A stretch of DNA of 64,000 nt from Janthinobacterium sp. TB1-E2. GTDB taxonomy: Bacteria; Pseudomonadota; Gammaproteobacteria; Burkholderiales; Burkholderiaceae_D. A model generated the notes under the pieces. The model was not told the DNA's origin. It saw only the letters and a program-made list of their open reading frames with translations, and searched no databases. The DNA lies in assembly GCF_036885605.1 (NCBI RefSeq), contig NZ_CP142523.1, positions 3,162,001-3,226,000 on the forward strand, written 5' to 3'. Made by a program: the position numbers and the translations under genes. This document shows positions 1 through 64,000 of the stretch, in pieces (within the stretch, counting starts at the first letter, position 1; every line of letters begins with the position of its first letter).

Positions 1-2
1 GG

Positions 3-476
3 CGCATTCCCGTGCTGGTCGACCACGAGACAGGCATCACCGTGTTCGAATCGGCCGCCATCTTGCTGTACCTGGCCGAGAAGACGGGGCGGCTGTTGCC
101 CGCGGCGCCCGCGCAGCGCTGGGCCGCCATCACCTGGCTGCAATTTCATGCGGCCAGCATGGGGCCGGTGCTGGGCCAGCGCGTGCATTTCGAGATCGAG
201 GAGAGAGGCGCAAATGCGGCCGCCACGGCACACTTTCGCCAGCTTTGCGGCGCGGCGCTGGCCACCATGGATGGCCGCCTGGCGGCCAACGCCTACCTTG
301 CCGGCGACGACTATTCCATTGCCGACATCGCCAGCTTCGGCTGGCTGCACATCGCCCGCATCGTCGGCTTCGATTTATCCGCCTGGCCCCACGTCAGCAG
401 CTGGTACGCCCGCGTGGCGGCCCGCCCGGCCGTGCAGCTGGGCGTCACTATCCCCGCGCCCGCCACGGGCGCCTGA
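3..476 (+). CDS. Glutathione S-transferase, 5'-truncated by window edge
   Basis: C-terminal three quarters of a cytosolic glutathione S-transferase, which conjugates or reduces substrates with glutathione. The reading frame is open from base 3 and enters the gene inside the thioredoxin-like N-terminal domain: the visible IPVLVD and ESAAILLYLAEK stretches are the cis-proline loop and the Glu-Ser pair that holds the gamma-glutamyl group of glutathione. The all-helical C-terminal domain follows, with the usual SIADI helix motif near residue 100 of the visible part. The true start and the catalytic Ser/Cys/Tyr residue lie before the window. It ends 18 bp before the next gene, which may be co-transcribed. 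The substrate cannot be told. Confidence 0.85.
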   Translation, partial: RIPVLVDHETGITVFESAAILLYLAEKTGRLLPAAPAQRWAAITWLQFHAASMGPVLGQRVHFEIEERGANAAATAHFRQLCGAALATMDGRLAANAYLAGDDYSIADIASFGWLHIARIVGFDLSAWPHVSSWYARVAARPAVQLGVTIPAPATGA

Positions 477-494
477 TTTTTATCGAGGAACAGC

Positions 495-1520
495 ATGAGC
501 AATGACAACACGGAAGGCGCCTCGTCGCAGGCCTTCACCCAGCACCGCGGCTACCGCCGCATGTTCGCGCCCGGCGCGCTTACCCTCGGCATTTATCTGC
601 CGCTGCGCTTTTACCAGGGCGACATGCAGGCGCTGGCCGGCCAGGCCGACCTGGTCGCCGCCATGGACAGGCAAGGCTTTGCCGCCGCCTGGGTGCGCGA
701 TATTCCCCTGTTCGACCCGCGCTTCGGCGATGCAGGCCAGATGTTCGACCCGTGGACCTATCTCGCCTACCTGGCGGCGCGCACGGACTCGCTGGCCCTG
801 GCCACGGGCAGCGCCATTTTTACCCTGCGCCATCCCATCGACTTGGCCAAGGCGGCCGCCAGCATCGACCAGCTGTCGGGCGGGCGCCTGGTGCTGGGCA
901 CGGCCTCGGGCGACCGCGCCAGCGAATTTCCCGCGTATGGCGTGCCGTACGATACGCGCGGCGAACGCTATGCGCAGGCCGTGCACCTGTTCCGCCAGTT
1001 GCTGCGCCCTGGCCCCGCGCATGTCAGCAGCCCGCTGGGCAGGATTGAGGGCCTCGAACTGCTGCCCAAGCCCGTGGCGGGCGCCATTCCCCTGATCGTC
1101 ACCAGTTCCTCGGGCCAGCCTTTGGCATGGATAGGGCGGCATGCCGATGGCTGGCTGACGTATCCGGAAGCGACCGGTACGCCGGACGGGCCGCGCCGGC
1201 TGGCGGAAAAGATCCGCGCCTGGCGCCAGTGCATCCCGGATGGCGGCTTTCGTCCGCACATGTGCAATGAGTGGCTGGATCTGGTGGACGACCCTGACTA
1301 CCCGCGCACGCCCGTGCGCAGCGGCTATGTGCTGCGCACGGGGCGCAAGGGATTGATCGATCTGCTGGGGGAATGGCAGGAAGCGGGCGTCAACCATGCG
1401 GCACTGGGCATCCAGCATGGCCAGCGTCCGGCCCCCGAGGTGCTGCAGGAACTGGCGCAGGAAGTGCTGCCGCATTTTCCTGCGCATGCGGCGCCGGCCA
1501 GCGCCGTGCCGCGCTGGTAA
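495..1520 (+). CDS. Luciferase-like (LLM class) flavin oxidoreductase
   Basis: A 341-residue protein of the bacterial luciferase-like monooxygenase superfamily, which uses reduced flavin to oxidise small organic substrates. It has the family's TIM-barrel hallmarks: a beta strand followed by GFAAAWVRD near residue 60, the segment LALATGSAIFTLRHP around residues 100-114, and DQLSGGRLVLGTASGD around 121-137, which binds the flavin phosphate. The sequence most resembles the small 'luciferase-type oxidoreductase, BA3436' subgroup; that assignment is from memory of the family. The start follows a GAGGAA ribosome-binding site 6 bp upstream. It sits just behind the glutathione S-transferase gene, which suggests a detoxification or sulfur-compound context, but the substrate is unknown. 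Confidence 0.82.
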   Translation: MSNDNTEGASSQAFTQHRGYRRMFAPGALTLGIYLPLRFYQGDMQALAGQADLVAAMDRQGFAAAWVRDIPLFDPRFGDAGQMFDPWTYLAYLAARTDSLALATGSAIFTLRHPIDLAKAAASIDQLSGGRLVLGTASGDRASEFPAYGVPYDTRGERYAQAVHLFRQLLRPGPAHVSSPLGRIEGLELLPKPVAGAIPLIVTSSSGQPLAWIGRHADGWLTYPEATGTPDGPRRLAEKIRAWRQCIPDGGFRPHMCNEWLDLVDDPDYPRTPVRSGYVLRTGRKGLIDLLGEWQEAGVNHAALGIQHGQRPAPEVLQELAQEVLPHFPAHAAPASAVPRW

Positions 1521-1526
1521 GTCCGC

Positions 1527-2813
1527 TTAGAACGCTTGGCTGGCGGCGTAAATGAGCAAGCCGGCCAGGCCGCCCACGACGGTGCCGTTGATGCGGATGA
1601 ATTGCAGGTCGCGCCCGATGGCCAGTTCGATGCGTTCGCTCATTTCTTCCTTGCTCCACAGGTCCAGGCGGCTGGCGATGAAGGCGCCCACTTCGCCCCG
1701 GTAGCGGCGCACTAGCGATCCGCTGCCGGCGACGATGGCGCCGTTCAGCCATGCCCGCGCATGGTCGTCCGTGCCCAGCACCCGGCCCGTGTTGCGCGCC
1801 AGGCTGGCGATGGCTTGCGCCAGCACGGGCTGGTCCGCGTGCAGGTCGGCCAGCACGCGCGTGCTGATGTGCTTCCACACGTCACCCAGCATGGCTTGCA
1901 CCGTGTCGCTGGCGATCAGTTGCAACTGGTAGCGGCGCACCGTGTCCTGCCACTGCGGGTCGGCCTTCAGGTGCAGTGCGCTGTCGGCGATCCAGCCGGC
2001 GATGCGCTGGCGCAGCGGGTGTCCGGGATCGATGCGCACGGCGAGCGCGAATTTTTGCAGCGAGGCGATCATGCGCGGCTCGTACGCCTTCACGGCCTTT
2101 TTCACGAGCGCGTTCTCGATCTGGAAGGCGCCCAGCACGAAGTCGCCGATGGCCGCGTGGTGCGCCTCGTCGTCGAGGAAGGCGGCGCCGCGGTCGAGCA
2201 GGAAGTCCAGCAATTCTTGCGGCTTGCCGTCGGCGATCAGCGCATCGATGCAGTCGGCCGCCACGTCCGACAGGTTCAATTGACCGAGGTAGCCGCTGGC
2301 CTGCTCGCGCAGCAGGTGGCCCAGCTTGTCGTGGTCGGCCATCGCCAGCAGCTGTCTGGCGACACCGGCGCTGGCCATGCCCAGCTGCCGCGCGTGGGCC
2401 TCGTCACTGAGCCAGGCGCCCAGGCGCGCGGCGGGGTCGGCTTGCGCGATGCGTTCGGCGATGCCTTGCTCGGTAATGAAATGGTTTTCCACGAAGGCGC
2501 CCAGGCTGCGCCCGATGTCGGCCTTGCTGTTCGGGATGATGGCCGTATGCCACAGGGGAATGCCCAGCGGGTGGCGGAATAGGGCGACGACGGCGAACCA
2601 GTCGGCGATCGCGCCCACCATGGACGCTTCGGCAAACGCTTCCACATAGCCCCAGGCCGGGTGGCCGCCGCGCTGCGAGCGGGCCACGGCAAACACCAGC
2701 GCGGCGAGCAGCAGCAAGCCAACGGCCAGCCACTGCATGCTGCGCAGGCGCGCGCGCTTGAGCTGGTCCGTGCTGTGGTCCAGCTGTTTGATGAGGTCGG
2801 GGGAGCGTTGCAT
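1527..2813 (-). CDS. DUF445 (YjiN-like) inner-membrane protein
   Basis: A 428-residue member of the DUF445/YjiN family, of unknown biochemical function. A hydrophobic segment at residues 27-44 anchors the N-terminus, and the conserved motif GAIADWFAVVALFRHPLG follows near residue 66-84. The middle is a long amphipathic helical region. A second hydrophobic segment, containing GGLAGLLIYAA, closes the protein. The start was placed at the ATG at 2813 because the family begins a few residues before the first membrane segment; the open frame continues 62 codons upstream without similarity. It is convergent with the oxidoreductase gene, with 6 bp between the stops. Confidence 0.85.
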   Translation of the reverse strand: MQRSPDLIKQLDHSTDQLKRARLRSMQWLAVGLLLLAALVFAVARSQRGGHPAWGYVEAFAEASMVGAIADWFAVVALFRHPLGIPLWHTAIIPNSKADIGRSLGAFVENHFITEQGIAERIAQADPAARLGAWLSDEAHARQLGMASAGVARQLLAMADHDKLGHLLREQASGYLGQLNLSDVAADCIDALIADGKPQELLDFLLDRGAAFLDDEAHHAAIGDFVLGAFQIENALVKKAVKAYEPRMIASLQKFALAVRIDPGHPLRQRIAGWIADSALHLKADPQWQDTVRRYQLQLIASDTVQAMLGDVWKHISTRVLADLHADQPVLAQAIASLARNTGRVLGTDDHARAWLNGAIVAGSGSLVRRYRGEVGAFIASRLDLWSKEEMSERIELAIGRDLQFIRINGTVVGGLAGLLIYAASQAF

Positions 2814-2872
2814 CGATGGCGGTCTGCAGGGTTGCGAGACCGCCATCTTACTGCGATGGCGCAGTGGAGGGA

Positions 2873-4270
2873 TTACTGTTGCGGATGCAGCAGCGAACGG
2901 CGGCGCGCGTAGCCGAAGTAGATGACCAGACCGATCACGAGCCAAATGGTAAAGGCCACCCAGGTGACCCAGCTGAGGAAGGTCATCAGGCCCACGCACA
3001 GGATCACTGCCAGCGCCGGCACGTACGGCACGCCAGGGCAGCGGAAGGCGCGCGGCAGGTCCGGACGCTTCTTGCGCAGCACCACGACGGCGACGGAGAC
3101 CATGGTGAAGGCGGCCAGGGTGCCGATGTTGATCAGCTCAGCGAGGATGTTGAGTGGGATCACGGCGGCGATCAGGCCGAAGACGATGCCGACCAGCCAG
3201 GTGGCGAAGAACGGCGTGTGGAAGCGCGGGTGCACGGTCGACAGGCGCTTGGGCAGCAAGCCGTCGCGCGACATGGCGAAGATGATGCGCGTCTGGCCGA
3301 AGGCCATCACGAGGATCACGGTGGTCATGCCGAGGATGGCGCCCAGGTCGACGAAGCCGGCGATCCAGTTTTCGCCTGCATATTGCAGGGCCAGCGAGAC
3401 GGGATGGTCGACGCCGAGGAATTTTTGATATGGCACGATGCCCGTCATGATGGCCGACACCACGACGTACAGCACGGCGCACACGGCCAAGGATCCTATG
3501 ATGCCGATCGGCAGGTCGCGCGACGGTTTCTTGACTTCCTCGGCGGCCGAAGTGACGGCGTCAAAGCCGATGAAGGCGAAGAAGACGAGGGCGGCGGCGC
3601 TCAGCATGCCGTGGTAGCCGAAGGGCATGTAGGGCTGCCAGTTGGCCGGCTGCACGTGGCGCGCGCCGAAGATGATGAACAGCAGGACCACGCCCACCTT
3701 GATGGCCACCATGATGTTGTTCAGGCGCGCCGATTCGCGCACGCCCCAGCCCAGCATGGCCGTCAGCAGCAGCATGATGACGAGGGCCGGCAGGTTGATG
3801 AAGGTGGTCACGCCAGGCAGGGCACCGGGTGCGGCCGTCAGGGCGACGGGCAGGGCGATGCCAAAGCCCGACAGCAGCGACTGGAAGTAGCCGGACCAGC
3901 CGACGGAGACGGCGGCCGCGGCCAGGCCGTACTCGAGTAGCAAGTCCCAGCCTATCATCCAGGCGGCCAGCTCGCCCAAAGTGGCATAGCTGTAGGTATA
4001 GATGGAGCCGGCCACGGGCACGGTGGAAGCGAATTCCGCATAGCACAGGGCGGCGAAGCAGCAGGCGACGGCCGCCACGACGAACGACAGCGACAGGGCG
4101 GGGCCGGCCGTCAGCGCGCCCGTGCCGGTCAGCACGAAAATGCCCGTGCCGACGATGGCGCCTATGCCCATGAGGACAAGGTCGAAGGGCCCCAGCACTT
4201 TCGCCAGACCTCCCGGTTTCTTGCTGTGGGCGATCATGTCATCCAAATTCTTGGTTCTAAATAAGCTCAC
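2873..4270 (-). CDS. APC-family amino acid permease
   Basis: A 465-residue secondary transporter of the amino acid-polyamine-organocation superfamily, closest in pattern to the cationic amino-acid/YfnA group. About 12 membrane helices are visible. The signature GIGAIVGTGIFVLTG at residues 36-50 is the broken helix 1 that binds the substrate amino and carboxyl groups, and FAFIGFDAVTSAAEE near residue 230 is the helix 6 counterpart with the conserved Phe-Asp pair. The length is typical. The N-terminal sequence RTKNLDDMIAHSK is also typical of this group. It likely imports an amino acid with protons, but the specific substrate is not evident. No operon partner is obvious; DUF445 lies 60 bp downstream on the same strand. 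Confidence 0.88.
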   Translation of the reverse strand: MSLFRTKNLDDMIAHSKKPGGLAKVLGPFDLVLMGIGAIVGTGIFVLTGTGALTAGPALSLSFVVAAVACCFAALCYAEFASTVPVAGSIYTYSYATLGELAAWMIGWDLLLEYGLAAAAVSVGWSGYFQSLLSGFGIALPVALTAAPGALPGVTTFINLPALVIMLLLTAMLGWGVRESARLNNIMVAIKVGVVLLFIIFGARHVQPANWQPYMPFGYHGMLSAAALVFFAFIGFDAVTSAAEEVKKPSRDLPIGIIGSLAVCAVLYVVVSAIMTGIVPYQKFLGVDHPVSLALQYAGENWIAGFVDLGAILGMTTVILVMAFGQTRIIFAMSRDGLLPKRLSTVHPRFHTPFFATWLVGIVFGLIAAVIPLNILAELINIGTLAAFTMVSVAVVVLRKKRPDLPRAFRCPGVPYVPALAVILCVGLMTFLSWVTWVAFTIWLVIGLVIYFGYARRRSLLHPQQ

Positions 4271-4416
4271 TGTGTCTCCTGGTGGTTTTTGTCATGGCGC
4301 CATTGCCGCCTCGTGAGTAGCACGACGCAGCCAGATTCTAGCCCACGCGCCCTTGATTCCAGAAGGAAAACCGTACGGTGCCGTGCGCGCCAGCCCCGCA
4401 AACTTGTCCGGCAGGC

Positions 4417-4449
4417 AAAAAAACAGCCCCGGATGGTGGCCCGGGGCTG
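4417..4449 (-). terminator. Rho-independent terminator of the aga operon
   Basis: On the minus strand, CAGCCCCGG (4441-4449) pairs with CCGGGGCTG (4424-4432) through an 8-nt loop and is followed by seven T residues (4423-4417). It lies 33 bp after the stop of the MFS permease gene, so it is the natural end of the six-gene minus-strand operon and insulates it from the APC permease gene. Confidence 0.93.
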
Positions 4450-4481
4450 GAAAGGAGACTGCTACAGTTGGTTACTCTGGC

Positions 4482-6269
4482 TTACTTGGCAAAGTGCGCT
4501 TCGATCTCTTCCAAGGTCTTGCCCTTGGTTTCGGGGAGCAAAAACGCTGCCGCCAGGAAATACAGCACCGTGCAGCCGGCGCCAAAGAAGAACAGGGTCG
4601 AATAGCCGTGCAAGCCCACGGTCGGCAGGAAGATGGCGGCGATCACCGTCGAGACGAACTGGTTGACGAGCAGCGCGATGCTCATGCCGTTCGAGCGGAT
4701 GCGCGTCGGCATCAGTTCGGACAGGGCCAGCCACACGCACACGCCCGGTCCCACGGCAAAGCTGGACACGAACACGCAGATGGCAATGGCCACCAGCCAG
4801 CCGTGCGTCGACGAGGGCACGGGGCCCAGGCTGGCCTTCTCGATGCGCAGCGGCGCTTCGCGCCCGGCGGCCGGGTCGGCGAACGGATTCAGGTGCAGCT
4901 TGCGGAAGAACACGCCGATCACGCTGTCAGGCTGCACGGCGTCGTCGCGGGCGATCGTCACCTGGCGCAGCACGGGGTCGTCGCTGCGCAAGCTTTTCAC
5001 GTTGGTGAACGGGCCGTAGGCGTAGGCGATGGTCAGCTGCTGCGGCGTGCCGTCGGCCGCCGCGCCCAGGGCCGTCAAGGCGGCCGCATCGAGGTTCAGG
5101 GCCAGGCCATCGGCCTGCACCTGCGCCGCGATGGCGGGGCGCACGTCGATCAGATGGGCTTCGGCGCCGCGGAACAGCAGGCCGGCCGCCAGCAGCGAGA
5201 CGACGATGCCGCCCGTGCCCAGCATCAGCAGGAACTTGCGGCCCTTGCGGTCGACCAGCAGCACGGCCACCACCGTCATCACGGCATTGAGTACTTTCAG
5301 CAAGACGTCCGCCATGTTGGCCGAGGCGCCCGACAGGCCGGCCTGGTTCAGGATATTGACGACATAAGCGAGGATGGAATTGATGCCCGTCGCCTGCGTG
5401 CAGGCGAGGATCAAACAAGCGAGCAGGAAGGGCAGCACGTAGCGGCGGCTCAGCAGTGGATCTTTCGCCTTGCCGCTGGCCTTGGCTGTATTCTCGGGCG
5501 TATCTTGCATCTCGCGCAGCTCGACGTCGGCGGCGGCGGGCAGGCGCGTGCGCAGCAGCGACTGGCGCGCCAGCTCGATGCGGCCCCGTTGCGCCAGCCA
5601 GCGCGGCGACTCGGCCAGCAGCAGGGCGCCGACGGTAAACACGAGGCCCGGCGTCAGACAGACCCAGAAGATGCTGCGCCAGGCCTGGTCCTTGGCCGTG
5701 AAGATGGCGGCAATGCGGCCCGCTTCCGGCAACGCTTGCGCCGCCTGCGTGGCCGTTTCCACCGTCTGCGCCTGCATCAGGCCGATCAGGGCGGCCGCCA
5801 CCAGGCCGATGGTCAGCAGCAGCTGGAACAGGGCGGCGCCGCGTCCACGCTGCTGCGCGGGCAGGCATTCAGCCAGGTACAGGGGCACGACGACGCCGAT
5901 CAAGCCGCCACTGATGCCTTGCAGCAGACGGCCCAGCAGCAGCGGCGTGTAGCCGTCGGCCAGCGCGATCAGCGGGATGCTGGCGCTGAACAGGGCGCCG
6001 GCCAGGAACATCACCCAGCGCCGGCCCAAGAGGTCGGCCAGGGCGCCGGCGAACAGCGACGACAGCACGGAACCCAATAGCACGGCGGCGACGATAAAGC
6101 TCAGCTGCTGGGCCGTCAGTTTCCAGGCCACGGAGGCCGTCGATTCCAGGTAGGGCAGGGCGCCGGCGATGATGCCGATGTCTATGCCGTACAGCAATCC
6201 CCCCATGCCGGCAATAAATAGCAGGTAGCGCATGGCCCACACGGGGGCCTTGTGTGACGTGTCGTGCAT
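4482..6269 (-). CDS. Sugar-porter MFS permease with periplasmic insert, likely GalNAc uptake
   Basis: A 595-residue major-facilitator transporter of the sugar-porter family, larger than the usual 450-480 residues. Landmarks: FAGALADLLGRRWVM (residues 73-87), ESPRWL (220-225), QATGINSILAYV (292-303), VDRKGRK (339-345), VGPGVCVWLALSELMP after helix 10 and a terminal PETKGKTLEEIE. An extra segment of about 120 residues (roughly 368-489) lies between helices 9 and 10. By MFS topology this loop faces the periplasm; a shorter insert follows helix 5. It is last in the aga operon, 35 bp after agaA, so it most likely moves GalNAc or galactosamine across the inner membrane, the role called AgaP in other Proteobacteria. 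Specificity is inferred from position only. The start at 6269 was preferred over a 101-codon upstream extension that lacks similarity. Confidence 0.85.
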   Translation of the reverse strand: MHDTSHKAPVWAMRYLLFIAGMGGLLYGIDIGIIAGALPYLESTASVAWKLTAQQLSFIVAAVLLGSVLSSLFAGALADLLGRRWVMFLAGALFSASIPLIALADGYTPLLLGRLLQGISGGLIGVVVPLYLAECLPAQQRGRGAALFQLLLTIGLVAAALIGLMQAQTVETATQAAQALPEAGRIAAIFTAKDQAWRSIFWVCLTPGLVFTVGALLLAESPRWLAQRGRIELARQSLLRTRLPAAADVELREMQDTPENTAKASGKAKDPLLSRRYVLPFLLACLILACTQATGINSILAYVVNILNQAGLSGASANMADVLLKVLNAVMTVVAVLLVDRKGRKFLLMLGTGGIVVSLLAAGLLFRGAEAHLIDVRPAIAAQVQADGLALNLDAAALTALGAAADGTPQQLTIAYAYGPFTNVKSLRSDDPVLRQVTIARDDAVQPDSVIGVFFRKLHLNPFADPAAGREAPLRIEKASLGPVPSSTHGWLVAIAICVFVSSFAVGPGVCVWLALSELMPTRIRSNGMSIALLVNQFVSTVIAAIFLPTVGLHGYSTLFFFGAGCTVLYFLAAAFLLPETKGKTLEEIEAHFAK

Positions 6270-6304
6270 GGTAACTCCGGGACGGGGTTGAGGTTGTGGA
6301 TGGT

Positions 6305-7399
6305 CTAGCGGGTGGAAAGATCGATGGCCGTGCCTTCGACGAAGACGGACACTGGCTGTAATTGGGAATCGAGGACGACGATATCGGCCCAGGCGCCCGG
6401 TGCCAATCGGCCCCGTTCGGATTCGCCCAGGTAGTCGGCCGGGTACAGCGACAAGCGGTTCGAGGCGTCGGCCAGGTCCAGGCCCAGGTCGACGAAATTG
6501 CGCAGGGCCTGGTCCATGGTCAGCACGCTGCCGGCCAGGGAACCCGTGGCCAGGCGCACGCAGCCCAGGCATTTGTAGACGCGCTGCGTGCCCAGGCCGT
6601 ATTCGCCGTCCGGCATGCCGGTGGCCGAGGTGGCATCCGTCACGCCGTACAGGCGCGGGATGGCGCGCAAGGCCGCGCGCAGGGCGCCCTTGGCCACGTG
6701 CTGCAGGTCGGGGATGATTTCCGCATATTCGGCATGCGCGAGGGCCGCGCCCACCATGCCCGGGTCGTAATGCGTCATGCCCGTCATGCCGTTGTACAGG
6801 TGGGTAAAGCCGGACACGCCGGCGTTCAGCGCCGCCACGCCTTCGTCATACGTGCCGGCGCTGTGGCCGATCTGCACGCGGATACCCATCGCCGCCAGTT
6901 GCGGGATCAGTTCCAGGTGGCCGGGGATTTCCGGCGCCATGGTCAAGACCTTGATGGGGGCGATGGCGTGGAAGCGCTGCACCAGCGCCAGGCTGGCCTG
7001 CACGACGTCGGGCGGCTGCGCGCCCAGGCGATGCAAATTCAAAAACGGGCCTTCCAGGTGCACGCCCAGCATGCGCGCGCCGTTGGCTGGGCGCTCGGCG
7101 ATGACGCCGGCCAGGCCTTGCAGGGCGCGCAGGATCGACGGTTCCTTGGCTGTCAGGGTCGTGCCCAGCAGGGCCGTGGTGCCGTGGCGCGCGTGCACTT
7201 GCGCCACGGTGGCGCCCGCGTTCCCGCCTTCCATGATGTCGACGCCGGCCGCGCCATGCACGTGCAGGTCGATGAAGCCGGGCAGGATGGTCAGCGCGCT
7301 GTCGGCGGCAGGGTCTTCTTGTATCTGGACGATGCGCTGGTCAAAGGTGATGGTGCCCGTGATCCAGCCAGATGGGGTAAGGATTCTGCCGCTCAGCAT
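6305..7399 (-). CDS. agaA: N-acetylgalactosamine-6-phosphate deacetylase (NagA/AgaA family)
   Basis: A 364-residue amidohydrolase that removes acetate from N-acetyl-hexosamine-6-phosphate in the cytoplasm. Metal and catalytic residues are visible: DLHVHG with His46 and His48, HLEGPF with Glu116, QIGHS with His179, FTHLYNGM with His200, and the catalytic Asp255 in TDATSATG. The fold is complete, including the C-terminal GAWADIVVLD strand. The sequence alone cannot separate GlcNAc-6-P from GalNAc-6-P deacetylases. The neighbours agaS and agaZ and the alpha-GalNAc-releasing enzymes across the divergent promoter favour GalNAc-6-P. The start is 3 bp after the agaR stop, which implies coupled translation. 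Confidence 0.9.
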   Translation of the reverse strand: MLSGRILTPSGWITGTITFDQRIVQIQEDPAADSALTILPGFIDLHVHGAAGVDIMEGGNAGATVAQVHARHGTTALLGTTLTAKEPSILRALQGLAGVIAERPANGARMLGVHLEGPFLNLHRLGAQPPDVVQASLALVQRFHAIAPIKVLTMAPEIPGHLELIPQLAAMGIRVQIGHSAGTYDEGVAALNAGVSGFTHLYNGMTGMTHYDPGMVGAALAHAEYAEIIPDLQHVAKGALRAALRAIPRLYGVTDATSATGMPDGEYGLGTQRVYKCLGCVRLATGSLAGSVLTMDQALRNFVDLGLDLADASNRLSLYPADYLGESERGRLAPGAWADIVVLDSQLQPVSVFVEGTAIDLSTR

Positions 7400-7402
7400 G
7401 TG

Positions 7403-8170
7403 TTATTCCGCTATAAAAAGTTCGATGCCCAGCTTTTGCAGCCCTTCGCGGTACTCCTGGCTGATGCTGGCATCGGTGATGACGGTATCGACCCGGTCCA
7501 GCTGCACGATGCGGTGCAGGCTGACGCGGCCGAACTTCGAGGCGTCCGTGAGGACGATGATTTTCTTCGCCCGTTCCACCATCTTGTGGTTCAGGCTTGC
7601 TTCCGCTTCGTGGTGGGTGGTGACGCCGAACTGCAGATCGAAGCCGTCGACGCCCAGAAACAGCTTGTCGAAGCTGTAGGCCTGCAGACAGGTTTCCGCC
7701 TGGCTGCCCTGGATCGACAGCGACTGCTTGCGCAGCAGGCCGCCCGTCAGGATCAGGTCCACGCCGGGCGCGTCGGCCAGTTCCCACGCGATGTTCAGGC
7801 CATTCGTGGCCACCGTCACGCCCGTCGCATCGCGCAGATGGCGCGCCAGCGAGATGGTGGTGGTGCCCGAGTCGATGATGATGTTGTCGCCCGGTTCCAC
7901 CAGCCGCGCCGCATAGGCGCCGATGCGCTCCTTCTGCTCGTGGTTGATGGCATCCTTCTGGCGTATCGTGTGTTCAAGCGGGGGCGTGCGCGTCAGGGTC
8001 GCGCCGCCGTGGCTGCGCGTGGCCATGCCTTGCGCTTCCAGCGCATTCAAGTCGCTGCGGATGGTGACAGCGGACACGCCGAGCTTTTCCACCAAGTCGG
8101 TCACTTGCACCGAGCCCTGCTGGGCAAGCATTTGGAGGATGGATTCACGGCGTTGGCTGGTATTTCGCAT
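7403..8170 (-). CDS. agaR: DeoR-family transcriptional repressor, AgaR-like
   Basis: A 255-residue DeoR-type regulator. The N-terminal winged helix (residues 5-57) has the recognition stretch DLVEKLGVSAVTIRSDLNAL, and the C-terminal sugar-phosphate-binding domain starts with IIDSGTTTISLARHL near residue 100. DeoR regulators of this kind release DNA on binding an intermediate of the pathway they control. It sits inside the aga operon between agaZ and agaA. TTTCG-containing repeats resembling known AgaR operators occur in front of agaS and in front of both plus-strand GalNAc units. It therefore probably autoregulates and controls the whole locus; this link is inferred. A 27-bp hairpin lies just upstream. 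Confidence 0.9.
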   Translation of the reverse strand: MRNTSQRRESILQMLAQQGSVQVTDLVEKLGVSAVTIRSDLNALEAQGMATRSHGGATLTRTPPLEHTIRQKDAINHEQKERIGAYAARLVEPGDNIIIDSGTTTISLARHLRDATGVTVATNGLNIAWELADAPGVDLILTGGLLRKQSLSIQGSQAETCLQAYSFDKLFLGVDGFDLQFGVTTHHEAEASLNHKMVERAKKIIVLTDASKFGRVSLHRIVQLDRVDTVITDASISQEYREGLQKLGIELFIAE

Positions 8171-8178
8171 GGTGGCGG

Positions 8179-8205
8179 GCTCGGTAAAAAGTGAAAATAC
8201 CGAGC
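8179..8205 (-). promoter_or_regulatory. Intercistronic hairpin between agaZ and agaR
   Basis: A perfect 8-bp inverted repeat, GCTCGGTA (8179-8186) and TACCGAGC (8198-8205), with an A/T-rich 11-nt loop, fills nearly all of the 35-bp gap between the agaZ stop and the agaR start. There is no T run, so it is more likely an mRNA-processing or stability stem, or a partial attenuator that lowers agaR output, than a full terminator. Confidence 0.6.
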
Positions 8206-9552
8206 TTAACAGATTGCCGCTTCGGCAATGACGGGGACTGCCGCATTGCGGTTGCAGGCGCGCGCATATTGCGCCAGCAAGCTGCCGATCTTGTGCTCGA
8301 TCAGGGCCGGCGCCTGTGCCGGCAAACTGCCCTGCACCACGGCCAGATACTGTTCCGGCAAATGCTGGCTCAGGAGCGGCAGCGGAATGGCCACCGTGTC
8401 CAGGTTGGCCAGCAGCTTGGCGACGGCGGCCGCCACTTCCGGCTCGCCCCAGTAATAGCGGCAACGGTCGCTCAAGCCGTAGCGGCGCATCAGGCGCTGC
8501 TCGTCCGGCGTGCCCAGGTAATGCTTGATCCAGTTCTTCGGCTTGGCCACCATCACGTCGTCGAGCACCTGCATCAGCTGCGAGGTGGCGTGCGCCGGCA
8601 GCAGTTCTTCCTCGATCTGGCACAGCGCGAACAGCGCCTCGCGCAGCGCGAAGGTGGCGGCCGGGCCCACTTTCAGGATGGCGAAATGGTCGCGCACCAT
8701 GGCGTGCAGCGCCGTTTCGCGCTGGTAGTCGGTGGAGTGGGCTTCGAACACGAGGCCGGGCTGCTCGGCGACAAAGGCCGACAGTTCTGTGGCGGCATCG
8801 GCATCGTAGTGCTGGATGCTGCTCTGGTCGAAATCAACGCCAGGCTGCACCACCATGGCGATGACGCGGCGCCAGGCGCCATGCAATTCCTTGTCGAGGA
8901 AGGCGCGGCGGTGCACGTCGAGCGTACGGCGCGCCGCTTGCGGGCTGGTGACGGCGCCGGCTTGTGCCAGCGATGCTTCGCCGCCGGGAACCGGTACTTC
9001 CGTACCGATCACGTAGACGGGCGGCGCGAAGCCGGCGGCCGCCGCCGCTTCCTCGGCGACGATGCACAGGCGCGCCGAACGGGCGGCCACTGTTTCATCG
9101 TCGAGCTGCAAGGGATCGTCGGCACAGCGCATGCTGCAATCGAGGTGGATCTTATGGAAGCCGGCCGACGCATACGCGGCGATCAGGGTTTCGGCGTGGT
9201 TCATCGCGGTGGCCGCATCGAGGTGCTGCCAGGCGTTCGGCCCCAGATGATCGCCGCCCAGCACGAGGCGGCTGGCGGGGAAACCCTGTTCACGGGCCAG
9301 TGCCAGCATGGTGTCGCGGAAAACGGCCGGCGTCATGCCCGTGTAGCCGCCGAACTGGTCGACCTGGTTCGACGTCGCCTCGACCAGCAGCACCGTGTCG
9401 TACTCGCTGGCCACGCGCATGGCGGCGCGCAGCACGCTCGGGTGGCTGCAGCAGACGGCGTACAGTCCCACGCGCTCGCCGCGGCGGTGCGCCTTGATCA
9501 CTTGCTGGATCGGGGACAGGGTAAAAGTCGGGTTTTCCGCTTGCTTCATCAT
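8206..9552 (-). CDS. agaZ: AgaZ/GatZ/KbaZ-family tagatose pathway protein
   Basis: A 448-residue protein of the GatZ/KbaZ/AgaZ family. It has family stretches such as SNQVDQFGGYTGMTP near residue 60, GGDHLGPNAW near residue 100, KIHLDCSMRC near 135, and EAHSTDYQ with HFAILKVGPAATFALREA in the C-terminal half. The family was first described as the accessory subunit of class II tagatose-1,6-bisphosphate aldolases, and has also been proposed to phosphorylate tagatose-6-phosphate; the sequence does not settle which. No gatY/kbaY catalytic aldolase is in this window. Two tandem ATGs (9552 and 9549) follow the stop of the kinase gene after 2 bp, so translation is coupled. Confidence 0.88.
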   Translation of the reverse strand: MMKQAENPTFTLSPIQQVIKAHRRGERVGLYAVCCSHPSVLRAAMRVASEYDTVLLVEATSNQVDQFGGYTGMTPAVFRDTMLALAREQGFPASRLVLGGDHLGPNAWQHLDAATAMNHAETLIAAYASAGFHKIHLDCSMRCADDPLQLDDETVAARSARLCIVAEEAAAAAGFAPPVYVIGTEVPVPGGEASLAQAGAVTSPQAARRTLDVHRRAFLDKELHGAWRRVIAMVVQPGVDFDQSSIQHYDADAATELSAFVAEQPGLVFEAHSTDYQRETALHAMVRDHFAILKVGPAATFALREALFALCQIEEELLPAHATSQLMQVLDDVMVAKPKNWIKHYLGTPDEQRLMRRYGLSDRCRYYWGEPEVAAAVAKLLANLDTVAIPLPLLSQHLPEQYLAVVQGSLPAQAPALIEHKIGSLLAQYARACNRNAAVPVIAEAAIC

Positions 9553-9554
9553 GT

Positions 9555-10502
9555 TTACGCCTTTGTATGTTGTCGTATCAAAAGGGCCGCGCCGCGTGCG
9601 CCGCCGGCGTCGCCAAAGCGGGGCGGCAGAATCGGCGGCACGTGCACGCCGGGGAACAGATGGCGTTTCACGGCGGCCGGCAGCTTGTCGTACAGGTGCG
9701 GCAGTTTGGACAGGCCGCCGCCAAGCACGATGACGTGCGGGTCGTAGGCCAGCACGAGGCCGGCCAGCGCGTGGCCCAGTACGTCGAGGTGCACGGCCAC
9801 CGTGCGCTGGGCCACGGCGTCGCCCATGTTGGCGCGGGCTACGATGGCCAGAGGCTCGGCGCCGTCGCCGCCAAAGTGCATATGGAGTTTGCGCATGGCG
9901 GGGCCGGAGACGTAGCGTTCCAGGCAGCCCGTCTTGCCGCACGGGCAGTCGTAACCGGCCAGGCCGTGCTGCGCCAGCAGGGTGGCGGGCAGGCTCCAGT
10001 GACCCCATTCGCCGGCCACGCCGTTAAAGCCGCGCAGCAGCTGGCCGCCCACGCAATAGCCGCCGCCGGCGCCCGTGCCGAGGATGGCGCCGAACATGCT
10101 GGCGGCGTTGTCGGCCGCGCCGCCTTGCGCTTCCGACAGGGCGAAGCACTGGCAATCGTTGCCGATGCCGACAGGGCGCTGCAAGGCTTGCTGCAGGGTT
10201 TGCGCCACGAGGCGGCCGTTCAGAGCCGGCACGTTGGAGCTGAGCTGGCGGCCGCTGGCGCTGTCGATCACGCCGGGCAAGCCGATGCCGACGGGTGCCG
10301 TCGTGCCCAGCACCGCGTCGCCGTGCGCCACGAGGTCGACGATGGCTTGCACGAAGGCGGCAAAATCGTCGCCCGGCGTGGCGACCCGTTCGCGGAACAC
10401 TTCCGTCAGCGCGCCATCGCAGTCGGCAAACGCCACCAGCTCCATCTTGCTGCCGCCGATGTCGATGCCGTGGTAGCCGGCTGTGTGATTAGAATTGGTC
10501 AT
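9555..10502 (-). CDS. ROK-family N-acetylhexosamine kinase (AgaK-like)
   Basis: A 315-residue cytoplasmic sugar kinase of the ROK family. The phosphate-binding loop GIDIGGSKMEL begins at residue 12. A central GIGNDCQCFALSEA segment carries the catalytic-region Asp, and CPCGKTGCLE at about 184-193 is the ROK zinc motif. In this operon it would make GalNAc-6-phosphate from GalNAc and ATP, the substrate of AgaA. ROK kinases include GlcNAc, ManNAc and fructose kinases, so the substrate is assigned by context. The first 14 bp overlap the end of agaS. An alternative ATG lies two codons earlier (10508). No ribosome-binding site is evident, which is consistent with translational coupling. Confidence 0.85.
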   Translation of the reverse strand: MTNSNHTAGYHGIDIGGSKMELVAFADCDGALTEVFRERVATPGDDFAAFVQAIVDLVAHGDAVLGTTAPVGIGLPGVIDSASGRQLSSNVPALNGRLVAQTLQQALQRPVGIGNDCQCFALSEAQGGAADNAASMFGAILGTGAGGGYCVGGQLLRGFNGVAGEWGHWSLPATLLAQHGLAGYDCPCGKTGCLERYVSGPAMRKLHMHFGGDGAEPLAIVARANMGDAVAQRTVAVHLDVLGHALAGLVLAYDPHVIVLGGGLSKLPHLYDKLPAAVKRHLFPGVHVPPILPPRFGDAGGARGAALLIRQHTKA

Positions 10503-11637
10503 GGCCATAGATGGTGACGCCTTGCACGACACGGTTGACGATGCCGCCGGCGAATGGATTGTCGGGGCGCAGTTGCAGTAGTGCGGACTGGTGCAGCGCA
10601 TATTGCTGCGCCATCAGCAGCCACAGCGGGGCCAGCCAGGCGTCGGGCCAGGCCGGCGCATCGGCCGACAAGGTGGCAGATAAGTCGCCGCCGATGCCCA
10701 CCGTCAGGCAGCGCTGCGCCACGCTGTCGCGCTGCAGTTCTTTCAATAGGTCGTCTTCGTACTGGCGCGCCAGCGGCTTGCTGCTGCGCAGCAGGATCAC
10801 CAGCGACTCCGTGGTGACGGCCGATTTCGGGCCGTGGCGGAAACCCAGCGGCGTATTCGCCATCGCCATCACTCTGCCGCCCGTCAATTCCAGGATTTTC
10901 AATGCGGCTTCCTTGGCCAGCGCTTCCAGCGGGCCGCTGCCCAGGTAGACGACGCGCTGTACGGGTGTCGAACCCAGGTCCGCCACAGGGGCCGACCAGT
11001 CGCGCAAGGCGTGTCCACCCAGCTGCGCCAGGGTGTCCAGGCGAGACAGATCCGTGTCCTTGCCCAGTACGGACAGGGCGGCCAGCAGCATGCTGCTGAA
11101 ACTGCTGGTCATGGCGAAGCCGCGGTCGCAGCTGCCTTCCGGCATCAGCAGATTATAGGTATTGCTGTCGTTTGCGCCCTGGCGCGCCAGCTTGCCGTCC
11201 GCATTGCAGGTGATGTTCAGAAAGCGCGCGCCGGGCACGACCTGGCGCAGCAGCTCCACGGCCGCCAGGCTTTCCGGGCTGTCGCCGCTGCGGGCAAACG
11301 AGACGAGCAGGGTGGGCGCGTCCGCTTCCAGGTATAGCTCATGGTGCGTCAGCAAAGTCGTGGTGGCGATGGCGCGGATCTGCGCGGGCCAGGCCGCATT
11401 CAGGGTATCGACGACGATTTCGCCCACATAGGCCGAGCTGCCGGCGCCCGTCAGGATGACGCGTTGTTGTGGGTTCGACAGCGCGTCGCCGAGGAAGGCG
11501 GCCAGTGTCGCTTGCTCCTTGCGCAAGATGCCGGCCAGCGCGCGCCAGATGGCTGGCTGGTGGGCGATTTCCTCGGCCGTGTGCAGGCCGCCGATGTCGC
11601 GCCAGGTTTGAATGTCACGCTGAAGAAGGGTAGTCAT
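10489..11637 (-). CDS. agaS: Galactosamine-6-phosphate deaminase/isomerase (AgaS)
   Basis: A 382-residue protein with two SIS (sugar isomerase) domains, close to the ~384 residues of E. coli AgaS. SIS domain 1 carries VILTGAGSSAYVGEIV near residue 60 and LLVSFARSGDSPES near 110; SIS domain 2 begins around residue 220 with VVYLGSGPLEALAKEAALK. The N-terminal HTAEEIAHQPAIWR matches the lead-in helix of the AgaS group. AgaS converts galactosamine-6-phosphate to tagatose-6-phosphate plus ammonia. It is the first gene of the operon, 30 bp behind a good minus-strand promoter that overlaps operator repeats. There is no convincing Shine-Dalgarno sequence before the ATG at 11637. Confidence 0.88.
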   Translation of the reverse strand: MTTLLQRDIQTWRDIGGLHTAEEIAHQPAIWRALAGILRKEQATLAAFLGDALSNPQQRVILTGAGSSAYVGEIVVDTLNAAWPAQIRAIATTTLLTHHELYLEADAPTLLVSFARSGDSPESLAAVELLRQVVPGARFLNITCNADGKLARQGANDSNTYNLLMPEGSCDRGFAMTSSFSSMLLAALSVLGKDTDLSRLDTLAQLGGHALRDWSAPVADLGSTPVQRVVYLGSGPLEALAKEAALKILELTGGRVMAMANTPLGFRHGPKSAVTTESLVILLRSSKPLARQYEDDLLKELQRDSVAQRCLTVGIGGDLSATLSADAPAWPDAWLAPLWLLMAQQYALHQSALLQLRPDNPFAGGIVNRVVQGVTIYGHDQF

Positions 11638-11666
11638 GAGAGGTCAGTAAAGTGTTTGTTGGAGAA

Positions 11667-11695
11667 AGCATAAATACTAAATTTCGAAAAGTCAA
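11667..11695 (-). promoter_or_regulatory. Promoter of the agaS operon
   Basis: On the minus strand, a -35 box TTGACT (11695-11690) is separated by 17 bp from a -10 box TATGCT (11672-11667). The -35 box lies inside the cluster of CGAAA/TTTCG repeats at 11682-11721, so a repressor bound there would block RNA polymerase. The predicted transcript starts near 11660, giving a leader of about 23 nt before agaS. Confidence 0.75.
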
Positions 11696-11721
11696 ATACG
11701 AAAGTAAAACGAAAGTAAATA
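11682..11721. promoter_or_regulatory. Operator cluster 1 (AgaR-type TTTCG repeats)
   Basis: Within 40 bp there are three CGAAA units (starting at 11685, 11699 and 11710), read as TTTCG on the other strand. Direct TTTCG repeats are the core of known AgaR operators in enteric bacteria. The cluster covers the agaS -35 box. All three unit positions recur exactly 6,763 bp away in front of the second TonB receptor, the third unit there only as AACG. Assignment to AgaR is inferred. Confidence 0.7.
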
Positions 11722-11817
11722 GTTGGGCGACTTGCGAAATAATGTCGTTTAAACGGCCAGGAAGCATGCTGCGGTGCAGCGCAAAAGCTAGTGGCGGCGC
11801 GGTATGTCGCGGAAATG

Positions 11818-11833
11818 CCACGATAACGAAAGT
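11818..11833. promoter_or_regulatory. Operator 2, conserved 16-mer
   Basis: The 16-mer CCACGATAACGAAAGT is repeated without change at 18581-18596. It contains one CGAAAG unit and ends 88 bp before the -35 box of the GH31 gene. Sequence on either side has diverged between the two copies, so this 16-mer has been conserved as a functional site, probably for AgaR. Confidence 0.7.
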
Positions 11834-11893
11834 ATGTTTTGTGACATTTTGGTGAAACGTAAGAAAAATGGGCCAATTCTGGGCATTTTATTA

Positions 11894-11950
11894 ATAAATT
11901 GCCGCTTTAACTTTCTTTTGATTGACGATGTTTATTTTTCTTCTTAAAGT
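11894..11950 (+). promoter_or_regulatory. Promoter and proximal operator of the GH31 gene
   Basis: A -35 box TTGACG (11922-11927), a 17-bp spacer and a -10 box TAAAGT (11945-11950) predict a transcript from about 11957, with a 28-nt leader before the ATG at 11985. AACTTTCTTTT just upstream of the -35 box, and further TTTTTCTT runs in the spacer, resemble the TTTC repeats of AgaR operators. Of these 57 bp, 50 are identical to 18657-18713. Confidence 0.75.
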
Positions 11951-11984
11951 ATTTCCATCACTTCGATTTTCTGAAAGCCGCCTG

Positions 11985-14900
11985 ATGAAACCTCTCCCGC
12001 TTCCCCGCCGCGCCCTTGCCGCCTGTGTCCTGGCCGCCCTTGCCACTCTGGCCGGACCCGGCCTGCAGGCCGCGCCTATCGGTAATCTGGCCAGCTTGAG
12101 TGCCGTGCATGCGGCCGACGTGGCCAAGGGCGAGGCGCTGGGCTGGGATGTGCGCAGCGACACGGGCATGCAACTGCGTATCAGCCTGCCGCAGGTGGAC
12201 GTGCTGCGCATCCAGGCGTGCGGCAAGGCCGGCTTGACGGGGCCTGGCGACAAGGCCGCGCCCATCGTCGTGGGCCAGCCTGCCGCGCAGGTGGCGTACC
12301 AGATCAAGGAACAGCCCGACCATATCCTGATCAGTACCGAAGCCCTGAGCCTGCGCATCGACCGCAAACCGCTGCGCTTTACCCTTTTCCGCAACGGTGA
12401 TGCGGTGCCGCTGTGGCGCGAGGTGCAACCGCTGTCGCTCGACGACAAGCAGGGCGTGCAGGTGCTTTCGAGCCTGCCGGGCGAGCGTTACTTTGGCGGC
12501 GGCCAGCAAAATGGCCGCTTCGAATTCAAGGGCAAGCAGGTGCCCGTGTCGTATTCGGGCGGCTGGGAAGAGGGCGACCGGCCAAATCCCGCGCCATTTC
12601 TCATGAGTTCACGCGGCTGGGGCATGCTGCGCAATACCTGGTCCGACGGGAATTACGACTTGCGCGACAAGGAGCAGATCTCGCTGCAGCACGCGGAAGG
12701 GCGCTTCGATGCGTATTTCTTCGTCGGTAAGGACTTGCGCGACGTCGTCGCCCGCTACACGGACTTGACGGGCCGCGCGCGCATGCTGCCCCGCTGGGCG
12801 CTGGAATACGGCGACGCCGATTGCTACAACGATGGCGATAACGTGAAAAAGCCCGGTTCCGTGCCGAAGAACTGGACGGACGGCCCCACGGGCAAGACGC
12901 CGGACGTGGTGGAAACGGTGGCGCGCCAGTACCGCGAACACGACATGCCGGGCGGCTGGATACTGCCCAACGACGGCTACGGCTGCGGCTACACGAATTT
13001 GCCGGAAACGGTGAAGGGCCTGGCCGGCTACGGCTTCCGTACGGGCCTGTGGACGGAAAACGGCGTCGACAAGATCGCCTGGGAAGTGGGCCAGGCGGGC
13101 AGCCGCGTGCAAAAGCTCGACGTGGCGTGGACGGGCAAGGGCTACCAGTTCGCCATGGATGCGAACAAGTCGGCCTACGACGGCATCCTGAACAACTCCG
13201 ACAGCCGCCCCTTCCTGTGGACGGTGATGGGTTGGGCCGGCATCCAGCGCTACGCTGTGGCGTGGACGGGCGACCAGAGCGCCAGTTGGGACTACATCCG
13301 CTGGCATATCCCGACCCTGATCGGCTCGGGCCTGTCCGGCCAGGCCTATGCGTCCGGCGACGTGGACGCCATCTTTGGCGGCAGCCCGGAAACCTATCTG
13401 CGCGACCTGCAGTGGAAAAGCTTTACGCCCGTCCTGATGGGCATGTCCGGCTGGGCCGCGGCCGAGCGCAAGCACCCGTGGTGGTTCGATGAGCCGTACC
13501 GCGACATCAACCGCCGCTATCTGAAGCTCAAGATGCGCCTCACGCCGTATATGTATACCCTCGTGCGCGAAGCGGAACAATCGGGCGCGCCGCTGGTGCG
13601 CGGTCTGATGTGGGATTATCCGCAAGACCCGGCCGCCTACACGGAAGCGTATAAATACCAGTTCCTGCTGGGCCGCGACGTGCTGGTGGCGCCCGTCTAC
13701 CGCAGCCAGGCCGTCAGCGGCGGCTGGCGCAAGGGCATCCACCTGCCGCAGGGCACGTGGTACGACTACTGGGATGGCCGCCAGGCCACGGCCGACGCCA
13801 AGGGGCGCGACCTCGATCTGCAGGTGACGCTCGATAAACTGCCCGTGTTCGTGCGCGCCGGCGCCATCCTGCCCATGTATCCGGAAATGCTGTACGACGG
13901 CCAGAAGCCGAAGGATCAGCTGACCCTCGATATCTACCCGCACGGCGATTCCGACTACACCCTGTATGAAGACGATGGCAACACGCGCCAGTACCAGGGC
14001 GGCGCCTTCAGCCAGCAAGTCATCCGCATGCGCCAGACGGGCGCCGACGTGCAGGTCGACATCGGCGCCGTCGATGGCCAGTACCAGGGCCAGGAAGCGC
14101 GTCGCGCTTATGCGCTGCGCATGCTGGCCGGCCAGGCGCCGGCCGCCGTGCGCGCCGGCGAACGCCTGATCGCGGCAGCCGCCGGCCGTGCCGCCTACGA
14201 CAAGGCGGCAGAGGGCTGGTATTTTGATGCGGCGGACAGGCAAGGCACCTTGCACGTGAAAGTGGCGGCGCAGGATATCCGCCAGCCTTTGATCCTGCAG
14301 GTCGCCGGCGCGCTGGCCGTGGCACGCACGGATGCCGACTTCCCGGCGGCGCCCGTGCCGGGCCGCGCCTTGCCGGCCGACGCCATGCAGGTGGTGGCGC
14401 GTCCTGCGGAAGAAAGCGGCTATCCGCTGGAAAACGCCTTCGATGGCAAGCCGGAGACGTGGTTCCGCACCGTGCGCAGCCCGTCCGTGAAAAGCGGACC
14501 GCATGAATGGGTGATCGGCTTTACGGAACGGCGCCTGGTGGACGGCGTCGAACTGGCGCCGCGCAACGACCAGCACTGGAAGCATGGCCAGGTGCGCGAC
14601 TATGAAATCTACATCGGCGACAACAACGGCGAGTGGGGCGCGCCGCTGCAGCGGGGCACCTTGAAGCTGCAGGAAGGCCCGCAGACGATCAACTTCCCCG
14701 CCACGGCCGGGCGCTTGCTGCGCTTTCGCGTCATGAGCACGCAAAATCCGGAAGGCGATGGCGCGGCGTCCCTGGACCCGATGGTAACGGCGGCGCAAGC
14801 GGGTCCGGTGGCGCGCGCGTTCGACGCGGCGCTGGCGACCGACGTGGCGCCCGTCACCTTGTCCGCATTCCGCGTGCTCGAACACAGAGTGGCCGAAGGC

Positions 14901-15335
14901 GAGGAAGTGCAGCGCTACCTGTCGGACCTGGCGTTGCCGAAGACTATCGCGAAAGACCGGCCAGCCGGCAAGGCGGCCGAGATGCGCATGAACGGGCTGT
15001 GGTTCCGCAAGGGCCTCGGCGTGGGACCAGCCAGCCGCATCGACTTGCAGCTGGCGGGCAACTGGAATCTGCTGCGCGCCGACCTGGGCGTGGACGATAG
15101 CTGCCGCAGCGCGGGCGGCTTGCAATTCCAGGTATGGAGCGGTGAGCGGCTGCTGTACGACAGCGGCCTGGTCACGGCTCCCGGGGTGGTCAAACCCGAA
15201 ATCGACGTGCGCGGCCTGAGCCAGCTCAGTTTGCGCACCCTGGGCGCGCGCGGCGCCCACCCGGCCCAGGTCTGCGGCAACTGGGCCAATGCCGTACTCA
15301 CCGGCACGGAAGGCGCGACAGTCAAGCCGCGCTAA
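11985..15335 (+). CDS. Secreted GH31 glycosidase with CBM32-like and NPCBM-like domains, probable alpha-N-acetylgalactosaminidase
   Basis: A 1,116-residue exported glycoside hydrolase. Residues 1-29 form a Sec signal peptide ending LQA. A beta-sandwich N-domain (about 30-265) precedes the GH31 catalytic barrel (about 270-600) and beta domains. KLDVAWTG carries Asp379, the likely nucleophile, and WTGDQ carries Asp430, the likely acid/base. The WTGDQ-SASWDYIRWHIPT pattern, in place of the usual WxDMNE nucleophile context, resembles the GH31 branch reported to include alpha-N-acetylgalactosaminidases. Residues 802-920 look like an F5/8 type C (CBM32) module and 958-1112 like an NPCBM module; both often bind galactose or GalNAc. 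Together with the adjacent aga operon this supports cleavage of alpha-GalNAc from glycans, though alpha-glucosidase or alpha-galactosidase activity is not excluded. The start 63 bp inside the open frame was chosen for its signal peptide and because the upstream part overlaps the promoter. Confidence 0.85.
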   Translation: MKPLPLPRRALAACVLAALATLAGPGLQAAPIGNLASLSAVHAADVAKGEALGWDVRSDTGMQLRISLPQVDVLRIQACGKAGLTGPGDKAAPIVVGQPAAQVAYQIKEQPDHILISTEALSLRIDRKPLRFTLFRNGDAVPLWREVQPLSLDDKQGVQVLSSLPGERYFGGGQQNGRFEFKGKQVPVSYSGGWEEGDRPNPAPFLMSSRGWGMLRNTWSDGNYDLRDKEQISLQHAEGRFDAYFFVGKDLRDVVARYTDLTGRARMLPRWALEYGDADCYNDGDNVKKPGSVPKNWTDGPTGKTPDVVETVARQYREHDMPGGWILPNDGYGCGYTNLPETVKGLAGYGFRTGLWTENGVDKIAWEVGQAGSRVQKLDVAWTGKGYQFAMDANKSAYDGILNNSDSRPFLWTVMGWAGIQRYAVAWTGDQSASWDYIRWHIPTLIGSGLSGQAYASGDVDAIFGGSPETYLRDLQWKSFTPVLMGMSGWAAAERKHPWWFDEPYRDINRRYLKLKMRLTPYMYTLVREAEQSGAPLVRGLMWDYPQDPAAYTEAYKYQFLLGRDVLVAPVYRSQAVSGGWRKGIHLPQGTWYDYWDGRQATADAKGRDLDLQVTLDKLPVFVRAGAILPMYPEMLYDGQKPKDQLTLDIYPHGDSDYTLYEDDGNTRQYQGGAFSQQVIRMRQTGADVQVDIGAVDGQYQGQEARRAYALRMLAGQAPAAVRAGERLIAAAAGRAAYDKAAEGWYFDAADRQGTLHVKVAAQDIRQPLILQVAGALAVARTDADFPAAPVPGRALPADAMQVVARPAEESGYPLENAFDGKPETWFRTVRSPSVKSGPHEWVIGFTERRLVDGVELAPRNDQHWKHGQVRDYEIYIGDNNGEWGAPLQRGTLKLQEGPQTINFPATAGRLLRFRVMSTQNPEGDGAASLDPMVTAAQAGPVARAFDAALATDVAPVTLSAFRVLEHRVAEGEEVQRYLSDLALPKTIAKDRPAGKAAEMRMNGLWFRKGLGVGPASRIDLQLAGNWNLLRADLGVDDSCRSAGGLQFQVWSGERLLYDSGLVTAPGVVKPEIDVRGLSQLSLRTLGARGAHPAQVCGNWANAVLTGTEGATVKPR

Positions 15336-15357
15336 CTGCTTCAATCATTTCACTAAA

Positions 15358-15390
15358 AAGAGCCCCTCTTCGGACCGGGGAGGGGCTCTT
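15358..15390. terminator. Stem-loop between GH31 and TonB-receptor genes
   Basis: An 11-bp perfect stem, AAGAGCCCCTC (15358-15368) and GAGGGGCTCTT (15380-15390), lies 22 bp after the GH31 stop. The flanking A run (15355-15359) would be a T run only for minus-strand transcription. On the plus strand it may be a weak terminator or an mRNA 3'-end stem that tunes the receptor gene relative to the glycosidase. No separate promoter is evident before the receptor gene. Confidence 0.6.
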
Positions 15391-15433
15391 GCAACCTGAC
15401 GAAAACAAATCACTTATAAAAAGGGAGTTGAGT

Positions 15434-18379
15434 ATGCACTTGAAAAAAATGATGGCCGCGATGGTGGCGGTAGGGCTGGCGTCGACGGCGCTGGCGGCGG
15501 AGGAGGAGAAACTGGCGCGTGTCGAAGTGACGGGCTCCAGCCTGAAGCGCATCAACGCGGAGACGGCGTCGCCCGTGCAGGTGATCAACGCCAAACAGAT
15601 CGAGAACATGGGCGCGCTGACCTTGCTGCAAGTGCTCGACAACCTGCCCGCCGCCCGTCCGGCGCAGCAGGACTTCCGTTCGATGTTTACGGGCTCCGAT
15701 GGCGGTTCGCAAGCGAACTTGCGCGGCATGGGCGCGCAGGGCACCCTGGTGCTGCTCAATGGCCGCCGCCTGTCGTTCTATGGCGCGCCGGCCGGCTTCC
15801 AGACCATGTTCGTCAATATCGACGCCATTCCCGCCGCCGCCATTGAGCGCATGGAAATTTTGACGGACGGCGCGTCGGCCGTGTATGGCTCCGACGCCGT
15901 GGCCGGCGTCATCAACGTGATCACCAAGAAGTCGTACCAGGGCCTGGAAGCGCGCGCCAACGGCGAGTTTTCGCCGAGCGTGAAATCGTATGGCGAGCGC
16001 CAGGCCAGCGTGCTGTATGGCCTGGGCGACCTGGCCAGCGATGGCTACAACATCTACGGTTCCGTGAACGTCTACCAGCGCGACCGCATCGCGCTGGCCG
16101 ATACGTACCAGAAGCGTCCCTCGTATTTTTATGTAAACAATCCCAATTTCATCCCGAACATGCGCGTGGGTGTCGGCAGCGAACCGGGCGTGATGAATCC
16201 AGGGACCTTCTTTGTCTTCGACAAGGCGAAGAACAATGCGCGCACCCAGCGCGCCGTCAATGGCTGCAACAACAGCATCACCGAAGCGTCGGGCACGCGC
16301 TGTGTGTGGAATGCGCTGCCCAACCAGCTCGACACGGGCCCCACCTCGGAGCGCGCCACGGCCTACGTGAGCGGCCGGCTGAAACTCGGTGGCGACATGG
16401 AAGCGTTCGCGGAAGGCGCTTTCACCCACATCAAGATGCGCGGCGAGAATGGCCCGTCCAGCTTCAATAGCGGCAGCACGAACAACTGGTTCGCGCGCAA
16501 CACGGGCAATACCCTGAACACGTTTGCCACGCCTTTCCTGAGCCCCAACAACGTCTACCTGAAAGGCAAGCTCGATGCCGACATGGTGGACAAGATGGGC
16601 GGCGCGGCCGGCTTGAACTATTTGCTGCAGGATGCGCAAGGCCACTTCGGCCAGAAGAACGTCGATGAAAACTACCGCGCGCTCGTCGGCCTGCGCGGCA
16701 GCATCGGCGGCGGTTGGGATTTTGAAACGGCGCTCAGCGTGGCGGGCAGCCATTCGACGCTGTTCCAGACGGCGAACATCAACATCAAGGGCTTCGAGCA
16801 GGCATTCGGGCCGTTCACGAAAGACCCCGTCAGCGGCCGCACGTATATCTCCGACAATCCCGCCTACCAGTTCGGCGAAATCAGCGAGGCGAATGCGGCG
16901 CTGGTGCGCAGCGCCTATCCGACCTTCGCCATCGAATCGTGGACCAAGCTGATGACGTGGGATGCGAAGGTGGAAGGCACCCTGTTCAAGCTGGGCGAGC
17001 GCGAAGTGCGCGCCGCCGTGGGCACCAACGTGATGCGCGAGAGTTTCCTCACGCCCGGCAACGCGGATGCGGCCAATGGCCTGATCACGCAGCAGGGCGG
17101 TTCCTGGTTCGATGGCCGGCGCACCATCGCGGCCGTGTTTGGCGAAGTGGTGGTGCCGCTCAGCGACACCCTGGAAGTCAACGCGGCCGCGCGGCTGGAC
17201 AAATATCCGCATTTCTCGGCCAACCTGGCGCCCAAGCTGGGCGTGATCTGGCGCGCGCGTCCCGACCTGATGCTGCGCGGGACGTATTCGGAAGGCTTCC
17301 GCGCGCCCAACCTGGCCGAATCGGGCACGGGCGGCGTCTTTGCGCAGGTGGGCGGCATCCGCGACACGGTGCGCTGCGATGAAACGAATGCCATGGCGCG
17401 CGCGCTGATGAAGTCCAAGGTGGCGACGGATGCGGACCTGGGCAAGAGTTTGCTCAATTCGAACTGCTCGACGACGGTGGGCGGCCTGACGCCGCCGAAC
17501 CAGAACCTGCGCCCGGAAAAGGCGAAGATATCGACCGTGGGCCTGGTGCTGCAGCCGGCCAAGGACGTGAGCATCTCCATCGATTACTGGTTCATCAACC
17601 GCCGCGACGAAATCGTGCGCCAGGACTTCAACGAGCTGTTTACGGAACTGGTGGACAAGTACGGCCCGACCCTGGCCGGCACGTCCAGCGCCATCCGCAA
17701 CGACCTGACGGATACGGACCGGGGCAACGTGGCGGCGGTGGCGGCCATGTGCGCCAATCCCGCCAACGCGGGCGTGTGCACGGGCGGCGTGCCCGGCTAC
17801 TCGGTGGGCAACCTGGGCGGCTTGATCAACTCGTATTCGAACCGCGGCCGCACCCTGATGGATGGCGTGGACATCGATGCGCGCACGCGCTTTGGGCTCG
17901 GTGACTGGGGCAAGCTGAGCACGGGCATCGCGGCCACCATCCGCAAGCGCGACACCCACGACAGCGAAGACGGCAGCGATATCAAGGGCAATACCGTCGG
18001 CTACTACGATTCGCCGCGCTACCGTGCCACGGTCAACGCCGACTGGAGCTACCGCAACTTCGTCAGCAGCGTCTTCATCAACTATTCGGGCAAGACGCGC
18101 TGGGCCTACGGTCCCTGGGACAAAGACAACACGCCGGAAAACTGCACCGCCGCCTCGGTGGCGCTGCCGGCCGGCCAGTGCAAGGGCGCGCCGTCATACA
18201 CGACGGTCAACCTGGCCTTCAGCTGGAAGCCGGTGAAGAACCTGGACGTGGGCCTGAACGTGAAAAACGCGTTCAACAAGAAGCCGTACTACGACCCGAA
18301 CGGCTGGGAAGGCTACAACCATAGCCAGGACCTGTTCGGCCGCCAGTTCGCCCTGTCGGCCAGCTACAAGTTCTTTTAA
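15434..18379 (+). CDS. TonB-dependent outer-membrane receptor (GalNAc locus, receptor 1)
   Basis: A 981-residue TonB-dependent transporter of the large polymer/oligosaccharide type. A signal peptide (1-22) precedes the segment ARVEVTGSSLKRINAETASP, which holds the TonB-box-like region. The plug domain (about 45-170) contains LRGMGAQGTLVLLNGRRLSF and ILTDGASAVYGSDAVAGVIN. The 22-strand barrel follows and ends in Phe, as outer-membrane barrels do. The start at 15434 follows GGGAG. It lies 98 bp after the GH31 gene, probably in the same transcript, so it likely imports the oligosaccharide or GalNAc the glycosidase produces. That substrate is inferred. It is unlike the second receptor, which has a carboxypeptidase-regulatory-like N-terminus. 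Confidence 0.9.
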   Translation: MHLKKMMAAMVAVGLASTALAAEEEKLARVEVTGSSLKRINAETASPVQVINAKQIENMGALTLLQVLDNLPAARPAQQDFRSMFTGSDGGSQANLRGMGAQGTLVLLNGRRLSFYGAPAGFQTMFVNIDAIPAAAIERMEILTDGASAVYGSDAVAGVINVITKKSYQGLEARANGEFSPSVKSYGERQASVLYGLGDLASDGYNIYGSVNVYQRDRIALADTYQKRPSYFYVNNPNFIPNMRVGVGSEPGVMNPGTFFVFDKAKNNARTQRAVNGCNNSITEASGTRCVWNALPNQLDTGPTSERATAYVSGRLKLGGDMEAFAEGAFTHIKMRGENGPSSFNSGSTNNWFARNTGNTLNTFATPFLSPNNVYLKGKLDADMVDKMGGAAGLNYLLQDAQGHFGQKNVDENYRALVGLRGSIGGGWDFETALSVAGSHSTLFQTANINIKGFEQAFGPFTKDPVSGRTYISDNPAYQFGEISEANAALVRSAYPTFAIESWTKLMTWDAKVEGTLFKLGEREVRAAVGTNVMRESFLTPGNADAANGLITQQGGSWFDGRRTIAAVFGEVVVPLSDTLEVNAAARLDKYPHFSANLAPKLGVIWRARPDLMLRGTYSEGFRAPNLAESGTGGVFAQVGGIRDTVRCDETNAMARALMKSKVATDADLGKSLLNSNCSTTVGGLTPPNQNLRPEKAKISTVGLVLQPAKDVSISIDYWFINRRDEIVRQDFNELFTELVDKYGPTLAGTSSAIRNDLTDTDRGNVAAVAAMCANPANAGVCTGGVPGYSVGNLGGLINSYSNRGRTLMDGVDIDARTRFGLGDWGKLSTGIAATIRKRDTHDSEDGSDIKGNTVGYYDSPRYRATVNADWSYRNFVSSVFINYSGKTRWAYGPWDKDNTPENCTAASVALPAGQCKGAPSYTTVNLAFSWKPVKNLDVGLNVKNAFNKKPYYDPNGWEGYNHSQDLFGRQFALSASYKFF

Positions 18380-18391
18380 TACGTGACGCTG

Positions 18392-18417
18392 CCCCGGCCC
18401 GTCTATGCGGGCCGGGG
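18392..18417 (+). terminator. Terminator-like hairpin after receptor 1
   Basis: CCCCGGCCCG (18392-18401) pairs perfectly with CGGGCCGGGG (18408-18417) across a 6-nt loop, 12 bp after the receptor stop. The following TATTGG is only weakly T-rich. It plausibly ends the GH31-receptor transcript before the next promoter. Confidence 0.72.
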
Positions 18418-18444
18418 TATTGGCATGGAAAAGAAAAGATAATA

Positions 18445-18713
18445 TTCCGAAATGTACAATACGAAAGATAAACGTAAGTGAAAGCAGAGTGCCATGGCTG
18501 CTTTCGCGTTTTTCTCCCCGTTTTTTTGCGCCGATTCACCATTTCTGCTTACCTCGCTGCAGTCGCGTGTATCTGTCATACCACGATAACGAAAGTTATG
18601 GGACGCGTCACAGATTAAATCGAAAGATAAAATGCCTTTATTTGCCGGATTTCTCGATAAATTGCCGTTATAACTTTCTTTTTGTTGACGATACTTATTT
18701 TTCTTTTTAAAGT
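18445..18713. repeat. Second copy of the aga control region
   Basis: This region copies the elements of 11682-11950 at a constant offset of 6,763 bp: the CGAAA/AACG cluster (18445-18484), the 16-mer CCACGATAACGAAAGT (18581-18596) and the proximal promoter block (18657-18713). The sequence between the blocks is not recognisably similar, so only sites and their spacing are preserved. The divergent minus-strand promoter of the first copy has decayed here (TTGTAC in place of TTGACT, no -10 box), which fits the absence of a divergent gene. Confidence 0.8.
18657..18713 (+). promoter_or_regulatory. Promoter and proximal operator of receptor 2 transcript
   Basis: A -35 box TTGACG (18685-18690), a 17-bp spacer and a -10 box TAAAGT (18708-18713) match the GH31 promoter. 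AACTTTCTTTT lies directly upstream as a probable AgaR half-operator. The predicted start near 18720 gives an untranslated leader of about 154 nt before the receptor, in contrast to about 28 nt before GH31. Confidence 0.75.
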
Positions 18714-18730
18714 AATCCCAAGAAAACGAA

Positions 18731-18786
18731 AATCAGCCGATACGGACTGATTTCCCGGAAGGTGCAACTGCCTAGAGCTACCTTCC
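18731..18786 (+). promoter_or_regulatory. Two hairpins in the receptor 2 leader
   Basis: Two consecutive inverted repeats lie in the predicted leader: AATCAG (18731-18736) with CTGATT (18747-18752), and GGAAGGT (18757-18763) with ACCTTCC (18780-18786). They could stabilise the mRNA or form a post-transcriptional control site. The rest of 18787-18873 shows only the ribosome-binding site GGAGACACACC before the ATG. Confidence 0.55.
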
Positions 18787-18873
18787 GACGACCACCATAA
18801 AAATTGCATCCCCCCGGCTTCGCCCTGGAGCGGGGAGGGCGCGCATAACCCTCGATATAGACGGAGACACACC

Positions 18874-21800
18874 ATGCATACCACCGGACTCAAATTGCGC
18901 CACATCAGCCGCGCCGCCGCGATCGTGATCGCCCTGGCGGCCGGCGTGCCAGGCCAGGCCTGGGCACAGTCGAACGCCACCAGCACCATTTTCGGCGAAG
19001 TGAGCGCACCGGCCGGCGCCACCGTGGTGCTGGAAAACCTGGCGACGGGCGTGCAACGCACCTTGACGCCCGATACGTCGGGCCGCTACGTGGCCAACTC
19101 CATGCCGCCAGGCCGCTATGCGGTGCGCGTGCTGCGTGCCGGTTCGGTGGAAGCATCGCAGGAAGTCGAAGCCCTGATCGGCGCGGGCGCGGAAGCGAAC
19201 TTCGGTCCGGCCAGCGCGGCCGGCACCGTGGGGCAGGAGCAGACCGTCGTCGTGAAAGCGTCGCGCAATCCGATCGACGTGTCGAACACGAACAACGGCG
19301 TGATCTTCACGGCCAAGGAATTGAAGGCGCTGCCGGTCGGCAATGATGTGGCATCCATCGTGCAGCTGACGCCGGGCGTCTCGCGCGGCACCAACAGCGT
19401 GTACGGCAATGCGCCATCGATCGGCGGCTCTGGCCAGTCGGAAAACGCGTTCTACGTCAACGGCTTCCCCATCACGAACATCCTGACCCAGGTGGGCGCG
19501 TCGGAGCTGCCGTTTGGCGCGATCTCGAACCTGCAGGTACTGTCGGGCGGCTATGGTTCGGAATTCGGCCGCTCCACGGGCGGCGTGATCAACATCACCA
19601 CCAAGAGCGGCGGCAACAAGGTCGAATTCGGCGGCAAGGTCTCCATCATTCCCCGTTCGCTGAAGGGCGAGCCGGAAAACACCTATTACCCGAACACGGG
19701 CGCCAATCCCAAGACGGACGGCAACCTGCTGTACTGGAACCGCGACAATGGCAGCACCAGCAAAGTGGTGGGCCTGTACGGCAGCGGCCCGCTGATCAAG
19801 AACAAGCTGTTCGCCTTCGTGGCGCTGGAACAGACGCGCACGGACAGCCAGTCCGTTGCCGCCGCCGCCGACTCGGGCACGGCTCTGGCGCGCGGCTGGA
19901 GCACGAGCCAGAGCAAGGTGGACCGCATGATGGCCAAGCTCGACTACAACCTGACGGACGACCATCACTTCGAATACACCAAATTGTATGACCGCACGAA
20001 AACAGACAGCCAGGCATATGGCTACAGCTACGCCACGCATGCAAGCAATGGCGTCCAGGCAGGCAAGGGCGAGACGACGGTCAACTGCTGCGGTTCATCG
20101 GCCGCGCCGGGCGCCAACATCGACATCTTCAAGTACACGGGCTACCTGACGGACAACCTGACCGTGACGGCCATGATGGGCGAATCGCGCACCTCGCACA
20201 CCCGCACGCCGAACGGCTACAACCCGCTGCTGGCGCAAACGTCGTCGAATACCTCGACGCAAGTCCCTGGCCTGACGTACGCCAATCCGCAAACGGTGAC
20301 GGGCACCCTGGTCGACCCGTCGTCGGAAGACCGCCAGAAAGCCAAGCGCCTGGATCTCGAATACAAGCTGGGCAAGCACTCGCTGCGCGGCGGCATCGAC
20401 CGCATCGACGTGGAATCGAAAGTGGGCCTGAGCCTGGCCGGCGGCTACCGCTGGAGCTATCAGCGCGCGACCGATCCGAACCGGGCCATCAACGGCGCCT
20501 TTGAAACGCCGGCCCAGGGCGGCGGCTACGGCGCGCAGGGCTATTACGTCAGCAAGGACTTGAACGCCAACCTGGCGCGCCCGACCAGCGTGCAATCGGC
20601 GCAATACATCCAGGACCACTACCAGGTCACGGAACGGGTGCTGCTGGACCTGGGCCTGCGCCGCGAACAGTTCACCAACTACAGCACCGATGGCGTGGCC
20701 TTCATTTCGCAGCGCAACATGATCGCCCCGCGCGTGGGCGCCACCTGGGATTACCTGGGCGACGGCACGCTGAAATTCTTCGCCAATGGCGGCCGCTACC
20801 ACTTGCCCGTGCCATCGAATTTGTCGAGCAACATGGCCAGCCCCTTCCTGGCCACCAGCGAGATGTACACGTACACGGGCATCGATCCCGTCACGGGCGC
20901 GCCGACGGGCCTGCACGCGATCAGCAAGCCGTATTCGGCAAACAATGCGTATGGCCAGAGCCGCGATGCGCGCGAAGTGACGGCCATCGGCCTGAAGCCG
21001 CTGTCGCAGGATGAATTCTCGCTCGGCTTCGAACGTGCCCTGAGCAAGAAGCTGGTGGTGGGCGCCAGCGTCCTGTACCGCAAGCTGAACGACACCAACG
21101 ACGACACCTGCGACGCGCGTCCGCTGCAAGCCTGGGCCACGCGCAACAGCGTCGACACGAGCAATTGGGGCGGCTTCCAGTGCGCCATCATCAACCCGGG
21201 CCGCGACAACAGCCTGATGGTGGACTTCGACGATGGCAAGGGCTTGCGCCGCGTGGATATTTCTGCCGCGGAGTGGGGCAATCCGAAACCGGCACGCACC
21301 TACCGCGCCCTGAACCTGTTCATCGAACACCCGTACACGAACGGCTGGTACGGCAAGCTGACCTACACCTTGTCCGGCCTGAAGGGCAATATGGAAGGCC
21401 AGACGGACAGCATCGGCGGCGGCGACGTGGGCCTGACGGTCAGCGACGACCACAAGGAACTGATGTACAACGCGTATGGCTACCTGCCGGGCGACCACCG
21501 CCACGCCTTCAAGGCCTACGGCTTCATGCAGGTCATCCCGGACGTGACGGTCGGCGCCAACCTGTCGCTGACGTCGGGCGCGCCACGCAACTGCATCGGC
21601 GCGCTGCCCGACAACCTGAAGTTCGAGAACGACTACGGCGATTCCTACTTCTATTGCGATGGCAAAGCGGCGCCGCGCGGCAGCCAGGGCCGCCTGCCTT
21701 GGCAAGCCCAGCTGGACATGAATCTGGCCTATACTCCCAGCGCCGTCAAGGGCCTGAGCCTGAAAGTGGACGTGTTCAATGTGTTCAACAGCCAGACCGT

Positions 21801-21915
21801 GACCCGCTACAACGAGACGCGCGAAGACCATGGCGCCATCGCCCGCAGCTATCTGCAGGTGGCCGGCCGCACGGCGCCGCGTTCCGTGCGCTTCACGGCG
21901 GAATACACCTATTAA
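18874..21915 (+). CDS. TonB-dependent receptor with carboxypeptidase-regulatory-like N-domain (receptor 2)
   Basis: A 1,013-residue outer-membrane receptor of the Oar-like type. A signal peptide (1-31, ending AWA) is followed by a small beta domain of the carboxypeptidase-regulatory kind (about 35-110; GEVSAPAGATVVLENLATG), then a plug (about 120-260; GSGQSENAFYVNGFPITN and YGSEFGRSTGGVINITTKSG) and the barrel. The C-terminus FTAEYTY ends in an aromatic residue, as expected. It has its own AgaR-type promoter and is followed 66 bp later by the GH109 gene. Receptors placed this way in other GalNAc loci have been called AgaO; by context this one should take up GalNAc-containing glycans. Confidence 0.9.
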   Translation: MHTTGLKLRHISRAAAIVIALAAGVPGQAWAQSNATSTIFGEVSAPAGATVVLENLATGVQRTLTPDTSGRYVANSMPPGRYAVRVLRAGSVEASQEVEALIGAGAEANFGPASAAGTVGQEQTVVVKASRNPIDVSNTNNGVIFTAKELKALPVGNDVASIVQLTPGVSRGTNSVYGNAPSIGGSGQSENAFYVNGFPITNILTQVGASELPFGAISNLQVLSGGYGSEFGRSTGGVINITTKSGGNKVEFGGKVSIIPRSLKGEPENTYYPNTGANPKTDGNLLYWNRDNGSTSKVVGLYGSGPLIKNKLFAFVALEQTRTDSQSVAAAADSGTALARGWSTSQSKVDRMMAKLDYNLTDDHHFEYTKLYDRTKTDSQAYGYSYATHASNGVQAGKGETTVNCCGSSAAPGANIDIFKYTGYLTDNLTVTAMMGESRTSHTRTPNGYNPLLAQTSSNTSTQVPGLTYANPQTVTGTLVDPSSEDRQKAKRLDLEYKLGKHSLRGGIDRIDVESKVGLSLAGGYRWSYQRATDPNRAINGAFETPAQGGGYGAQGYYVSKDLNANLARPTSVQSAQYIQDHYQVTERVLLDLGLRREQFTNYSTDGVAFISQRNMIAPRVGATWDYLGDGTLKFFANGGRYHLPVPSNLSSNMASPFLATSEMYTYTGIDPVTGAPTGLHAISKPYSANNAYGQSRDAREVTAIGLKPLSQDEFSLGFERALSKKLVVGASVLYRKLNDTNDDTCDARPLQAWATRNSVDTSNWGGFQCAIINPGRDNSLMVDFDDGKGLRRVDISAAEWGNPKPARTYRALNLFIEHPYTNGWYGKLTYTLSGLKGNMEGQTDSIGGGDVGLTVSDDHKELMYNAYGYLPGDHRHAFKAYGFMQVIPDVTVGANLSLTSGAPRNCIGALPDNLKFENDYGDSYFYCDGKAAPRGSQGRLPWQAQLDMNLAYTPSAVKGLSLKVDVFNVFNSQTVTRYNETREDHGAIARSYLQVAGRTAPRSVRFTAEYTY

Positions 21916-21981
21916 ACTGCAGCCGGCCTGCCGTGCGGCGGACCGGCGACGATCATTACCAATGGAAGCGAGAAGAGACCA

Positions 21982-23373
21982 ATGACGACACAAATCAATC
22001 GACGCAATTTCCTGTCCGCCAGCGCCGCGCTGGCCGGTGGCGCCATGACCGGCAGCGCACTGCTGCCTGGCGAGGCCAACGCCGCACCCGCCGCCGGCCG
22101 CGACAAGGTCCGCCTGGGCCTGATCGGCACGGGCATGCGCGGCCAGGTGCTGCTGGCCGAACTGGTGCGCCGCGACGACGTGGAAGTGGTGGCCCTGTGC
22201 GATATCGAACCGATCATGCTGAAACACGCGCTGGGCCAGGTGGCCAAGGCCGGCAAGCCCCGTCCGCGCACGTATGGCGAAGACCGCGACCAGAAAGCCT
22301 ACAAGCGCATGCTGGACGCGGGCGGCCTCGATGGCGTGATCATCGCCACGCCGTGGGAATTCCATGCGCCGATGGCGATCGCCGCCATGCAGGCGAAGAT
22401 CGCCGTCGGCTGCGAAGTGGTGGCCGGCATCACCCTGCAAGACCACTGGGATGTGCTCAATACCCAGCTGAAAACGGGCACGCCGTACATGTTGCTGGAA
22501 AACGTGTGCTACCGCCGCGACGTGATGGCCGCGCTGCAGATGGTGCGCGCGGGCCTGTTTGGTGAACTGCTGCACCTGCAGGGCGGCTACCAGCACGATT
22601 TGCGCGCCGTGAAATTCAACAGCGGCAATCCGGCCAAGCCATATGGCGGCGGCGTGGAGTTCGGCGAGAAGGGCTGGTCCGAAGCCCATTGGCGCACGCA
22701 GCACTCGGTCGAGCGCAATGGCGAGCTGTATCCAAGCCACGGCATCGGTCCGTGCGCCATGTACACGAACATCAACCGCGGCAACCGTTTTACGCGCATC
22801 AACGCCTTCGCCACCAAGGCGCGCGGCTTGCACGACTACATCGTCAAGCAGCCGGGCGGCGCGCAGCATGCGAACGCCAAGGTGAAATTCAAGCTGGGCG
22901 ACGTCGTCACCACCACGCTGGCGTGCGAGAACGGCGAAACCATCATCCTGCAGCACGATACGAGCTTGCCGCGTCCGTATTCGCTGGGCTTCCGCGTGCA
23001 AGGCACGGACGGCCTGTGGATGGACTTGAACAATTCGATCCATATCGAAGGCGTCAGCAAGCCGCACCAGTGGGACGACTTCAAGGCTTACCAGGACAAG
23101 TATGAGCATCCGGTGTGGCGCAAGTACGCGGCACAAGCGGAAGGCGCTGGCCACGGCGGCATGGACTTCTTCGTCATCCACGCCTTTGTCGAAGCGCTCA
23201 AGGCCAACGCGCCGATGCCGATCGATATCTACGATGCCGTGACGTGGAGCGCCATCACGCCGCTGTCCGAGCAATCGATCGCCGCCAACTTCCAGACCCT
23301 GGACTTCCCGGACTTTACGGGCGGGCAGTGGAAATCGCGCAAGCCGATCTTCGCCCTCGACGGCAAGTACTAA
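21982..23373 (+). CDS. GH109 alpha-N-acetylgalactosaminidase, Tat-exported
   Basis: A 463-residue NAD-dependent glycosidase of family GH109, related to Gfo/Idh/MocA oxidoreductases. These enzymes remove terminal alpha-GalNAc, for example from blood-group A type structures, by transient oxidation with a bound NAD that is not consumed. A twin-arginine signal, INRRNFLSA, is at residues 4-12, with a hydrophobic stretch and cleavage near ANA-AP (33). The Rossmann motif VRLGLIGTGMRG follows at about 43-54. Also visible are CDIEPIMLKHA, WEFHAPMAIAAM, and MLLENVCYRRDVMAALQMVR near residue 175, a conserved GH109 stretch. The start follows AGCGAGAAGAGACC. A strong terminator follows. Tat export fits folding with NAD in the cytoplasm first. 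Activity on GalNAc is strongly supported by the aga operon nearby. Confidence 0.9.
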   Translation: MTTQINRRNFLSASAALAGGAMTGSALLPGEANAAPAAGRDKVRLGLIGTGMRGQVLLAELVRRDDVEVVALCDIEPIMLKHALGQVAKAGKPRPRTYGEDRDQKAYKRMLDAGGLDGVIIATPWEFHAPMAIAAMQAKIAVGCEVVAGITLQDHWDVLNTQLKTGTPYMLLENVCYRRDVMAALQMVRAGLFGELLHLQGGYQHDLRAVKFNSGNPAKPYGGGVEFGEKGWSEAHWRTQHSVERNGELYPSHGIGPCAMYTNINRGNRFTRINAFATKARGLHDYIVKQPGGAQHANAKVKFKLGDVVTTTLACENGETIILQHDTSLPRPYSLGFRVQGTDGLWMDLNNSIHIEGVSKPHQWDDFKAYQDKYEHPVWRKYAAQAEGAGHGGMDFFVIHAFVEALKANAPMPIDIYDAVTWSAITPLSEQSIAANFQTLDFPDFTGGQWKSRKPIFALDGKY

Positions 23374-23383
23374 GCTCCATTCG

Positions 23384-23418
23384 CCCGCTACCGCACCAGT
23401 TGCCGTAGCGGGTTTTTT
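23384..23418 (+). terminator. Rho-independent terminator after GH109
   Basis: CCCGCTAC (23384-23391) and GTAGCGGG (23405-23412) form a perfect 8-bp stem followed by six T residues (23413-23418), 11 bp after the GH109 stop. It ends the receptor 2-GH109 transcript. The next gene, 84 bp on, either relies on read-through or on a promoter I cannot recognise. Confidence 0.93.
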
Positions 23419-23501
23419 CTATCCACCCAGTTTTTCAACCGCGGCGCAGGTGCGCAGGCCCGTGTTCGCCCGCCGCAAAGCTGTACCACCAGGAGACGTT
23501 G

Positions 23502-24809
23502 ATGAAACACAGAAGTTCATTACTCTATGCCATCCTTCCCGCCATGCCCTTGCTGCTGGCGGCCTGCGGCGGCGCCACCGCCACGGGCAACGGCAACACG
23601 GCCTTGCTGGCGGCCAGCGTGGCGGCGCCCGCCACGACGGCGACCGTGGAACTGGCCGGTAACGCCTTCATCACCAGCGGCGACGCAGGCGCCGTCATCA
23701 ACGAACGCGGCCTGGCCGGCTGGAGCAATCCCGATGCCGTCGCCAGCACGTATTTCCGCGTGGCCGAGGCGGGCTCCGTGCAGGTGGCGCTCGACGCCAG
23801 CCTGGCCGATGGCGGCAACAGCACCATCCGCGTGAAGATCAATGGCACGCCGTTCGATGTCAAGCTGGCCGGCAAGGAGCGCAAGACCTATGCCGTCGGC
23901 ACGGTCAATGTGCCGGCGGCCGGCTATGTAAAGGTCGACATGCAGGGCCTGAAGCGCGTGAAGGGCACGTTCGGCGACGTGGCGGCGCTGAAGGTGACGT
24001 CGAACACGGCGCTCACCTATGCGAATGACCGCGCCAACTACTACTGGTCGCGGCGCGGCCCGTCCGTGCACATGGGTTATACGGTGCCGGCCAATACCGA
24101 GTATTTCTATAACGAGATGACGATTCCCCAGGGCCAGGACGCCATCGGTTCCTACTTCATGGCCAACGGCTTTGGCCAGGGCTACATGGGCATCCAGGTG
24201 AAGTCGCCGAGCGAGCGCTGGATATTGTTCTCCGTGTGGGATGCCGACAATGGCGCCAAGACCACCCTGGTCAGCAAGGGCGCCGGCGTGGTCGACAATG
24301 CGTTTGGCGGCGAGGGCACGGGCGGCCAGACCTATCTGTCGTATAACTGGGCGGCTGGCACGACGTACCGCTTCATCACGCGTGCGCGGCCCGACGGCAA
24401 TGGCGGCAGCGATTATTCGGCCTGGTTCTTCGCGCCCGAGACGGGCAAGTGGCGCTACATCGCCACCTGGAAGCGGCCGGCGATCTCCACGTATCTGACG
24501 GGCGTGCATTCCTTCCTCGAGAACTTTATCGATACCCTGGGCTACACGGAGCGCCGCGTCCAGTTCGGCAACCAGTGGGCCAGGAACGTTTCCGGGACAT
24601 GGACCGAAGTGACGGCGGGAAGGTTCACCGGCGACGCCACGGCCACGAATGCGCAGCGCATGGATTATGCGGGCGGGCTGGAAAACGGCAGGTTCTACCT
24701 GCATAACGGCGGCTTCTTCGCCGACTATGTGAAAACCAGCCAGAACTTTACGCGGCCCGCGACGGGCCAGGCGCCGGCCGTCGATGTCAGCGCCTTGCCG
24801 ATGCAGTAA
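23502..24809 (+). CDS. DUF5077/DUF3472 lipoprotein of the GalNAc locus
   Basis: A 435-residue predicted lipoprotein: the signal peptide ends with the lipobox LLAAC, so Cys23 should be lipidated. Residues about 50-175 form a beta-rich DUF5077-like domain and about 180-415 a DUF3472-like domain with repeated aromatic motifs such as WSRRGPSVHMGYTVP and GYTERRVQFGNQWARN. Both domains occur in proteins of polysaccharide-utilisation loci, without a firm function. The ATG at 23502 (AGGAG 6 bp upstream) is preferred to the in-frame TTG one codon earlier. Its placement after GH109 suggests surface binding or processing of the same glycan. The C-terminal part could be catalytic, but no active site is recognisable. 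Confidence 0.78.
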   Translation: MKHRSSLLYAILPAMPLLLAACGGATATGNGNTALLAASVAAPATTATVELAGNAFITSGDAGAVINERGLAGWSNPDAVASTYFRVAEAGSVQVALDASLADGGNSTIRVKINGTPFDVKLAGKERKTYAVGTVNVPAAGYVKVDMQGLKRVKGTFGDVAALKVTSNTALTYANDRANYYWSRRGPSVHMGYTVPANTEYFYNEMTIPQGQDAIGSYFMANGFGQGYMGIQVKSPSERWILFSVWDADNGAKTTLVSKGAGVVDNAFGGEGTGGQTYLSYNWAAGTTYRFITRARPDGNGGSDYSAWFFAPETGKWRYIATWKRPAISTYLTGVHSFLENFIDTLGYTERRVQFGNQWARNVSGTWTEVTAGRFTGDATATNAQRMDYAGGLENGRFYLHNGGFFADYVKTSQNFTRPATGQAPAVDVSALPMQ

Positions 24810-24812
24810 GTC

Positions 24813-25325
24813 TTACCCTGGCCGCTTGCCTACCATCGCATCGATGCCGCGATAGTAGGTGAGCGGCCGGCCTATCGTCACGCCCATCAATGCCGCCGCC
24901 TGGATGATGTCGTCCGTGTCGCGCCGGTAGACGATCAGCGCATCCATTTCGTCGGAGCCGTTGCCGTCGATCTGGATCAGGTCATAGCCGCCTTCTTCCA
25001 CGGCGCGCTGCGCCAGTTCCGTATCCAGCCACTCGAAATAGGGCAGCACGCTGCCGCCGCTTTCCTTGAGCAGTGCGTACGGGAAGTCGGGGAATTCGTC
25101 GAACATGTCCTGTATCTGTTCGTGCAATTCATCGATCTTGTCGCTCGACGCCATATGGCCGCCCAGCTGCGAGAGGAGTTCCAGCGCGTAGGCTTGCGCA
25201 TCGCTGTCGACCCATTCCTCGCGCGGCGCGGAGGGAGCTTCGGTGATGGCGGCGACGGCGTCGTCGAGTTCCTCGCCTTCCAGATCACCGCAGGTCAGCT
25301 TGGTCAATAGTTCGGATAAGAGCAT
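24813..25325 (-). CDS. Conserved hypothetical acidic protein, 170 aa
   Basis: A 170-residue soluble, strongly acidic protein with no signal peptide or membrane segment. The N-terminus is helical and the C-terminal half reads as alternating strands (DLIQIDGNGSDEMDALIVYRR), consistent with a small alpha/beta domain. It resembles short immunity-like or DUF6630-like proteins, but I do not recognise a family with confidence and assign no function. It is convergent with the lipoprotein gene, 3 bp between the stops. The 275-bp gap upstream of it (25326-25600) has no further gene and nothing I can name. Confidence 0.7.
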   Translation of the reverse strand: MLLSELLTKLTCGDLEGEELDDAVAAITEAPSAPREEWVDSDAQAYALELLSQLGGHMASSDKIDELHEQIQDMFDEFPDFPYALLKESGGSVLPYFEWLDTELAQRAVEEGGYDLIQIDGNGSDEMDALIVYRRDTDDIIQAAALMGVTIGRPLTYYRGIDAMVGKRPG

Positions 25326-25600
25326 GGTTGCCTTTCAGGGGAGCAGCACGGCCACGGTGGCTGCCTTGTCGATGAAGTTGCCAATACTATCATTGCCGTG
25401 CAGCTTGCCGCGTTCCGCAGAAGTCGTATGGCGTCCTTTGACTACTTGTCAACTAGACATTTTCGTGCCAGGCGGATACACTGAAAATATTTCCAATTAG
25501 CAATATTTATCTGGACTCATGCAGGCACAGGCGCGCTTGCCGTCCTTTGCCCTTTGCCCATCACTTGTGACCCATTTCTTCATTTTATTCAGGATCATCC

Positions 25601-26242
25601 ATGTTTGTCCGAACCACCATGCTGCGCGCGCTGGCGTGCGCCGTCTTGCTGCCTGCGCTGTTGTCGGCCTGTGTCACCGGCCGCAATAGCGCGCCTGCGT
25701 TTACCTACACGACACCCGACCTTGCCAAGGGCGTTGTCGTCGGCACCGTGTTCGAGAGCTCCGTCTTCGAGGCGCATGGCGCCAGGTTCGGCATCGTCAG
25801 CAGCGACCCTGCCGCCCTCGAGGGCAAAAGTCTGTGGTTATCCAGCCATGCTCCCGCCGGCCAGGTCGCCTTGCAGAATGTCTTGCCAAAAGTACCTACG
25901 GGCAAAGGCAGCACCTTTGCGCTGCAGCTGACGCCGGGACGCTACAGCGTCATCATCTGGCTGCTTGACTATGGATTCAGGTCCAGGTACTCCGAATCGT
26001 CGCCGAAGCCGATCGAGTTTGACGTCGTTGCTGGCAAGGTCATCTACCTGGGACGTCTGGATGCCAACCGTTTCCTGCAAGTGGCTTCGATACACGACAA
26101 TTTCGAGGAAGATATCGCATACCTGAAGAAAAATCCCTTGCTGGCCAATGCCAGCATCGAGAACAAGGCGCTCGAGGTGCGTGAATGGTGGCTAGAGGAC
26201 GCCCTTGGCAAGGAAATTCAGGAAAGAAACCGCGCCAAATAA
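25601..26242 (+). CDS. Uncharacterised lipoprotein, 213 aa
   Basis: A 213-residue predicted lipoprotein with a signal peptide ending in the lipobox LLSAC (Cys24). The mature part begins with a beta-rich domain (GVVVGTVFESSVF, RYSVIIWLLDYGF, KVIYLGRLDANRF) of the general kind seen in DUF2846-like lipoproteins, followed by a helical tail (residues 165-213). No catalytic residues are evident. It stands alone, 73 bp before the convergent SirB2 gene. The function is unknown; a periplasmic envelope role is all that can be said. Confidence 0.75.
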   Translation: MFVRTTMLRALACAVLLPALLSACVTGRNSAPAFTYTTPDLAKGVVVGTVFESSVFEAHGARFGIVSSDPAALEGKSLWLSSHAPAGQVALQNVLPKVPTGKGSTFALQLTPGRYSVIIWLLDYGFRSRYSESSPKPIEFDVVAGKVIYLGRLDANRFLQVASIHDNFEEDIAYLKKNPLLANASIENKALEVREWWLEDALGKEIQERNRAK

Positions 26243-26315
26243 GCACCTGCAGGTCGCGCCGCGCACGCGTCACTCTGTACTGCAGGCGCGACCCTGCGCT
26301 ACATTTTTTGCTGCA

Positions 26316-26693
26316 TCAGAGCGGCCAGGCCTGTTTGGTCACGGCTACGGCGACGATGTAGGCGAAGACCAGCACGGCGAGCGCGAAGGCGGCGCCGCGC
26401 ACGGCCGGCGTCTTGCCCCGTTTCAGCGCGATGGTGCCCAGCACGATGTAGGCCACCAGTGCGCACAGCTTGGCGGCCAGCCAGGGCTGGCTGCCCGGCG
26501 ACTGGCCGCTCCACACGGCCAGGGTGATGGCGCTGGCCAGCAAGGCCGTGTCGACCAGGTGCGGCAGGATTTTTACCCAGCGCTGCTGCAAGGCGGGCGA
26601 GGCGCGCAGCATCCATGCGCCGCGCAAGAGGAAAAGCAGGCCGCTGGCGGCGGCGCAAGCCATGTGGAAATGCTTGAGGCTCAGATAGTCCAT
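26316..26693 (-). CDS. SirB2-family membrane protein
   Basis: A 125-residue integral membrane protein with four predicted helices, matching the SirB2 family in length and in its opening YLSLKHFHMACAAASGLLF, the RGAWML motif near residue 24 and LPHLVDTALLASAITLAV near residue 44. The family is small and functionally obscure; the name comes from a Salmonella invasion locus. No operon is apparent. Confidence 0.85.
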   Translation of the reverse strand: MDYLSLKHFHMACAAASGLLFLLRGAWMLRASPALQQRWVKILPHLVDTALLASAITLAVWSGQSPGSQPWLAAKLCALVAYIVLGTIALKRGKTPAVRGAAFALAVLVFAYIVAVAVTKQAWPL

Positions 26694-26777
26694 ATGTCCA
26701 TGCGGTCGTTATTCAAAGTAGCGCCAGCATAGCCGCCTTTGGCGCGCCGCGCCATACGCCGTCGGAGGGACGCGCAA

Positions 26778-27224
26778 TCAGCGGCACCATTTCATGTACA
26801 CGAGCTCCGGGTCTCCCTCGTCGAGATGGTCGATCTGTCCGCTGCGCACGAAACCCGCGCTGGCGAACAGCCGTTGCGCGGCCAAATTGGACTGGTTCGT
26901 CGAGGTGAATAGCTTCGCCGTCGTGCACGCGGCTTCGGCGGCGGCCAGCAGGCGCACGCCCACGCCGCGCCGCTGGTGGCCGGGAGCGACCACCACCAGC
27001 GAGACAAAGCCGTAATCGAAGAAATCGTCGCGCGTGAGGACATAGCCTGCCACCTGGCCAGCCCGGATGGCCACCTGGCAGTGCCCCTGGCCGACGGCGG
27101 CGCGCACGGCTTCGCCACGGCTGGCGTGCGCCTGCGCATAGGCATCGCAGGCCAGCATGGCGTCCACATCGCCAGCTTGGGCCGCGCGCGTGATGATCCC
27201 GTCTGTTTCGTGAATGTTCTGCAT
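26778..27224 (-). CDS. GNAT-family N-acetyltransferase
   Basis: A 148-residue acetyltransferase of the GNAT superfamily. Motif A is VSLVVVAPGHQRRGVGVRLL at about 82-101 and contains the Q/RxxGxG/A acetyl-CoA pyrophosphate loop. Motif B follows with LFTSTNQSNLAAQRLFASAGF, and DEGDPELVYMKW closes the domain. The start at 27224 has a GGAGAAA site about 10 bp upstream; the longer frame is not supported. The substrate cannot be predicted; the compact form and position resemble stand-alone small-molecule or ribosomal-protein acetyltransferases. Confidence 0.87.
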   Translation of the reverse strand: MQNIHETDGIITRAAQAGDVDAMLACDAYAQAHASRGEAVRAAVGQGHCQVAIRAGQVAGYVLTRDDFFDYGFVSLVVVAPGHQRRGVGVRLLAAAEAACTTAKLFTSTNQSNLAAQRLFASAGFVRSGQIDHLDEGDPELVYMKWCR

Positions 27225-27314
27225 GGCGTTCTTTTTCTCCAGGCGCCGAGTGTGCCAAAAATGCGTCCGTTTGTAAAACACCCGCCATCCAGGCTAGGTT
27301 CATACCCCGCCATC

Positions 27315-27332
27315 TAGTCACTTTTGCCGATG
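27315..27332 (+). promoter_or_regulatory. Shared nar-region element upstream of narK1
   Basis: TAGTCACTTTTGCCGATG lies 117 bp before the narK1 start. It matches 16 of 18 bases of the element before nnrS (42784-42801) and 16 of 18 of the reverse-oriented element before narG (31440-31457). Its presence in front of three nitrate or NO genes and nowhere else I noticed makes it a candidate NarL binding site. No FNR/ANR-type TTGAT-N4-ATCAA box was found in this 225-bp gap. Confidence 0.6.
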
Positions 27333-27449
27333 CGGCTATCCAGATTGCCTTTCCAGAATCACCCTGTGGCCGATAGTGCCTTTCGACTCTGCCACGTAAG
27401 CTGGTCGGGACGGCTGGCCAGACGGCCAGTGCATTCATGGAGAAACATC

Positions 27450-28751
27450 GTGGCTACCCTAGATGGCACTAAGAACAACAGTAGTAACAAGGCAGTCGAA
27501 CCCGGCATGCGGCGCAAGCAGGCGTCCGTGCTGATCAGCAGCACCTTCGCATTTACCATCTGCTTTGCGGTCTGGATGATGTTTGCCGTACTGGGCATCC
27601 CCATCAAGACCAGCCTGGGCTTGACTGAAACACAATTCGGCCTGCTGGCCGCCATGCCCGTGCTGACGGGCTCCCTCGTGCGCGTGCCCTTGGGCATCTG
27701 GACGGACAAATACGGCGGACGCCGCGTCTTCTTCTGGCTGATGCTGGCCAGCGTGGTGCCGATCTACCTGATCTCCTACGCCACCGCCTATTGGCACTTC
27801 CTCGTGCTGGGCATGTTCGTGGGCCTGGCAGGCGGCTCGTTTTCCGTCGGCACGCCTTACGTGGCGCGCTGGTATGAAAAGGAGCGTCGCGGCCTGGCGA
27901 TGGGCATCTTCGGCGCCGGCAATTCCGGTTCCGCGCTGACCAAGTTCGTCGCGCCCGGCATCGTCGCCGCCTTCGGCTGGCAGATGCTACCCAAGGTGTA
28001 CGCGGTAGCCATGCTGGCCACGGCCATCATCTTCTGGCTGTTTTCGTACACGGACAAATCGCACCTGGCGCCATCGGGCGAAAGCTTTTCGGCCCAGATG
28101 AAAGTGCTGAAGGATCCGCGCGTGTGGCGCTACTGCCAGTACTACTCGGTGGTGTTCGGCGGCTACGTGGCGCTGGCGCTGTGGATGACGAAGTACTACG
28201 TGGCCGAATACGGTTTTGATTTGAAACACGCGGCGCTGCTGGCCGCCTGCTTCTCGTTGCCGGGCGGCGTGCTGCGCGCCGTGGGCGGCTGGATCTCCGA
28301 CAAATACGGCGCGGCGAAAGTCACCTGGGCCGTGATGTGGGTGTGCTGGGTGTGCTTCTTCCTGCTGTCGTATCCGCAAACACAGATGGTCGTGGAAACC
28401 GTCACCGGTCCGCTGGCCTTCCATATCGGCCTGTCGCCGCTGTGGTTCACCGTGCTGCTGTTCATCGTCGGCATCGCCATGGCCGTGGGCAAGGCGTCCG
28501 TCTTCAAGTTCATCGGCGATGATTTTTCCGACAACATCGGCGCCGTTTCTGGCGTGGTGGGCCTGGCTGGCGGCCTCGGTGGCTTCATCCTGCCCGTGAT
28601 GTTCGGCGCCCTGGTGGACTTTACGGGCGTGCGTTCGAGCTCCTTCATGCTCCTCTACGGCACCGTTTGCGTCTCCCTCATCTGGATGCATTTCTCGTTC
28701 AAGCCGCTGCGCGCGGCACCTACCAACCAACTCGCAGGAGCTAAAGCATGA
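27450..28751 (+). CDS. narK1: Nitrate/nitrite MFS transporter NarK1
   Basis: A 433-residue major-facilitator protein of the nitrate/nitrite porter family with 12 predicted helices. The nitrate signatures GIFGAGNSGSALTKF (about helix 5) and GVVGLAGGLGGFILP (about helix 11) are present, as are LVRVPLGIWTDKYGGRR after helix 2 and GGWISDKYGAAK before helix 8. The proposed start is a GTG at 27450 with GGAG 7 bp upstream. It begins the nitrate-respiration cluster and overlaps narK2 by 4 bp (ATGA), so the two are translationally coupled. NarK1-type proteins are generally considered nitrate/proton symporters; this role is by family. Confidence 0.9.
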   Translation: MATLDGTKNNSSNKAVEPGMRRKQASVLISSTFAFTICFAVWMMFAVLGIPIKTSLGLTETQFGLLAAMPVLTGSLVRVPLGIWTDKYGGRRVFFWLMLASVVPIYLISYATAYWHFLVLGMFVGLAGGSFSVGTPYVARWYEKERRGLAMGIFGAGNSGSALTKFVAPGIVAAFGWQMLPKVYAVAMLATAIIFWLFSYTDKSHLAPSGESFSAQMKVLKDPRVWRYCQYYSVVFGGYVALALWMTKYYVAEYGFDLKHAALLAACFSLPGGVLRAVGGWISDKYGAAKVTWAVMWVCWVCFFLLSYPQTQMVVETVTGPLAFHIGLSPLWFTVLLFIVGIAMAVGKASVFKFIGDDFSDNIGAVSGVVGLAGGLGGFILPVMFGALVDFTGVRSSSFMLLYGTVCVSLIWMHFSFKPLRAAPTNQLAGAKA

Positions 28752-30133
28752 GCCGCTATATGATTAATACCTGGGAGCCGGAAACCCCGAGCTTCTGGCA
28801 AAACACGGGCAAGGCCACGGCCGCGCGCAATCTGTGGATCTCGATCCCCGCGCTGCTGCTGGCATTCGCCGTGTGGATGGTGTGGAGCGTGGTGGTGGTC
28901 AACCTGCCCAACATCGGCTTCACCTACAGTAACAACCAGCTGTTCTGGCTGACGGCCTTGCCGGGTTTGTCCGGCGCCACCTTGCGCATCTTTTATTCGT
29001 TCATGGTGCCGATCTTCGGCGGGCGCCGCTGGACGGCCATTTCCACGGGTTCCTTGCTGATTCCCGCCATCGGCATCGGCCTGGCCGTGCAGGATGTGAA
29101 CACCGGTTATCCGACCATGCTGATCCTGGCCTTGCTGTGCGGCTTCGGCGGCGGCAATTTCGCCTCCTCGATGGCCAACATCAGCTTTTTCTATCCAAAG
29201 GCGAGCAAGGGCTTCGCGCTGGGCATGAATGCGGGCCTGGGCAACCTGGGCGTGTCGGTGGTGCAGTTCGTCGTGCCGCTGGTGATCACGTTTGCCGTCT
29301 TCGGCGCCTGGGGCGGCGATTCGCTCACCTGGGTCAAGAATGGCGTGAGCAAGGACATGTGGCTGCAAAACGCGGGCTTCATCTGGGTGCCGTTCATCGC
29401 GCTGTCGACCTTGCTGGCCTGGTTCGGCATGAATGACCTGGCGTCGGCGAAAGCGTCGTTTTCCGAGCAGGCCGTGATCTTCAAGCGCAAGCATAACTGG
29501 CTCATGTGCTGGCTGTACACGGGCACCTTCGGCTCCTTCATCGGTTATTCGGCCGCGTTTCCGCTGCTGATCAAGATCCAGTTCCCCGACGTGAATCCGC
29601 TCGATTACGCCTTCCTCGGCCCCCTCGTCGGTGCGCTGGCGCGCGTGGCCGGCGGCGTGATTTCCGACAAACTGGGCGGCGCCAGAGTCACCCTGTGGTC
29701 CTTCCTGCTGATGATCGGTGCCGTGCTGGGCGTGCTGTACTTCATGCCGCAAGCGGGCGTGGGTGGCAGTTTCAATGGCTTCTTCTGGATGTTCATGCTG
29801 CTGTTCGCCGGCACGGGCATCGGCAACGCGTCGACCTTCCGCATGATCCCCGTGATCTTCCTGACGGAACACCAGCGCGCGGCGGCCGGCAAGGGCAAGG
29901 CGGCGCAGGAGCAAGCCATCGTCGACGCCAACAAGGAAGGCGCGGCCGTCCTGGGCTTCACCTCGGCCGTGGCCGCCTACGGCGCCTTCTTCATCCCGAA
30001 AAGCTATGGCACCTCGATCGCGCTGACGGGCAGCCCCGACGCGGCCCTGTGGTGCTTCATCGGCTTTTATGTCAGCTGCATCGCGATCACCTGGTGGTGC
30101 TATGCGCGCAAGAATGCGCCGATGCCTTGCTAG
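28748..30133 (+). CDS. narK2: Nitrate/nitrite MFS transporter NarK2
   Basis: A 461-residue second nitrate/nitrite porter, clearly diverged from its neighbour. It shows FGGGNFASSMANISFFYP (helix 4-5 region), GLGNLGVSVVQFVVPL (the first nitrate signature), GGVISDKLGGARVTL and AGTGIGNASTFRMIPVIF. The extra stretch of about 25 residues around HQRAAAGKGKAAQEQAIVDA, inside the second half, is typical of the NarK2/NarU nitrate-nitrite exchangers. It starts within the stop of narK1 (ATGA). In Paracoccus and others the two occur fused; here they are separate but coupled. Likely role: nitrate in, nitrite out. Confidence 0.9.
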   Translation: MSRYMINTWEPETPSFWQNTGKATAARNLWISIPALLLAFAVWMVWSVVVVNLPNIGFTYSNNQLFWLTALPGLSGATLRIFYSFMVPIFGGRRWTAISTGSLLIPAIGIGLAVQDVNTGYPTMLILALLCGFGGGNFASSMANISFFYPKASKGFALGMNAGLGNLGVSVVQFVVPLVITFAVFGAWGGDSLTWVKNGVSKDMWLQNAGFIWVPFIALSTLLAWFGMNDLASAKASFSEQAVIFKRKHNWLMCWLYTGTFGSFIGYSAAFPLLIKIQFPDVNPLDYAFLGPLVGALARVAGGVISDKLGGARVTLWSFLLMIGAVLGVLYFMPQAGVGGSFNGFFWMFMLLFAGTGIGNASTFRMIPVIFLTEHQRAAAGKGKAAQEQAIVDANKEGAAVLGFTSAVAAYGAFFIPKSYGTSIALTGSPDAALWCFIGFYVSCIAITWWCYARKNAPMPC

Positions 30134-30194
30134 TTAGCGTCAGAACGTCGGACGAGTCTTGCTTGCCCGGCGTTGAACACAGTAAGAGGTAGTC

Positions 30195-30887
30195 ATGGAA
30201 GAACTGGAAAAATTCGTCAACGGCTTCAGCCTGTTTCAGCAGCAGTACTTCAGCGAGCCGCAAACCTTGTACGACAGCCTGCGCGACGGGCAGCGGCCCT
30301 CGACTCTGCTGATCGGCTGCTGCGATTCGAGGGTCGACCCCATGCTGCTGACGGGCAGCGACCCGGGCGACATGTTCGTCGTGCGCAATATCGCCAACCT
30401 CGTGCCACCGTGTACGCCGGACGCGCCGCCCGGCGTCAGTTCGGCCATCGAGTTCGCCGTCTGCAAGCTCGAAGTGGCCAGGGTCATCGTGCTCGGTCAT
30501 GCGCGCTGCGGCGGCATCCGCGCGCTGCTGGAACCGCAGCCGCGCGCGGAAGGGCAGGAAACGGACTTCGTTGGCCAGTGGATGCGCATCGCCGAACCGG
30601 TGGCGCAAAGAGTACGGCGCGAACTGGCGCACCGTTCGTCGGCGGAACAGCACCACGCGTGCGAGCTGGCCAGCATATTGCAGTCGCTGGACAACCTGCT
30701 CACCTACCCGTGGCTCAAGCGCAGGGTGGAGCAGGGCGTATTGAAATTGCATGGATGGTATTTCGACATCGACAGCGGGGCGCTGATGGCGTATTCGGCG
30801 CGCCAGCAGCAGTTTTTGCCGCTCGTCTGTCCAATAGAAAGGGCGCGGCATTTGCATGAGCGCCCTTGGCCGGATGCAGGCAGATAA
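30195..30887 (+). CDS. Beta-class carbonic anhydrase
   Basis: A 230-residue cytoplasmic enzyme interconverting CO2 and bicarbonate. The zinc ligands and catalytic dyad are clear: CCDSR (Cys43, Asp45, Arg47) and GHARCGG (His at about 101, Cys at about 104). IGCCDSRVDP, VVRNIANLVPP and SAIEFAV are standard for the bacterial clade. It follows narK2 after 61 bp with its own ribosome-binding site (AGAGGTAGTC) and precedes narGHJI, although it is not a usual part of nar clusters. It could balance pH or CO2 during nitrate respiration, or be unrelated; co-transcription with narK1K2 is likely since no terminator separates them. Confidence 0.93.
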   Translation: MEELEKFVNGFSLFQQQYFSEPQTLYDSLRDGQRPSTLLIGCCDSRVDPMLLTGSDPGDMFVVRNIANLVPPCTPDAPPGVSSAIEFAVCKLEVARVIVLGHARCGGIRALLEPQPRAEGQETDFVGQWMRIAEPVAQRVRRELAHRSSAEQHHACELASILQSLDNLLTYPWLKRRVEQGVLKLHGWYFDIDSGALMAYSARQQQFLPLVCPIERARHLHERPWPDAGR

Positions 30888-30910
30888 TCCGAAACGTGCG
30901 GCCAACAAAG

Positions 30911-31000
30911 TGTCGGATTGCGCTACGCTAATCCGACCTACGTCGCTCCACAGTTGCCTCGTCAGGTAGGTCGGATTAGCCCGCAGGGCGTAATCCGACA
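30911..31000. repeat. Pair of inverted REP-like palindromic units
   Basis: Two related units lie head to head: 30911-30941 (TGTCGGATTGCG...AATCCGACCTAC) and 30966-31000 (GTAGGTCGGATTAGC...GTAATCCGACA). Each is an imperfect palindrome, and together they form a large inverted repeat with a 24-bp centre. Such GTAGGTCGGATTAG units are dispersed extragenic palindromes in many Proteobacteria. Lying between the carbonic anhydrase and the convergent small gene, it can act as a bidirectional transcript end. Confidence 0.82.
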
Positions 31001-31007
31001 AGCTCCC

Positions 31008-31379
31008 TCAACTAAAACGTAACAAATCCCCGCTGCGGTCAAACGCCAGCAGGCTGTCGATGCGGCCTTGCTCGATGGCCGTCACCATGGCGCGCAGGGG
31101 CGCCTCGCATTCCTGCGCGGCGGGCGGCTGGCCTTCGCGACCCGCCAGTCCCGCCACGAAGACTACGTCCCAGTGCGTCTGCATCTGTTTCGACTCCTCC
31201 TTCAACGTCTCGAAGCTGTCCAGTTCCTCGGGCAGCTTGTCGGCGCACATCACGGGCGTGAGGGACTTGCCCTGGCCGCCAGGCTGGGCCTGCGCCTGGG
31301 TAAAGGTGAACAGCAGGCGTTGCGGCTGCTCCTGGTTGCGGGCGCTGCTCAGCAGGCTGGCGTAATCGGTAATCGGCAT
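31008..31379 (-). CDS. Conserved small protein of unknown function, 123 aa
   Basis: A 123-residue soluble protein. Visible features are QRLLFTFTQAQ, VMCADKLPEELDSF, TLKEESKQMQTHWDVVFVAGLAGREG and a C-terminal AIEQGRIDSLLAFDRSGDLLRF. Homologues of this size in Burkholderiales often carry the database name 'ribonucleotide reductase subunit alpha', but nothing of that enzyme is present, so I treat it as uncharacterised. It is the only minus-strand gene inside the nitrate cluster and is divergent from narG, sharing its 233-bp control region. Confidence 0.75.
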   Translation of the reverse strand: MPITDYASLLSSARNQEQPQRLLFTFTQAQAQPGGQGKSLTPVMCADKLPEELDSFETLKEESKQMQTHWDVVFVAGLAGREGQPPAAQECEAPLRAMVTAIEQGRIDSLLAFDRSGDLLRFS

Positions 31380-31439
31380 GATGCTCTTTCTCTGTGTTGA
31401 ACGATGACGACAGGTATACCGCAGCTCCGCCGCGCCGCC

Positions 31440-31467
31440 CATAGGCAATAGTGACTATCCGCCTATG
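31440..31467. promoter_or_regulatory. Head-to-head nar elements upstream of narG
   Basis: On the minus strand 31457-31440 reads TAGTCACTATTGCCTATG, the element also found before narK1 and nnrS. A second, imperfect forward copy (31449-31467, TAGTGACTATCCGCCTATG) overlaps it, so the site is a palindrome with arms ATAGGC (31441-31446) and GCCTAT (31461-31466). It is 156 bp before narG, a distance compatible with NarL activation. Confidence 0.62.
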
Positions 31468-31519
31468 CATTCCTGGTGCCGGAAACCGACTTCTTGCCAA
31501 TACCGCCGGGCACGGCGCA

Positions 31520-31540
31520 TCGATAGACTGTTTGTATCGA
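31520..31540. promoter_or_regulatory. Inverted repeat near the narG promoter
   Basis: TCGATA (31520-31525) and TATCGA (31535-31540) form a perfect 6-bp inverted repeat with a 9-bp centre, 73 bp before the narG start. It is symmetric like a dimeric regulator's site but does not match the FNR/ANR consensus. The regulator is unknown. Confidence 0.4.
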
Positions 31541-31612
31541 CGCTTGAGCCATCGTGCTTGCAGCGTTTTTTAAGACCTGGCGCCGCTGTCGGCGGCGCAA
31601 TGTGGAGGTAGC

Positions 31613-34600
31613 ATGAGTCACTTTCTGGACCGCCTGAAATTTTTTAGCAAGCCCGCCGAGCCGTTTTCAAACGGCCACGGCACCGTGGTCGATGAAGACC
31701 GTACCTGGGAAAACGCCTACCGCCAGCGCTGGCAGCACGACAAGATCGTGCGCTCCACGCATGGCGTGAACTGTACCGGCTCGTGCAGCTGGAAGGTGTA
31801 CGTCAAGAACGGCCTGATCACCTGGGAAACGCAGCAAACCGATTACCCGCGCACGCGGCCCGACCTGCCCAACCACGAACCGCGCGGCTGCCCGCGCGGC
31901 GCCAGCTATTCCTGGTACGTGTATTCGGCGCAGCGCGTGAAGTATCCGATGGTGCGCGGCCGCCTGATGGAAATGTGGCGCGAAGCGCGCAAGACCATGG
32001 ACCCCGTCACGGCCTGGGACTGGATCAGCCAGGACCCCGTGCGCTCGCAGCAGTACAAATCCATCCGCGGCCTGGGCGGCTTCGTGCGCGCCACGTGGGA
32101 AGAATCGAATGAAATCATCGCCGCCGCGAATGCGCTGACGATCAAGAAATACGGCCCGGACCGCATCGTCGGCTTCTCGCCGATTCCCGCCATGTCCATG
32201 GTCAGCTATGCTTCCGGCACGCGCTATCTGTCCCTGATCGGCGGCGTGGCCCTGAGTTTCTACGACTGGTACTGCGACTTGCCGCCAGCCAGCCCGCAAG
32301 TGTGGGGCGAGCAGACGGACGTGCCGGAATCGGCCGACTGGTACAACTCGACCTACCTGATGGTGTGGGGCTCGAACGTGCCGATGACGCGCACGCCGGA
32401 CGCCCACTTCTACACGGAAGTGCGCTACAAGGGCACGAAAACCGTCGCCATCTCGTCCGACTACGGCGAAATGGTGAAGTTCGGCGACATCTGGCTGGCG
32501 CCGAAGCAGGGCACGGACGCCGCGCTGGCGCTGGCCATGGGCCACGTCATCCTCAAGGAATTCCACTCGGAAGGGCAGAGCGCCTATTTCCGCGACTATG
32601 CACGCCAGTACACGGACTTCCCCATGCTGGTCCTGCTCAAGGAACATAACGGCACCCTGGTGCCCGACTACTTCCTGCGCGCTTCGCACCTGGACAACAA
32701 CCTCGACGAAACCAATAACCCCGAATGGAAAACCCTCGTCATCGACGAGACGACGGGTGCGATTACCGCGCCGGCCGGCTCCATCGGCTTCCGCTGGGGC
32801 GAGTCGGGCAAGTGGAACCTGGAACAGAAGGCCGGCGGCAGCGGCGCGCCCATCGTGCCGATGCTCTCCATGATCAACGACAGCGACGCCGTCACGGAAG
32901 TGGGCTTTGCCTACTTCGGCGGCAAGGACGCGTCCGACATGTTGCTGCGCAAGGTGCCGGTGAAAACCATCCGCCTGGCCGATGGCACGACGGGTCTCGT
33001 CACCACCGTGTTCGACCTGACCCTGGCCAACTACGGCATCGACCGCGGCCTGGGCGGCGAAAACGTGGCGGAAAGCTATGACGACGACGTGCCGTACACT
33101 CCCGCATGGCAGGAAAAGCACACGGGCGTCAAACGCGCCGACGTCATCACCGTGGCGCGCCAGTTCGCGGAAAACGCGGACCAGACGCGCGGCAAGAGCA
33201 TGGTCATCGTGGGCGCCGGCCTGAATCACTGGTACCACATGGACATGACCTACCGCGGCATCATCAACATGCTGATGATGTGCGGCTGTATCGGCCAGTC
33301 CGGCGGCGGCTGGGCCCATTACGTGGGCCAGGAAAAACTGCGTCCGCAAACGGGCTGGACGCCATTGGCCTTCGCCCAGGACTGGGTACGTCCGATGCGC
33401 CAGATGAACGGCACCTCGTTCTTCTATGCCCACACGAGCCAGTGGCGCCACGAAAAGCTGGAAACGGGCGATATCGCCTCGCCATCGGCGGCCGGCGGCA
33501 CGGGCGACCTGACCCTGCTCGACTACAACGCCAAGGCTGAACGCATGGGCTGGCTGCCATCGGCGCCGCAGCTGCAAACGAATCCGCTGGAAGTGGCCAA
33601 GGCCGCTGCCGCCGCAGGCCAGAAGCCGGCCGCGTATGCGCTCGACCAGATCAAGGCGGGCCAGCTGCAGTTCTCGTGCGATGACCCGGACAATCCGGCC
33701 AACTTCCCGCGCAATATGTTCGTGTGGCGCTCGAATATCCTCGGCAGCTCGGGCAAGGGCCACGAGTACTTCCTGAAATACCTGCTCGGCACGCAAAACG
33801 GCTTGCTCAGCGACGAAGACGACTGCCTCACGCCGAAACAGGTGAAAGTGCGCCCGGCCGCCGAAGGCAAGCTCGATCTGCTCGTGGTGCTGGACTTCCG
33901 CATGTCGACCACGTGTTTGTATGGCGACGTGGTGCTGCCGACGGCCACCTGGTATGAAAAAGACGACCTGAATACGTCGGACATGCATCCGTTCATCCAT
34001 CCGCTGTCGGAAGCCGTGCAGCCGCTGTGGCAATCGAAGTCGGACTGGGAAATCTACAAGGGCATCGCCGAGAAATTCTCGGAAATCGGCGGCGAACTGC
34101 TGGGCACCCAGCAAGACATCGTCCTCACGCCGCTGATGCACGACACGCCGGGCGAACTGGGCCAGCCTTTCGATCCCAAGGATTGGCGCGCCGGCGAATG
34201 CGAAGCGATTCCCGGCAAGACCATGCCGAACATGACGGTGGTCGAGCGCAATTACCGCGACGTCTACAAGAAGTTCACCTCGATCGGCCCGCTGCTGGAA
34301 ACCATCGGCAACGGCGGCAAGGGCATTTCCTGGAAAACGGGGCATGAAGTCGACGTCCTGCGCGGCATCAACCGCACGGTGCTGGAGGAAGGCGTGTCGC
34401 AGGGCCAGCCGCGCCTCGATACGGCCATCGATGCGGCCGAGATGATTTTGTCGCTGGCGCCGGAAACGAATGGCCATGTGGCCGTGAAAGCCTGGGCCGC
34501 GCTGTCCTCCATCACGGGACGCGACCACACGCATCTCGCATTGCCGCGCGAGCATGACAGCATCCGCTTCCGCGATGTGCAGGCGCAGCCGCGCAAGATC

Positions 34601-35311
34601 ATTTCCTCGCCCACCTGGTCGGGCCTGGAAAGCGAAGAAGTCAGCTACACGGCCGGCTATACCAACGTGCATGAACTGATCCCTTGGCGCACCCTGACTG
34701 GCCGCCAGCAGTTCTACCAGGATCACCTGTGGATGCGCGATTTCGGCGAGGGACTGTGCGTCTACAAGCCGGCCATCAACACGAAGACGACGGAAGCGCT
34801 GCTGGGCACCAAGCCGAACGGCAACAAGGAACTGGCGCTGAACTTTTTGACGCCGCACCAGAAGTGGGGCATCCACTCCACGTATTCGGACAACCTGCGC
34901 ATGCTGACATTGTCGCGCGGCGGACCGCACGTGTGGCTGTCGGAGACGGACGCGCAAGCTGCCGGCATCGTCGACAACGACTGGATCGAAGTCTTCAACG
35001 TCAATGGCAGCCTGACGGCGCGCGCCATCGTCAGCCAGCGCATCCCGGCCGGCATGACGATGATGTACCACGCCCAGGAAAAGATCATCAACGTGCCTGG
35101 CGCGGAGATGACGGGCAAGCGGGGCGGCATCCATAACTCGGTGACGCGTGCCGTGCCCAAGCCGACGCACATGATCGGCGGCTACGCCCAGCTGGCGTAC
35201 GGCTTCAATTACTACGGCACGGTGGGCTCCAACCGCGATGAATTCGTATTGGTGCGCAAGATGAACAAGGTCGACTGGCTCGAAGGCCCGTTGCAGGAAC
35301 AAGGAGCATAG
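31613..35311 (+). CDS. narG: Respiratory nitrate reductase, alpha subunit
   Basis: The 1,232-residue catalytic subunit of membrane-bound nitrate reductase, which reduces nitrate to nitrite at a molybdenum bis-guanine-dinucleotide centre on the cytoplasmic side. His50, Cys54, Cys58 and Cys93 (THGVNCTGSC and RGCPRG) bind the FS0 iron-sulfur cluster, with histidine as the unusual ligand. Asp222 in YDWYCDLPPASP is the molybdenum ligand. The positions and total length agree with E. coli NarG. The start follows TGGAGGTAGC. It overlaps nothing and is followed 1 bp later by narH. No Tat signal is present apart from the short N-terminal remnant normal for NarG. Confidence 0.97.
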   Translation: MSHFLDRLKFFSKPAEPFSNGHGTVVDEDRTWENAYRQRWQHDKIVRSTHGVNCTGSCSWKVYVKNGLITWETQQTDYPRTRPDLPNHEPRGCPRGASYSWYVYSAQRVKYPMVRGRLMEMWREARKTMDPVTAWDWISQDPVRSQQYKSIRGLGGFVRATWEESNEIIAAANALTIKKYGPDRIVGFSPIPAMSMVSYASGTRYLSLIGGVALSFYDWYCDLPPASPQVWGEQTDVPESADWYNSTYLMVWGSNVPMTRTPDAHFYTEVRYKGTKTVAISSDYGEMVKFGDIWLAPKQGTDAALALAMGHVILKEFHSEGQSAYFRDYARQYTDFPMLVLLKEHNGTLVPDYFLRASHLDNNLDETNNPEWKTLVIDETTGAITAPAGSIGFRWGESGKWNLEQKAGGSGAPIVPMLSMINDSDAVTEVGFAYFGGKDASDMLLRKVPVKTIRLADGTTGLVTTVFDLTLANYGIDRGLGGENVAESYDDDVPYTPAWQEKHTGVKRADVITVARQFAENADQTRGKSMVIVGAGLNHWYHMDMTYRGIINMLMMCGCIGQSGGGWAHYVGQEKLRPQTGWTPLAFAQDWVRPMRQMNGTSFFYAHTSQWRHEKLETGDIASPSAAGGTGDLTLLDYNAKAERMGWLPSAPQLQTNPLEVAKAAAAAGQKPAAYALDQIKAGQLQFSCDDPDNPANFPRNMFVWRSNILGSSGKGHEYFLKYLLGTQNGLLSDEDDCLTPKQVKVRPAAEGKLDLLVVLDFRMSTTCLYGDVVLPTATWYEKDDLNTSDMHPFIHPLSEAVQPLWQSKSDWEIYKGIAEKFSEIGGELLGTQQDIVLTPLMHDTPGELGQPFDPKDWRAGECEAIPGKTMPNMTVVERNYRDVYKKFTSIGPLLETIGNGGKGISWKTGHEVDVLRGINRTVLEEGVSQGQPRLDTAIDAAEMILSLAPETNGHVAVKAWAALSSITGRDHTHLALPREHDSIRFRDVQAQPRKIISSPTWSGLESEEVSYTAGYTNVHELIPWRTLTGRQQFYQDHLWMRDFGEGLCVYKPAINTKTTEALLGTKPNGNKELALNFLTPHQKWGIHSTYSDNLRMLTLSRGGPHVWLSETDAQAAGIVDNDWIEVFNVNGSLTARAIVSQRIPAGMTMMYHAQEKIINVPGAEMTGKRGGIHNSVTRAVPKPTHMIGGYAQLAYGFNYYGTVGSNRDEFVLVRKMNKVDWLEGPLQEQGA

Positions 35312-35312
35312 T

Positions 35313-36863
35313 ATGAAAATCAGAGCGCAAATCGGCATGGTGCTGAACCTGGACAAGTGCATCGGCTGCCACACCTGTTCCGTCACCTGCAAGAACGTAT
35401 GGACCAGCCGCGACGGCGTCGAGTACGCATGGTTCAACAACGTGGAAACCAAGCCCGGCATCGGCTATCCGAAGCAGTGGGAAAACCAGGACAAGTGGAA
35501 CGGCGGCTGGCGCCGCACGGATGCGGGCAAGATCGAGCCGCGCCAGGGCAGCCGTCTGAAGATTCTGGCGAATATCTTCGCCAACCCGAACCTGCCCGCC
35601 ATCGACGAGTACTACGAGCCGTTCACCTACGACTACGAGCATCTGCAAAGCGCGCCGCTGTCGCAGACGCCGCCGACGGCCCGTCCGATCTCCGTGCTGA
35701 CGGGGAAAAAGATGGAAAAAATCGAGTGGGGTCCGAACTGGGAAGATGACCTGGGCGGCGAGTTTGCCCAGCGCAGCAAGGACAAACTGTTCGACAACAT
35801 GCAGAAGGAGATGTACGGCACGTTCGAAAACACCTTCATGATGTATCTGCCGCGCCTGTGCGAGCATTGCCTCAACCCGACGTGCGTGGCGTCTTGCCCA
35901 TCGGGCTCCGTGTACAAGCGCGAAGACGACGGCATCGTGCTGATCGACCAGGACAAGTGCCGCGGCTGGCGCATGTGCATCTCCGGCTGCCCGTACAAGA
36001 AGATTTACTACAATTGGTCGTCCGGCAAGGCGGAGAAGTGCACGTTCTGCTTCCCCCGCATCGAAGCTGGCCAGCCTACCGTGTGCTCGGAAACGTGCGT
36101 GGGACGTATCCGCTACCTGGGCGTGCTGCTGTACGACGCCGACAAGATCGAAGCCGCCGCCTCCGTGCCGCAAGAGCAGGACCTGTACCAGGCGCAGCTC
36201 GACCTGTTCCTAGATCCGCACGACCCGGCCATCATCGCCGAGGCGCGCCGTCAGGGCATCCCCGACCTTTGGCTGGAAGCGGCCGTCAAGTCGCCCGTCT
36301 ACAAGATGGCCGTCGAGTGGAAAGTGGCGTTCCCGCTGCATCCCGAATACCGCACCTTGCCGATGGTGTGGTACGTGCCGCCGCTGTCGCCTATCCAGGC
36401 GGCTGCCGAATCGGGCAAGCTGGGCGTGAACGGCATGCTGCCGGACACCCAAAGCCTGCGCATTCCCGTGCAGTACCTGGCCAATCTGCTGACGGCCGGC
36501 GACCAGCCGCCCATCGTCACGGCGCTGGACCGCATGCTGGCCATGCGTGCCTACATGCGCAGCAAGACCGTCGAGAAGGTGGAAAACCTCACGGTCCTGA
36601 AACAGGTGGGCTTGAGCAAGGCGCAGGTGGAGGACATGTACCACATCATGGCCATCGCCAATTACGAAGACCGCTTCGTCATCCCCAGCAGTCACAAGGA
36701 AATGGCCGAGGACAGCTTCAACGAGAAGGGTTCATGCGGCTTCAGCTTCGGCAACGGCTGCTCGGACGGCACCAGCGAACCGACCTTGTTCGGCAAGAAA
36801 AAACACGGTTCGGCCATCTTCATGCAGATGCCGAAGTCGCGCAAAACGGCGCCTGGCGCTTAA
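35313..36863 (+). CDS. narH: Respiratory nitrate reductase, beta subunit
   Basis: The 516-residue electron-transfer subunit that links NarI haems to NarG through four iron-sulfur clusters. The cysteine groups are intact: CIGCHTCSVTCKN (16-28), CEHCLNPTCVASCP near residue 185, CRGWRMCISGCPYKK near residue 217 and CTFCFPRIEAGQPTVCSETC near residue 244. The Trp in CRGW replaces a cysteine ligand, which makes that cluster 3Fe-4S, as in E. coli NarH. The start is 1 bp after narG behind GGAGCATAGT. The C-terminus has a Gly/Cys segment, SCGFSFGNGCSDG. Confidence 0.97.
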   Translation: MKIRAQIGMVLNLDKCIGCHTCSVTCKNVWTSRDGVEYAWFNNVETKPGIGYPKQWENQDKWNGGWRRTDAGKIEPRQGSRLKILANIFANPNLPAIDEYYEPFTYDYEHLQSAPLSQTPPTARPISVLTGKKMEKIEWGPNWEDDLGGEFAQRSKDKLFDNMQKEMYGTFENTFMMYLPRLCEHCLNPTCVASCPSGSVYKREDDGIVLIDQDKCRGWRMCISGCPYKKIYYNWSSGKAEKCTFCFPRIEAGQPTVCSETCVGRIRYLGVLLYDADKIEAAASVPQEQDLYQAQLDLFLDPHDPAIIAEARRQGIPDLWLEAAVKSPVYKMAVEWKVAFPLHPEYRTLPMVWYVPPLSPIQAAAESGKLGVNGMLPDTQSLRIPVQYLANLLTAGDQPPIVTALDRMLAMRAYMRSKTVEKVENLTVLKQVGLSKAQVEDMYHIMAIANYEDRFVIPSSHKEMAEDSFNEKGSCGFSFGNGCSDGTSEPTLFGKKKHGSAIFMQMPKSRKTAPGA

Positions 36864-36872
36864 GGAGCTGAT

Positions 36873-37541
36873 ATGGAATACGCTATGCATCACTACCAAG
36901 TCCTTTCGCGCCTGCTGCTGTATCCGGAGCCCGAGCTGATCGCGCATCTGCCGCAGCTGGACGCCGCGCTGGCGGCCGTGCCGGAGCAGCACGCGCTGCT
37001 GCGGCCCTTGCTGGCGCACCTGGAAAGCAGCAGCCTGATCGACCTGCAGCAGCAGTACGTGGCCACGTTCGACCGCAACCCGTCGCACTCGCTGCATCTG
37101 TTCGAGCATATCCACGGCGAATCGCGCGACCGGGGCCAGGCCATGGTCGACCTGATGGAGGAGTACAAGCGCCACGGCCTGCAAATGGTGGGCGACGACT
37201 TGCCCGACTTCGTGCCGCTGTTCCTGGAATTCCTCGCGCAGCTCGACGAGGAAGTCTCGGCGCCGCTGCTGGGCGACGCCGTCCACGTGCTGGCGCACAT
37301 CGGCCGCAAGCTGACGGCCAACGGCAGTCCGTATGCGCCCGTCTTCACCGTGCTCGAACGCCTGAGCCCCGTGGCGGCGGAAATGCTGGCCGAACCGCCG
37401 GTGCGCGACATGGATGAAGCGCTGGAAACCTTCGGTCCCGGTGCGGACGGCGTCGAGCCGCTGCTGCGCCAAGGTCCGGGCCAGGTTCCGGGCGGCGTCC
37501 ATCCCGTGCATTTTCACCCGCAGCCGCGGCGCGCCGCTTGA
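36873..37541 (+). CDS. narJ: Nitrate reductase assembly chaperone NarJ
   Basis: A 222-residue dedicated chaperone of the TorD/NarJ family. It binds NarG until the molybdenum cofactor is inserted and is not part of the mature enzyme. The helical fold starts with YQVLSRLLLYPEPELI, and the family motif LFEHIHGESRDRGQAMVDL is near residue 70. The ATG at 36873 has GGAG 5 bp upstream; a second in-frame ATG is four codons on. It sits 9 bp after narH. The proline- and arginine-rich last 25 residues are longer than the conserved core. Confidence 0.95.
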   Translation: MEYAMHHYQVLSRLLLYPEPELIAHLPQLDAALAAVPEQHALLRPLLAHLESSSLIDLQQQYVATFDRNPSHSLHLFEHIHGESRDRGQAMVDLMEEYKRHGLQMVGDDLPDFVPLFLEFLAQLDEEVSAPLLGDAVHVLAHIGRKLTANGSPYAPVFTVLERLSPVAAEMLAEPPVRDMDEALETFGPGADGVEPLLRQGPGQVPGGVHPVHFHPQPRRAA

Positions 37542-37568
37542 AGCGCGTCCGCATGAGGAGAGTACATC

Positions 37569-38255
37569 ATGAGTAATTACTTGCATCAATTTGTGTATGG
37601 CATTTATCCATACATCGCGCTGGCCATCTTTTTCCTCGGTAGCCTGATCCGTTTCGACCGCGAGCAATACACGTGGAAGTCCGATTCCAGCCAGCTGCTG
37701 CACCGCGGCAGCCTGCGCCTGGGCAATATCCTGTTCCACATCGGCATCATCGGCCTGCTGTTCGGCCATGCGGCCGGCTTGCTCACCCCCGTCTGGGTGT
37801 GGGATACCCTGGGCGTGTCGCACAGCCTGAAGCAGGGAGTGGCCATGGCGGCCGGCGGCGTGATGGGCGCCCTGTGCCTGGCCGGCATCCTGATCCTGCT
37901 GGTGCGCCGCTTCAGTAACGACCGGCTGCGCGCCGTGACCACGGCCGGCGACAAGCTGGTGATGGTGTGGATCTTGCTGACCTTGCTGCTGGGCCTGTCC
38001 TCGATCTTCGTCTCGGCTTCGCACATGGATGGCCACATGATGGTCTTGCTGATGAACTGGGCGCAGCACATCGTGACCTTCCGCGGCGACGCCGCCAGCT
38101 TCATCGTCGATGCGCCGCTGGTGTTCAAGCTGCACCTGTTCATGGGCATGTCGCTGTTCGTCATCTTCCCGTTCACCCGTCTGGTGCACGTGTGGAGCGG
38201 CTTCGGCGCCATCGGGTACCTGGGCCGCGCTTACCAGCTGGTTCGCCGCCGTTAA
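37569..38255 (+). CDS. narI: Respiratory nitrate reductase, gamma subunit
   Basis: The 228-residue membrane subunit carrying two b-type haems that take electrons from quinol. Five membrane helices are visible, and the haem-ligand histidines are in NILFHIGIIGLLFGHAAGL (helix 2) and in KLHLFMGMSLFVIFPFTRLVHVWSG (helix 5). The length matches E. coli NarI (225). It starts 27 bp after narJ behind GAGGAGAGTACATC. Confidence 0.97.
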   Translation: MSNYLHQFVYGIYPYIALAIFFLGSLIRFDREQYTWKSDSSQLLHRGSLRLGNILFHIGIIGLLFGHAAGLLTPVWVWDTLGVSHSLKQGVAMAAGGVMGALCLAGILILLVRRFSNDRLRAVTTAGDKLVMVWILLTLLLGLSSIFVSASHMDGHMMVLLMNWAQHIVTFRGDAASFIVDAPLVFKLHLFMGMSLFVIFPFTRLVHVWSGFGAIGYLGRAYQLVRRR

Positions 38256-38270
38256 GAAAGGAGTCACATC

Positions 38271-39017
38271 ATGGGAATCTCCGTCAATGGCATCGATATC
38301 GACGATGCCGACATCGCGCAGGAACTACCGCATCACGACGGTGCCGGCAACCCTTTGAAGCAGGCCGTGCATGAACTGGTGCTGCGCCGGCTGTTGCTAG
38401 ACGAAGCCGAACGCCTCGGCGTGCAGGGCGACAGTATTGACGACCGCATCGAAGCGCTGTTTGCGCAGGAAGTGCGCGTGCCGCCCGCCGACGATGCGGC
38501 TTGCCGCACCTTTTATGCGCAGCGCCCGCAGCTGTTTAGCAGCGGGGCGCTGGTCGAGGCGCGCCACATCCTGTTCCAGGTGACGCCCGAGGCGCCCCTG
38601 GAGCTGCTGCGCACGACGGCGCAAGCCGTGCTCGACGCCTTGAAACTGGCGCCCGAACGCTTCGGCGAACTGGCGGCGCAGTATTCGAACTGCCCGTCGG
38701 GCGCCCTGGGCGGCAACCTGGGCCAGCTGTCGCCGGGCCAGAGCGTGCCGGAGTTCGACGCGCTGCTGTTCCGCCTGGAAGCGGGCGCGCTGGCCGGCCA
38801 TTTGCTGGAAACGCGCTTCGGCTACCACATCGTGCAAGTGCTGCGCAGGGTCGAGGGCCAGCCCATCGCCTACGAGGCCGTGCAGGCGCAGATCGCCGAC
38901 CGCCTGTCGCGGGCCGCGTGGCAGCGCGCCGTGCACCAGTATCTGCACTTGCTGGTGGGGCGCGCCGAGATCGCCGGCATCGAGCTCGAAGGCACGGCCA
39001 GCCCGCTGGTTCAGTAG
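38271..39017 (+). CDS. Parvulin-type peptidyl-prolyl isomerase of the nar operon
   Basis: A 248-residue parvulin (PpiC/rotamase) protein without a signal peptide, so it should act in the cytoplasm. The rotamase domain spans about 95-200, with EARHILFQV (active-site His), FGELAAQYSNCPSGALGGNLGQ and RFGYHIVQVLRR. The N-terminal 90 residues form a helical domain as in NifM/SurA-like proteins. It lies 15 bp after narI with AAGGAG before the start and ahead of the terminator at 39060, so it belongs to the narGHJI transcript and probably assists folding of a Nar subunit. Similar genes accompany narGHJI in other betaproteobacteria. Confidence 0.9.
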   Translation: MGISVNGIDIDDADIAQELPHHDGAGNPLKQAVHELVLRRLLLDEAERLGVQGDSIDDRIEALFAQEVRVPPADDAACRTFYAQRPQLFSSGALVEARHILFQVTPEAPLELLRTTAQAVLDALKLAPERFGELAAQYSNCPSGALGGNLGQLSPGQSVPEFDALLFRLEAGALAGHLLETRFGYHIVQVLRRVEGQPIAYEAVQAQIADRLSRAAWQRAVHQYLHLLVGRAEIAGIELEGTASPLVQ

Positions 39018-39059
39018 GTAGAAATGCGTAGGCCGAAAGGCGTAGGCCGCTAGGCCTTC

Positions 39060-39084
39060 TGGGGCACAGCCAGATCGTGCCCCA
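39060..39084 (+). terminator. Hairpin ending the narGHJI-ppiC transcript
   Basis: TGGGGCAC (39060-39067) pairs with GTGCCCCA (39077-39084) across a 9-nt loop, 42 bp after the isomerase stop. The downstream GCCTTTACAAT is only moderately T-rich, so termination may be partial and moaA-narXL may receive read-through. Confidence 0.7.
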
Positions 39085-39119
39085 GCCTTTACAATCAAGT
39101 AAGAAACAGGAGTAGCGTC

Positions 39120-40106
39120 ATGGGTAGCGTCAAGTTGCAGGACCGTTTTGGCCGTTCGATCGATTATGTGCGGCTGTCCGTCACCGACCGCTGCGACTTG
39201 CGCTGCAGTTACTGCATGCCCAAGGGCTTTCGCGGCTTCGAGGAGCCGAAGGACTGGCTGACGTTCGACGAGATCGAACGCCTGCTGGGCATCTTCGTTC
39301 GCCTCGGCACGCGCCGCGTGCGCCTGACGGGCGGCGAACCGCTGTTGCGGCGCAACCTGCCGGAACTGGCGCAGCGGCTGACGGCATTGCCTGGTTTGCA
39401 GGACTTGTCGCTGTCGACCAACGCCACCCAGTTGGGCAAGCACGCCGTGGCTTTGCGCGCGGCGGGCGTGGACCGCATCAACGTCAGCCTCGATTCGCTC
39501 GACCGCGCCTGCATGCAGCAGATCACGGGGCGCGACAGCCTGCAGCCGATTCTCGATGGGCTGATGGCGGGCAAGGCAGCCGGTTTCGACCCGATCAAGA
39601 TCAATATGGTGGCCATGCGCGGCATCAATGACGGCCAGATCGAGGCCATGGCGGCGTTTTGCATCGAGCAGCAGTTCATCCTGCGCCTGATTGAAGCCAT
39701 GCCGATGGGCAGCACGGGCCGCAATGCCAGTTATATGCCGCTCGGTCCTGTGCGCGAGCGCCTGGCGGCCCGTTTTGGCCTGGTGCCGCAGGCAACAGAG
39801 TTGGGCGGCGGGCCGGCGCGCTACATGGCGACAGCCGATGGACGCTCGAGCATCGGCTTCATTACGCCCATGTCGCAGCATTTTTGCGCCAGTTGCAACC
39901 GCGTGCGCCTGTCCGTCGATGGTACCCTGTATTTGTGCCTGGGCCAGGAAGAGAAATTCGCCCTCGGCCCCATGCTGCGCGGCGGGGCCACGGATGCGGA
40001 GATCGAAGCGGCGATCCGCGCCGCCATCGAACTGAAGCCGCAGCAGCATGATTTCAATACGCAGCCCGATAAAATTATCCGGTTCATGGCGCAGACGGGC
40101 GGCTGA
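39120..40106 (+). CDS. moaA: GTP 3',8-cyclase MoaA
   Basis: A 328-residue radical S-adenosylmethionine enzyme for the first step of molybdenum-cofactor synthesis. The N-terminal cluster motif CDLRCSYC (Cys25, 29, 32) binds the SAM cluster, GGEPLLR follows near residue 76, and the C-terminal cluster uses CASC plus a third Cys 14 residues later (CLG). The protein ends in Gly-Gly, the conserved MoaA tail. Its position between narGHJI and narXL supplies cofactor for NarG. An extra moaA near nar genes, beside a housekeeping copy elsewhere, is common. The start follows ACAGGAGTAGCGTC. Confidence 0.95.
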   Translation: MGSVKLQDRFGRSIDYVRLSVTDRCDLRCSYCMPKGFRGFEEPKDWLTFDEIERLLGIFVRLGTRRVRLTGGEPLLRRNLPELAQRLTALPGLQDLSLSTNATQLGKHAVALRAAGVDRINVSLDSLDRACMQQITGRDSLQPILDGLMAGKAAGFDPIKINMVAMRGINDGQIEAMAAFCIEQQFILRLIEAMPMGSTGRNASYMPLGPVRERLAARFGLVPQATELGGGPARYMATADGRSSIGFITPMSQHFCASCNRVRLSVDGTLYLCLGQEEKFALGPMLRGGATDAEIEAAIRAAIELKPQQHDFNTQPDKIIRFMAQTGG

Positions 40107-40136
40107 GGCAGTTTTGTATTTACACTCAAGGGCGGT

Positions 40137-42038
40137 ATGAAATTCAAGGCGATGTTTTCCTCCTGGCAGAAGCTGTCGACCAAGATCGTCGGCGCGCTGC
40201 TGCTCATGCTGGTGCTGGCCTTGAGTGCCATCGGCTGCACCCTGTTCCTGTCCTGGCAGCTCGAAGGCAGTTCGGCCGCCATCAACGAGACGGGCCGGCT
40301 GCGCATGCAGACCTACCGCCTGACCCTGCTGCTTGCCAGCGATGCGCGCGAACAGGCGCGCCAGCAAGTGCTGCTGATCGACGAGACCCTGGCCAAGATC
40401 GGCCACGGGGACCCGCAGCGCCCCCTGTTCCTGCCCCCCAGTACGGCCATCAAGTCCGAATTCGAACGCATCGGCACGGCCTGGCGCGGCGCATTGCGCC
40501 CGGCCGCGCTGGCCGCCGACTCCACCGCGCGCGCGCGCCAGTTCGAGCATGACGCCGATACCTTCGTGGGCCAGGTCGATCAACTGGTGCGCCTGATCGA
40601 GCATGATAGCGAACAGCGCACCTTCTGGCTGCGCGCCTCGCAGCTGATCCTCGTCGGCATGGCCGTCATCGGCACGGTCAGCATGATTTACCTGATGTTC
40701 ATGCTGATCATCGAACCGGTCACGCGGCTGCGCCTGGGCATGCAGCGCATGAAGGAACGCGATTTCAGCGTGCGCCTGGCAGTGGAAAGCAATGACGAAT
40801 TCGGCCAGCTGGCCAGTGGCTTCAACCAGATGGCCGACCGCCTGCAGGCGCTGTACGGCAACCTGGAAGAGGGCGTGCGCAGCAAGACGGCCACCCTCGA
40901 ATACCGCAACCGCGAACTGGCGCTGCTGTACGAAAGCGCCGCCTTTTTGCAGCGCCCGCAGCCGCTGGAAGACATCTGCGGCGGCTTCATGCAGCGCATC
41001 GTCGATTATTTCGAGGCGGACGGCTCCACCGTGCGCGTGCTCGACGCCGAGCGGGGCAACCTGCATATGGTCGTGCATACGGGCCTGTCCGAGGAACTGG
41101 TGGCGTCCGAGCATTGCCTGAAGGTGGGCGACTGCCTGTGCGGCACGGCTGTCGAGATGAAGGTGGCGAAGGTGCACGACATGCGCCGCATCGACAAGGC
41201 GCACGAGCTGCGCTGCCACCGCGAGGGCTTTGCCACCGTCTCCGTCTTCCATATCCATGCGCACGAACAGCACCTGGGCTTCTTCAACCTGCATTTCCGC
41301 CATGCGCGCGTGTTTTCCGCGCGCGAGCTGGCCTTGCTGGAAACCCTGGGCCAGCTGCTGGGCATCGCGCTGGAAAACCTGCGCCTGGCCGCGCGCGAAC
41401 GCGAAATGGCCATTTCCGAAGAGCGCAACCTGGTGGCGCAGGGCCTGCACGACAGCATCGCGCAAAGCCTCAATTTCCTCAACCTGCAGGTGCAGATGCT
41501 CGACGACTCCGTGCGCAACGCGCGTTTCGACGAGGTGGCGGGCATCGTGCCGGCTCTGCATGCAGGCGTGAAGGAAAGCTACGAGGACGTGCGCGAACTG
41601 CTGGCCAATTTCCGCAGCCGCCTGATGGAGGACGATCTGATCGGCTCCCTGCGCGCGGCCGTGGACAAATTCCGCCGCCAGACGGGCATCGACGCCGAAC
41701 TGCTGGCCGATGTGGACGGCGCGCCGTTCCCCCGCGAGCAGCAATTGCAGTTATTATTCATCGTGCAGGAAGCGCTGTCGAATATCCGCAAGCACGCCCA
41801 GGCCAGCCACGTCGAAGTGCGCCTCGCCGATCACCAGGACTTTACCCTGACGATCAGCGATAATGGCGTGGGCTTCGACGCTGCCGCCGTGCTGGAAAAG
41901 GGCGACAGCCATGTCGGCATCCATATCATGCGCGAGCGCGCGCAGCGCATCGACGCCACGTTCGACGTGCATGCCTGCCAGGGCGGCGGCACCACGGTCG
42001 AATTGCATCTGTCGCGCGAGCAGCGCCGCGCCGCCTGA
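40137..42038 (+). CDS. narX: Nitrate/nitrite sensor histidine kinase NarX
   Basis: A 633-residue membrane sensor kinase. Helix 1 (about 16-38) is followed by a periplasmic four-helix sensor whose INETGRLRMQTYRL at about 50-63 is the P-box that binds nitrate between two subunits. Helix 2 (about 165-187), HAMP (about 188-240), a GAF-like cysteine-containing domain (about 270-420) and a HisKA_3/HATPase unit follow. LHDSIAQSLNFL carries the phosphorylated His438, and SDNGVGFD is the ATP-binding G1 box. It starts 30 bp after moaA and is followed by narL, its partner. Confidence 0.94.
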   Translation: MKFKAMFSSWQKLSTKIVGALLLMLVLALSAIGCTLFLSWQLEGSSAAINETGRLRMQTYRLTLLLASDAREQARQQVLLIDETLAKIGHGDPQRPLFLPPSTAIKSEFERIGTAWRGALRPAALAADSTARARQFEHDADTFVGQVDQLVRLIEHDSEQRTFWLRASQLILVGMAVIGTVSMIYLMFMLIIEPVTRLRLGMQRMKERDFSVRLAVESNDEFGQLASGFNQMADRLQALYGNLEEGVRSKTATLEYRNRELALLYESAAFLQRPQPLEDICGGFMQRIVDYFEADGSTVRVLDAERGNLHMVVHTGLSEELVASEHCLKVGDCLCGTAVEMKVAKVHDMRRIDKAHELRCHREGFATVSVFHIHAHEQHLGFFNLHFRHARVFSARELALLETLGQLLGIALENLRLAAREREMAISEERNLVAQGLHDSIAQSLNFLNLQVQMLDDSVRNARFDEVAGIVPALHAGVKESYEDVRELLANFRSRLMEDDLIGSLRAAVDKFRRQTGIDAELLADVDGAPFPREQQLQLLFIVQEALSNIRKHAQASHVEVRLADHQDFTLTISDNGVGFDAAAVLEKGDSHVGIHIMRERAQRIDATFDVHACQGGGTTVELHLSREQRRAA

Positions 42039-42061
42039 GTAACTACCTGAAAGTATAAAAA

Positions 42062-42724
42062 ATGGAGACACCCGATAAACCGATCACCGTCATGCTGGTC
42101 GATGACCACGCGCTGTTCCGCAGCGGCATACGCTCGCTGCTGCAGCGGCATACGGACTTTTCCGTCGTGGGCGAGGCGGCCGATGGCGTGGAAGGCATCA
42201 AGCGTGCCATCCAGCTGCAGCCCGACGTGGTGCTGCTGGACCTGAACATGGCCGGCATGTCCGGCGTGGAAGCGCTGCAGCTGATGCAGCACGACTGCCC
42301 CGACACGGCCATCGTCATGCTGACCGTGTCGGAAGACGCGGAAGACCTGGCCACGGCCCTGCGGGCGGGCGCCTGCGGCTATCTGATCAAGAATATCGAC
42401 GCCGACTACCTGGTGCGCGCCATCCGCCGCGCTGCCGCCGGCGAAGTCGTCATCGCCGAAGCGATGACGGGCAAGCTGGTGGCGCAGCTGCAGGCGGGCA
42501 CGCGGCGCGAGGAACCCGTGTCGGAACTGGACAAGCTCACGCCGCGTGAAAAGGAAATCATCGATTGCCTGTCGCGCGGCGAGAGCAACAAGGGCATCGC
42601 GCGCACCCTCGACCTGGCTGAAAGCACGGTCAAGATCCACGTGCAGAACGTGCTGAAAAAACTCAACCTCACCAGCCGCGTGCAGGCGGCCGTGTACGCG
42701 GTCGAGCACCGGCAGGGCAAGTAG
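42062..42724 (+). CDS. narL: Nitrate/nitrite response regulator NarL
   Basis: A 220-residue NarL/FixJ-type response regulator. The receiver domain has the acidic pair Asp14-Asp15, phosphoacceptor Asp60 in VVLLDLNMAGMSG and the conserved Lys in GYLIKN. The LuxR-type helix-turn-helix occupies about 155-215 (LTPREKEIIDCLSRGESNKGIA and ESTVKIHVQNVLKKL). It is 23 bp after narX. By family it activates nar genes when nitrate is present; the repeated 18-bp element before narK1, narG and nnrS is a candidate target. Confidence 0.94.
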   Translation: METPDKPITVMLVDDHALFRSGIRSLLQRHTDFSVVGEAADGVEGIKRAIQLQPDVVLLDLNMAGMSGVEALQLMQHDCPDTAIVMLTVSEDAEDLATALRAGACGYLIKNIDADYLVRAIRRAAAGEVVIAEAMTGKLVAQLQAGTRREEPVSELDKLTPREKEIIDCLSRGESNKGIARTLDLAESTVKIHVQNVLKKLNLTSRVQAAVYAVEHRQGK

Positions 42725-42732
42725 CCGCGTAG

Positions 42733-42762
42733 ATGGGGTCTGGCCCGCCGGGCCGGCCCCAT
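42733..42762 (+). terminator. Stem-loop after narL
   Basis: ATGGGG (42733-42738) with CCCCAT (42757-42762), and inside it GGCCC (42742-42746) with GGGCC (42750-42754), form an interrupted GC-rich stem 9 bp after the narL stop. There is no T run, so it is a stabilising or weak terminating structure. Confidence 0.5.
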
Positions 42763-42783
42763 GGCCGCTGCCATCCATTCTTC

Positions 42784-42801
42784 TAGTCCTTTTTGCCGAT
42801 G
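42784..42801 (+). promoter_or_regulatory. Shared nar-region element upstream of nnrS
   Basis: TAGTCCTTTTTGCCGATG, 57 bp before the NnrS start, matches 16 of 18 bases at narK1 (18 of 20 if two upstream bases are added). It suggests that the NnrS gene answers to the same regulator as nitrate transport and reduction. Confidence 0.6.
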
Positions 42802-42819
42802 GCCGACATCGCGCTTTTA

Positions 42820-42842
42820 AAGTAGTATATTGGATATATCTT
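42820..42842 (+). promoter_or_regulatory. NsrR-like nitric-oxide operator
   Basis: The 23-bp stretch from AAGTAGTATATT to ATATATCTT follows the NsrR pattern of two 11-bp half-sites around a central base; the right half ATATATCTT fits well, the left half less so. It lies inside a perfect inverted repeat CTTTTAAAG (42814-42822) and CTTTAAAAG (42840-42848), 16 bp before the NnrS start. A repressor here would cover the promoter. The assignment is by consensus recall. Confidence 0.55.
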
Positions 42843-42858
42843 TAAAAGAGAGCCCATC

Positions 42859-44070
42859 ATGGCCATTACCCCGATCAGCGAACCATCTTCTCCTCCCGCC
42901 GCCGCCAGCGCCGCGCCCTGGCATGCCGGCCACGCCGTCTGGCAACTGGGTTTTCGCCCGTTCTACCTGCTGGCGGCCGTGTTTGCGGCCATCGGCATTC
43001 CCCTGTGGCTGGCCAGCTATGCGGGCTGGCTGACGGGCGGCCTGCAGGTGGGGCTGGGCTGGCACATGCATGAAATGGTGTTCGGTTTCGCGCTGGCCGT
43101 CGTCGTGGGCTTTTTGTACACGGCGGGGCGCAACTGGACGGGCTTGCCGACGCCGCACGGCGCCCGGCTGATGGCGCTGGTGGGGCTGTGGCTGGCGGGG
43201 CGCGTGGCCATGCTGTGCGGCCCGGGCCTGCTGCCGGCGCTGGTCGACTGGCTGTTCCTGCCGCTGGCCGCCTGGCCTTTGTACCTGGTGCTGCGCCGCT
43301 CGGGCAATACGCGCAACCTGTTCCTCGTCGGCTTGCTGGCCCTGCTGGCGCTGGCCAATGGCCTGTTCCATGCGGCCGTGCTGGGCTGGCTGCCGCTGTC
43401 GCTGTTTGTGCCCGTGCAGGCGGCCATTTTCATCATCGTGCTGATCGAATCGGTGATCGGCGCGCGCGTGATCCCCATGTTTACGCGCAATGGCGCACCG
43501 GGCAGCACGCCCGTGGCCAGTCCGAAACGGGCGCTGGCGGCCGTGGCCTGCATGGCGGCGGCCGCGATCGCGTGGCTGGCCGGCGCGCCAGCCTGGCTGA
43601 CGGCGCCGCTGGCCTTCTGCGCCGCTGGCGTGTCGCTGGCCAACCTGCTGGCCTGGCAGCCGCAGCGCACTTTGCGCGTGCCGCTGCTGTGGATTTTGCA
43701 CCTGTCGTATGCGTGGATCGGCATCGGCTTTGCGCTGCTGGCGGCCGCCAGCCTGGGCCTGCTGCCGGCCAGCGCCGCCTTGCACGCGCTGACGGTGGGC
43801 TCGATGGCGGGCCTGATCATCGGCATGATGACGCGCACCACGCTGGGCCACACGGGTCGGCCGCTCAAGGGCGGGAAGGCGGAAGCGGTGATGTACTGGC
43901 TGATCCAGCTGGGCGCGCTGGCGCGCCTGCTGGCCGCCGTCGGTCCCGTTTCGCTGGCCATGCCGCTGCTGCTGGCGGCGGGCGCCTGCTGGTCGCTGGC
44001 CTTTGGCCTGTATGCATGCGTGTATGCGCCGTATCTGTGGCGCGCCAGGGTGGATGGCCGCGAAGGCTAG
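42859..44070 (+). CDS. NnrS-family membrane protein
   Basis: A 403-residue polytopic membrane protein of the NnrS family, about 10-12 helices. Conserved features are LGFRPFYLLAA at the start, WHMHEMVFGFALAVVVGFLYTAG with the invariant histidines proposed to bind haem or copper, GARVIPMFTRNG in the middle and GLIIGMMTRTTLGHTGRPL near the end. NnrS helps cells tolerate nitric oxide by limiting dinitrosyl-iron complex damage; its chemistry is not settled. It is preceded by an NsrR-like box and by the narK1/narG element, so NO and nitrate control are both likely. Its stop shares the palindrome CTAG with the stop of the convergent kinase gene. Confidence 0.93.
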   Translation: MAITPISEPSSPPAAASAAPWHAGHAVWQLGFRPFYLLAAVFAAIGIPLWLASYAGWLTGGLQVGLGWHMHEMVFGFALAVVVGFLYTAGRNWTGLPTPHGARLMALVGLWLAGRVAMLCGPGLLPALVDWLFLPLAAWPLYLVLRRSGNTRNLFLVGLLALLALANGLFHAAVLGWLPLSLFVPVQAAIFIIVLIESVIGARVIPMFTRNGAPGSTPVASPKRALAAVACMAAAAIAWLAGAPAWLTAPLAFCAAGVSLANLLAWQPQRTLRVPLLWILHLSYAWIGIGFALLAAASLGLLPASAALHALTVGSMAGLIIGMMTRTTLGHTGRPLKGGKAEAVMYWLIQLGALARLLAAVGPVSLAMPLLLAAGACWSLAFGLYACVYAPYLWRARVDGREG

Positions 44071-47000
44071 GCTGGCAAGTTTGTCATTGGCACGGTCGCC
44101 TGGCCGGGCGGCGTCTGTGCCGTGTATGCGGCGGCGGCCTCGATGGCCTGCGCCAGCGCCTGTTCCAGTGCATCGAGGGCGGCCGACGCATCGTCGCCCG
44201 CGTGCAGCAGCTGTTCGGCTTGCTGGGCCGCGTGCACGGTGGCGGGCAGGGCCAGGCTGCCGGCCACGCCGGCCAGCTTGTGCGCCAGCGCGGCGGCGTC
44301 GGCGCGTGCATCGGCCGCCAGCAGCGCGCGCATGGCGCCCACGGTGTTGCGGTAGGTGCTGCCGAAGTGCGACAGGTGCTGGCGGTAGGGTGCTTCGTCG
44401 AGCCACTGCTCCATGCCTTGCGTCAGGTCGATCACGGGCGCCGCGCCGCCTGTCCGCATGGGTATCGCCGCTTCGGCCACGACGGGCGGCAGGGCCGGCA
44501 GCCCTTGCGCATGGCGCCGGTGCGCGCGCGCGATCAGGGCGATGGTCTGCGGCACGTCGAAAGGTTTGCTGATGAAATGGTTCACCCCCGCTTCCAGCGC
44601 CGCCGCGCGCTGCGTCTGGAACGCCCCGGCCGTCAGCGCCACCACGGGCAGGTCCTGGAACTGCGGCAGCTGGCGCAGCGCGCGCGTCGCCTGCAAGCCG
44701 TCCATGACGGGCATCTGCACATCCATCAGCACGATGTCGACGTCGGCCGGGTGGGCCAGCAGCCAGTCCAGCGCCTGCTGGCCGTCGCAGGCGAACGAGG
44801 GCAGGGCGCCCTGGTCGCACAGGATATGGTTGACCACGTCCCGGTTGATGTCGCTGTCGTCGACCACCAGCACGCGCACGCCGGCCAGCACGCGCTCGCC
44901 CAGCGCTCCATGAGCAACGTCCAGGCCCACGTCCAGGCCGGCCGCTTCGGCGCGCCGCTGGCGCGCTTCCATCGTCGCGTTGTACAGGCTGGACGCCGTC
45001 ACCGGTTTATTGAGGATGGCATCGGCCGGATTGGCCGGGTCCGTACGGCGGCGCGCGGGCGCTGTCGCCGGCGTGCCGCTGGCCGCCAGGATAACGATGG
45101 GGCAATCCTGCGGCGGCAGGTGCTCGCGCAGGGCGCGCGCCGTGGTTTCGCCGTCCATGTCGGGCATGCGCGCGGCCAGCACGATGACGCCGGGCCGCGC
45201 GTCATCGGCGCAGGCCAGCGCATGCTCGAGCGCCGCCTGGCCGCCGGAGACGGCATGCACGCTCCAGCCCAGGCCCTGCGCCACGGCGGCCACGGCGCCG
45301 CGCGCGTCGGCCTTGCCATCGGCCAGCAAGACGCGCAAGCCGTGCATGTCGGGCGAGGACGGGACGCTGGCGGCCATCAGCTGCAGCGGCACCGTGAAGC
45401 TGAAGGTGCTGCCCTGGCCCGTGACGCTGGTCAGGCGCATGGAGCCACCCATCAGGCGCACCAGCTGGCGGCAGATGGTCAGGCCCAGGCCCGTGCCGCC
45501 GAAGCGGCGCGTGGTGGACGTGTCGGCCTGGGCGAAGGCGGAAAAGATCGCTTCCTGCACTTCAGGCGCGATACCGATGCCCGTGTCGCGCACGCTGAAA
45601 CACAGCACCGCGGCGTCGCCGTCGCGGCTTTCCAGTGCGCTTGTCAGCTCGACCGTGCCCTGCGTGGTGAACTTGATGGCATTGCTGGTCAGGTTGACCA
45701 GCACCTGTTCCAGCCGCAGCGCGTCGCCCATCACCTGGTCGACGCCGTCGGGCAGCGGCCCGATGCGCACCTCGATCGGCTTGTCATGCGCGGCAACGCC
45801 CATGCTGGCGGCGATCTTGTCGATCACGTCGGCCAGGCGGAACGGCGCCTGTTCGATGGTCATGTGGCCCGCCTCGATTTTCGACACGTCGAGCACGTCG
45901 TTGATGATGCCCAGCAGCGACTGGCCGGCGGCGCGGATCTTGCGCGCCATCTGCAGCGCTTCGCCATCGAGGCCGTCGCGTTCCAGCAGCCAGGCCATGC
46001 CGAGGATGGCGTTGAGCGGCGAGCGGATTTCATGGCTCATGTTGGCGAGGAATTCCGCCTTGCTGCGGTTGGCCGCTTCGGCCGCGTCGCGCGCCAGCAG
46101 CATGGCCTCTTCGGCCTGTTTTTGCGCGCAGATATCCTGGGCAAAGATCAGGGTGGCCGGTCCATCCTTGAGCAGCACGCGCGTGGTGGTCTTGAACATG
46201 GGCACGGGCAGGCCCTGCTTGCCCAGGCCGACGGCTTCGAACACCTGTTCGCTGGGCGAATCGGCCTCGATCAGCGCTTCGTTGGCGGCCAGCGCCGCCA
46301 GCGATGGCGGGGAAATCATGGCGGACCAGGGCAGGCCGTTCAGATTGTCTTCCATCGTGTAGCCGTGCAGCTTGCGGTAGCGGGGATTCGAATAGATGAA
46401 GCGGCCGTGGCGCAGGATGGCGATGGCCACGGGCGCATCTTCGATCAGGGTGCGAAAGCGCGTTTCGCTGTCGGACATGGCTTGCATGGCCTGGCGCTCG
46501 CTTTCCTGTTCCGCATGCCAGGCGGTCTGCTGCCGGCGCCGCCGCTGGCTCCAGAACAGCAGGCTGGCCGAGGCCAGCGCCAGCACGGCAAAGGAGAGGA
46601 CGTAGCCGAGCGCCTGGCGCCGCAGCGGGGCGGCGATGGCCGCTTCTTCGCGGCTCAGGCCGATGATCAGGGCGCGGTCCATGTGCAGGGCCGTGGGGGC
46701 GATGGTCGCCATGGCCATGATGCGGGGGGCGGTGTGGGCGCCGGCGTCGGCAATTTCGACGCCGCTCAGGACGCCCGCCTGGTAGCCGCTGTCGCGAAAG
46801 CGCCGCAGGAAGCTGCCGGGGACGTCCATATTGCCGCCATTGGCAGTCCTGGCCGGGTAGTTGAGGAACTGCTGGCCGTCGCCATGCAGCACCACGGCCC
46901 ACACGTCGGGGGCGTACATGGCGGTGCGGAACTTGGCCGTGAAGTATTCGGGGGCGAAGGTGGCCACCACCACGCCGGCAAAGCGGCCCTGTTTGTCCTG

Positions 47001-47510
47001 CACCATGCGCGACGCCGTGATGACCAGGTCGCCCTTGAAGGAATGGAAGGGCGCCGAGATGTACAGCATGCGCGCATCGGGGGCATCGCGCGCCGTCTGG
47101 AAGTAGCCGCGGCGCGAAAAATCCTGGTCCGCCAGTTCCGCGATGTTGGTGGCGACCGCCTTGCCTTGCGCATCGATGACCAGCATGGTGCGCACGCCCG
47201 GCATGGCGTCGACCAGCGCGGCCAGGCGCCGCGGCAGCGCCTGGCCGGCGTCCGGTGCGGGGCCGGCGGCAAGATAGTCGCGGATCACGCCGCCGAGCAC
47301 CAGGTTGGTCGCCGCCAGGTCGACTTCGATGTTTTTTGCCAGCAGCGCCGTCAGCACGCTCAGGCGCTCGCGTTCGGCCTCGTCATGCCGCGTCGCTTCG
47401 GCCAGGTGCGCGTAGGCGAGGGCGGCAGCGACGATCAGCAGCCCGAGAAGCAGGAACAGCCACTCGATCCATCGTCTGCGCAACGCCGCCGCCTCTGTGT
47501 GATAGCTCAT
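44067..47510 (-). CDS. Hybrid sensor histidine kinase (dCache-PAS-HisKA-HATPase-REC-REC-Hpt)
   Basis: A 1,147-residue membrane hybrid kinase. Two helices (about 15-35 and 305-325) bracket a periplasmic Cache-type sensor, then a PAS domain (about 350-470). The dimerisation domain carries His493 in NMSHEIRSPLNAIL, followed by the ATPase with DTGIGIAPE and FGGTGLGLTICRQL. Two receivers follow. The first reads VIVLAARMPDMDG, with Ala where the phosphoacceptor Asp should be, so it cannot be phosphorylated. The second (VLMDVQMPVMDG) is intact. A C-terminal Hpt domain has AHKLAGVAGSL with its His. The relay should therefore run His493 to receiver 2 to Hpt and on to a separate regulator. The ligand is unknown. 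Confidence 0.92.
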   Translation of the reverse strand: MSYHTEAAALRRRWIEWLFLLLGLLIVAAALAYAHLAEATRHDEAERERLSVLTALLAKNIEVDLAATNLVLGGVIRDYLAAGPAPDAGQALPRRLAALVDAMPGVRTMLVIDAQGKAVATNIAELADQDFSRRGYFQTARDAPDARMLYISAPFHSFKGDLVITASRMVQDKQGRFAGVVVATFAPEYFTAKFRTAMYAPDVWAVVLHGDGQQFLNYPARTANGGNMDVPGSFLRRFRDSGYQAGVLSGVEIADAGAHTAPRIMAMATIAPTALHMDRALIIGLSREEAAIAAPLRRQALGYVLSFAVLALASASLLFWSQRRRRQQTAWHAEQESERQAMQAMSDSETRFRTLIEDAPVAIAILRHGRFIYSNPRYRKLHGYTMEDNLNGLPWSAMISPPSLAALAANEALIEADSPSEQVFEAVGLGKQGLPVPMFKTTTRVLLKDGPATLIFAQDICAQKQAEEAMLLARDAAEAANRSKAEFLANMSHEIRSPLNAILGMAWLLERDGLDGEALQMARKIRAAGQSLLGIINDVLDVSKIEAGHMTIEQAPFRLADVIDKIAASMGVAAHDKPIEVRIGPLPDGVDQVMGDALRLEQVLVNLTSNAIKFTTQGTVELTSALESRDGDAAVLCFSVRDTGIGIAPEVQEAIFSAFAQADTSTTRRFGGTGLGLTICRQLVRLMGGSMRLTSVTGQGSTFSFTVPLQLMAASVPSSPDMHGLRVLLADGKADARGAVAAVAQGLGWSVHAVSGGQAALEHALACADDARPGVIVLAARMPDMDGETTARALREHLPPQDCPIVILAASGTPATAPARRRTDPANPADAILNKPVTASSLYNATMEARQRRAEAAGLDVGLDVAHGALGERVLAGVRVLVVDDSDINRDVVNHILCDQGALPSFACDGQQALDWLLAHPADVDIVLMDVQMPVMDGLQATRALRQLPQFQDLPVVALTAGAFQTQRAAALEAGVNHFISKPFDVPQTIALIARAHRRHAQGLPALPPVVAEAAIPMRTGGAAPVIDLTQGMEQWLDEAPYRQHLSHFGSTYRNTVGAMRALLAADARADAAALAHKLAGVAGSLALPATVHAAQQAEQLLHAGDDASAALDALEQALAQAIEAAAAYTAQTPPGQATVPMTNLPA

Positions 47511-47567
47511 GTGGCGATGCTATACCCGATAGGGATGGAGAACAACTTTTGCGCACAACTGGCGCAA

Positions 47568-49259
47568 CTATGCATGTGATAGTGTGGTCAATTTGCCGCC
47601 CAGCGGCAGCCGCAGGCGGAAGACGGCGCCCTGGCCCGGCGCGGATGCGACGCCGATGCTGCCGCCCATCAGCGCGACGAGCTGGCGTGCGATGGCCAGA
47701 CCCATGCCGGCGCCATCGTGGGCGCGGCTCGGCGAGTCGTCGGCCTGCGAGAATTTGTCGAAGATCACGCCTTGCTGCGCCTGTGCGATGCCGATGCCCG
47801 TATCGCGCACCTCGATCTGCAGGTCCGCGCCGCTGTGCGTGACGTGCACGTCGACCCGTCCCGCAGCCGTGTAGCGGATGGCGTTATCGAGCAGGATGTC
47901 GAGCACGCGCACGAAGCGGACGCGGTCGCAATCGATGCTGGGCGGCGTGGCGGGCGCCACTTGAGCGGCCAGCTGCAAGCCCTTGTGCGCCGCGCGCGGC
48001 CGGTGCGGCGCCAGCGCCAGTTCCAGCAGCTGGTCCAGTGGCGCGGCGGCGGACTCCAGCCTGACCTGATCGTGCTCGAGCGCGCTCAATTCCATCGCCG
48101 CCTCGACCATGGACAGCAACTGGCGGCCGCTGTCCTGTATCGTTTGCGCGTAGGCGGCCTGTTCCGGCTCGCGCAGCTGCTCTTGCAGCAGCTCGGAGAA
48201 ACCGAGGATGCCGTTGAGGGGCGTGCGCAATTCATGCGACATGTTCGACAGGAAGCGCGACTTGGCTTCGCTGGCGGCGATGGCCCTGGCGCGGCTGTCG
48301 ACCAGGCGGCCGATCAGCAGCACCAGCGCGGCCCACGACAGCACGATCAGCGCGCTCGTGATGGCCGCCATCAGCAAGGCCTGGTTGCGGCGCGAGACGT
48401 AGTCGGCCAATACCGTGTCGCGGTCCAGCCCGACCAGCATGTACAGCGGGTAGCCGGCCAGTTTTTCAAATGCGTAAAAGCGCACGATGCCGTCGACGGG
48501 ACTGCGCTCGGTGAAGCCGCCCCGCGTTTTACCTTGCATTAAGGAAAATACCTTGCTGGCGCCGATATCCTGGCCGATGGTGTCGGCGGCACCGACCCGG
48601 CGCGCGCGCACCACGCCGTCGCTGCCGACAAGCTCGGTGGAGCTGTTGTCGCCGAGGTCGACTTCGTCGTACAGGCGGGTAAAGTAATACGGATCCATCG
48701 AGACCACCACCACGCCCTTGAACCGGCCATCGGCATGGTTGATGCGGCGCGTCATCTGAATCGACCATTTTTTCGACACGCGGCCCAGCACCGGCTTGCT
48801 GATATACAGTTCACCGCTGTCGCGCTGCATGTGTACCCGGATGTGTTCGCGGTCGGCCAGCCTGGTCGGCTGGAAGGGGCGGCTTGACAGCGCCATGTCG
48901 CCCTGTTCGTCGACGATGGTAAACAGGTTGTACAGGGGGCCGGGCTTGAGGCCTTGCCGCAGGTCCGTTACGATGTCGAGGCCGCTGCCCAGCGCCTGGT
49001 AGCGGCTGCGCAAATACGTGGCCGCCTGGTCCGCCGCCTCGATCGTGCGGATCGCGTGCTCGTCGAAGACGCGCGCCATGCTGCGCGCATCGCGCCCGGC
49101 GCCGGCGATGGCACTGTCGTAGGCGTGCCGCAGTTGCAGCACGGTGATGCTCCACAGCCCCGTCAGCAGCACGGCCATGAAGAGCGACAGCAGGGTGCGC
49201 GCATCCCAGCGCTCCCAACGCTGCCAGGCCATGGCCTTCCCGTATCTGTGCTGTTGCAT
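47568..49259 (-). CDS. Membrane sensor histidine kinase with dCache sensor
   Basis: A 563-residue sensor kinase. Helix 1 (about 22-42), a periplasmic double-Cache domain (RALVRREH-like ligand loop replaced here by LADREHIRVHM near residue 135; GRVSKKWSIQMTRRI near 160) and helix 2 (about 300-320) precede the kinase core. His342 lies in NMSHELRTPLNGIL, the ATPase has DTGIGIAQ, and GAGMGLAIARQLVALMGG is the G2 loop. There is no receiver, so the phosphate must pass to a separate protein, possibly the neighbouring membrane receiver. The start at 49259 has an ideal GGAGG site 5 bp upstream. Confidence 0.9.
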   Translation of the reverse strand: MQQHRYGKAMAWQRWERWDARTLLSLFMAVLLTGLWSITVLQLRHAYDSAIAGAGRDARSMARVFDEHAIRTIEAADQAATYLRSRYQALGSGLDIVTDLRQGLKPGPLYNLFTIVDEQGDMALSSRPFQPTRLADREHIRVHMQRDSGELYISKPVLGRVSKKWSIQMTRRINHADGRFKGVVVVSMDPYYFTRLYDEVDLGDNSSTELVGSDGVVRARRVGAADTIGQDIGASKVFSLMQGKTRGGFTERSPVDGIVRFYAFEKLAGYPLYMLVGLDRDTVLADYVSRRNQALLMAAITSALIVLSWAALVLLIGRLVDSRARAIAASEAKSRFLSNMSHELRTPLNGILGFSELLQEQLREPEQAAYAQTIQDSGRQLLSMVEAAMELSALEHDQVRLESAAAPLDQLLELALAPHRPRAAHKGLQLAAQVAPATPPSIDCDRVRFVRVLDILLDNAIRYTAAGRVDVHVTHSGADLQIEVRDTGIGIAQAQQGVIFDKFSQADDSPSRAHDGAGMGLAIARQLVALMGGSIGVASAPGQGAVFRLRLPLGGKLTTLSHA

Positions 49260-49297
49260 GCTGCCTCCGCAAGGGTTGTCATTCTGCGCGCGATTTA

Positions 49298-49320
49298 TCA
49301 ATTATAGTGAATATAATTGA
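49298..49320. promoter_or_regulatory. Perfect AT-rich palindrome before the sensor kinase gene
   Basis: TCAATTATA (49298-49306) and TATAATTGA (49312-49320) form a perfect 9-bp inverted repeat with a 5-bp centre GTGAA, 39 bp before the kinase start. The surrounding 49296-49345 is unusually AT-rich. TATAATTGA includes a TATAAT-like box, so the palindrome may be an operator laid over the promoter. Confidence 0.6.
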
Positions 49321-49395
49321 ATTTATCGAATAAAATGATTTTTATGCGGGAAGTGTTGTATTGAGCGCTGGCTCTGGCGGCTAGCGCGTCGCCGC

Positions 49396-50910
49396 CTAGT
49401 GCGTCAGCCAGCGCTCGACCATGTCGCGCAGCTGGCTGGCCGTAAACGGCTTGGACAGGTAATCGTCCATGCCGGCCGCCACGCAGCGCTGCCGGTCGTC
49501 CTCGGTGACACCGGCCGTAAGGGCGATGACGGGCAGGCGCGGCGCGCCGCTGGCCGCTTCGCGGACGCGCAGGGCCTCGCACGCCTGGTAGCCGTCCATG
49601 ACGGGCATCATGCAATCCATCAGCACCAGGTCGTACTGCCGTTCGGCCAGCGCCTGCAGGCCCAGCGCGCCGTTCTCCGCCGTGTCGATGCTGTAGCCGC
49701 GGGATCCCAGCTGCAGGCACACGAGCTGGCGGTTCAGCGCCGTGTCCTCGACCAGCAGGATGCGCGCGCCCGGTTCCGGGGCGGATTCCGGCGCTGGTAC
49801 AGGCGCGGGCGCGGGCGCGGGTGTGGATTCGGATGGCGCTGCTGTCTCCGGCTCCGGCGATGTGGCGGCCGGCGTCCGCGGCGCCAGCGCCACGGCGGCC
49901 TCGTGCCCCTGGCGCCGCAGCAGCGACATGATCAGCGCGATGGCCCCGGCCAGCACGAGCAGGCTGACGACGGCCGCGCCGCCCATGGTGCGCAGCATGC
50001 GCCGCCAGCCCGCCAGGTAGACCTCGTCCGTCACGGTGACGTTGACGGCCAGCGGATAGTCGCGCACCAGCCGTATGCCGGCCAGGCGCTTGACCGGGCG
50101 GCCCTGCTCGGCTGCGCGCGGCGAGTCCACCTGCAGCACGCCGTCGGTCTTGCCCTGTTCCAGCAGGCGGTAGGTGCTGCCCGTCAGGTTGCGTTTGCCC
50201 ATCATGGCGGGCACGGCCGGCCAGCGGGCCAGCAGCGTGTAGTCGCTGCGGTACAGGGAAAAGGCCGTGTGTTCGCCGATGCTGGTGCTCTGGAAGAATT
50301 TGCTGAAGAAATCGCACGACAGGCCGACCAGCACCACGCCCAGGAAACGGCCGTCCGGCCCGCTGATGCGCCGGCTGATATAGAAGGTCCAGGCGCCATT
50401 GCCCTTGTTTTGCACGGGCGCGCTCACATGCATGCCGCCGTGCGGGTGGCGCCGGTGATACTCGAAGTAGTCGCGCTCGCCGAGGCGGATGGGTGGCGCG
50501 GGAAACGCGCGGCTGAAGGCCAGCACGCCGGCATCGCTGCCTACGATGGATACCACGTCCACTTGCGGCACGCCGCCGATCTTGTGCCGCAGCATCTGGT
50601 ACATGGCCGGGGTGCCGGCGGCGGCGGCCAGCGCCTGCGCGTCCACGGGGGCTGCGGCTTCGATCTCGCTGCTGACGCTGTCGAGCACCAGGCTGGCCGC
50701 CGTCATGCTCTGCGCCGTGTTTTCCGCCAGCAGCAGCGACAGGTTGGACAGGTCCTGTTTCCAGTCGTCGACGGCTTCGCGGTGCAGCACCACGCCGGAG
50801 ACGACGATGCGCAGCGCCAGCAGGCCCACCAGTACCAGGCCCACGATGGCCGCCGTGGTGCGCGGCCGATAGTGGTGCACCAGGCGCAGGACGGCCTGGC
50901 GCGCGTTCAT
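49396..50910 (-). CDS. Membrane-anchored receiver protein (dCache-TM-REC, no kinase)
   Basis: A 504-residue protein with a Cache sensor between two membrane helices (about 20-42 and 330-352). A Pro/Ala/Glu-rich linker (about 365-400) leads directly to an intact receiver domain: ILLVEDTALNR, phosphoacceptor in VLMDCMMPVMDG, LPVIALTAGVT and the conserved Lys in YLSKPF. No histidine-kinase or ATPase domain lies between sensor and receiver. It overlaps the stand-alone Hpt gene by 4 bp (ATGA). The architecture suggests that ligand sensing changes the accessibility of the receiver to phosphotransfer from the neighbouring kinases or Hpt; this is inference. Confidence 0.9.
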   Translation of the reverse strand: MNARQAVLRLVHHYRPRTTAAIVGLVLVGLLALRIVVSGVVLHREAVDDWKQDLSNLSLLLAENTAQSMTAASLVLDSVSSEIEAAAPVDAQALAAAAGTPAMYQMLRHKIGGVPQVDVVSIVGSDAGVLAFSRAFPAPPIRLGERDYFEYHRRHPHGGMHVSAPVQNKGNGAWTFYISRRISGPDGRFLGVVLVGLSCDFFSKFFQSTSIGEHTAFSLYRSDYTLLARWPAVPAMMGKRNLTGSTYRLLEQGKTDGVLQVDSPRAAEQGRPVKRLAGIRLVRDYPLAVNVTVTDEVYLAGWRRMLRTMGGAAVVSLLVLAGAIALIMSLLRRQGHEAAVALAPRTPAATSPEPETAAPSESTPAPAPAPVPAPESAPEPGARILLVEDTALNRQLVCLQLGSRGYSIDTAENGALGLQALAERQYDLVLMDCMMPVMDGYQACEALRVREAASGAPRLPVIALTAGVTEDDRQRCVAAGMDDYLSKPFTASQLRDMVERWLTH

Positions 50911-51269
50911 GCCTGCGCGCCCGTGTATTCGCGCATGCTGCGGCGTACTTCCTGCTCCACTGCGCCGATCAGCACCGCCGTTTCGGCCAGCCATTCCGGT
51001 GCCGCCACGCCCTGGTGGCGCACCAGCTGCTCGAGTGCCGCCAGGCGCGCCACGAGGGCGCTGGCGCCCAGCAGGGCCACGGTGCCGCGCAAGGTATGGC
51101 AGCTATGCACGATGGCTTGCGCCGCACCGCCGCGCACGGCCTGCTCGACGCGCGCAAACATGGCCGGCGACGTGTCGAGGTAGGTCTGCGACAGGGCGCG
51201 GAACATCTCGAGGTCGTGGCCGGTGGCGTGGAACAGCACGGCAGGATCGATGTGGCGATAGGCTGGCAT
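50907..51269 (-). CDS. Stand-alone Hpt phosphotransfer protein
   Basis: A 120-residue four-helix histidine phosphotransfer protein. The phosphorylatable His is in HSCHTLRGTVALLGA near residue 58, with the conserved Lys replaced by Arg, as is common. ATGA overlap with the membrane receiver gene downstream implies coupled synthesis and a direct partnership. The start at 51269 follows GGAGCCGCC; the longer frame is unsupported. Confidence 0.88.
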   Translation of the reverse strand: MPAYRHIDPAVLFHATGHDLEMFRALSQTYLDTSPAMFARVEQAVRGGAAQAIVHSCHTLRGTVALLGASALVARLAALEQLVRHQGVAAPEWLAETAVLIGAVEQEVRRSMREYTGAQA

Positions 51270-51303
51270 GGCGGCTCCGTGGCGAAGGGAAAGCGGCGGC
51301 GGG

Positions 51304-51930
51304 TCAGGCGGCCAGGCTGTTGCGCCGCGCGTGGCCGGCGCAGCAGGCGCGCAGATAGCCGCGCAGCTCGTCGTAATTGACGGGTTTGGCAAAGAACACG
51401 ACGCCTGGCGGCACGCCGCCCCGTTCTTGCAGCTCTTCCTGCGTCAGGCTCGACAGCATGGCGATGTGCATGTCCGCCAGCAGCGGGTCGGCCAGGATGG
51501 TGCGGATCACTTCGTAGCCGTCGATGCCTTCCATGACGATGTCGGCCAGCAGGATGTCGGGCTGGTCGCGGGCGATTTCCATCAGCGCCTGGTATCCGTT
51601 CTCGCAAAAGCGCAAGTCCGCCTGCAAGCCCCATGAACCGATCTGTTTTTCATACAGCGCGCGCTCGATCGGATTGTCTTCGATCACCAGGATGGACGGC
51701 GGGCGGCCCGATGGGACAGGGCGGCTGGCCCGCGCCGCGCGCTGGTCCTGTCCCGGCTGGCCGGGATTGCCCTTGTAGGCTTCGACGGCCGCGAGGGGAA
51801 TGCGCCGGTGGCCGCCCTTGGTCTTCCACGCTTCGATCACGCCGGCCTCGACCAGTTGCTGCACTGAGGTGACCGAGATGCCGAGGATTTCGGCGGCCTT
51901 TTGGGTGGTGCAGACGTCTGCAGTGTGCAT
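51304..51930 (-). CDS. Response regulator with N-terminal excisionase/MerR-type HTH
   Basis: A 208-residue regulator whose order is the reverse of the usual one: a helix-turn-helix of the excisionase/MerR type (residues 7-53; TTQKAAEILGISVTSVQQLV and WKTKGGHRRIP) is followed by a receiver domain (about 78-200; VIEDNPIERALY, LLADIVMEGIDGYEV with the phosphoacceptor Asp, and FFAKPV). The WKTKGGHRRIP stretch is the wing that contacts DNA. It is 34 bp upstream of the Hpt gene, so it is a likely output of the relay. The start at 51930 was chosen over a 15-codon extension. Confidence 0.88.
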   Translation of the reverse strand: MHTADVCTTQKAAEILGISVTSVQQLVEAGVIEAWKTKGGHRRIPLAAVEAYKGNPGQPGQDQRAARASRPVPSGRPPSILVIEDNPIERALYEKQIGSWGLQADLRFCENGYQALMEIARDQPDILLADIVMEGIDGYEVIRTILADPLLADMHIAMLSSLTQEELQERGGVPPGVVFFAKPVNYDELRGYLRACCAGHARRNSLAA

Positions 51931-52003
51931 GATGGGCTTTATGGTCGCGATGAAGTTGAAGGGAATGATACGCAATCGGGCTCAAAAAATCAATTTCAAC
52001 GAA

Positions 52004-52918
52004 TTAGATGAATTCACTAAAAACCTGGCGTGCGGCTGGCCGGACTCGCGTGCGCGTACGGCAGGGGGCGGGATGGGTGTGCGGTTCCAGGATATCGCGC
52101 CATTCGCTCCACTCCGCATTGCTGTGGCGTAGCAGGGTTTCCATGTGGCCTGCGTCCAGGCCCAGTACCCGCGCCGTGGCCAGGGCTGGCTCGCGCGGCC
52201 CCGCGCCGTTGCGCAGTATCAGGTCGGCGAAGCCGCTGGCCAGCTTCAGCAGCTTCGCCAGGTCCGTCATGCGCCCGGCCCGTCCGAAGCCGGGCGGCGC
52301 GGCATGGCAGAGCACGGCGTCGCACAGGATGTCCGCCATGCCCCAGTCCCGCATGAGGATGGCCGACAGGGCCAGTTGGTGGTGGCCGAAGCGCTGCGAT
52401 TCTTCGCCCAGCAGCCGGGCCGTGACGCCATTGCCGTACTGGCCCAGCAGTTCTCCATATTCCTGCGGATGCACGGTGGCCAGGGCCAGCTGGCCGCAGT
52501 TGGCCAGCAAGCCGCAACTGTACAGCTCATCGGCCGGCGCCAGCTGCAGCGCGTCACCGGCCACACGGGCGGCGCACGCCATGGCCAGCGAGTGCGACCA
52601 GTAGCGCTGCGCGTCGAAGTGTGCGCACGTGGGCGCTGGCGGGGCCGGGGTGGCGCACGCCTGGCGCAGGGCGGGCAGGCCGATGGCCGCCAGCATCGCG
52701 GCGCTGACGGCCGCATGCCTGCGCTCGCCCGGCGGCACGCCCGCATTCGCCAGGCCGATGACCTTGCCGGTCATGGCCGGGTCGCAGCCCAGCTGTTCCG
52801 CCAGCTCGTCGAGCGGCACCTGCTGCTGCCACAAGGTGGCCAGCCAGTGGCGCCGCCAGGCGGGCGACGGCAGGATGGTACCGCCGGGCAGGCGCGCCAG
52901 GTCGATGTGCGCGCTCAT
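52004..52918 (-). CDS. HDOD-domain signalling protein
   Basis: A 304-residue cytoplasmic protein consisting largely of an HDOD domain (about 20-220), a catalytically inactive relative of HD phosphohydrolases. Family features are LPGGTILPSPAW at the start, KVIGLANAG, AAIGLPALRQA, YWSHSLAMACAARVAG and FGHHQLALSAILMRDWGM. HDOD proteins typically act in signalling, often beside chemotaxis or cyclic-di-GMP proteins. It overlaps the membrane Hpt-like gene upstream by 4 bp (ATGA). The 73-bp gap after it holds the control region of the HTH-receiver gene. Confidence 0.86.
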   Translation of the reverse strand: MSAHIDLARLPGGTILPSPAWRRHWLATLWQQQVPLDELAEQLGCDPAMTGKVIGLANAGVPPGERRHAAVSAAMLAAIGLPALRQACATPAPPAPTCAHFDAQRYWSHSLAMACAARVAGDALQLAPADELYSCGLLANCGQLALATVHPQEYGELLGQYGNGVTARLLGEESQRFGHHQLALSAILMRDWGMADILCDAVLCHAAPPGFGRAGRMTDLAKLLKLASGFADLILRNGAGPREPALATARVLGLDAGHMETLLRHSNAEWSEWRDILEPHTHPAPCRTRTRVRPAARQVFSEFI

Positions 52919-53559
52919 GGCCGGCTCCCTATGCCATTGCAGTCATCGGCCTGCGCCGTGCCCGCCGTCTGCAGGACCGTGACGGCTTGCGACAGCGCAT
53001 CGAGCGCCATCAGCAGTTCCGCATGCAGGCGGTGCAGGGCGCCGATATCGTTGGAAAAGCCCGCATGCACGGCCTGGCGCGACAGCGCCTGCAATGGGAG
53101 CAGGCCCATGGACTGGCTGCCGTCGAGAATTTCCTGTGCCAGCACTCTTGCCGGGGCGGCCCGCTCGCAGCGCAGCGCATGGGCGATGCCGGCCAGGCGG
53201 TCGCGCGTCTCGGCCACGAACAGGGCCAGGATCTCGCCCTGCAGGCGCCGGTCGTGGCCGAACATGGCGTCCAGGCGGGCCGCGTCGAACGGCGGCGTGT
53301 CCGGTGTCTTGGGCGCTGTCGACGGTGGTGCGCTGTCAGTCGCCTTGGCCGGCGGGACCGCTTTGCGCATTTGCAGCAGCGCATGCAGATCGGACGGTGC
53401 CGCGCCGGCGGCCTGCGTGCGGTCGGCCTGGTGCCAGCGGGTGCGGCGCCAGAGCAGGGCGGCCAGCAGCAACAGCAGGCCTGCCAGCGCCAGCGCCGGG
53501 CGCATCAGCGAGAGATCTTCGCAGCGAAGGAAGGGGTGAATGGCGAGAAAGGAGTTCAT
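52915..53559 (-). CDS. Membrane-anchored degenerate Hpt-like protein
   Basis: A 214-residue protein with one membrane helix (about 19-36), a Pro/Ala-rich linker (about 65-92) and a C-terminal helical bundle that aligns with Hpt domains. Where Hpt proteins have AHxLKG, this one reads AQEILDGSQSMGLLPLQAL, with Gln in place of the phosphorylated His. It should therefore bind a receiver without transferring phosphate. The start at 53559 follows AAAGGAGTTC. It lies between the chemoreceptor and HDOD genes and overlaps the latter (ATGA). Confidence 0.75.
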   Translation of the reverse strand: MNSFLAIHPFLRCEDLSLMRPALALAGLLLLLAALLWRRTRWHQADRTQAAGAAPSDLHALLQMRKAVPPAKATDSAPPSTAPKTPDTPPFDAARLDAMFGHDRRLQGEILALFVAETRDRLAGIAHALRCERAAPARVLAQEILDGSQSMGLLPLQALSRQAVHAGFSNDIGALHRLHAELLMALDALSQAVTVLQTAGTAQADDCNGIGSRP

Positions 53560-53608
53560 GGCAGTGCTCCAGTGCGTTCTATGCGAGTGATCCTGTGTGA
53601 TGGCGGAC

Positions 53609-55288
53609 CTAAAATACGTCCCAGTCGCCCGAATCGGCGGCGGACGGCGCCGCTTTTCTGGCCTGGCCTGCGGGGCGCGTGGCGACCAGCTTGAGCGTCG
53701 CCTTGTGCGGCGCGGGCCGCGGCGCGGCAGGCGCGCGCGGCGCCGCGCCGGCCTGTCCCTGCGCCAGCTTGAAGGCGCCCACCACGCCGGCCAGCCTGGC
53801 TGCCTGCTCCTGCAGCGATTGCGATGCCGCCGCCGCTTCTTCGACCAGGGCCGCGTTCTGCTGCGTGACTTCATCCATCTGCGTGATGGCGCGGTTGATT
53901 TCCTCGATGCCCGTGCTTTGCTCCACGCTGGCGGCCGAGATTTCGCTGACGATGTCGGTAACGCCGCGTACCGTGTCGACCACTTCCGTCATGGCCGCGC
54001 CGGCCTGCTGGACCAGCTTGCCGCCTTGGCCCACCTGTTCCACGGAGTCGCTGATGAGTACCTTGATTTCCTTGGCGGCCGCGGCCGAACGGTGCGCCAG
54101 GTTGCGTACTTCGGTGGCCACGACGGCAAAGCCGCGCCCCTGTTCCCCGGCGCGCGCCGCTTCCACGGCCGCATTCAGGGCCAGGATATTGGTCTGGAAG
54201 GCGATGCCGTCGATGACGCCGATGATGTCGGCGATCTTGTTCGACGCGCTGTCGATCGCTTCCATCGTGCGTATCACGTCGCCCATCACTTGTCCGCCCC
54301 GCTGCGCCTTGTCCGAGGCGCTGATGGCCATTTGCTGGGCCTGGCGGGCATTGTCCGCGTTTTGCCGCACGGTGGCCGTCAGTTCTTCCATGGCCGAGGC
54401 GGTTTCTTCCAGCGAGCCCGCTTGCTGTTCCGTGCGCGCCGACAGGTCCAGGTTACCGGACGCGATCTCGCCCGAGGCCGTGCTGATGCTGTCCGTGCCG
54501 GAACGCACTTCGGCCACGATGCGCACCAGGCTCGCGCTCATGTCCGCCATGGCCTGCATCAGCTGGCCCACCTCGTCGTTCGAGGTGGCGCGGATCTGCA
54601 CGCTGAGGTCGCCGTCCGCGATGGTGCGGGCCACGCCGATGGCGCCGGCCAGCGAGGCGGCGATGCGCCGCGCCAGCAGCAGGCCCATGCTGGCTACGAG
54701 CGCCGTCACGGCCAGGGACAGGGTGATGGCAATCCAGCGCGCGCTGGCAGCGGCTGCGGCGCCATCGGCCGCACCTTTGGCAGCCAGGTTTGCGTTGTAG
54801 CGGTGGTGGGCGGCGAGGGCGTCGACCAGTTCCTTGATGATGGGCTGGTTTTGCGCCAGCAAGTCGCGCGCCGCGTCCAGTTCACCGGCCTTCGACAGCG
54901 CCAGCACCTTGTCGCGCACTTCATCGTAGCGCAGCAGCACGGCGCGGTCGGCGGCCAGCAGCGCGCGGTCCTGTTCATCGGTGATATCTTCTTTTTCATA
55001 CTGGTCGAGCGCCTTGCCGACCGCCGCGCGCGCTTCCCTGATGCCCGCTTCCAGCTTGGCGCGTCCGGCCGCATCCTTGCTGGCCATGTGCTGCCAGACG
55101 GCCGTGCGCATCTGCGCGAACGGTACAAAAGCGTCGTTCAAGGTGAGCAGACTGGGTACCGTGTTGACAGTGGCATAGCTGGCCGCCGTGTACACGCGGT
55201 CCATCTGGTAGATGCCAAAGCCCGCGAGGGCGGCCAGCCCGAGGACGACGGAGAGGATCAAGGCGTACAGCCGTTTAGCGATGGTCAT
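53609..55288 (-). CDS. Methyl-accepting chemotaxis protein
   Basis: A 559-residue chemoreceptor. Helix 1 (about 8-27), a periplasmic four-helix-bundle sensor (about 30-185), helix 2 (about 187-207) and HAMP (about 208-262) precede the signalling domain. Its hairpin tip [23 protein letters not shown] is preserved. The protein ends in a Pro/Ala linker and DWDVF, which fits the xWxxF pattern of the C-terminal tether that recruits CheR and CheB. The ligand is unknown. It heads the minus-strand signalling cluster, 49 bp before the membrane Hpt-like gene. The last part of the cytoplasmic domain is of the short (36-heptad-like) class, judged from length. Confidence 0.93.
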
Positions 55289-55600
55289 TTTGGGCGCCGC
55301 TCCAATGAAGTGAAATTCAAGAAAAATGTTTGGCTTGGGAGGTTTTTTTCCATTTTACGATAAAAATTCGTTTTATTCGAGAAATTTGTTGTTGAATTAT
55401 TTTATTCAATGATTTTCATTGAAAACATATGCTTATAGCGGGCTGGACGGTAAGACCGTGTATAAAAAGCCACACGGCGTGTACCTGGCCTTCTGGCGTG
55501 TGGCACGCTTTGGCGATTAGTGAAAAAATGGAATTCCTTGATCGCCATCAAATACGGTGCGCAGGCGCGTGCCGCCGACTGACTCTTGTAAAGGAGCATC
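55289..55600. other. Divergent intergenic region with AT-rich palindromes
   Basis: This 312-bp gap lies between the divergent chemoreceptor and glucose dehydrogenase genes and contains no gene I can support. Its centre (55340-55430) is far more AT-rich than the surroundings and holds two overlapping inverted repeats, TTGAAT/ATTCAA (55392-55397, 55404-55409) and TCAATG/CATTGA (55406-55411, 55417-55422). The stretch 55368-55383 matches, in inverse orientation, 14 of 16 bases near the sensor kinase gene (49323-49338). The last part carries AAAGGAG before the dehydrogenase start. Confidence 0.5.
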
Positions 55601-58042
55601 ATGACTGCCTCTGCCCGGCCTGGACCCTTGCTTGTCATCACCGCAGTCATCTTCATCTTGCTGGGCCTGGCACTTGCCGGCGGCGGCGCCTGGCTCGTCA
55701 GCCTGGGCGGTTCCTGGTATTACGTCGTGGCCGGTATCGGCATGCTCGTCGCGGGCGCGCTCGTGTGGAAGGGGCGGCGCAGCGCCCAGCTGTTTCTCGC
55801 GCTGCTGCTGTTCGCCACCCTGATCTGGTCCGTGATCGAAGTGAAGTTCGACTGGTGGCAATTGCTGCCGCGCCTAGATATCTGGTTCGCCGCCGCCGTC
55901 TGGCTGCTGCTGCCGTTCGTCGACCGCCGCCTCGATCCGCCATTGACGGCCGGAGCGAAACCGCGCGACGCGGGCAAGAGCGCGCTGGCCGCCGCCGTGG
56001 TACTGACGGCCGCCGTGGGCGTGTTCTCGCTATTTCAGGACTACTACACCTTGCATGGCGAAGTGCCGGCCGAGAACATGGCAGCCGCGCCGCAAGGCGA
56101 TTTCGCGCCGGGCGTGGCGCCCAACGACTGGGCCGCGTATGGCCGTTCCGGCTATGGCGACCGCTATGCGCCGGCCGCGCAGATCACGCCGGCCAACGCG
56201 TCGCAGCTGAAACAGGCATGGGTGTACAACACGGGCGACTTCAAGGGTCCGAACGATCCGGGCGAGATCGCCAACGAAGTCACGCCGCTGAAAGTGAACG
56301 GCATGCTGTACCTGTGCACGCCGCATAACATCGTCATTGCGCTCGATCCGGACACGGGCAAGGAGATCTGGCGCCACGATCCGAAGATCAACCGCGACGC
56401 ATCGACCTACCAGCACATGATCTGCCGCGGCGTGGCCTACTGGGACGTCAACGCGGGCCGCGCCAAGGGCGACCCGGCACCCGAGGCGGCCGGCATGGAA
56501 TGCCCGCGCCGCATCCTCGCGCCCACCATGGATGCCACCCTGATCGCCGTCAACGCCGATACGGGGGTAGCCTGCAAAAGCTTTGGCGAAAATGGCGTGA
56601 TCGGCCTGTACCATGGCATGGGCATGAAGAAGCGGGGATTCCTGATGCCGACGTCGCCGCCGGCCGTGGCGCAAAACGTGGTGGTGATGGCCGCCAGCGT
56701 CACCGATAACTTTTCCACGGAAGAGCCGTCGGGCGTGATCCGCGGCTACGATCCCGTCACGGGCAAGCTGATGTGGAACTGGGATGCGTCGAACCCCGAC
56801 GACACGGCGCCGATTGCCGATGGAAAAACGTATACGAACAACTCGCCCAATTCCTGGGGCGTGTCCAGCATCGATGAAAAACTGGGCATGGTGTACATCC
56901 CGATGGGCAATGAAACGCCGGATACATGGGGCGGCAACCGCAATCCCCATGGCGAGAAATACAATAGCGCCATCGTCGCGCTGGACCTGGCGACAGGCAA
57001 GGTGCGCTGGGTCTACCAGACCGTGCACCACGATATCTGGGACATGGATATCGGCGGCCAGCCCACTCTGGTCGACATCGACACGCCGAAAGGCAAAGTG
57101 CCGTCCGTCGTGGCCACGACGAAACGCGGCGACATCTATGTGATCGACCGGCGCGATGGCAGCCTGGTCGTGCCGGCGCCGGAAAAACCGGTGCCGACGA
57201 ACAACCCGGCTCCCGGCGACCGCCTGTCGCCCACGCAGCCGTTTTCGGCCCTCACTTTCCTGCCCGAGAAAAACATCAGCGAAACAGATATGTGGGGCAC
57301 GACGCCATTCGACCAGCTGGCGTGCCGCATCATCTTCCGCCAGCACCGCTACGAAGGGCCGTTCACGCCGCAAACGGTGGCCGAAGGCAAGATCAAGGGC
57401 GCCATCATCTCGCCGGGCCCGCTCGGTATCTTCGAGTGGGGCGGGGCGGCTGTCGACCCGGGCCGGCAATTGCTGCTGGTGAACCCCGACTACATGGGCT
57501 TTCTGGAGCGTCTGGTGCCGCGTGCGCAAGCCAATGCGAAGGGCGGCACGGGCTCGGAAATGGGCTTGCAGCCGCAGACGGGCGTGCCGTTTGCAGTGGA
57601 AATCAAGCCTTTTCTTTCGCCGCTGGGCTTCCCATGCCAGGCGCCGCCGTGGGGGTATATCGCCGCCGTCGACTTGCGCACCATGAAAAAAGTGTGGATG
57701 CACAAGAACGGCACCACGCGCGACAGCGCCCCCGTGCCCATCGCCTTGCCGCTGGGCGTGCCCAGCCTGGGCGGCATCAGCACCACGGGCGGCGGCGTGG
57801 CCTTCCTCAGCAGCACGCTCGACTACTACATCCGCGGCTACGACGTGCGCAATGGCAAGACCGTATGGAAAGCCCGCCTGCCTGCCGGCGGCCAGGCCAC
57901 GCCGATGAGCTATGTCTCGGACAAGACGGGCAAGCAATATGTCGTCGTCATGGCCGGCGGCCATGGTTCGCTCGGCACGAAGATGGGCGATAGCCTGGTG
58001 GCGTTTGCTTTGCCGGATGAGGCGGTGGAGAAGAAAAAGTAA
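55601..58042 (+). CDS. gcd: Membrane-bound PQQ-dependent glucose dehydrogenase
   Basis: An 813-residue inner-membrane quinoprotein that oxidises aldoses (glucose to gluconolactone) in the periplasm and passes electrons to ubiquinone. Five membrane helices fill residues 1-130. The rest is the PQQ beta-propeller, with WAAYGRSGYGDRYAPAAQI at its entry, CTPHNIVIALDPDTGKEIW, VYQTVHHDIWDMDI near residue 475 and the C-terminal MAGGHGSLGTKMGD. It belongs to the glucose/quinate/shikimate dehydrogenase group; quinate as substrate is possible but the length and N-terminus fit Gcd. The start follows AAAGGAGCATC. No PQQ synthesis genes are in the window. Confidence 0.9.
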   Translation: MTASARPGPLLVITAVIFILLGLALAGGGAWLVSLGGSWYYVVAGIGMLVAGALVWKGRRSAQLFLALLLFATLIWSVIEVKFDWWQLLPRLDIWFAAAVWLLLPFVDRRLDPPLTAGAKPRDAGKSALAAAVVLTAAVGVFSLFQDYYTLHGEVPAENMAAAPQGDFAPGVAPNDWAAYGRSGYGDRYAPAAQITPANASQLKQAWVYNTGDFKGPNDPGEIANEVTPLKVNGMLYLCTPHNIVIALDPDTGKEIWRHDPKINRDASTYQHMICRGVAYWDVNAGRAKGDPAPEAAGMECPRRILAPTMDATLIAVNADTGVACKSFGENGVIGLYHGMGMKKRGFLMPTSPPAVAQNVVVMAASVTDNFSTEEPSGVIRGYDPVTGKLMWNWDASNPDDTAPIADGKTYTNNSPNSWGVSSIDEKLGMVYIPMGNETPDTWGGNRNPHGEKYNSAIVALDLATGKVRWVYQTVHHDIWDMDIGGQPTLVDIDTPKGKVPSVVATTKRGDIYVIDRRDGSLVVPAPEKPVPTNNPAPGDRLSPTQPFSALTFLPEKNISETDMWGTTPFDQLACRIIFRQHRYEGPFTPQTVAEGKIKGAIISPGPLGIFEWGGAAVDPGRQLLLVNPDYMGFLERLVPRAQANAKGGTGSEMGLQPQTGVPFAVEIKPFLSPLGFPCQAPPWGYIAAVDLRTMKKVWMHKNGTTRDSAPVPIALPLGVPSLGGISTTGGGVAFLSSTLDYYIRGYDVRNGKTVWKARLPAGGQATPMSYVSDKTGKQYVVVMAGGHGSLGTKMGDSLVAFALPDEAVEKKK

Positions 58043-58092
58043 AGGGCTTAATGCGCATGCTGCGGGATGCTTGGAGCCCACAGCAAAGAGCC

Positions 58093-58119
58093 GGGGTCAG
58101 ACCCGACGGGTCTGACCCC
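58093..58119. terminator. Bidirectional hairpin GGGGTCAGACCC between gcd and DUF748 gene
   Basis: GGGGTCAGACCC (58093-58104) and GGGTCTGACCCC (58108-58119) are perfect 12-bp arms with a 3-nt loop, followed on the plus strand by AGATTTTATT. It sits between two convergent genes, so it can end both transcripts. The same sequence is, to my recollection, a frequent intergenic element in Oxalobacteraceae genomes; that count was not checked here. Confidence 0.85.
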
Positions 58120-58124
58120 AGATT

Positions 58125-61100
58125 TTATTGCGCCGCCAATCCCAGCTTCAAACCCACCAGCTTGCCCGGCGCGGCCTCCGTTTTTTCCGGCGCACCGGCG
58201 CTGACCCTGGCCGCCGGCGTTCCATCCTGCTGCAGGGCGGCCAGAATCGCTGCGCTGCGCTGGGTGCCCAGCTTGCTCAAGGCGTCGGCCGCCAGGGGCT
58301 GCTTGGCTTCCAGCTGCTCGCGCAAGCCCTTGTAGAAGGCGCCCGTGTCGGCCACTTGCGGCTCGCCTTCGATCAGCTTGCCCAGACGTTGGAATACGGG
58401 GATTTTTGCCGGAGCCGATGCGGCTGCTGATGCCGTCTCTGCCGCCGCTGTGGCTGGGACGGCCGATTCCGCCGCCTTTTTCTGCTTGTCCAGCTCGGCC
58501 TTCCCGAAGCGTTCCGCGTACAGGTCGCGCAGGGCGCCCCGTATCTTGCGTTCGCCCAAGTTCAACGGTCCCGGTTCTTCGCCCGCTTCCAGCTTGATGC
58601 CGGCCTTGGCGGCGACGGCGCGGCGCACGGCCTGGGCACGCAGGGCGGCCGCGTCCGTATCGCTGTACTGGCCAGGCACGGCCAGCTTCAGCTGTTCGCG
58701 CTTGGCGAGGATTTGCGCCACCTGCTTGATTTTTTCACGCTCGGGCGGCAGCAGTACGGCGCTGCCCGCGTCGAAGTCGATAGCTTCGAGCTTGTCGGCG
58801 CTGATGCCGAGCAAGTTGCCCAGCGCGCGGAACGGCGCCGTGACGATTTTCGTCAGCACATTGCCCACGGCTTTCCAGATCAGGGCGCCATAGCTGAATT
58901 GCGGGTCGTTCATGTCGCCCGACACGGGCAAACCCAGGTCGATGCGTCCGTCCGAGTCCTTGAGGATGGCCAGGGCCAGTTCCAGCGGCAGCTTCAAGGC
59001 GTCCGGGCTGTCGATGCGCTCGCCCAGAGTCAGCTTGTCGAGCACGATCTGGTTGGTGCCGTCGAGCTGGCGGTTGCGCACCTTGTATTGCAAGTCCAGC
59101 GAAATCTTGCCTTCTGCCACCTTGTAGCCGGCGAACTTCATCGTGTACGGCGAGGCGGACACCATGTCGACATTCTTGAAGACGACGTTCAAGTCCGTGT
59201 TGTCGGTCGGGGCGAACGGATTTAATTGGCCACGCACGCGGGCCAGGCCGAATTCGTCGATGCGGCCATCGAGTTCGATCTGGCTGCGCGCATCGCGCTT
59301 GGTCGACAGGCCCGTGACGACGCCATTGAGTTCATAGATCTTGGCGGCGAACTGGGGCCGCAAGCTGAGGTCGGCAAAATCCAGCTTGGCGTTTTGCAGG
59401 CGCACGCGGCGCACGCGCACGGGGAAGGCGGCGTCGGCTGCCGGCGTGGCGGAGGCCGCAGGAGCGGGGGCCGTTGCCGTGGCAGGCTCGGGCGCCTTGA
59501 CCAGCAGGCGCTGGGCATTGAGGCTGCGGTCGTTTTCGATGATCAGCTGGGCGTTCGGTTCCACCACGCGCAGTTCGGGGATGTCGACGAAGTCGGGGCC
59601 CACGCTGGCCGTCATCTTGTCGGCGCGCACGCTTTTCCATGAGGCAAAGCGTTTGCCATCCGTTTCATTGAGCACGAGGCCGGCAATATCGACGCCGCCC
59701 ACATAGCGGACCTTGGGCGCTTTCGGCGCGCCGCCGCCCGTCGTCAGGCGGCCGCTGCCGGAGAGCGACCCGCTTGCCAGTTTCAGCTTGATATGCTGCG
59801 CCAGCAACGGTTGCACGGGGGCCAGGGTCAGCTGTTTCAAATTCAGCTGCGCATCGACGGCGCCCGTGCCCGGCACGAACTTGCCATTGGCCGTCAATAG
59901 GCCGCCTTCGCGCAGGCCCACGCCCAGCTCGAACGGCAGCGCCTGTTTCATATCGTTGCTGACGTCTTGCAGCGACAAACGGGCATCCTGCACATTGACC
60001 TTGATGCCCGTGCCCGCGTCATCGAAACGGGCGCCGAACTTGCTCAGTTCCACCTTGTCTACCTTGGTGGACCATGGCGCGGATGGGGTGTCCTTGCCCG
60101 CGTCGGCTTTGCCGGAGGCAAACACGGGCAGCTTTTGTGCAATCGCAAATTCGCCCTGGCGGTTGCGCGCCAGGTCGATCTGCGCGCCGCTGGCCGTCAC
60201 GGCGCCCAGGTGCACGGTATGCGCGGCCAGGTCGATCTTGCCTTTGGTAAAGCCCAGTTGGGCCAGCTTGAACGGCGTTTGCGCGCCCCGTTGCATGGTG
60301 AGGTCGGCCAGGCCGAAATGTGCGCCGTCGATGACGGTGGCCATGCCCGATGGGCCTTGCTGCAAGGCCAGTTGCAGGCTCAGCTGCAGTTGCTTGGCGC
60401 TCAGCTGCAAAGCCGGCGAGACGGTTTCATCGATGGCGGACACGTCCACATTGGCGAGCGCCAGCTGTTTCAAGTCCACCTTCCACTTGCCAGGCGTGGC
60501 TGGTGCGGCGGGCGTGGTGGCGGTAGATGCTGCTGGTGCCGGATTACCGGGCAGCATCAGGTTCGCCACGTCGATCTCGCCCTTGCTGTCGCGGCGCACG
60601 GCCACCTTGCCGCCGTACAAGTTGACCTTGTCGACCGTGACCTTCTGGCCTGCCAGATCCACGTTCACGCCGGCGATGCCCAAAGTGTTCAGCGACGTAA
60701 AGGCGTCGCTCTTGCCACTTTGTACCAGCGCCAGGTCGCGCAAGGCGAGGCCGGCGCCTTTGACGGCCGCTTCCAGCTTGCCGTCCGCATAGGAAAAAGC
60801 GTAGGGCAGGCGCGCCGACAGCTTGCCGCTGGCGACAGTCGCGCGCGTATAGGCTTTCAAATACGCGGCCAGGCCGGGCAGGGAAGCGTCGTTCAGTATC
60901 AGTTCGCCTTCGCCACGGATGGGGCTCAGCGAGGCCGTGCCGCGCCAATGCAGCTTGCCGCCGCGCGCCGCATCGGCGCTGAGGCTGTAGCTGCCGTTGG
61001 CGTCGGGCAGGGTGGAAATATTATCGAGCGTAAAGTTGATCGGCGTGAAGTTGTCCGCATAGCCGGCCTTCTGGTCTTGCCAGTCGACTTTGCCTTGCTC

Positions 61101-61598
61101 CAGCGCAAAGTGGGCGATGACGAGGCGCGGCATGCCGCCTTCGCTCTTTTCCGGATGGTTGCGTTGCCAGGTGGCCAGCACTTCGGCCAGGTTGAACTTG
61201 CCGTCCGGCGTGATCGTCAGCTGCGCTTGCGGCGCCGTGATGCGGATTTCCGCCAGGCTCCAGGCGCGGCGGACGATGGATTTCCATTCCAGCTGCACGG
61301 CCAGGGCGCCGATGGACAGTAGCGGTGCATTGTTTGCGCTGGCCGCTTCCGTGAAAGCGATCTTGTCCGCTTCCAGGCGCAGGGTGAACGGGTTGAAGCG
61401 CACGTCGGCGATACTGGCCTGGCGCGCGAGTTCTTTTTCTGCAAATTTGGGTAGCTGGTTTTTGATGACGTAGGGCACCAGCCAGAAGCCGGCCGCACTG
61501 TAGGCGGCCAGGGCGCAGCCCGTGCCCAGGGCCCAGCGCTGCCAGCGTTTCCAGCGAAATGTTTTCGTCTGCACGCTTTTGTTGTCGATTGTGTTCAC
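58125..61598 (-). CDS. Large DUF748 envelope protein
   Basis: A 1,157-residue protein with an N-terminal membrane helix (about 20-43) and an otherwise periplasmic, beta-rich DUF748/AsmA-like body. It contains repeated family motifs, such as ADVRFNPFTLRLEADKI near residue 70, QLNLKQLTLAPVQP, YEVNGVVTGLS-like segments and DLQYKVRNRQLDGTNQIVLDKLTLGERIDSPDALKLPL. The end (about 990-1060) has an OmpA-like pattern, IDFDAGSAVLLPPEREKI. AsmA-like giants are thought to handle lipid traffic or outer-membrane assembly. The GTG at 61598, preceded by AAAGG, is preferred to an ATG 30 codons earlier that lacks a plausible N-terminus. It stands alone. Confidence 0.85.
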   Translation of the reverse strand: MNTIDNKSVQTKTFRWKRWQRWALGTGCALAAYSAAGFWLVPYVIKNQLPKFAEKELARQASIADVRFNPFTLRLEADKIAFTEAASANNAPLLSIGALAVQLEWKSIVRRAWSLAEIRITAPQAQLTITPDGKFNLAEVLATWQRNHPEKSEGGMPRLVIAHFALEQGKVDWQDQKAGYADNFTPINFTLDNISTLPDANGSYSLSADAARGGKLHWRGTASLSPIRGEGELILNDASLPGLAAYLKAYTRATVASGKLSARLPYAFSYADGKLEAAVKGAGLALRDLALVQSGKSDAFTSLNTLGIAGVNVDLAGQKVTVDKVNLYGGKVAVRRDSKGEIDVANLMLPGNPAPAASTATTPAAPATPGKWKVDLKQLALANVDVSAIDETVSPALQLSAKQLQLSLQLALQQGPSGMATVIDGAHFGLADLTMQRGAQTPFKLAQLGFTKGKIDLAAHTVHLGAVTASGAQIDLARNRQGEFAIAQKLPVFASGKADAGKDTPSAPWSTKVDKVELSKFGARFDDAGTGIKVNVQDARLSLQDVSNDMKQALPFELGVGLREGGLLTANGKFVPGTGAVDAQLNLKQLTLAPVQPLLAQHIKLKLASGSLSGSGRLTTGGGAPKAPKVRYVGGVDIAGLVLNETDGKRFASWKSVRADKMTASVGPDFVDIPELRVVEPNAQLIIENDRSLNAQRLLVKAPEPATATAPAPAASATPAADAAFPVRVRRVRLQNAKLDFADLSLRPQFAAKIYELNGVVTGLSTKRDARSQIELDGRIDEFGLARVRGQLNPFAPTDNTDLNVVFKNVDMVSASPYTMKFAGYKVAEGKISLDLQYKVRNRQLDGTNQIVLDKLTLGERIDSPDALKLPLELALAILKDSDGRIDLGLPVSGDMNDPQFSYGALIWKAVGNVLTKIVTAPFRALGNLLGISADKLEAIDFDAGSAVLLPPEREKIKQVAQILAKREQLKLAVPGQYSDTDAAALRAQAVRRAVAAKAGIKLEAGEEPGPLNLGERKIRGALRDLYAERFGKAELDKQKKAAESAVPATAAAETASAAASAPAKIPVFQRLGKLIEGEPQVADTGAFYKGLREQLEAKQPLAADALSKLGTQRSAAILAALQQDGTPAARVSAGAPEKTEAAPGKLVGLKLGLAAQ

Positions 61599-61762
61599 GA
61601 ACTTACCTTTTAGTATCTTGTTGGGCGGCACGTCTTGCGCGCCGTGACTGTCAGTATGCCTCTTTGCGGCCTCGTCTGCAAAATCCAAACGTGTTCAAGT
61701 GATAACAGGCGCCCAAGGGAGCTAGTTTCTTCTGTAAAACTCACACAAACTCACCTTTTCTT

Positions 61763-61781
61763 GATAATGATTCTCATTATC
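61763..61781 (+). promoter_or_regulatory. Fur box
   Basis: GATAATGATTCTCATTATC agrees with the 19-bp Fur consensus at 17 positions and is a near-perfect palindrome. It lies 65 bp before the siderophore-receptor start, where Fur with iron would block transcription. Confidence 0.93.
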
Positions 61782-61846
61782 GGTATCATGTGCGCTAACC
61801 GTAAGTTTCCGCTTGCCCCCCATTTTCCAATTGAAAGCCTGACGCC

Positions 61847-63991
61847 ATGCCTGTTGCCACTCCCCGCACCCGTTTACTTCCAGTGGCGGCAGCCTTGTCG
61901 CTGGCCTTCGCTTCCCACGCCGCGCTGGCGGCCAAGGCGGCCAGCGGCCAGGACGAGCCGACGGCTGGCGATGAGAAAGTCATGCAAGCCGTGCAGGTGA
62001 CGGGCGCCCGCGCGCAAGGACTGGTGCCGCTCACCACGGAGGCGGGCAGTTTTCGGGGCGCCAGCATCATGGACGTGCCATCGACCGTCAACGTGATCAC
62101 GCGCGAATTGCTGGAGCAGCAAGCCGTCTCCGGCCTGTACGACGCCGTGCGCAATACGGCCGGCGTGACGCGCCAGCAAAACGGGGGAGAGACGTGGGAT
62201 CAGCTGGTGATACGCGGCATTGCCGTGGAAAACCGCACGAATTACCGCCTCAACGGCTCCCTGCCCATCATGAACTTCTCGCAAGTGCCCATGGAAAACA
62301 AGGAGCGGGTGGAAGTGCTGAAGGGCGCTTCGGCCCTGTACTACGGCTTTACGTCGCCGGCCGGCGTCGTCAACTTCGTTACCAAGCGGGCCGGCAGCCA
62401 GCCCGTCACCAGCATGGGCTTGAGCCTCGATGACCGTGGCAGTGCCGTGGCGAATGTCGACGTGGCGCGCCGTTTTGGCGTGCAGCAGGAATTCGGCGTG
62501 CGCATCAATGCCGCTGGCGGCACCCTCGGTTCCTACCTGGATGATGTCGGCAATGGCAACCGCCGCTTCCTTTCCACGGCGCTCGACTGGAGAGTGACGA
62601 ACAAATTGCTGCTCAAGGCCGACCTCGAGTACGAGCGCCGCAGGGTGACGGAGCAGGCGGGCATCGCCTTGCCCACGGCCGTGAAAGGCGTGATCAGCTT
62701 GCCGCGCGCCGTCGATCCGCGCAAGCTGATCGGCCCGGACTGGTCGAATTTCGAAGCGCAAACGAAAAACGCGCAATTGCGCGCCGACTACGCCATCGCC
62801 GATGGCTGGGCCTTGACGGTGGAGGCGGGCCACTCGGAAACGGCGCGCGACCGCCGCCTGGCGATCTTCCGCCTGAACAACGCGGCCGCGCTGGCCACGG
62901 GCGCGGGCCGCATCACGGGCAATATCCAGCACAGCGTGGTGACGTCGGACTTGCTGCGCGCGGAACTGGCCGGCAATGTCAACACGGGTTTCATCGCCCA
63001 TGAACTGACCCTGGGCGCCTCGCGCACGGACAAATCGCAAGATCCGATTTACCAGAGCAATTACACGATCGCCTCGCAAAACCTGTACAACCCAGTGCCC
63101 GTGACGACTGTCGTGTTCGGTCCCAAGCCGACGGCGCCGACGACGGCCGGGCTCGACACGCGCGACACGGGCTTGTATGCGCTCGATCGCATGGTCTTCA
63201 GCCCGCAATGGCAAAGCGTCATCGGCGTGCGCCGCAGTAGCTATCAAAGCGACCAGGGCGCCAGCCACTACGACGTCAGCAAGACGACGCCGATGGCTTC
63301 CTTGATCTACAAGGCCACGCCCGAACTGTCGTTCTACGCGTCCACGGCGCGTGGGCTGGAAGAGGGCGAGACGGGCCCGACGGGTACCGTCAACCAGGGC
63401 GTCAAGATGGCGCCTGGCGTGAGCAAACAGAAAGAGCTGGGCGCGCGCTGGCTGACGCCGGGCGGCACCTTGCTGTCTGCGGCGCTGTTCGATATCACGC
63501 GTCCCGGCTATTACACGAATACCAGCAATGTGTTCACGTCGGACGGCGAACAGCGCTACCGTGGCCTGGAACTGTCGACCCAGGGCAAGCTGACGCGCCA
63601 GTTGTCGTGGCAGACGTCGGCCCAGTTCCTCGATCCAAGCTTTGCGCACATCAACGCCGACTACAACGGCAAGGCGCCGGAAAACGCGTCGAAACGCACG
63701 GCCAGCGCCTTTCTCGCCTACGCGTTTGACACCGTGCCGGGCCTGTCCGTCAACGGCGGCGCGTATTACTACAGCGCCCGTCCCGTCAACGACCTGAACC
63801 AAGCCTTCCTCGGCGGCGTGAGCCTGTTCAGCGCGGGCGCCCGCTATGCTAGCCGCGTGATGGACAAGGCCGTCGTGTGGCAGTTGAACGTGGAAAATGC
63901 AGCCGACAAGCGCTACTGGGCCGGCGCCGGCACGCGCCTGGCGTCGGGCGCGCCGCGCGCGATCAAGCTGTCGATGAAGGTGGATCTATAA
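61847..63991 (+). CDS. TonB-dependent siderophore receptor
   Basis: A 714-residue outer-membrane receptor of the siderophore class. A signal peptide (1-28) is followed by the mature N-terminus with VMQAVQVTGARAQG. The plug (about 70-185) contains PSTVNVITRELLEQQAV, LVIRGIAVENRTNYRLNG and RVEVLKGASALYYGFTSPAGVVNFVTKRA, and the barrel runs to the C-terminal LSMKVDL. The plug motifs resemble those of FpvA/FhuE-type ferric-siderophore receptors; the siderophore cannot be named. The Fur box upstream confirms iron control. There is no extra signalling domain before the plug, so it is not a sigma-factor transducer. The gene is complete, 9 bp from the window end. Confidence 0.93.
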   Translation: MPVATPRTRLLPVAAALSLAFASHAALAAKAASGQDEPTAGDEKVMQAVQVTGARAQGLVPLTTEAGSFRGASIMDVPSTVNVITRELLEQQAVSGLYDAVRNTAGVTRQQNGGETWDQLVIRGIAVENRTNYRLNGSLPIMNFSQVPMENKERVEVLKGASALYYGFTSPAGVVNFVTKRAGSQPVTSMGLSLDDRGSAVANVDVARRFGVQQEFGVRINAAGGTLGSYLDDVGNGNRRFLSTALDWRVTNKLLLKADLEYERRRVTEQAGIALPTAVKGVISLPRAVDPRKLIGPDWSNFEAQTKNAQLRADYAIADGWALTVEAGHSETARDRRLAIFRLNNAAALATGAGRITGNIQHSVVTSDLLRAELAGNVNTGFIAHELTLGASRTDKSQDPIYQSNYTIASQNLYNPVPVTTVVFGPKPTAPTTAGLDTRDTGLYALDRMVFSPQWQSVIGVRRSSYQSDQGASHYDVSKTTPMASLIYKATPELSFYASTARGLEEGETGPTGTVNQGVKMAPGVSKQKELGARWLTPGGTLLSAALFDITRPGYYTNTSNVFTSDGEQRYRGLELSTQGKLTRQLSWQTSAQFLDPSFAHINADYNGKAPENASKRTASAFLAYAFDTVPGLSVNGGAYYYSARPVNDLNQAFLGGVSLFSAGARYASRVMDKAVVWQLNVENAADKRYWAGAGTRLASGAPRAIKLSMKVDL

Positions 63992-64000
63992 GGCTTGACT

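Follow-up and report, generated by a model that had tools for sequence, protein, structure and literature searches.

Several described systems resemble parts of the locus analyzed here. The Aga pathway of Shewanella consists, according to the available text of PMC2996990, of agaP, omp-Aga, agaA-II, agaK, agaS and agaO; like the Janthinobacterium locus, it uses a permease and a kinase rather than a PTS, a TonB-dependent outer-membrane transporter, a deacetylase and AgaS. The BT4240-50 PUL of Bacteroides thetaiotaomicron, together with BT3169, likewise offers a GH109, a GH31, a GalNAc kinase, an MFS transporter and a mucinase for O-glycoproteins. However, BT3169-GH31 lies outside the PUL, with the two enzyme types encoded at distinct loci, the mucinase is the M60-like metallopeptidase BT4244 and uptake is by SusC/D; the accessible portion of PMC11992087 names no aga catabolic genes. 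It describes Bacteroides GH109 as active on blood-group A, and the GH31 relatives as not. The mucinase HC7, reported from Bacillus cereus K8, carries a CBM5 and cuts Tn/T O-glycoproteins (PMC13003899, in the part available).

The window analyzed is the whole 64-kb stretch of Janthinobacterium DNA. It contains 11 apparently co-regulated genes in one block (positions 4482-24809; Table 1). Pfam and NCBIfam scans recovered every gene named in a first-pass annotation, intact and in the order given there. The coordinates agreed within the choice of start codon, except that the stop codon of the MFS gene ends at 4482 and not at 4417. Unlike the Shewanella pathway, this locus places GH31 and GH109, a further TonB receptor and a mucinase-like protein with DUF3472 under common boxes, and it is without a dedicated aldolase. 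All parts belong to known families, assembled here as a new variant. The first-pass annotation knew of no description of this exact combination, which is fair for Proteobacteria in the literature searched; genomes that carry it are nevertheless common, and B. thetaiotaomicron has both enzyme types.

Table 1. Genes and regulatory elements of the locus (positions in the 64-kb window).
Feature	Position	Strand	Evidence
MFS sugar porter, probable GalNAc permease	4482..6269	-	PF00083 282 bits, TIGR00879 239 bits; ~120-residue insert separates the two matched sugar-transporter stretches; start inferred from translation
agaA, predicted GalNAc-6-phosphate deacetylase, NagA type	6305..7399	-	TIGR00221 220.6 bits (slightly under cut-off 225.65), Amidohydro_1
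agaR, DeoR-family repressor AgaR	7403..8170	-	NF040755 331 bits (cut-off 260); putative start
agaZ (GatZ/KbaZ family), predicted tagatose-6-phosphate 4-epimerase	8206..9552	-	TIGR02810 606 bits (cut-off 568.8)
ROK-family sugar kinase, predicted GalNAc kinase	9555..10508	-	PF00480 208 bits; best NCBIfam match GlcNAc kinase, 260 bits (cut-off 380); no curated NCBIfam sugar-kinase model matched above its cut-off
agaS, predicted GalN-6-phosphate deaminase/isomerase	10489..11637	-	TIGR02815 401.8 bits (cut-off 529.2 not reached)
agaS promoter TTGACT-17-TATGCT	11667..11715	-	CTTTC box 4 nt upstream of -35, second box behind
16-mer CCACGATAACGAAAGT	11818..11833	+	exact copy at 18581-18596
GH31 promoter TTGACG-17-TAAAGT	11911..11950	+	CTTTC box 6 nt upstream of -35
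Exported GH31, predicted alpha-N-acetylgalactosaminidase; CBM32-like + NPCBM domains	11985..15335	+	6m76/7f7q/7f7r 364 bits
TonB-dependent receptor 1 (TBDR1)	15389..18379	+	PF00593, PF07715
Second operator/promoter region, upstream of TBDR2	18461..18713	+	six boxes (18463, 18480, 18501, 18591, 18622, 18674) and one promoter, TTGACG-17-TAAAGT at 18685-18713
TonB-dependent receptor 2 (TBDR2): CarboxypepD_reg + plug + OMP_b-brl_4	18874..21915	+	Pfam scan
Tat-exported GH109, predicted NAD-dependent alpha-N-acetylgalactosaminidase	21982..23373	+	2ixa 489.8 bits, PF21252 280 bits
DUF5077+DUF3472 lipoprotein, predicted di-glutamate O-glycopeptidase (mucinase)	23502..24809	+	Glu271, Glu340, fold likeness

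We consider it probable, at roughly two chances in three, that the locus is an AgaR-repressed regulon for the degradation of O-GalNAc (mucin-type) glycoproteins. This reading draws on gene content and order, operators and promoters, catalytic residues and conservation, from which all activities are inferred. In the presence of GalNAc or a derivative, AgaR would release CTTTC boxes located 4-7 nt upstream of the -35 element at three promoters. The DUF3472 lipoprotein would cleave O-glycosylated protein chains beside Tn/T sugars, and the glycopeptides would be imported by the two TonB receptors, with TBDR2 working with the peptidase. In the periplasm GH31 would strip Ser/Thr-linked GalNAc, and GH109 would take GalNAc off smaller or terminal positions. 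GalNAc would enter through the MFS permease and be converted to GalNAc-6-phosphate by the ROK kinase, to GalN-6-phosphate by AgaA and to tagatose-6-phosphate by AgaS. C4 epimerization by AgaZ would then yield fructose-6-phosphate, which would make a dedicated tagatose kinase or aldolase unnecessary.

A broader proposal, which we hold tentatively and at slightly less than even odds, is that free-living beta- and gamma-proteobacteria possess a self-contained, AgaR-controlled O-glycoprotein regulon. Here a DUF3472 glutamic-class mucinase would act with its own carboxypeptidase-regulatory-type TonB receptor, GH31 and GH109 would split peptide-linked and terminal alpha-GalNAc between them, and an AgaZ epimerase would serve with no tagatose kinase or bisphosphate aldolase. 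Feeding on mucin-type glycoproteins has mostly been studied in gut anaerobes; the locus suggests that it is encoded by common environmental bacteria too. It also suggests jobs for two proteins of unknown or misassigned role: DUF5077/DUF3472 gains a testable substrate context, and there is genomic evidence for re-reading AgaZ from a 'kinase/aldolase subunit' to an epimerase in GalNAc catabolism. The GH31/GH109 pair would be a further source of alpha-GalNAcases.

The two strands had been thought to be joined by shared operators, and clusters of CTTTC/GAAAG boxes are indeed present in both intergenic regions concerned. The agaS/GH31 gap and the region upstream of TBDR2 share one identical 16-mer as well as a promoter block. 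The 300-bp windows with the most boxes start at 18401-18451 (6 each) and at 18351 and 11651 (5 each). The 12-mer GATAACGAAAGT has exactly two copies in the 6.31-Mb genome, both inside the locus; at one mismatch there are 7 genome matches versus 7 for the reversed control pattern, so that looser matches carry no meaning. The composite element CTTTC-N3..7-TTGAC has three copies in the 64-kb window, every one at a locus promoter, and its GH31-side form is absent from 26 of 74 loci in relatives. In a promoter scan the first gap gave 3 sites versus 0.6 in shuffles, and the second gave 1 versus 0.7; since the second count is close to the shuffles, the scan alone is no evidence.

At least three boxes were found in the agaS/GH31 gap of all 74 assessable relatives, with a density of 18.2 per kb versus 0.90 per kb in the remainder of these loci. 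Six of the 80 loci were skipped in this count, L011, L017, L021, L025 and L050 because other genes lie between agaS and GH31, and L064 because it has no aga genes. This density and the composite elements at the locus promoters led us to reject the idea that the operators arose by chance. Besides the boxes at agaS, GH31 and TBDR2, a cluster scan of the relatives detected three clusters before agaR, one before GH109 and one before DUF3472; a looser criterion gave 11 clusters without a listed gene nearby. The agaR gene lies inside the locus, and multi-copy CTTTC boxes stand at the aga promoters, a feature shared with Shewanella, for which multi-copy CTTTC boxes for AgaR were reportedly described by Leyn et al. 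in 2012. We infer that the CTTTC boxes are candidate AgaR operators controlling three promoters.

The first-pass annotation had ascribed to the locus the breakdown of GalNAc and alpha-GalNAcases from two unrelated families, and the closest solved relatives, catalytic residues and conserved linkage all point to the same assignment. The closest solved relative of GH31 is the Enterococcus faecalis alpha-GalNAcase 6m76, the next family being 6jr6 (193 bits). The E. faecalis enzyme (6m76, 7f7q, 7f7r) shares the catalytic domain, the nucleophile Asp and the DVAW-G-GY motif; it is Gram-positive and LPXTG-anchored, whereas the protein here is Gram-negative and exported, with C-terminal F5/8C (CBM32-like) and NPCBM domains and a signal peptide judged by eye. 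The nucleophile Asp379, which corresponds to the residue changed in 7f7q/7f7r, and Asp430, which we take to be the second catalytic Asp, are kept in 80 of 80 loci. GH31 is a predicted alpha-N-acetylgalactosaminidase. GH109, closest to the solved GH109 alpha-GalNAcase 2ixa, combines PF21252 with a Rossmann domain (PF01408) and a Tat signal; its Pfam match is slightly under the cut-off and its NCBIfam match is over it. Tyr250 and His253, presumably the functional residues of the YPxHG motif, are kept in 74/74, and the enzyme is predicted to be an NAD-dependent alpha-GalNAcase. A genome search found no GH35 in the same genome; removal of core-1 may therefore depend on a different enzyme.

The DUF5077/DUF3472 lipoprotein, whose lipobox was seen by eye, resembles mucinase HC7 (8pmu, 8pn3, 8pn5; linked to the published HC7 by name) in fold and catalytic glutamate. 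It has the DUF3472 fold of an HC7-type di-glutamate mucinase, the FGGEGTG motif and, in Glu340, a counterpart of the catalytic Glu200 that is invariant in 25/25 sequences. Glu271 is also invariant (25/25) and is aligned to HC7 Glu131, which makes it a candidate for the second catalytic glutamate. It differs from HC7 in its N-terminal DUF5077 and its lipobox, and identity is ~22%. The alignment comprised 24 loci and the window protein; L003, L005, L006, L010, L016, L025, L036, L040 and L075 were omitted as near-duplicates, L019 because its start was not found and L007 because its frame ends early as extracted. We regard the lipoprotein as a candidate di-glutamate mucinase. The HC7 likeness and the predicted epimerase role of AgaZ go beyond the first-pass annotation, which had assigned AgaZ no particular function and had named mucin-like or blood-group A type glycans as substrate: the resemblance to an O-glycopeptide-cutting mucinase favors the former, while the latter lacks specific support because its sole basis is the activity described for Bacteroides GH109.

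A competing reading, which is unlikely but the strongest of the alternatives, accepts a GalNAc locus but makes DUF5077/DUF3472 a glycan-binding protein or glycosidase, and the substrate a polysaccharide or glycolipid (bacterial O-antigen, blood-group A-like or Forssman glycans, or fungal galactosaminogalactan). The closest DUF3472 structure, 4qhw, was described at deposition as a 'putative two-domain sugar hydrolase', the N-terminal DUF5077 domain resembles CBM35/36, and the core adopts the jelly roll found in glucanases and lectin-like proteins; a GH109 relative is also described, in the text available, as active on terminal GalNAc. A viral fold library gave weak matches only, the top one being a Vesanto virus entry named DUF3472. 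One paper lists DUF3472 among domains with no assigned function and records its occurrence in centipede venom.

TBDR2, presumably Oar-like, had no solved relative detectable by sequence. It occurs in 25 of 80 relatives, and in 24 of these it is accompanied by DUF3472; TBDR1 occurs in 72 of 80. DUF3472 is missing by tblastn from 46 of 80 loci, a few loci being truncated, and this makes the peptidase accessory. One of the 46, L052, carries a divergent DUF3472 and, with the 34 found by tblastn, brings the DUF3472-bearing loci to 35. Five of nine DUF3472 genomes belong to a single genus; another of the nine, G113, has DUF3472 and no GH31, and G048 of the same genus has neither. Weak DUF3472 matches (30-106 bits) in G030, G062, G084, G103 and G107, and a second one in G069, sit either on a different contig or in genomes that lack this GH31.

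AgaZ probably converts tagatose-6-phosphate straight to fructose-6-phosphate. Like E. coli GatZ/KbaZ it belongs to PF08013 and has the proposed active-site residues; E. coli encodes GatY/KbaY in addition, whereas AgaZ stands alone. All seven residues (Asp87, His88, Glu171, His257, Lys279, Glu44 and Cys20 in E. coli GatZ numbering) are present in the window protein, six of them in 78/78 relatives and Cys20 likewise. No class II aldolase match was found in 4 of 12 related locus-bearing genomes and only a sub-threshold fragment in a fifth; LacD was absent from 13 of 13 genomes searched. The epimerase reading builds on these residues and on the related genomes without class II aldolase. A dedicated tagatose aldolase was set aside. 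It is improbable that AgaZ instead phosphorylates tagatose-6-phosphate, or serves as a non-catalytic subunit of an aldolase, in a route via tagatose-1,6-bisphosphate. Database names do call the family a kinase/aldolase subunit, the available part of review PMC12118421 gives AgaZ as a proposed Tag6P kinase, and the Janthinobacterium genome holds one PFK, one class II aldolase and 8 PfkB-family matches below cut-off, so that a kinase/aldolase route could still operate there. Against this stand the missing aldolases, the conservation of the proposed epimerase residues and the C4 epimerase activity of E. coli GatZ/KbaZ.

Of 77 retrieved relatives above 20 kb in length, 65 had all nine core genes together; the relatives come from Oxalobacteraceae, the Roseateles/Paucibacter group and Xanthomonadaceae; a one-off gene assembly is therefore rejected. 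A GlcNAc locus is disfavored because AgaS, AgaZ, AgaR and alpha-GalNAcases are present rather than NagB-type genes. A locus devoted chiefly to GalNAc in free form or in small sugars, with DUF3472 and TBDR2 as incidental passengers, is very unlikely: many relatives lack these two genes, GH109 is absent from 4 of the 77 loci over 20 kb and L064 has GH31-TBDR1-GH109 with no adjoining aga genes, but GH31 faces agaS across boxes in 74/74 assessable loci and relocated locus genes retain their box clusters.

In class-wide samples (369 genomes) DUF3472 was found in one, the Janthinobacterium genome itself, so that the DUF3472 link gains no separate check from them. GH31 occurred in three, each with a strong AgaS match adjoining it. 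AgaS matches exceeded 300 bits in 4/369 and were weaker in 208/369, mostly to 600-residue frames; none of the 369 genomes passed the TIGR02815 cut-off. As the protein of the window is also below it, we call it 'AgaS-like' from pathway position and family similarity. Among 20 neighboring frames, chosen by hand from listings for 19 loci, most were unrelated or had no Pfam match; three were GH20/GH35, one was DUF3472 with a ricin domain and one was an M35-type peptidase.

The first-pass annotation had listed the genes of a locus for GalNAc use, and all of its members were found in the window with open reading frames. Several of the gene starts are inferred from the translations. The host genome is one contig of 6.31 Mb. 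The locus is real, and it reads as a proteobacterial Aga regulon widened into a predicted kit for O-glycoprotein degradation.

Genes of the GalNAc locus and their positions in the window
Gene	Position	Strand
MFS permease	4482-6269	minus
agaA	6305-7399	minus
agaR	7403-8170	minus
agaZ	8206-9552	minus
ROK kinase	9555-10508	minus
agaS	10489-11637	minus
GH31	11985-15335	plus
TonB receptor 1 (TBDR1)	15389-18379	plus
TonB receptor 2 (TBDR2)	18874-21915	plus
GH109	21982-23373	plus
DUF5077/DUF3472 lipoprotein	23502-24809	plus

The MFS permease has an insert of about 120 residues, which separates its two matched sugar-transporter stretches. Downstream of the locus (27324-36863), two MFS genes are followed by genes for the alpha and beta subunits of respiratory nitrate reductase; these are apparently unrelated to it.

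The assignment to GalNAc, made at first from the sequence alone, is correct at the family level: the closest solved relatives of both glycosidases are alpha-GalNAcases and key residues are conserved. GH31 best matches the E. faecalis GH31 alpha-GalNAcase (364 bits; next family 193 bits). The Asp altered in structures 7f7q and 7f7r is also Asp in the window protein and, like Asp430, is conserved in 80/80 related loci. GH109 best matches 2ixa (490 bits); in its YPxHG motif, Tyr and His are kept in 74/74. A study on B. theta places GH109 and GH31 alpha-GalNAcases at separate loci; it describes the GH31 as active on mucin, not on blood-group A, and the GH109 as preferring smaller products and blood-group A (PMC11992087). 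By analogy, this suggests a division of labour rather than redundancy in the window.

These related loci are the best 80 of 215 relatives, which were confirmed by a contig scan of the genome collection with GH31. Their hosts are Janthinobacterium, Massilia, Duganella, Rugamonas, Pseudoduganella, Roseateles, Pelomonas, Paucibacter, Stenotrophomonas, Pseudoxanthomonas, Lysobacter, Luteimonas, Vulcaniibacterium and Thermomonas, with a few records labelled otherwise. The complete core of nine genes (MFS, agaA, agaR, agaZ, ROK, agaS, GH31, TBDR1, GH109) is present in 65 of the 77 loci longer than 20 kb; in some of the other 12, the MFS gene is cut off by the edge of the fetched stretch. The first-pass annotation knew of no description of this exact combination. 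Among the papers listed, from a collection that includes only some subscription papers, no title or abstract describes the locus in Proteobacteria, but the gene set is recurrent. In a Thermomonas MAG (L064) GH31-TBDR1-GH109 is present and the aga genes are absent; there the three genes adjoin housekeeping genes and no box cluster is seen. One record titled Bacillus subtilis SK7B5 has a 23-kb locus that matches Xanthomonadaceae loci in gene order and identity; its label probably reflects contamination or mislabelling.

Within the window, CTTTC/GAAAG pentamers (boxes), which are putative AgaR operators, reach their highest density in two gaps, one between agaS and GH31 and one preceding TBDR2. 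Leyn et al. 2012 reportedly gave a CTTTC consensus for proteobacterial AgaR. The two gaps have in common an exact 16-mer and a block with a sigma-70-like promoter. A consensus scan predicted TTGACT-17-TATGCT towards agaS, TTGACG-17-TAAAGT towards GH31 and one additional site in the same gap; towards TBDR2 it gave a single match, identical to that of GH31 and not above shuffled expectation. Each of the three promoters carries a CTTTC box 4 or 6 nt upstream of the -35. No further copy of this composite element exists within the 64 kb. At least three boxes were found in 74/74 assessable agaS/GH31 gaps of relatives, at 18.2 per kb versus 0.90 per kb in the remainder of the loci. The composite is present towards agaS in 72/74 relatives and towards GH31 in 48/74, and 140 of the 144 composites in the 80 loci lie upstream of agaS, GH31 or TBDR2 at a distance of at most 400 bp. 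Box clusters also accompany relocated genes: TBDR2 placed opposite agaS (L011, L017, L021, L025), DUF3472 on the opposite strand with its own cluster (L023), and agaS and GH31 split by other genes with a cluster on both sides (L050). The region before TBDR2 (18380-18720) resembles a copy of the entire divergent agaS/GH31 control region, including an apparent decayed reverse promoter. The TBDR2 unit may have joined the locus through duplication of this control region.

AgaZ, named in databases as a non-catalytic aldolase subunit or a tagatose-6-phosphate kinase, is predicted to be an epimerase that closes the GalNAc pathway. This is one of the two most useful new predictions; in a literature collection that includes only some subscription papers, no title or abstract reports such a role in GalNAc use. 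A 2025 paper assigns epimerisation of fructose-6-P to tagatose-6-P to E. coli GatZ and KbaZ, proposes Asp87, His88, Glu171 and His257 for it, and separates the family from aldolases by Lys279, Glu44 and Cys20 (PMC11907403). All seven residues are present in the window AgaZ and invariant across the 78 loci with agaZ. The kinase proposal is repeated in a review (PMC12118421). LacD was found in none of the 13 genomes searched. Among 12 locus-bearing genomes, a class II aldolase gave one match over the cut-off in seven, only a sub-threshold fragment in one, and none in four whose completeness is not established, although one record is titled complete (L044 Luteimonas, L049 S. maltophilia D457, titled complete, L052 Lysobacter, L060 S. 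rhizophila). In genomes of this kind, a role for AgaZ as part of a class II aldolase is improbable. The longer kinase/aldolase route may operate in the host, since its genome has PFK, a class II aldolase and eight PfkB-family matches below the cut-off.

The second of these predictions is that DUF3472 would be a mucinase-like peptidase. DUF3472 occurs in 34/80 loci and TBDR2 in 25/80; DUF3472 accompanies TBDR2 in 24 of 25 loci, versus 10 of the 55 without it. The two are adjacent in nine loci outside Janthinobacterium, where 15-277 bases separate the matched stretches. Among the matches listed, the DUF3472 homologues that bear a name belong to Janthinobacterium. Among 20 hand-picked frames beside the relatives' loci were GH35 downstream in L051 (19187-21340) and L067 (19978-22113), GH20 downstream in L037 (17701-19722), and, in L052 (17200-18891), a DUF3472 protein carrying a ricin-type lectin domain, encoded between TBDR1 and GH109. 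Of the remaining 16, one is an M35-type peptidase (L014), and the others have no Pfam match or no relation to glycans. Fusion of DUF3472 to ricin-type (beta-trefoil) lectin domains inside a GalNAc locus was also seen in L051 (17787-19502). GH20 and GH35 may extend the glycan pathway of the locus, and together with the DUF3472-lectin proteins they fit partly trimmed O-glycoprotein substrates, although a search of the host's own genome found no GH35. Natural sources may include animal mucus, shed glycoprotein, and insect or amphibian skin mucins.

DUF3472 proteins are also described in centipede venom (PMC7864903), and one protein of Vesanto virus is annotated DUF3472. The likeness of the lipoprotein to HC7, a mucinase that cuts Tn/T O-glycoproteins, suggests by analogy a possible O-glycopeptidase role for these venom and viral proteins too.
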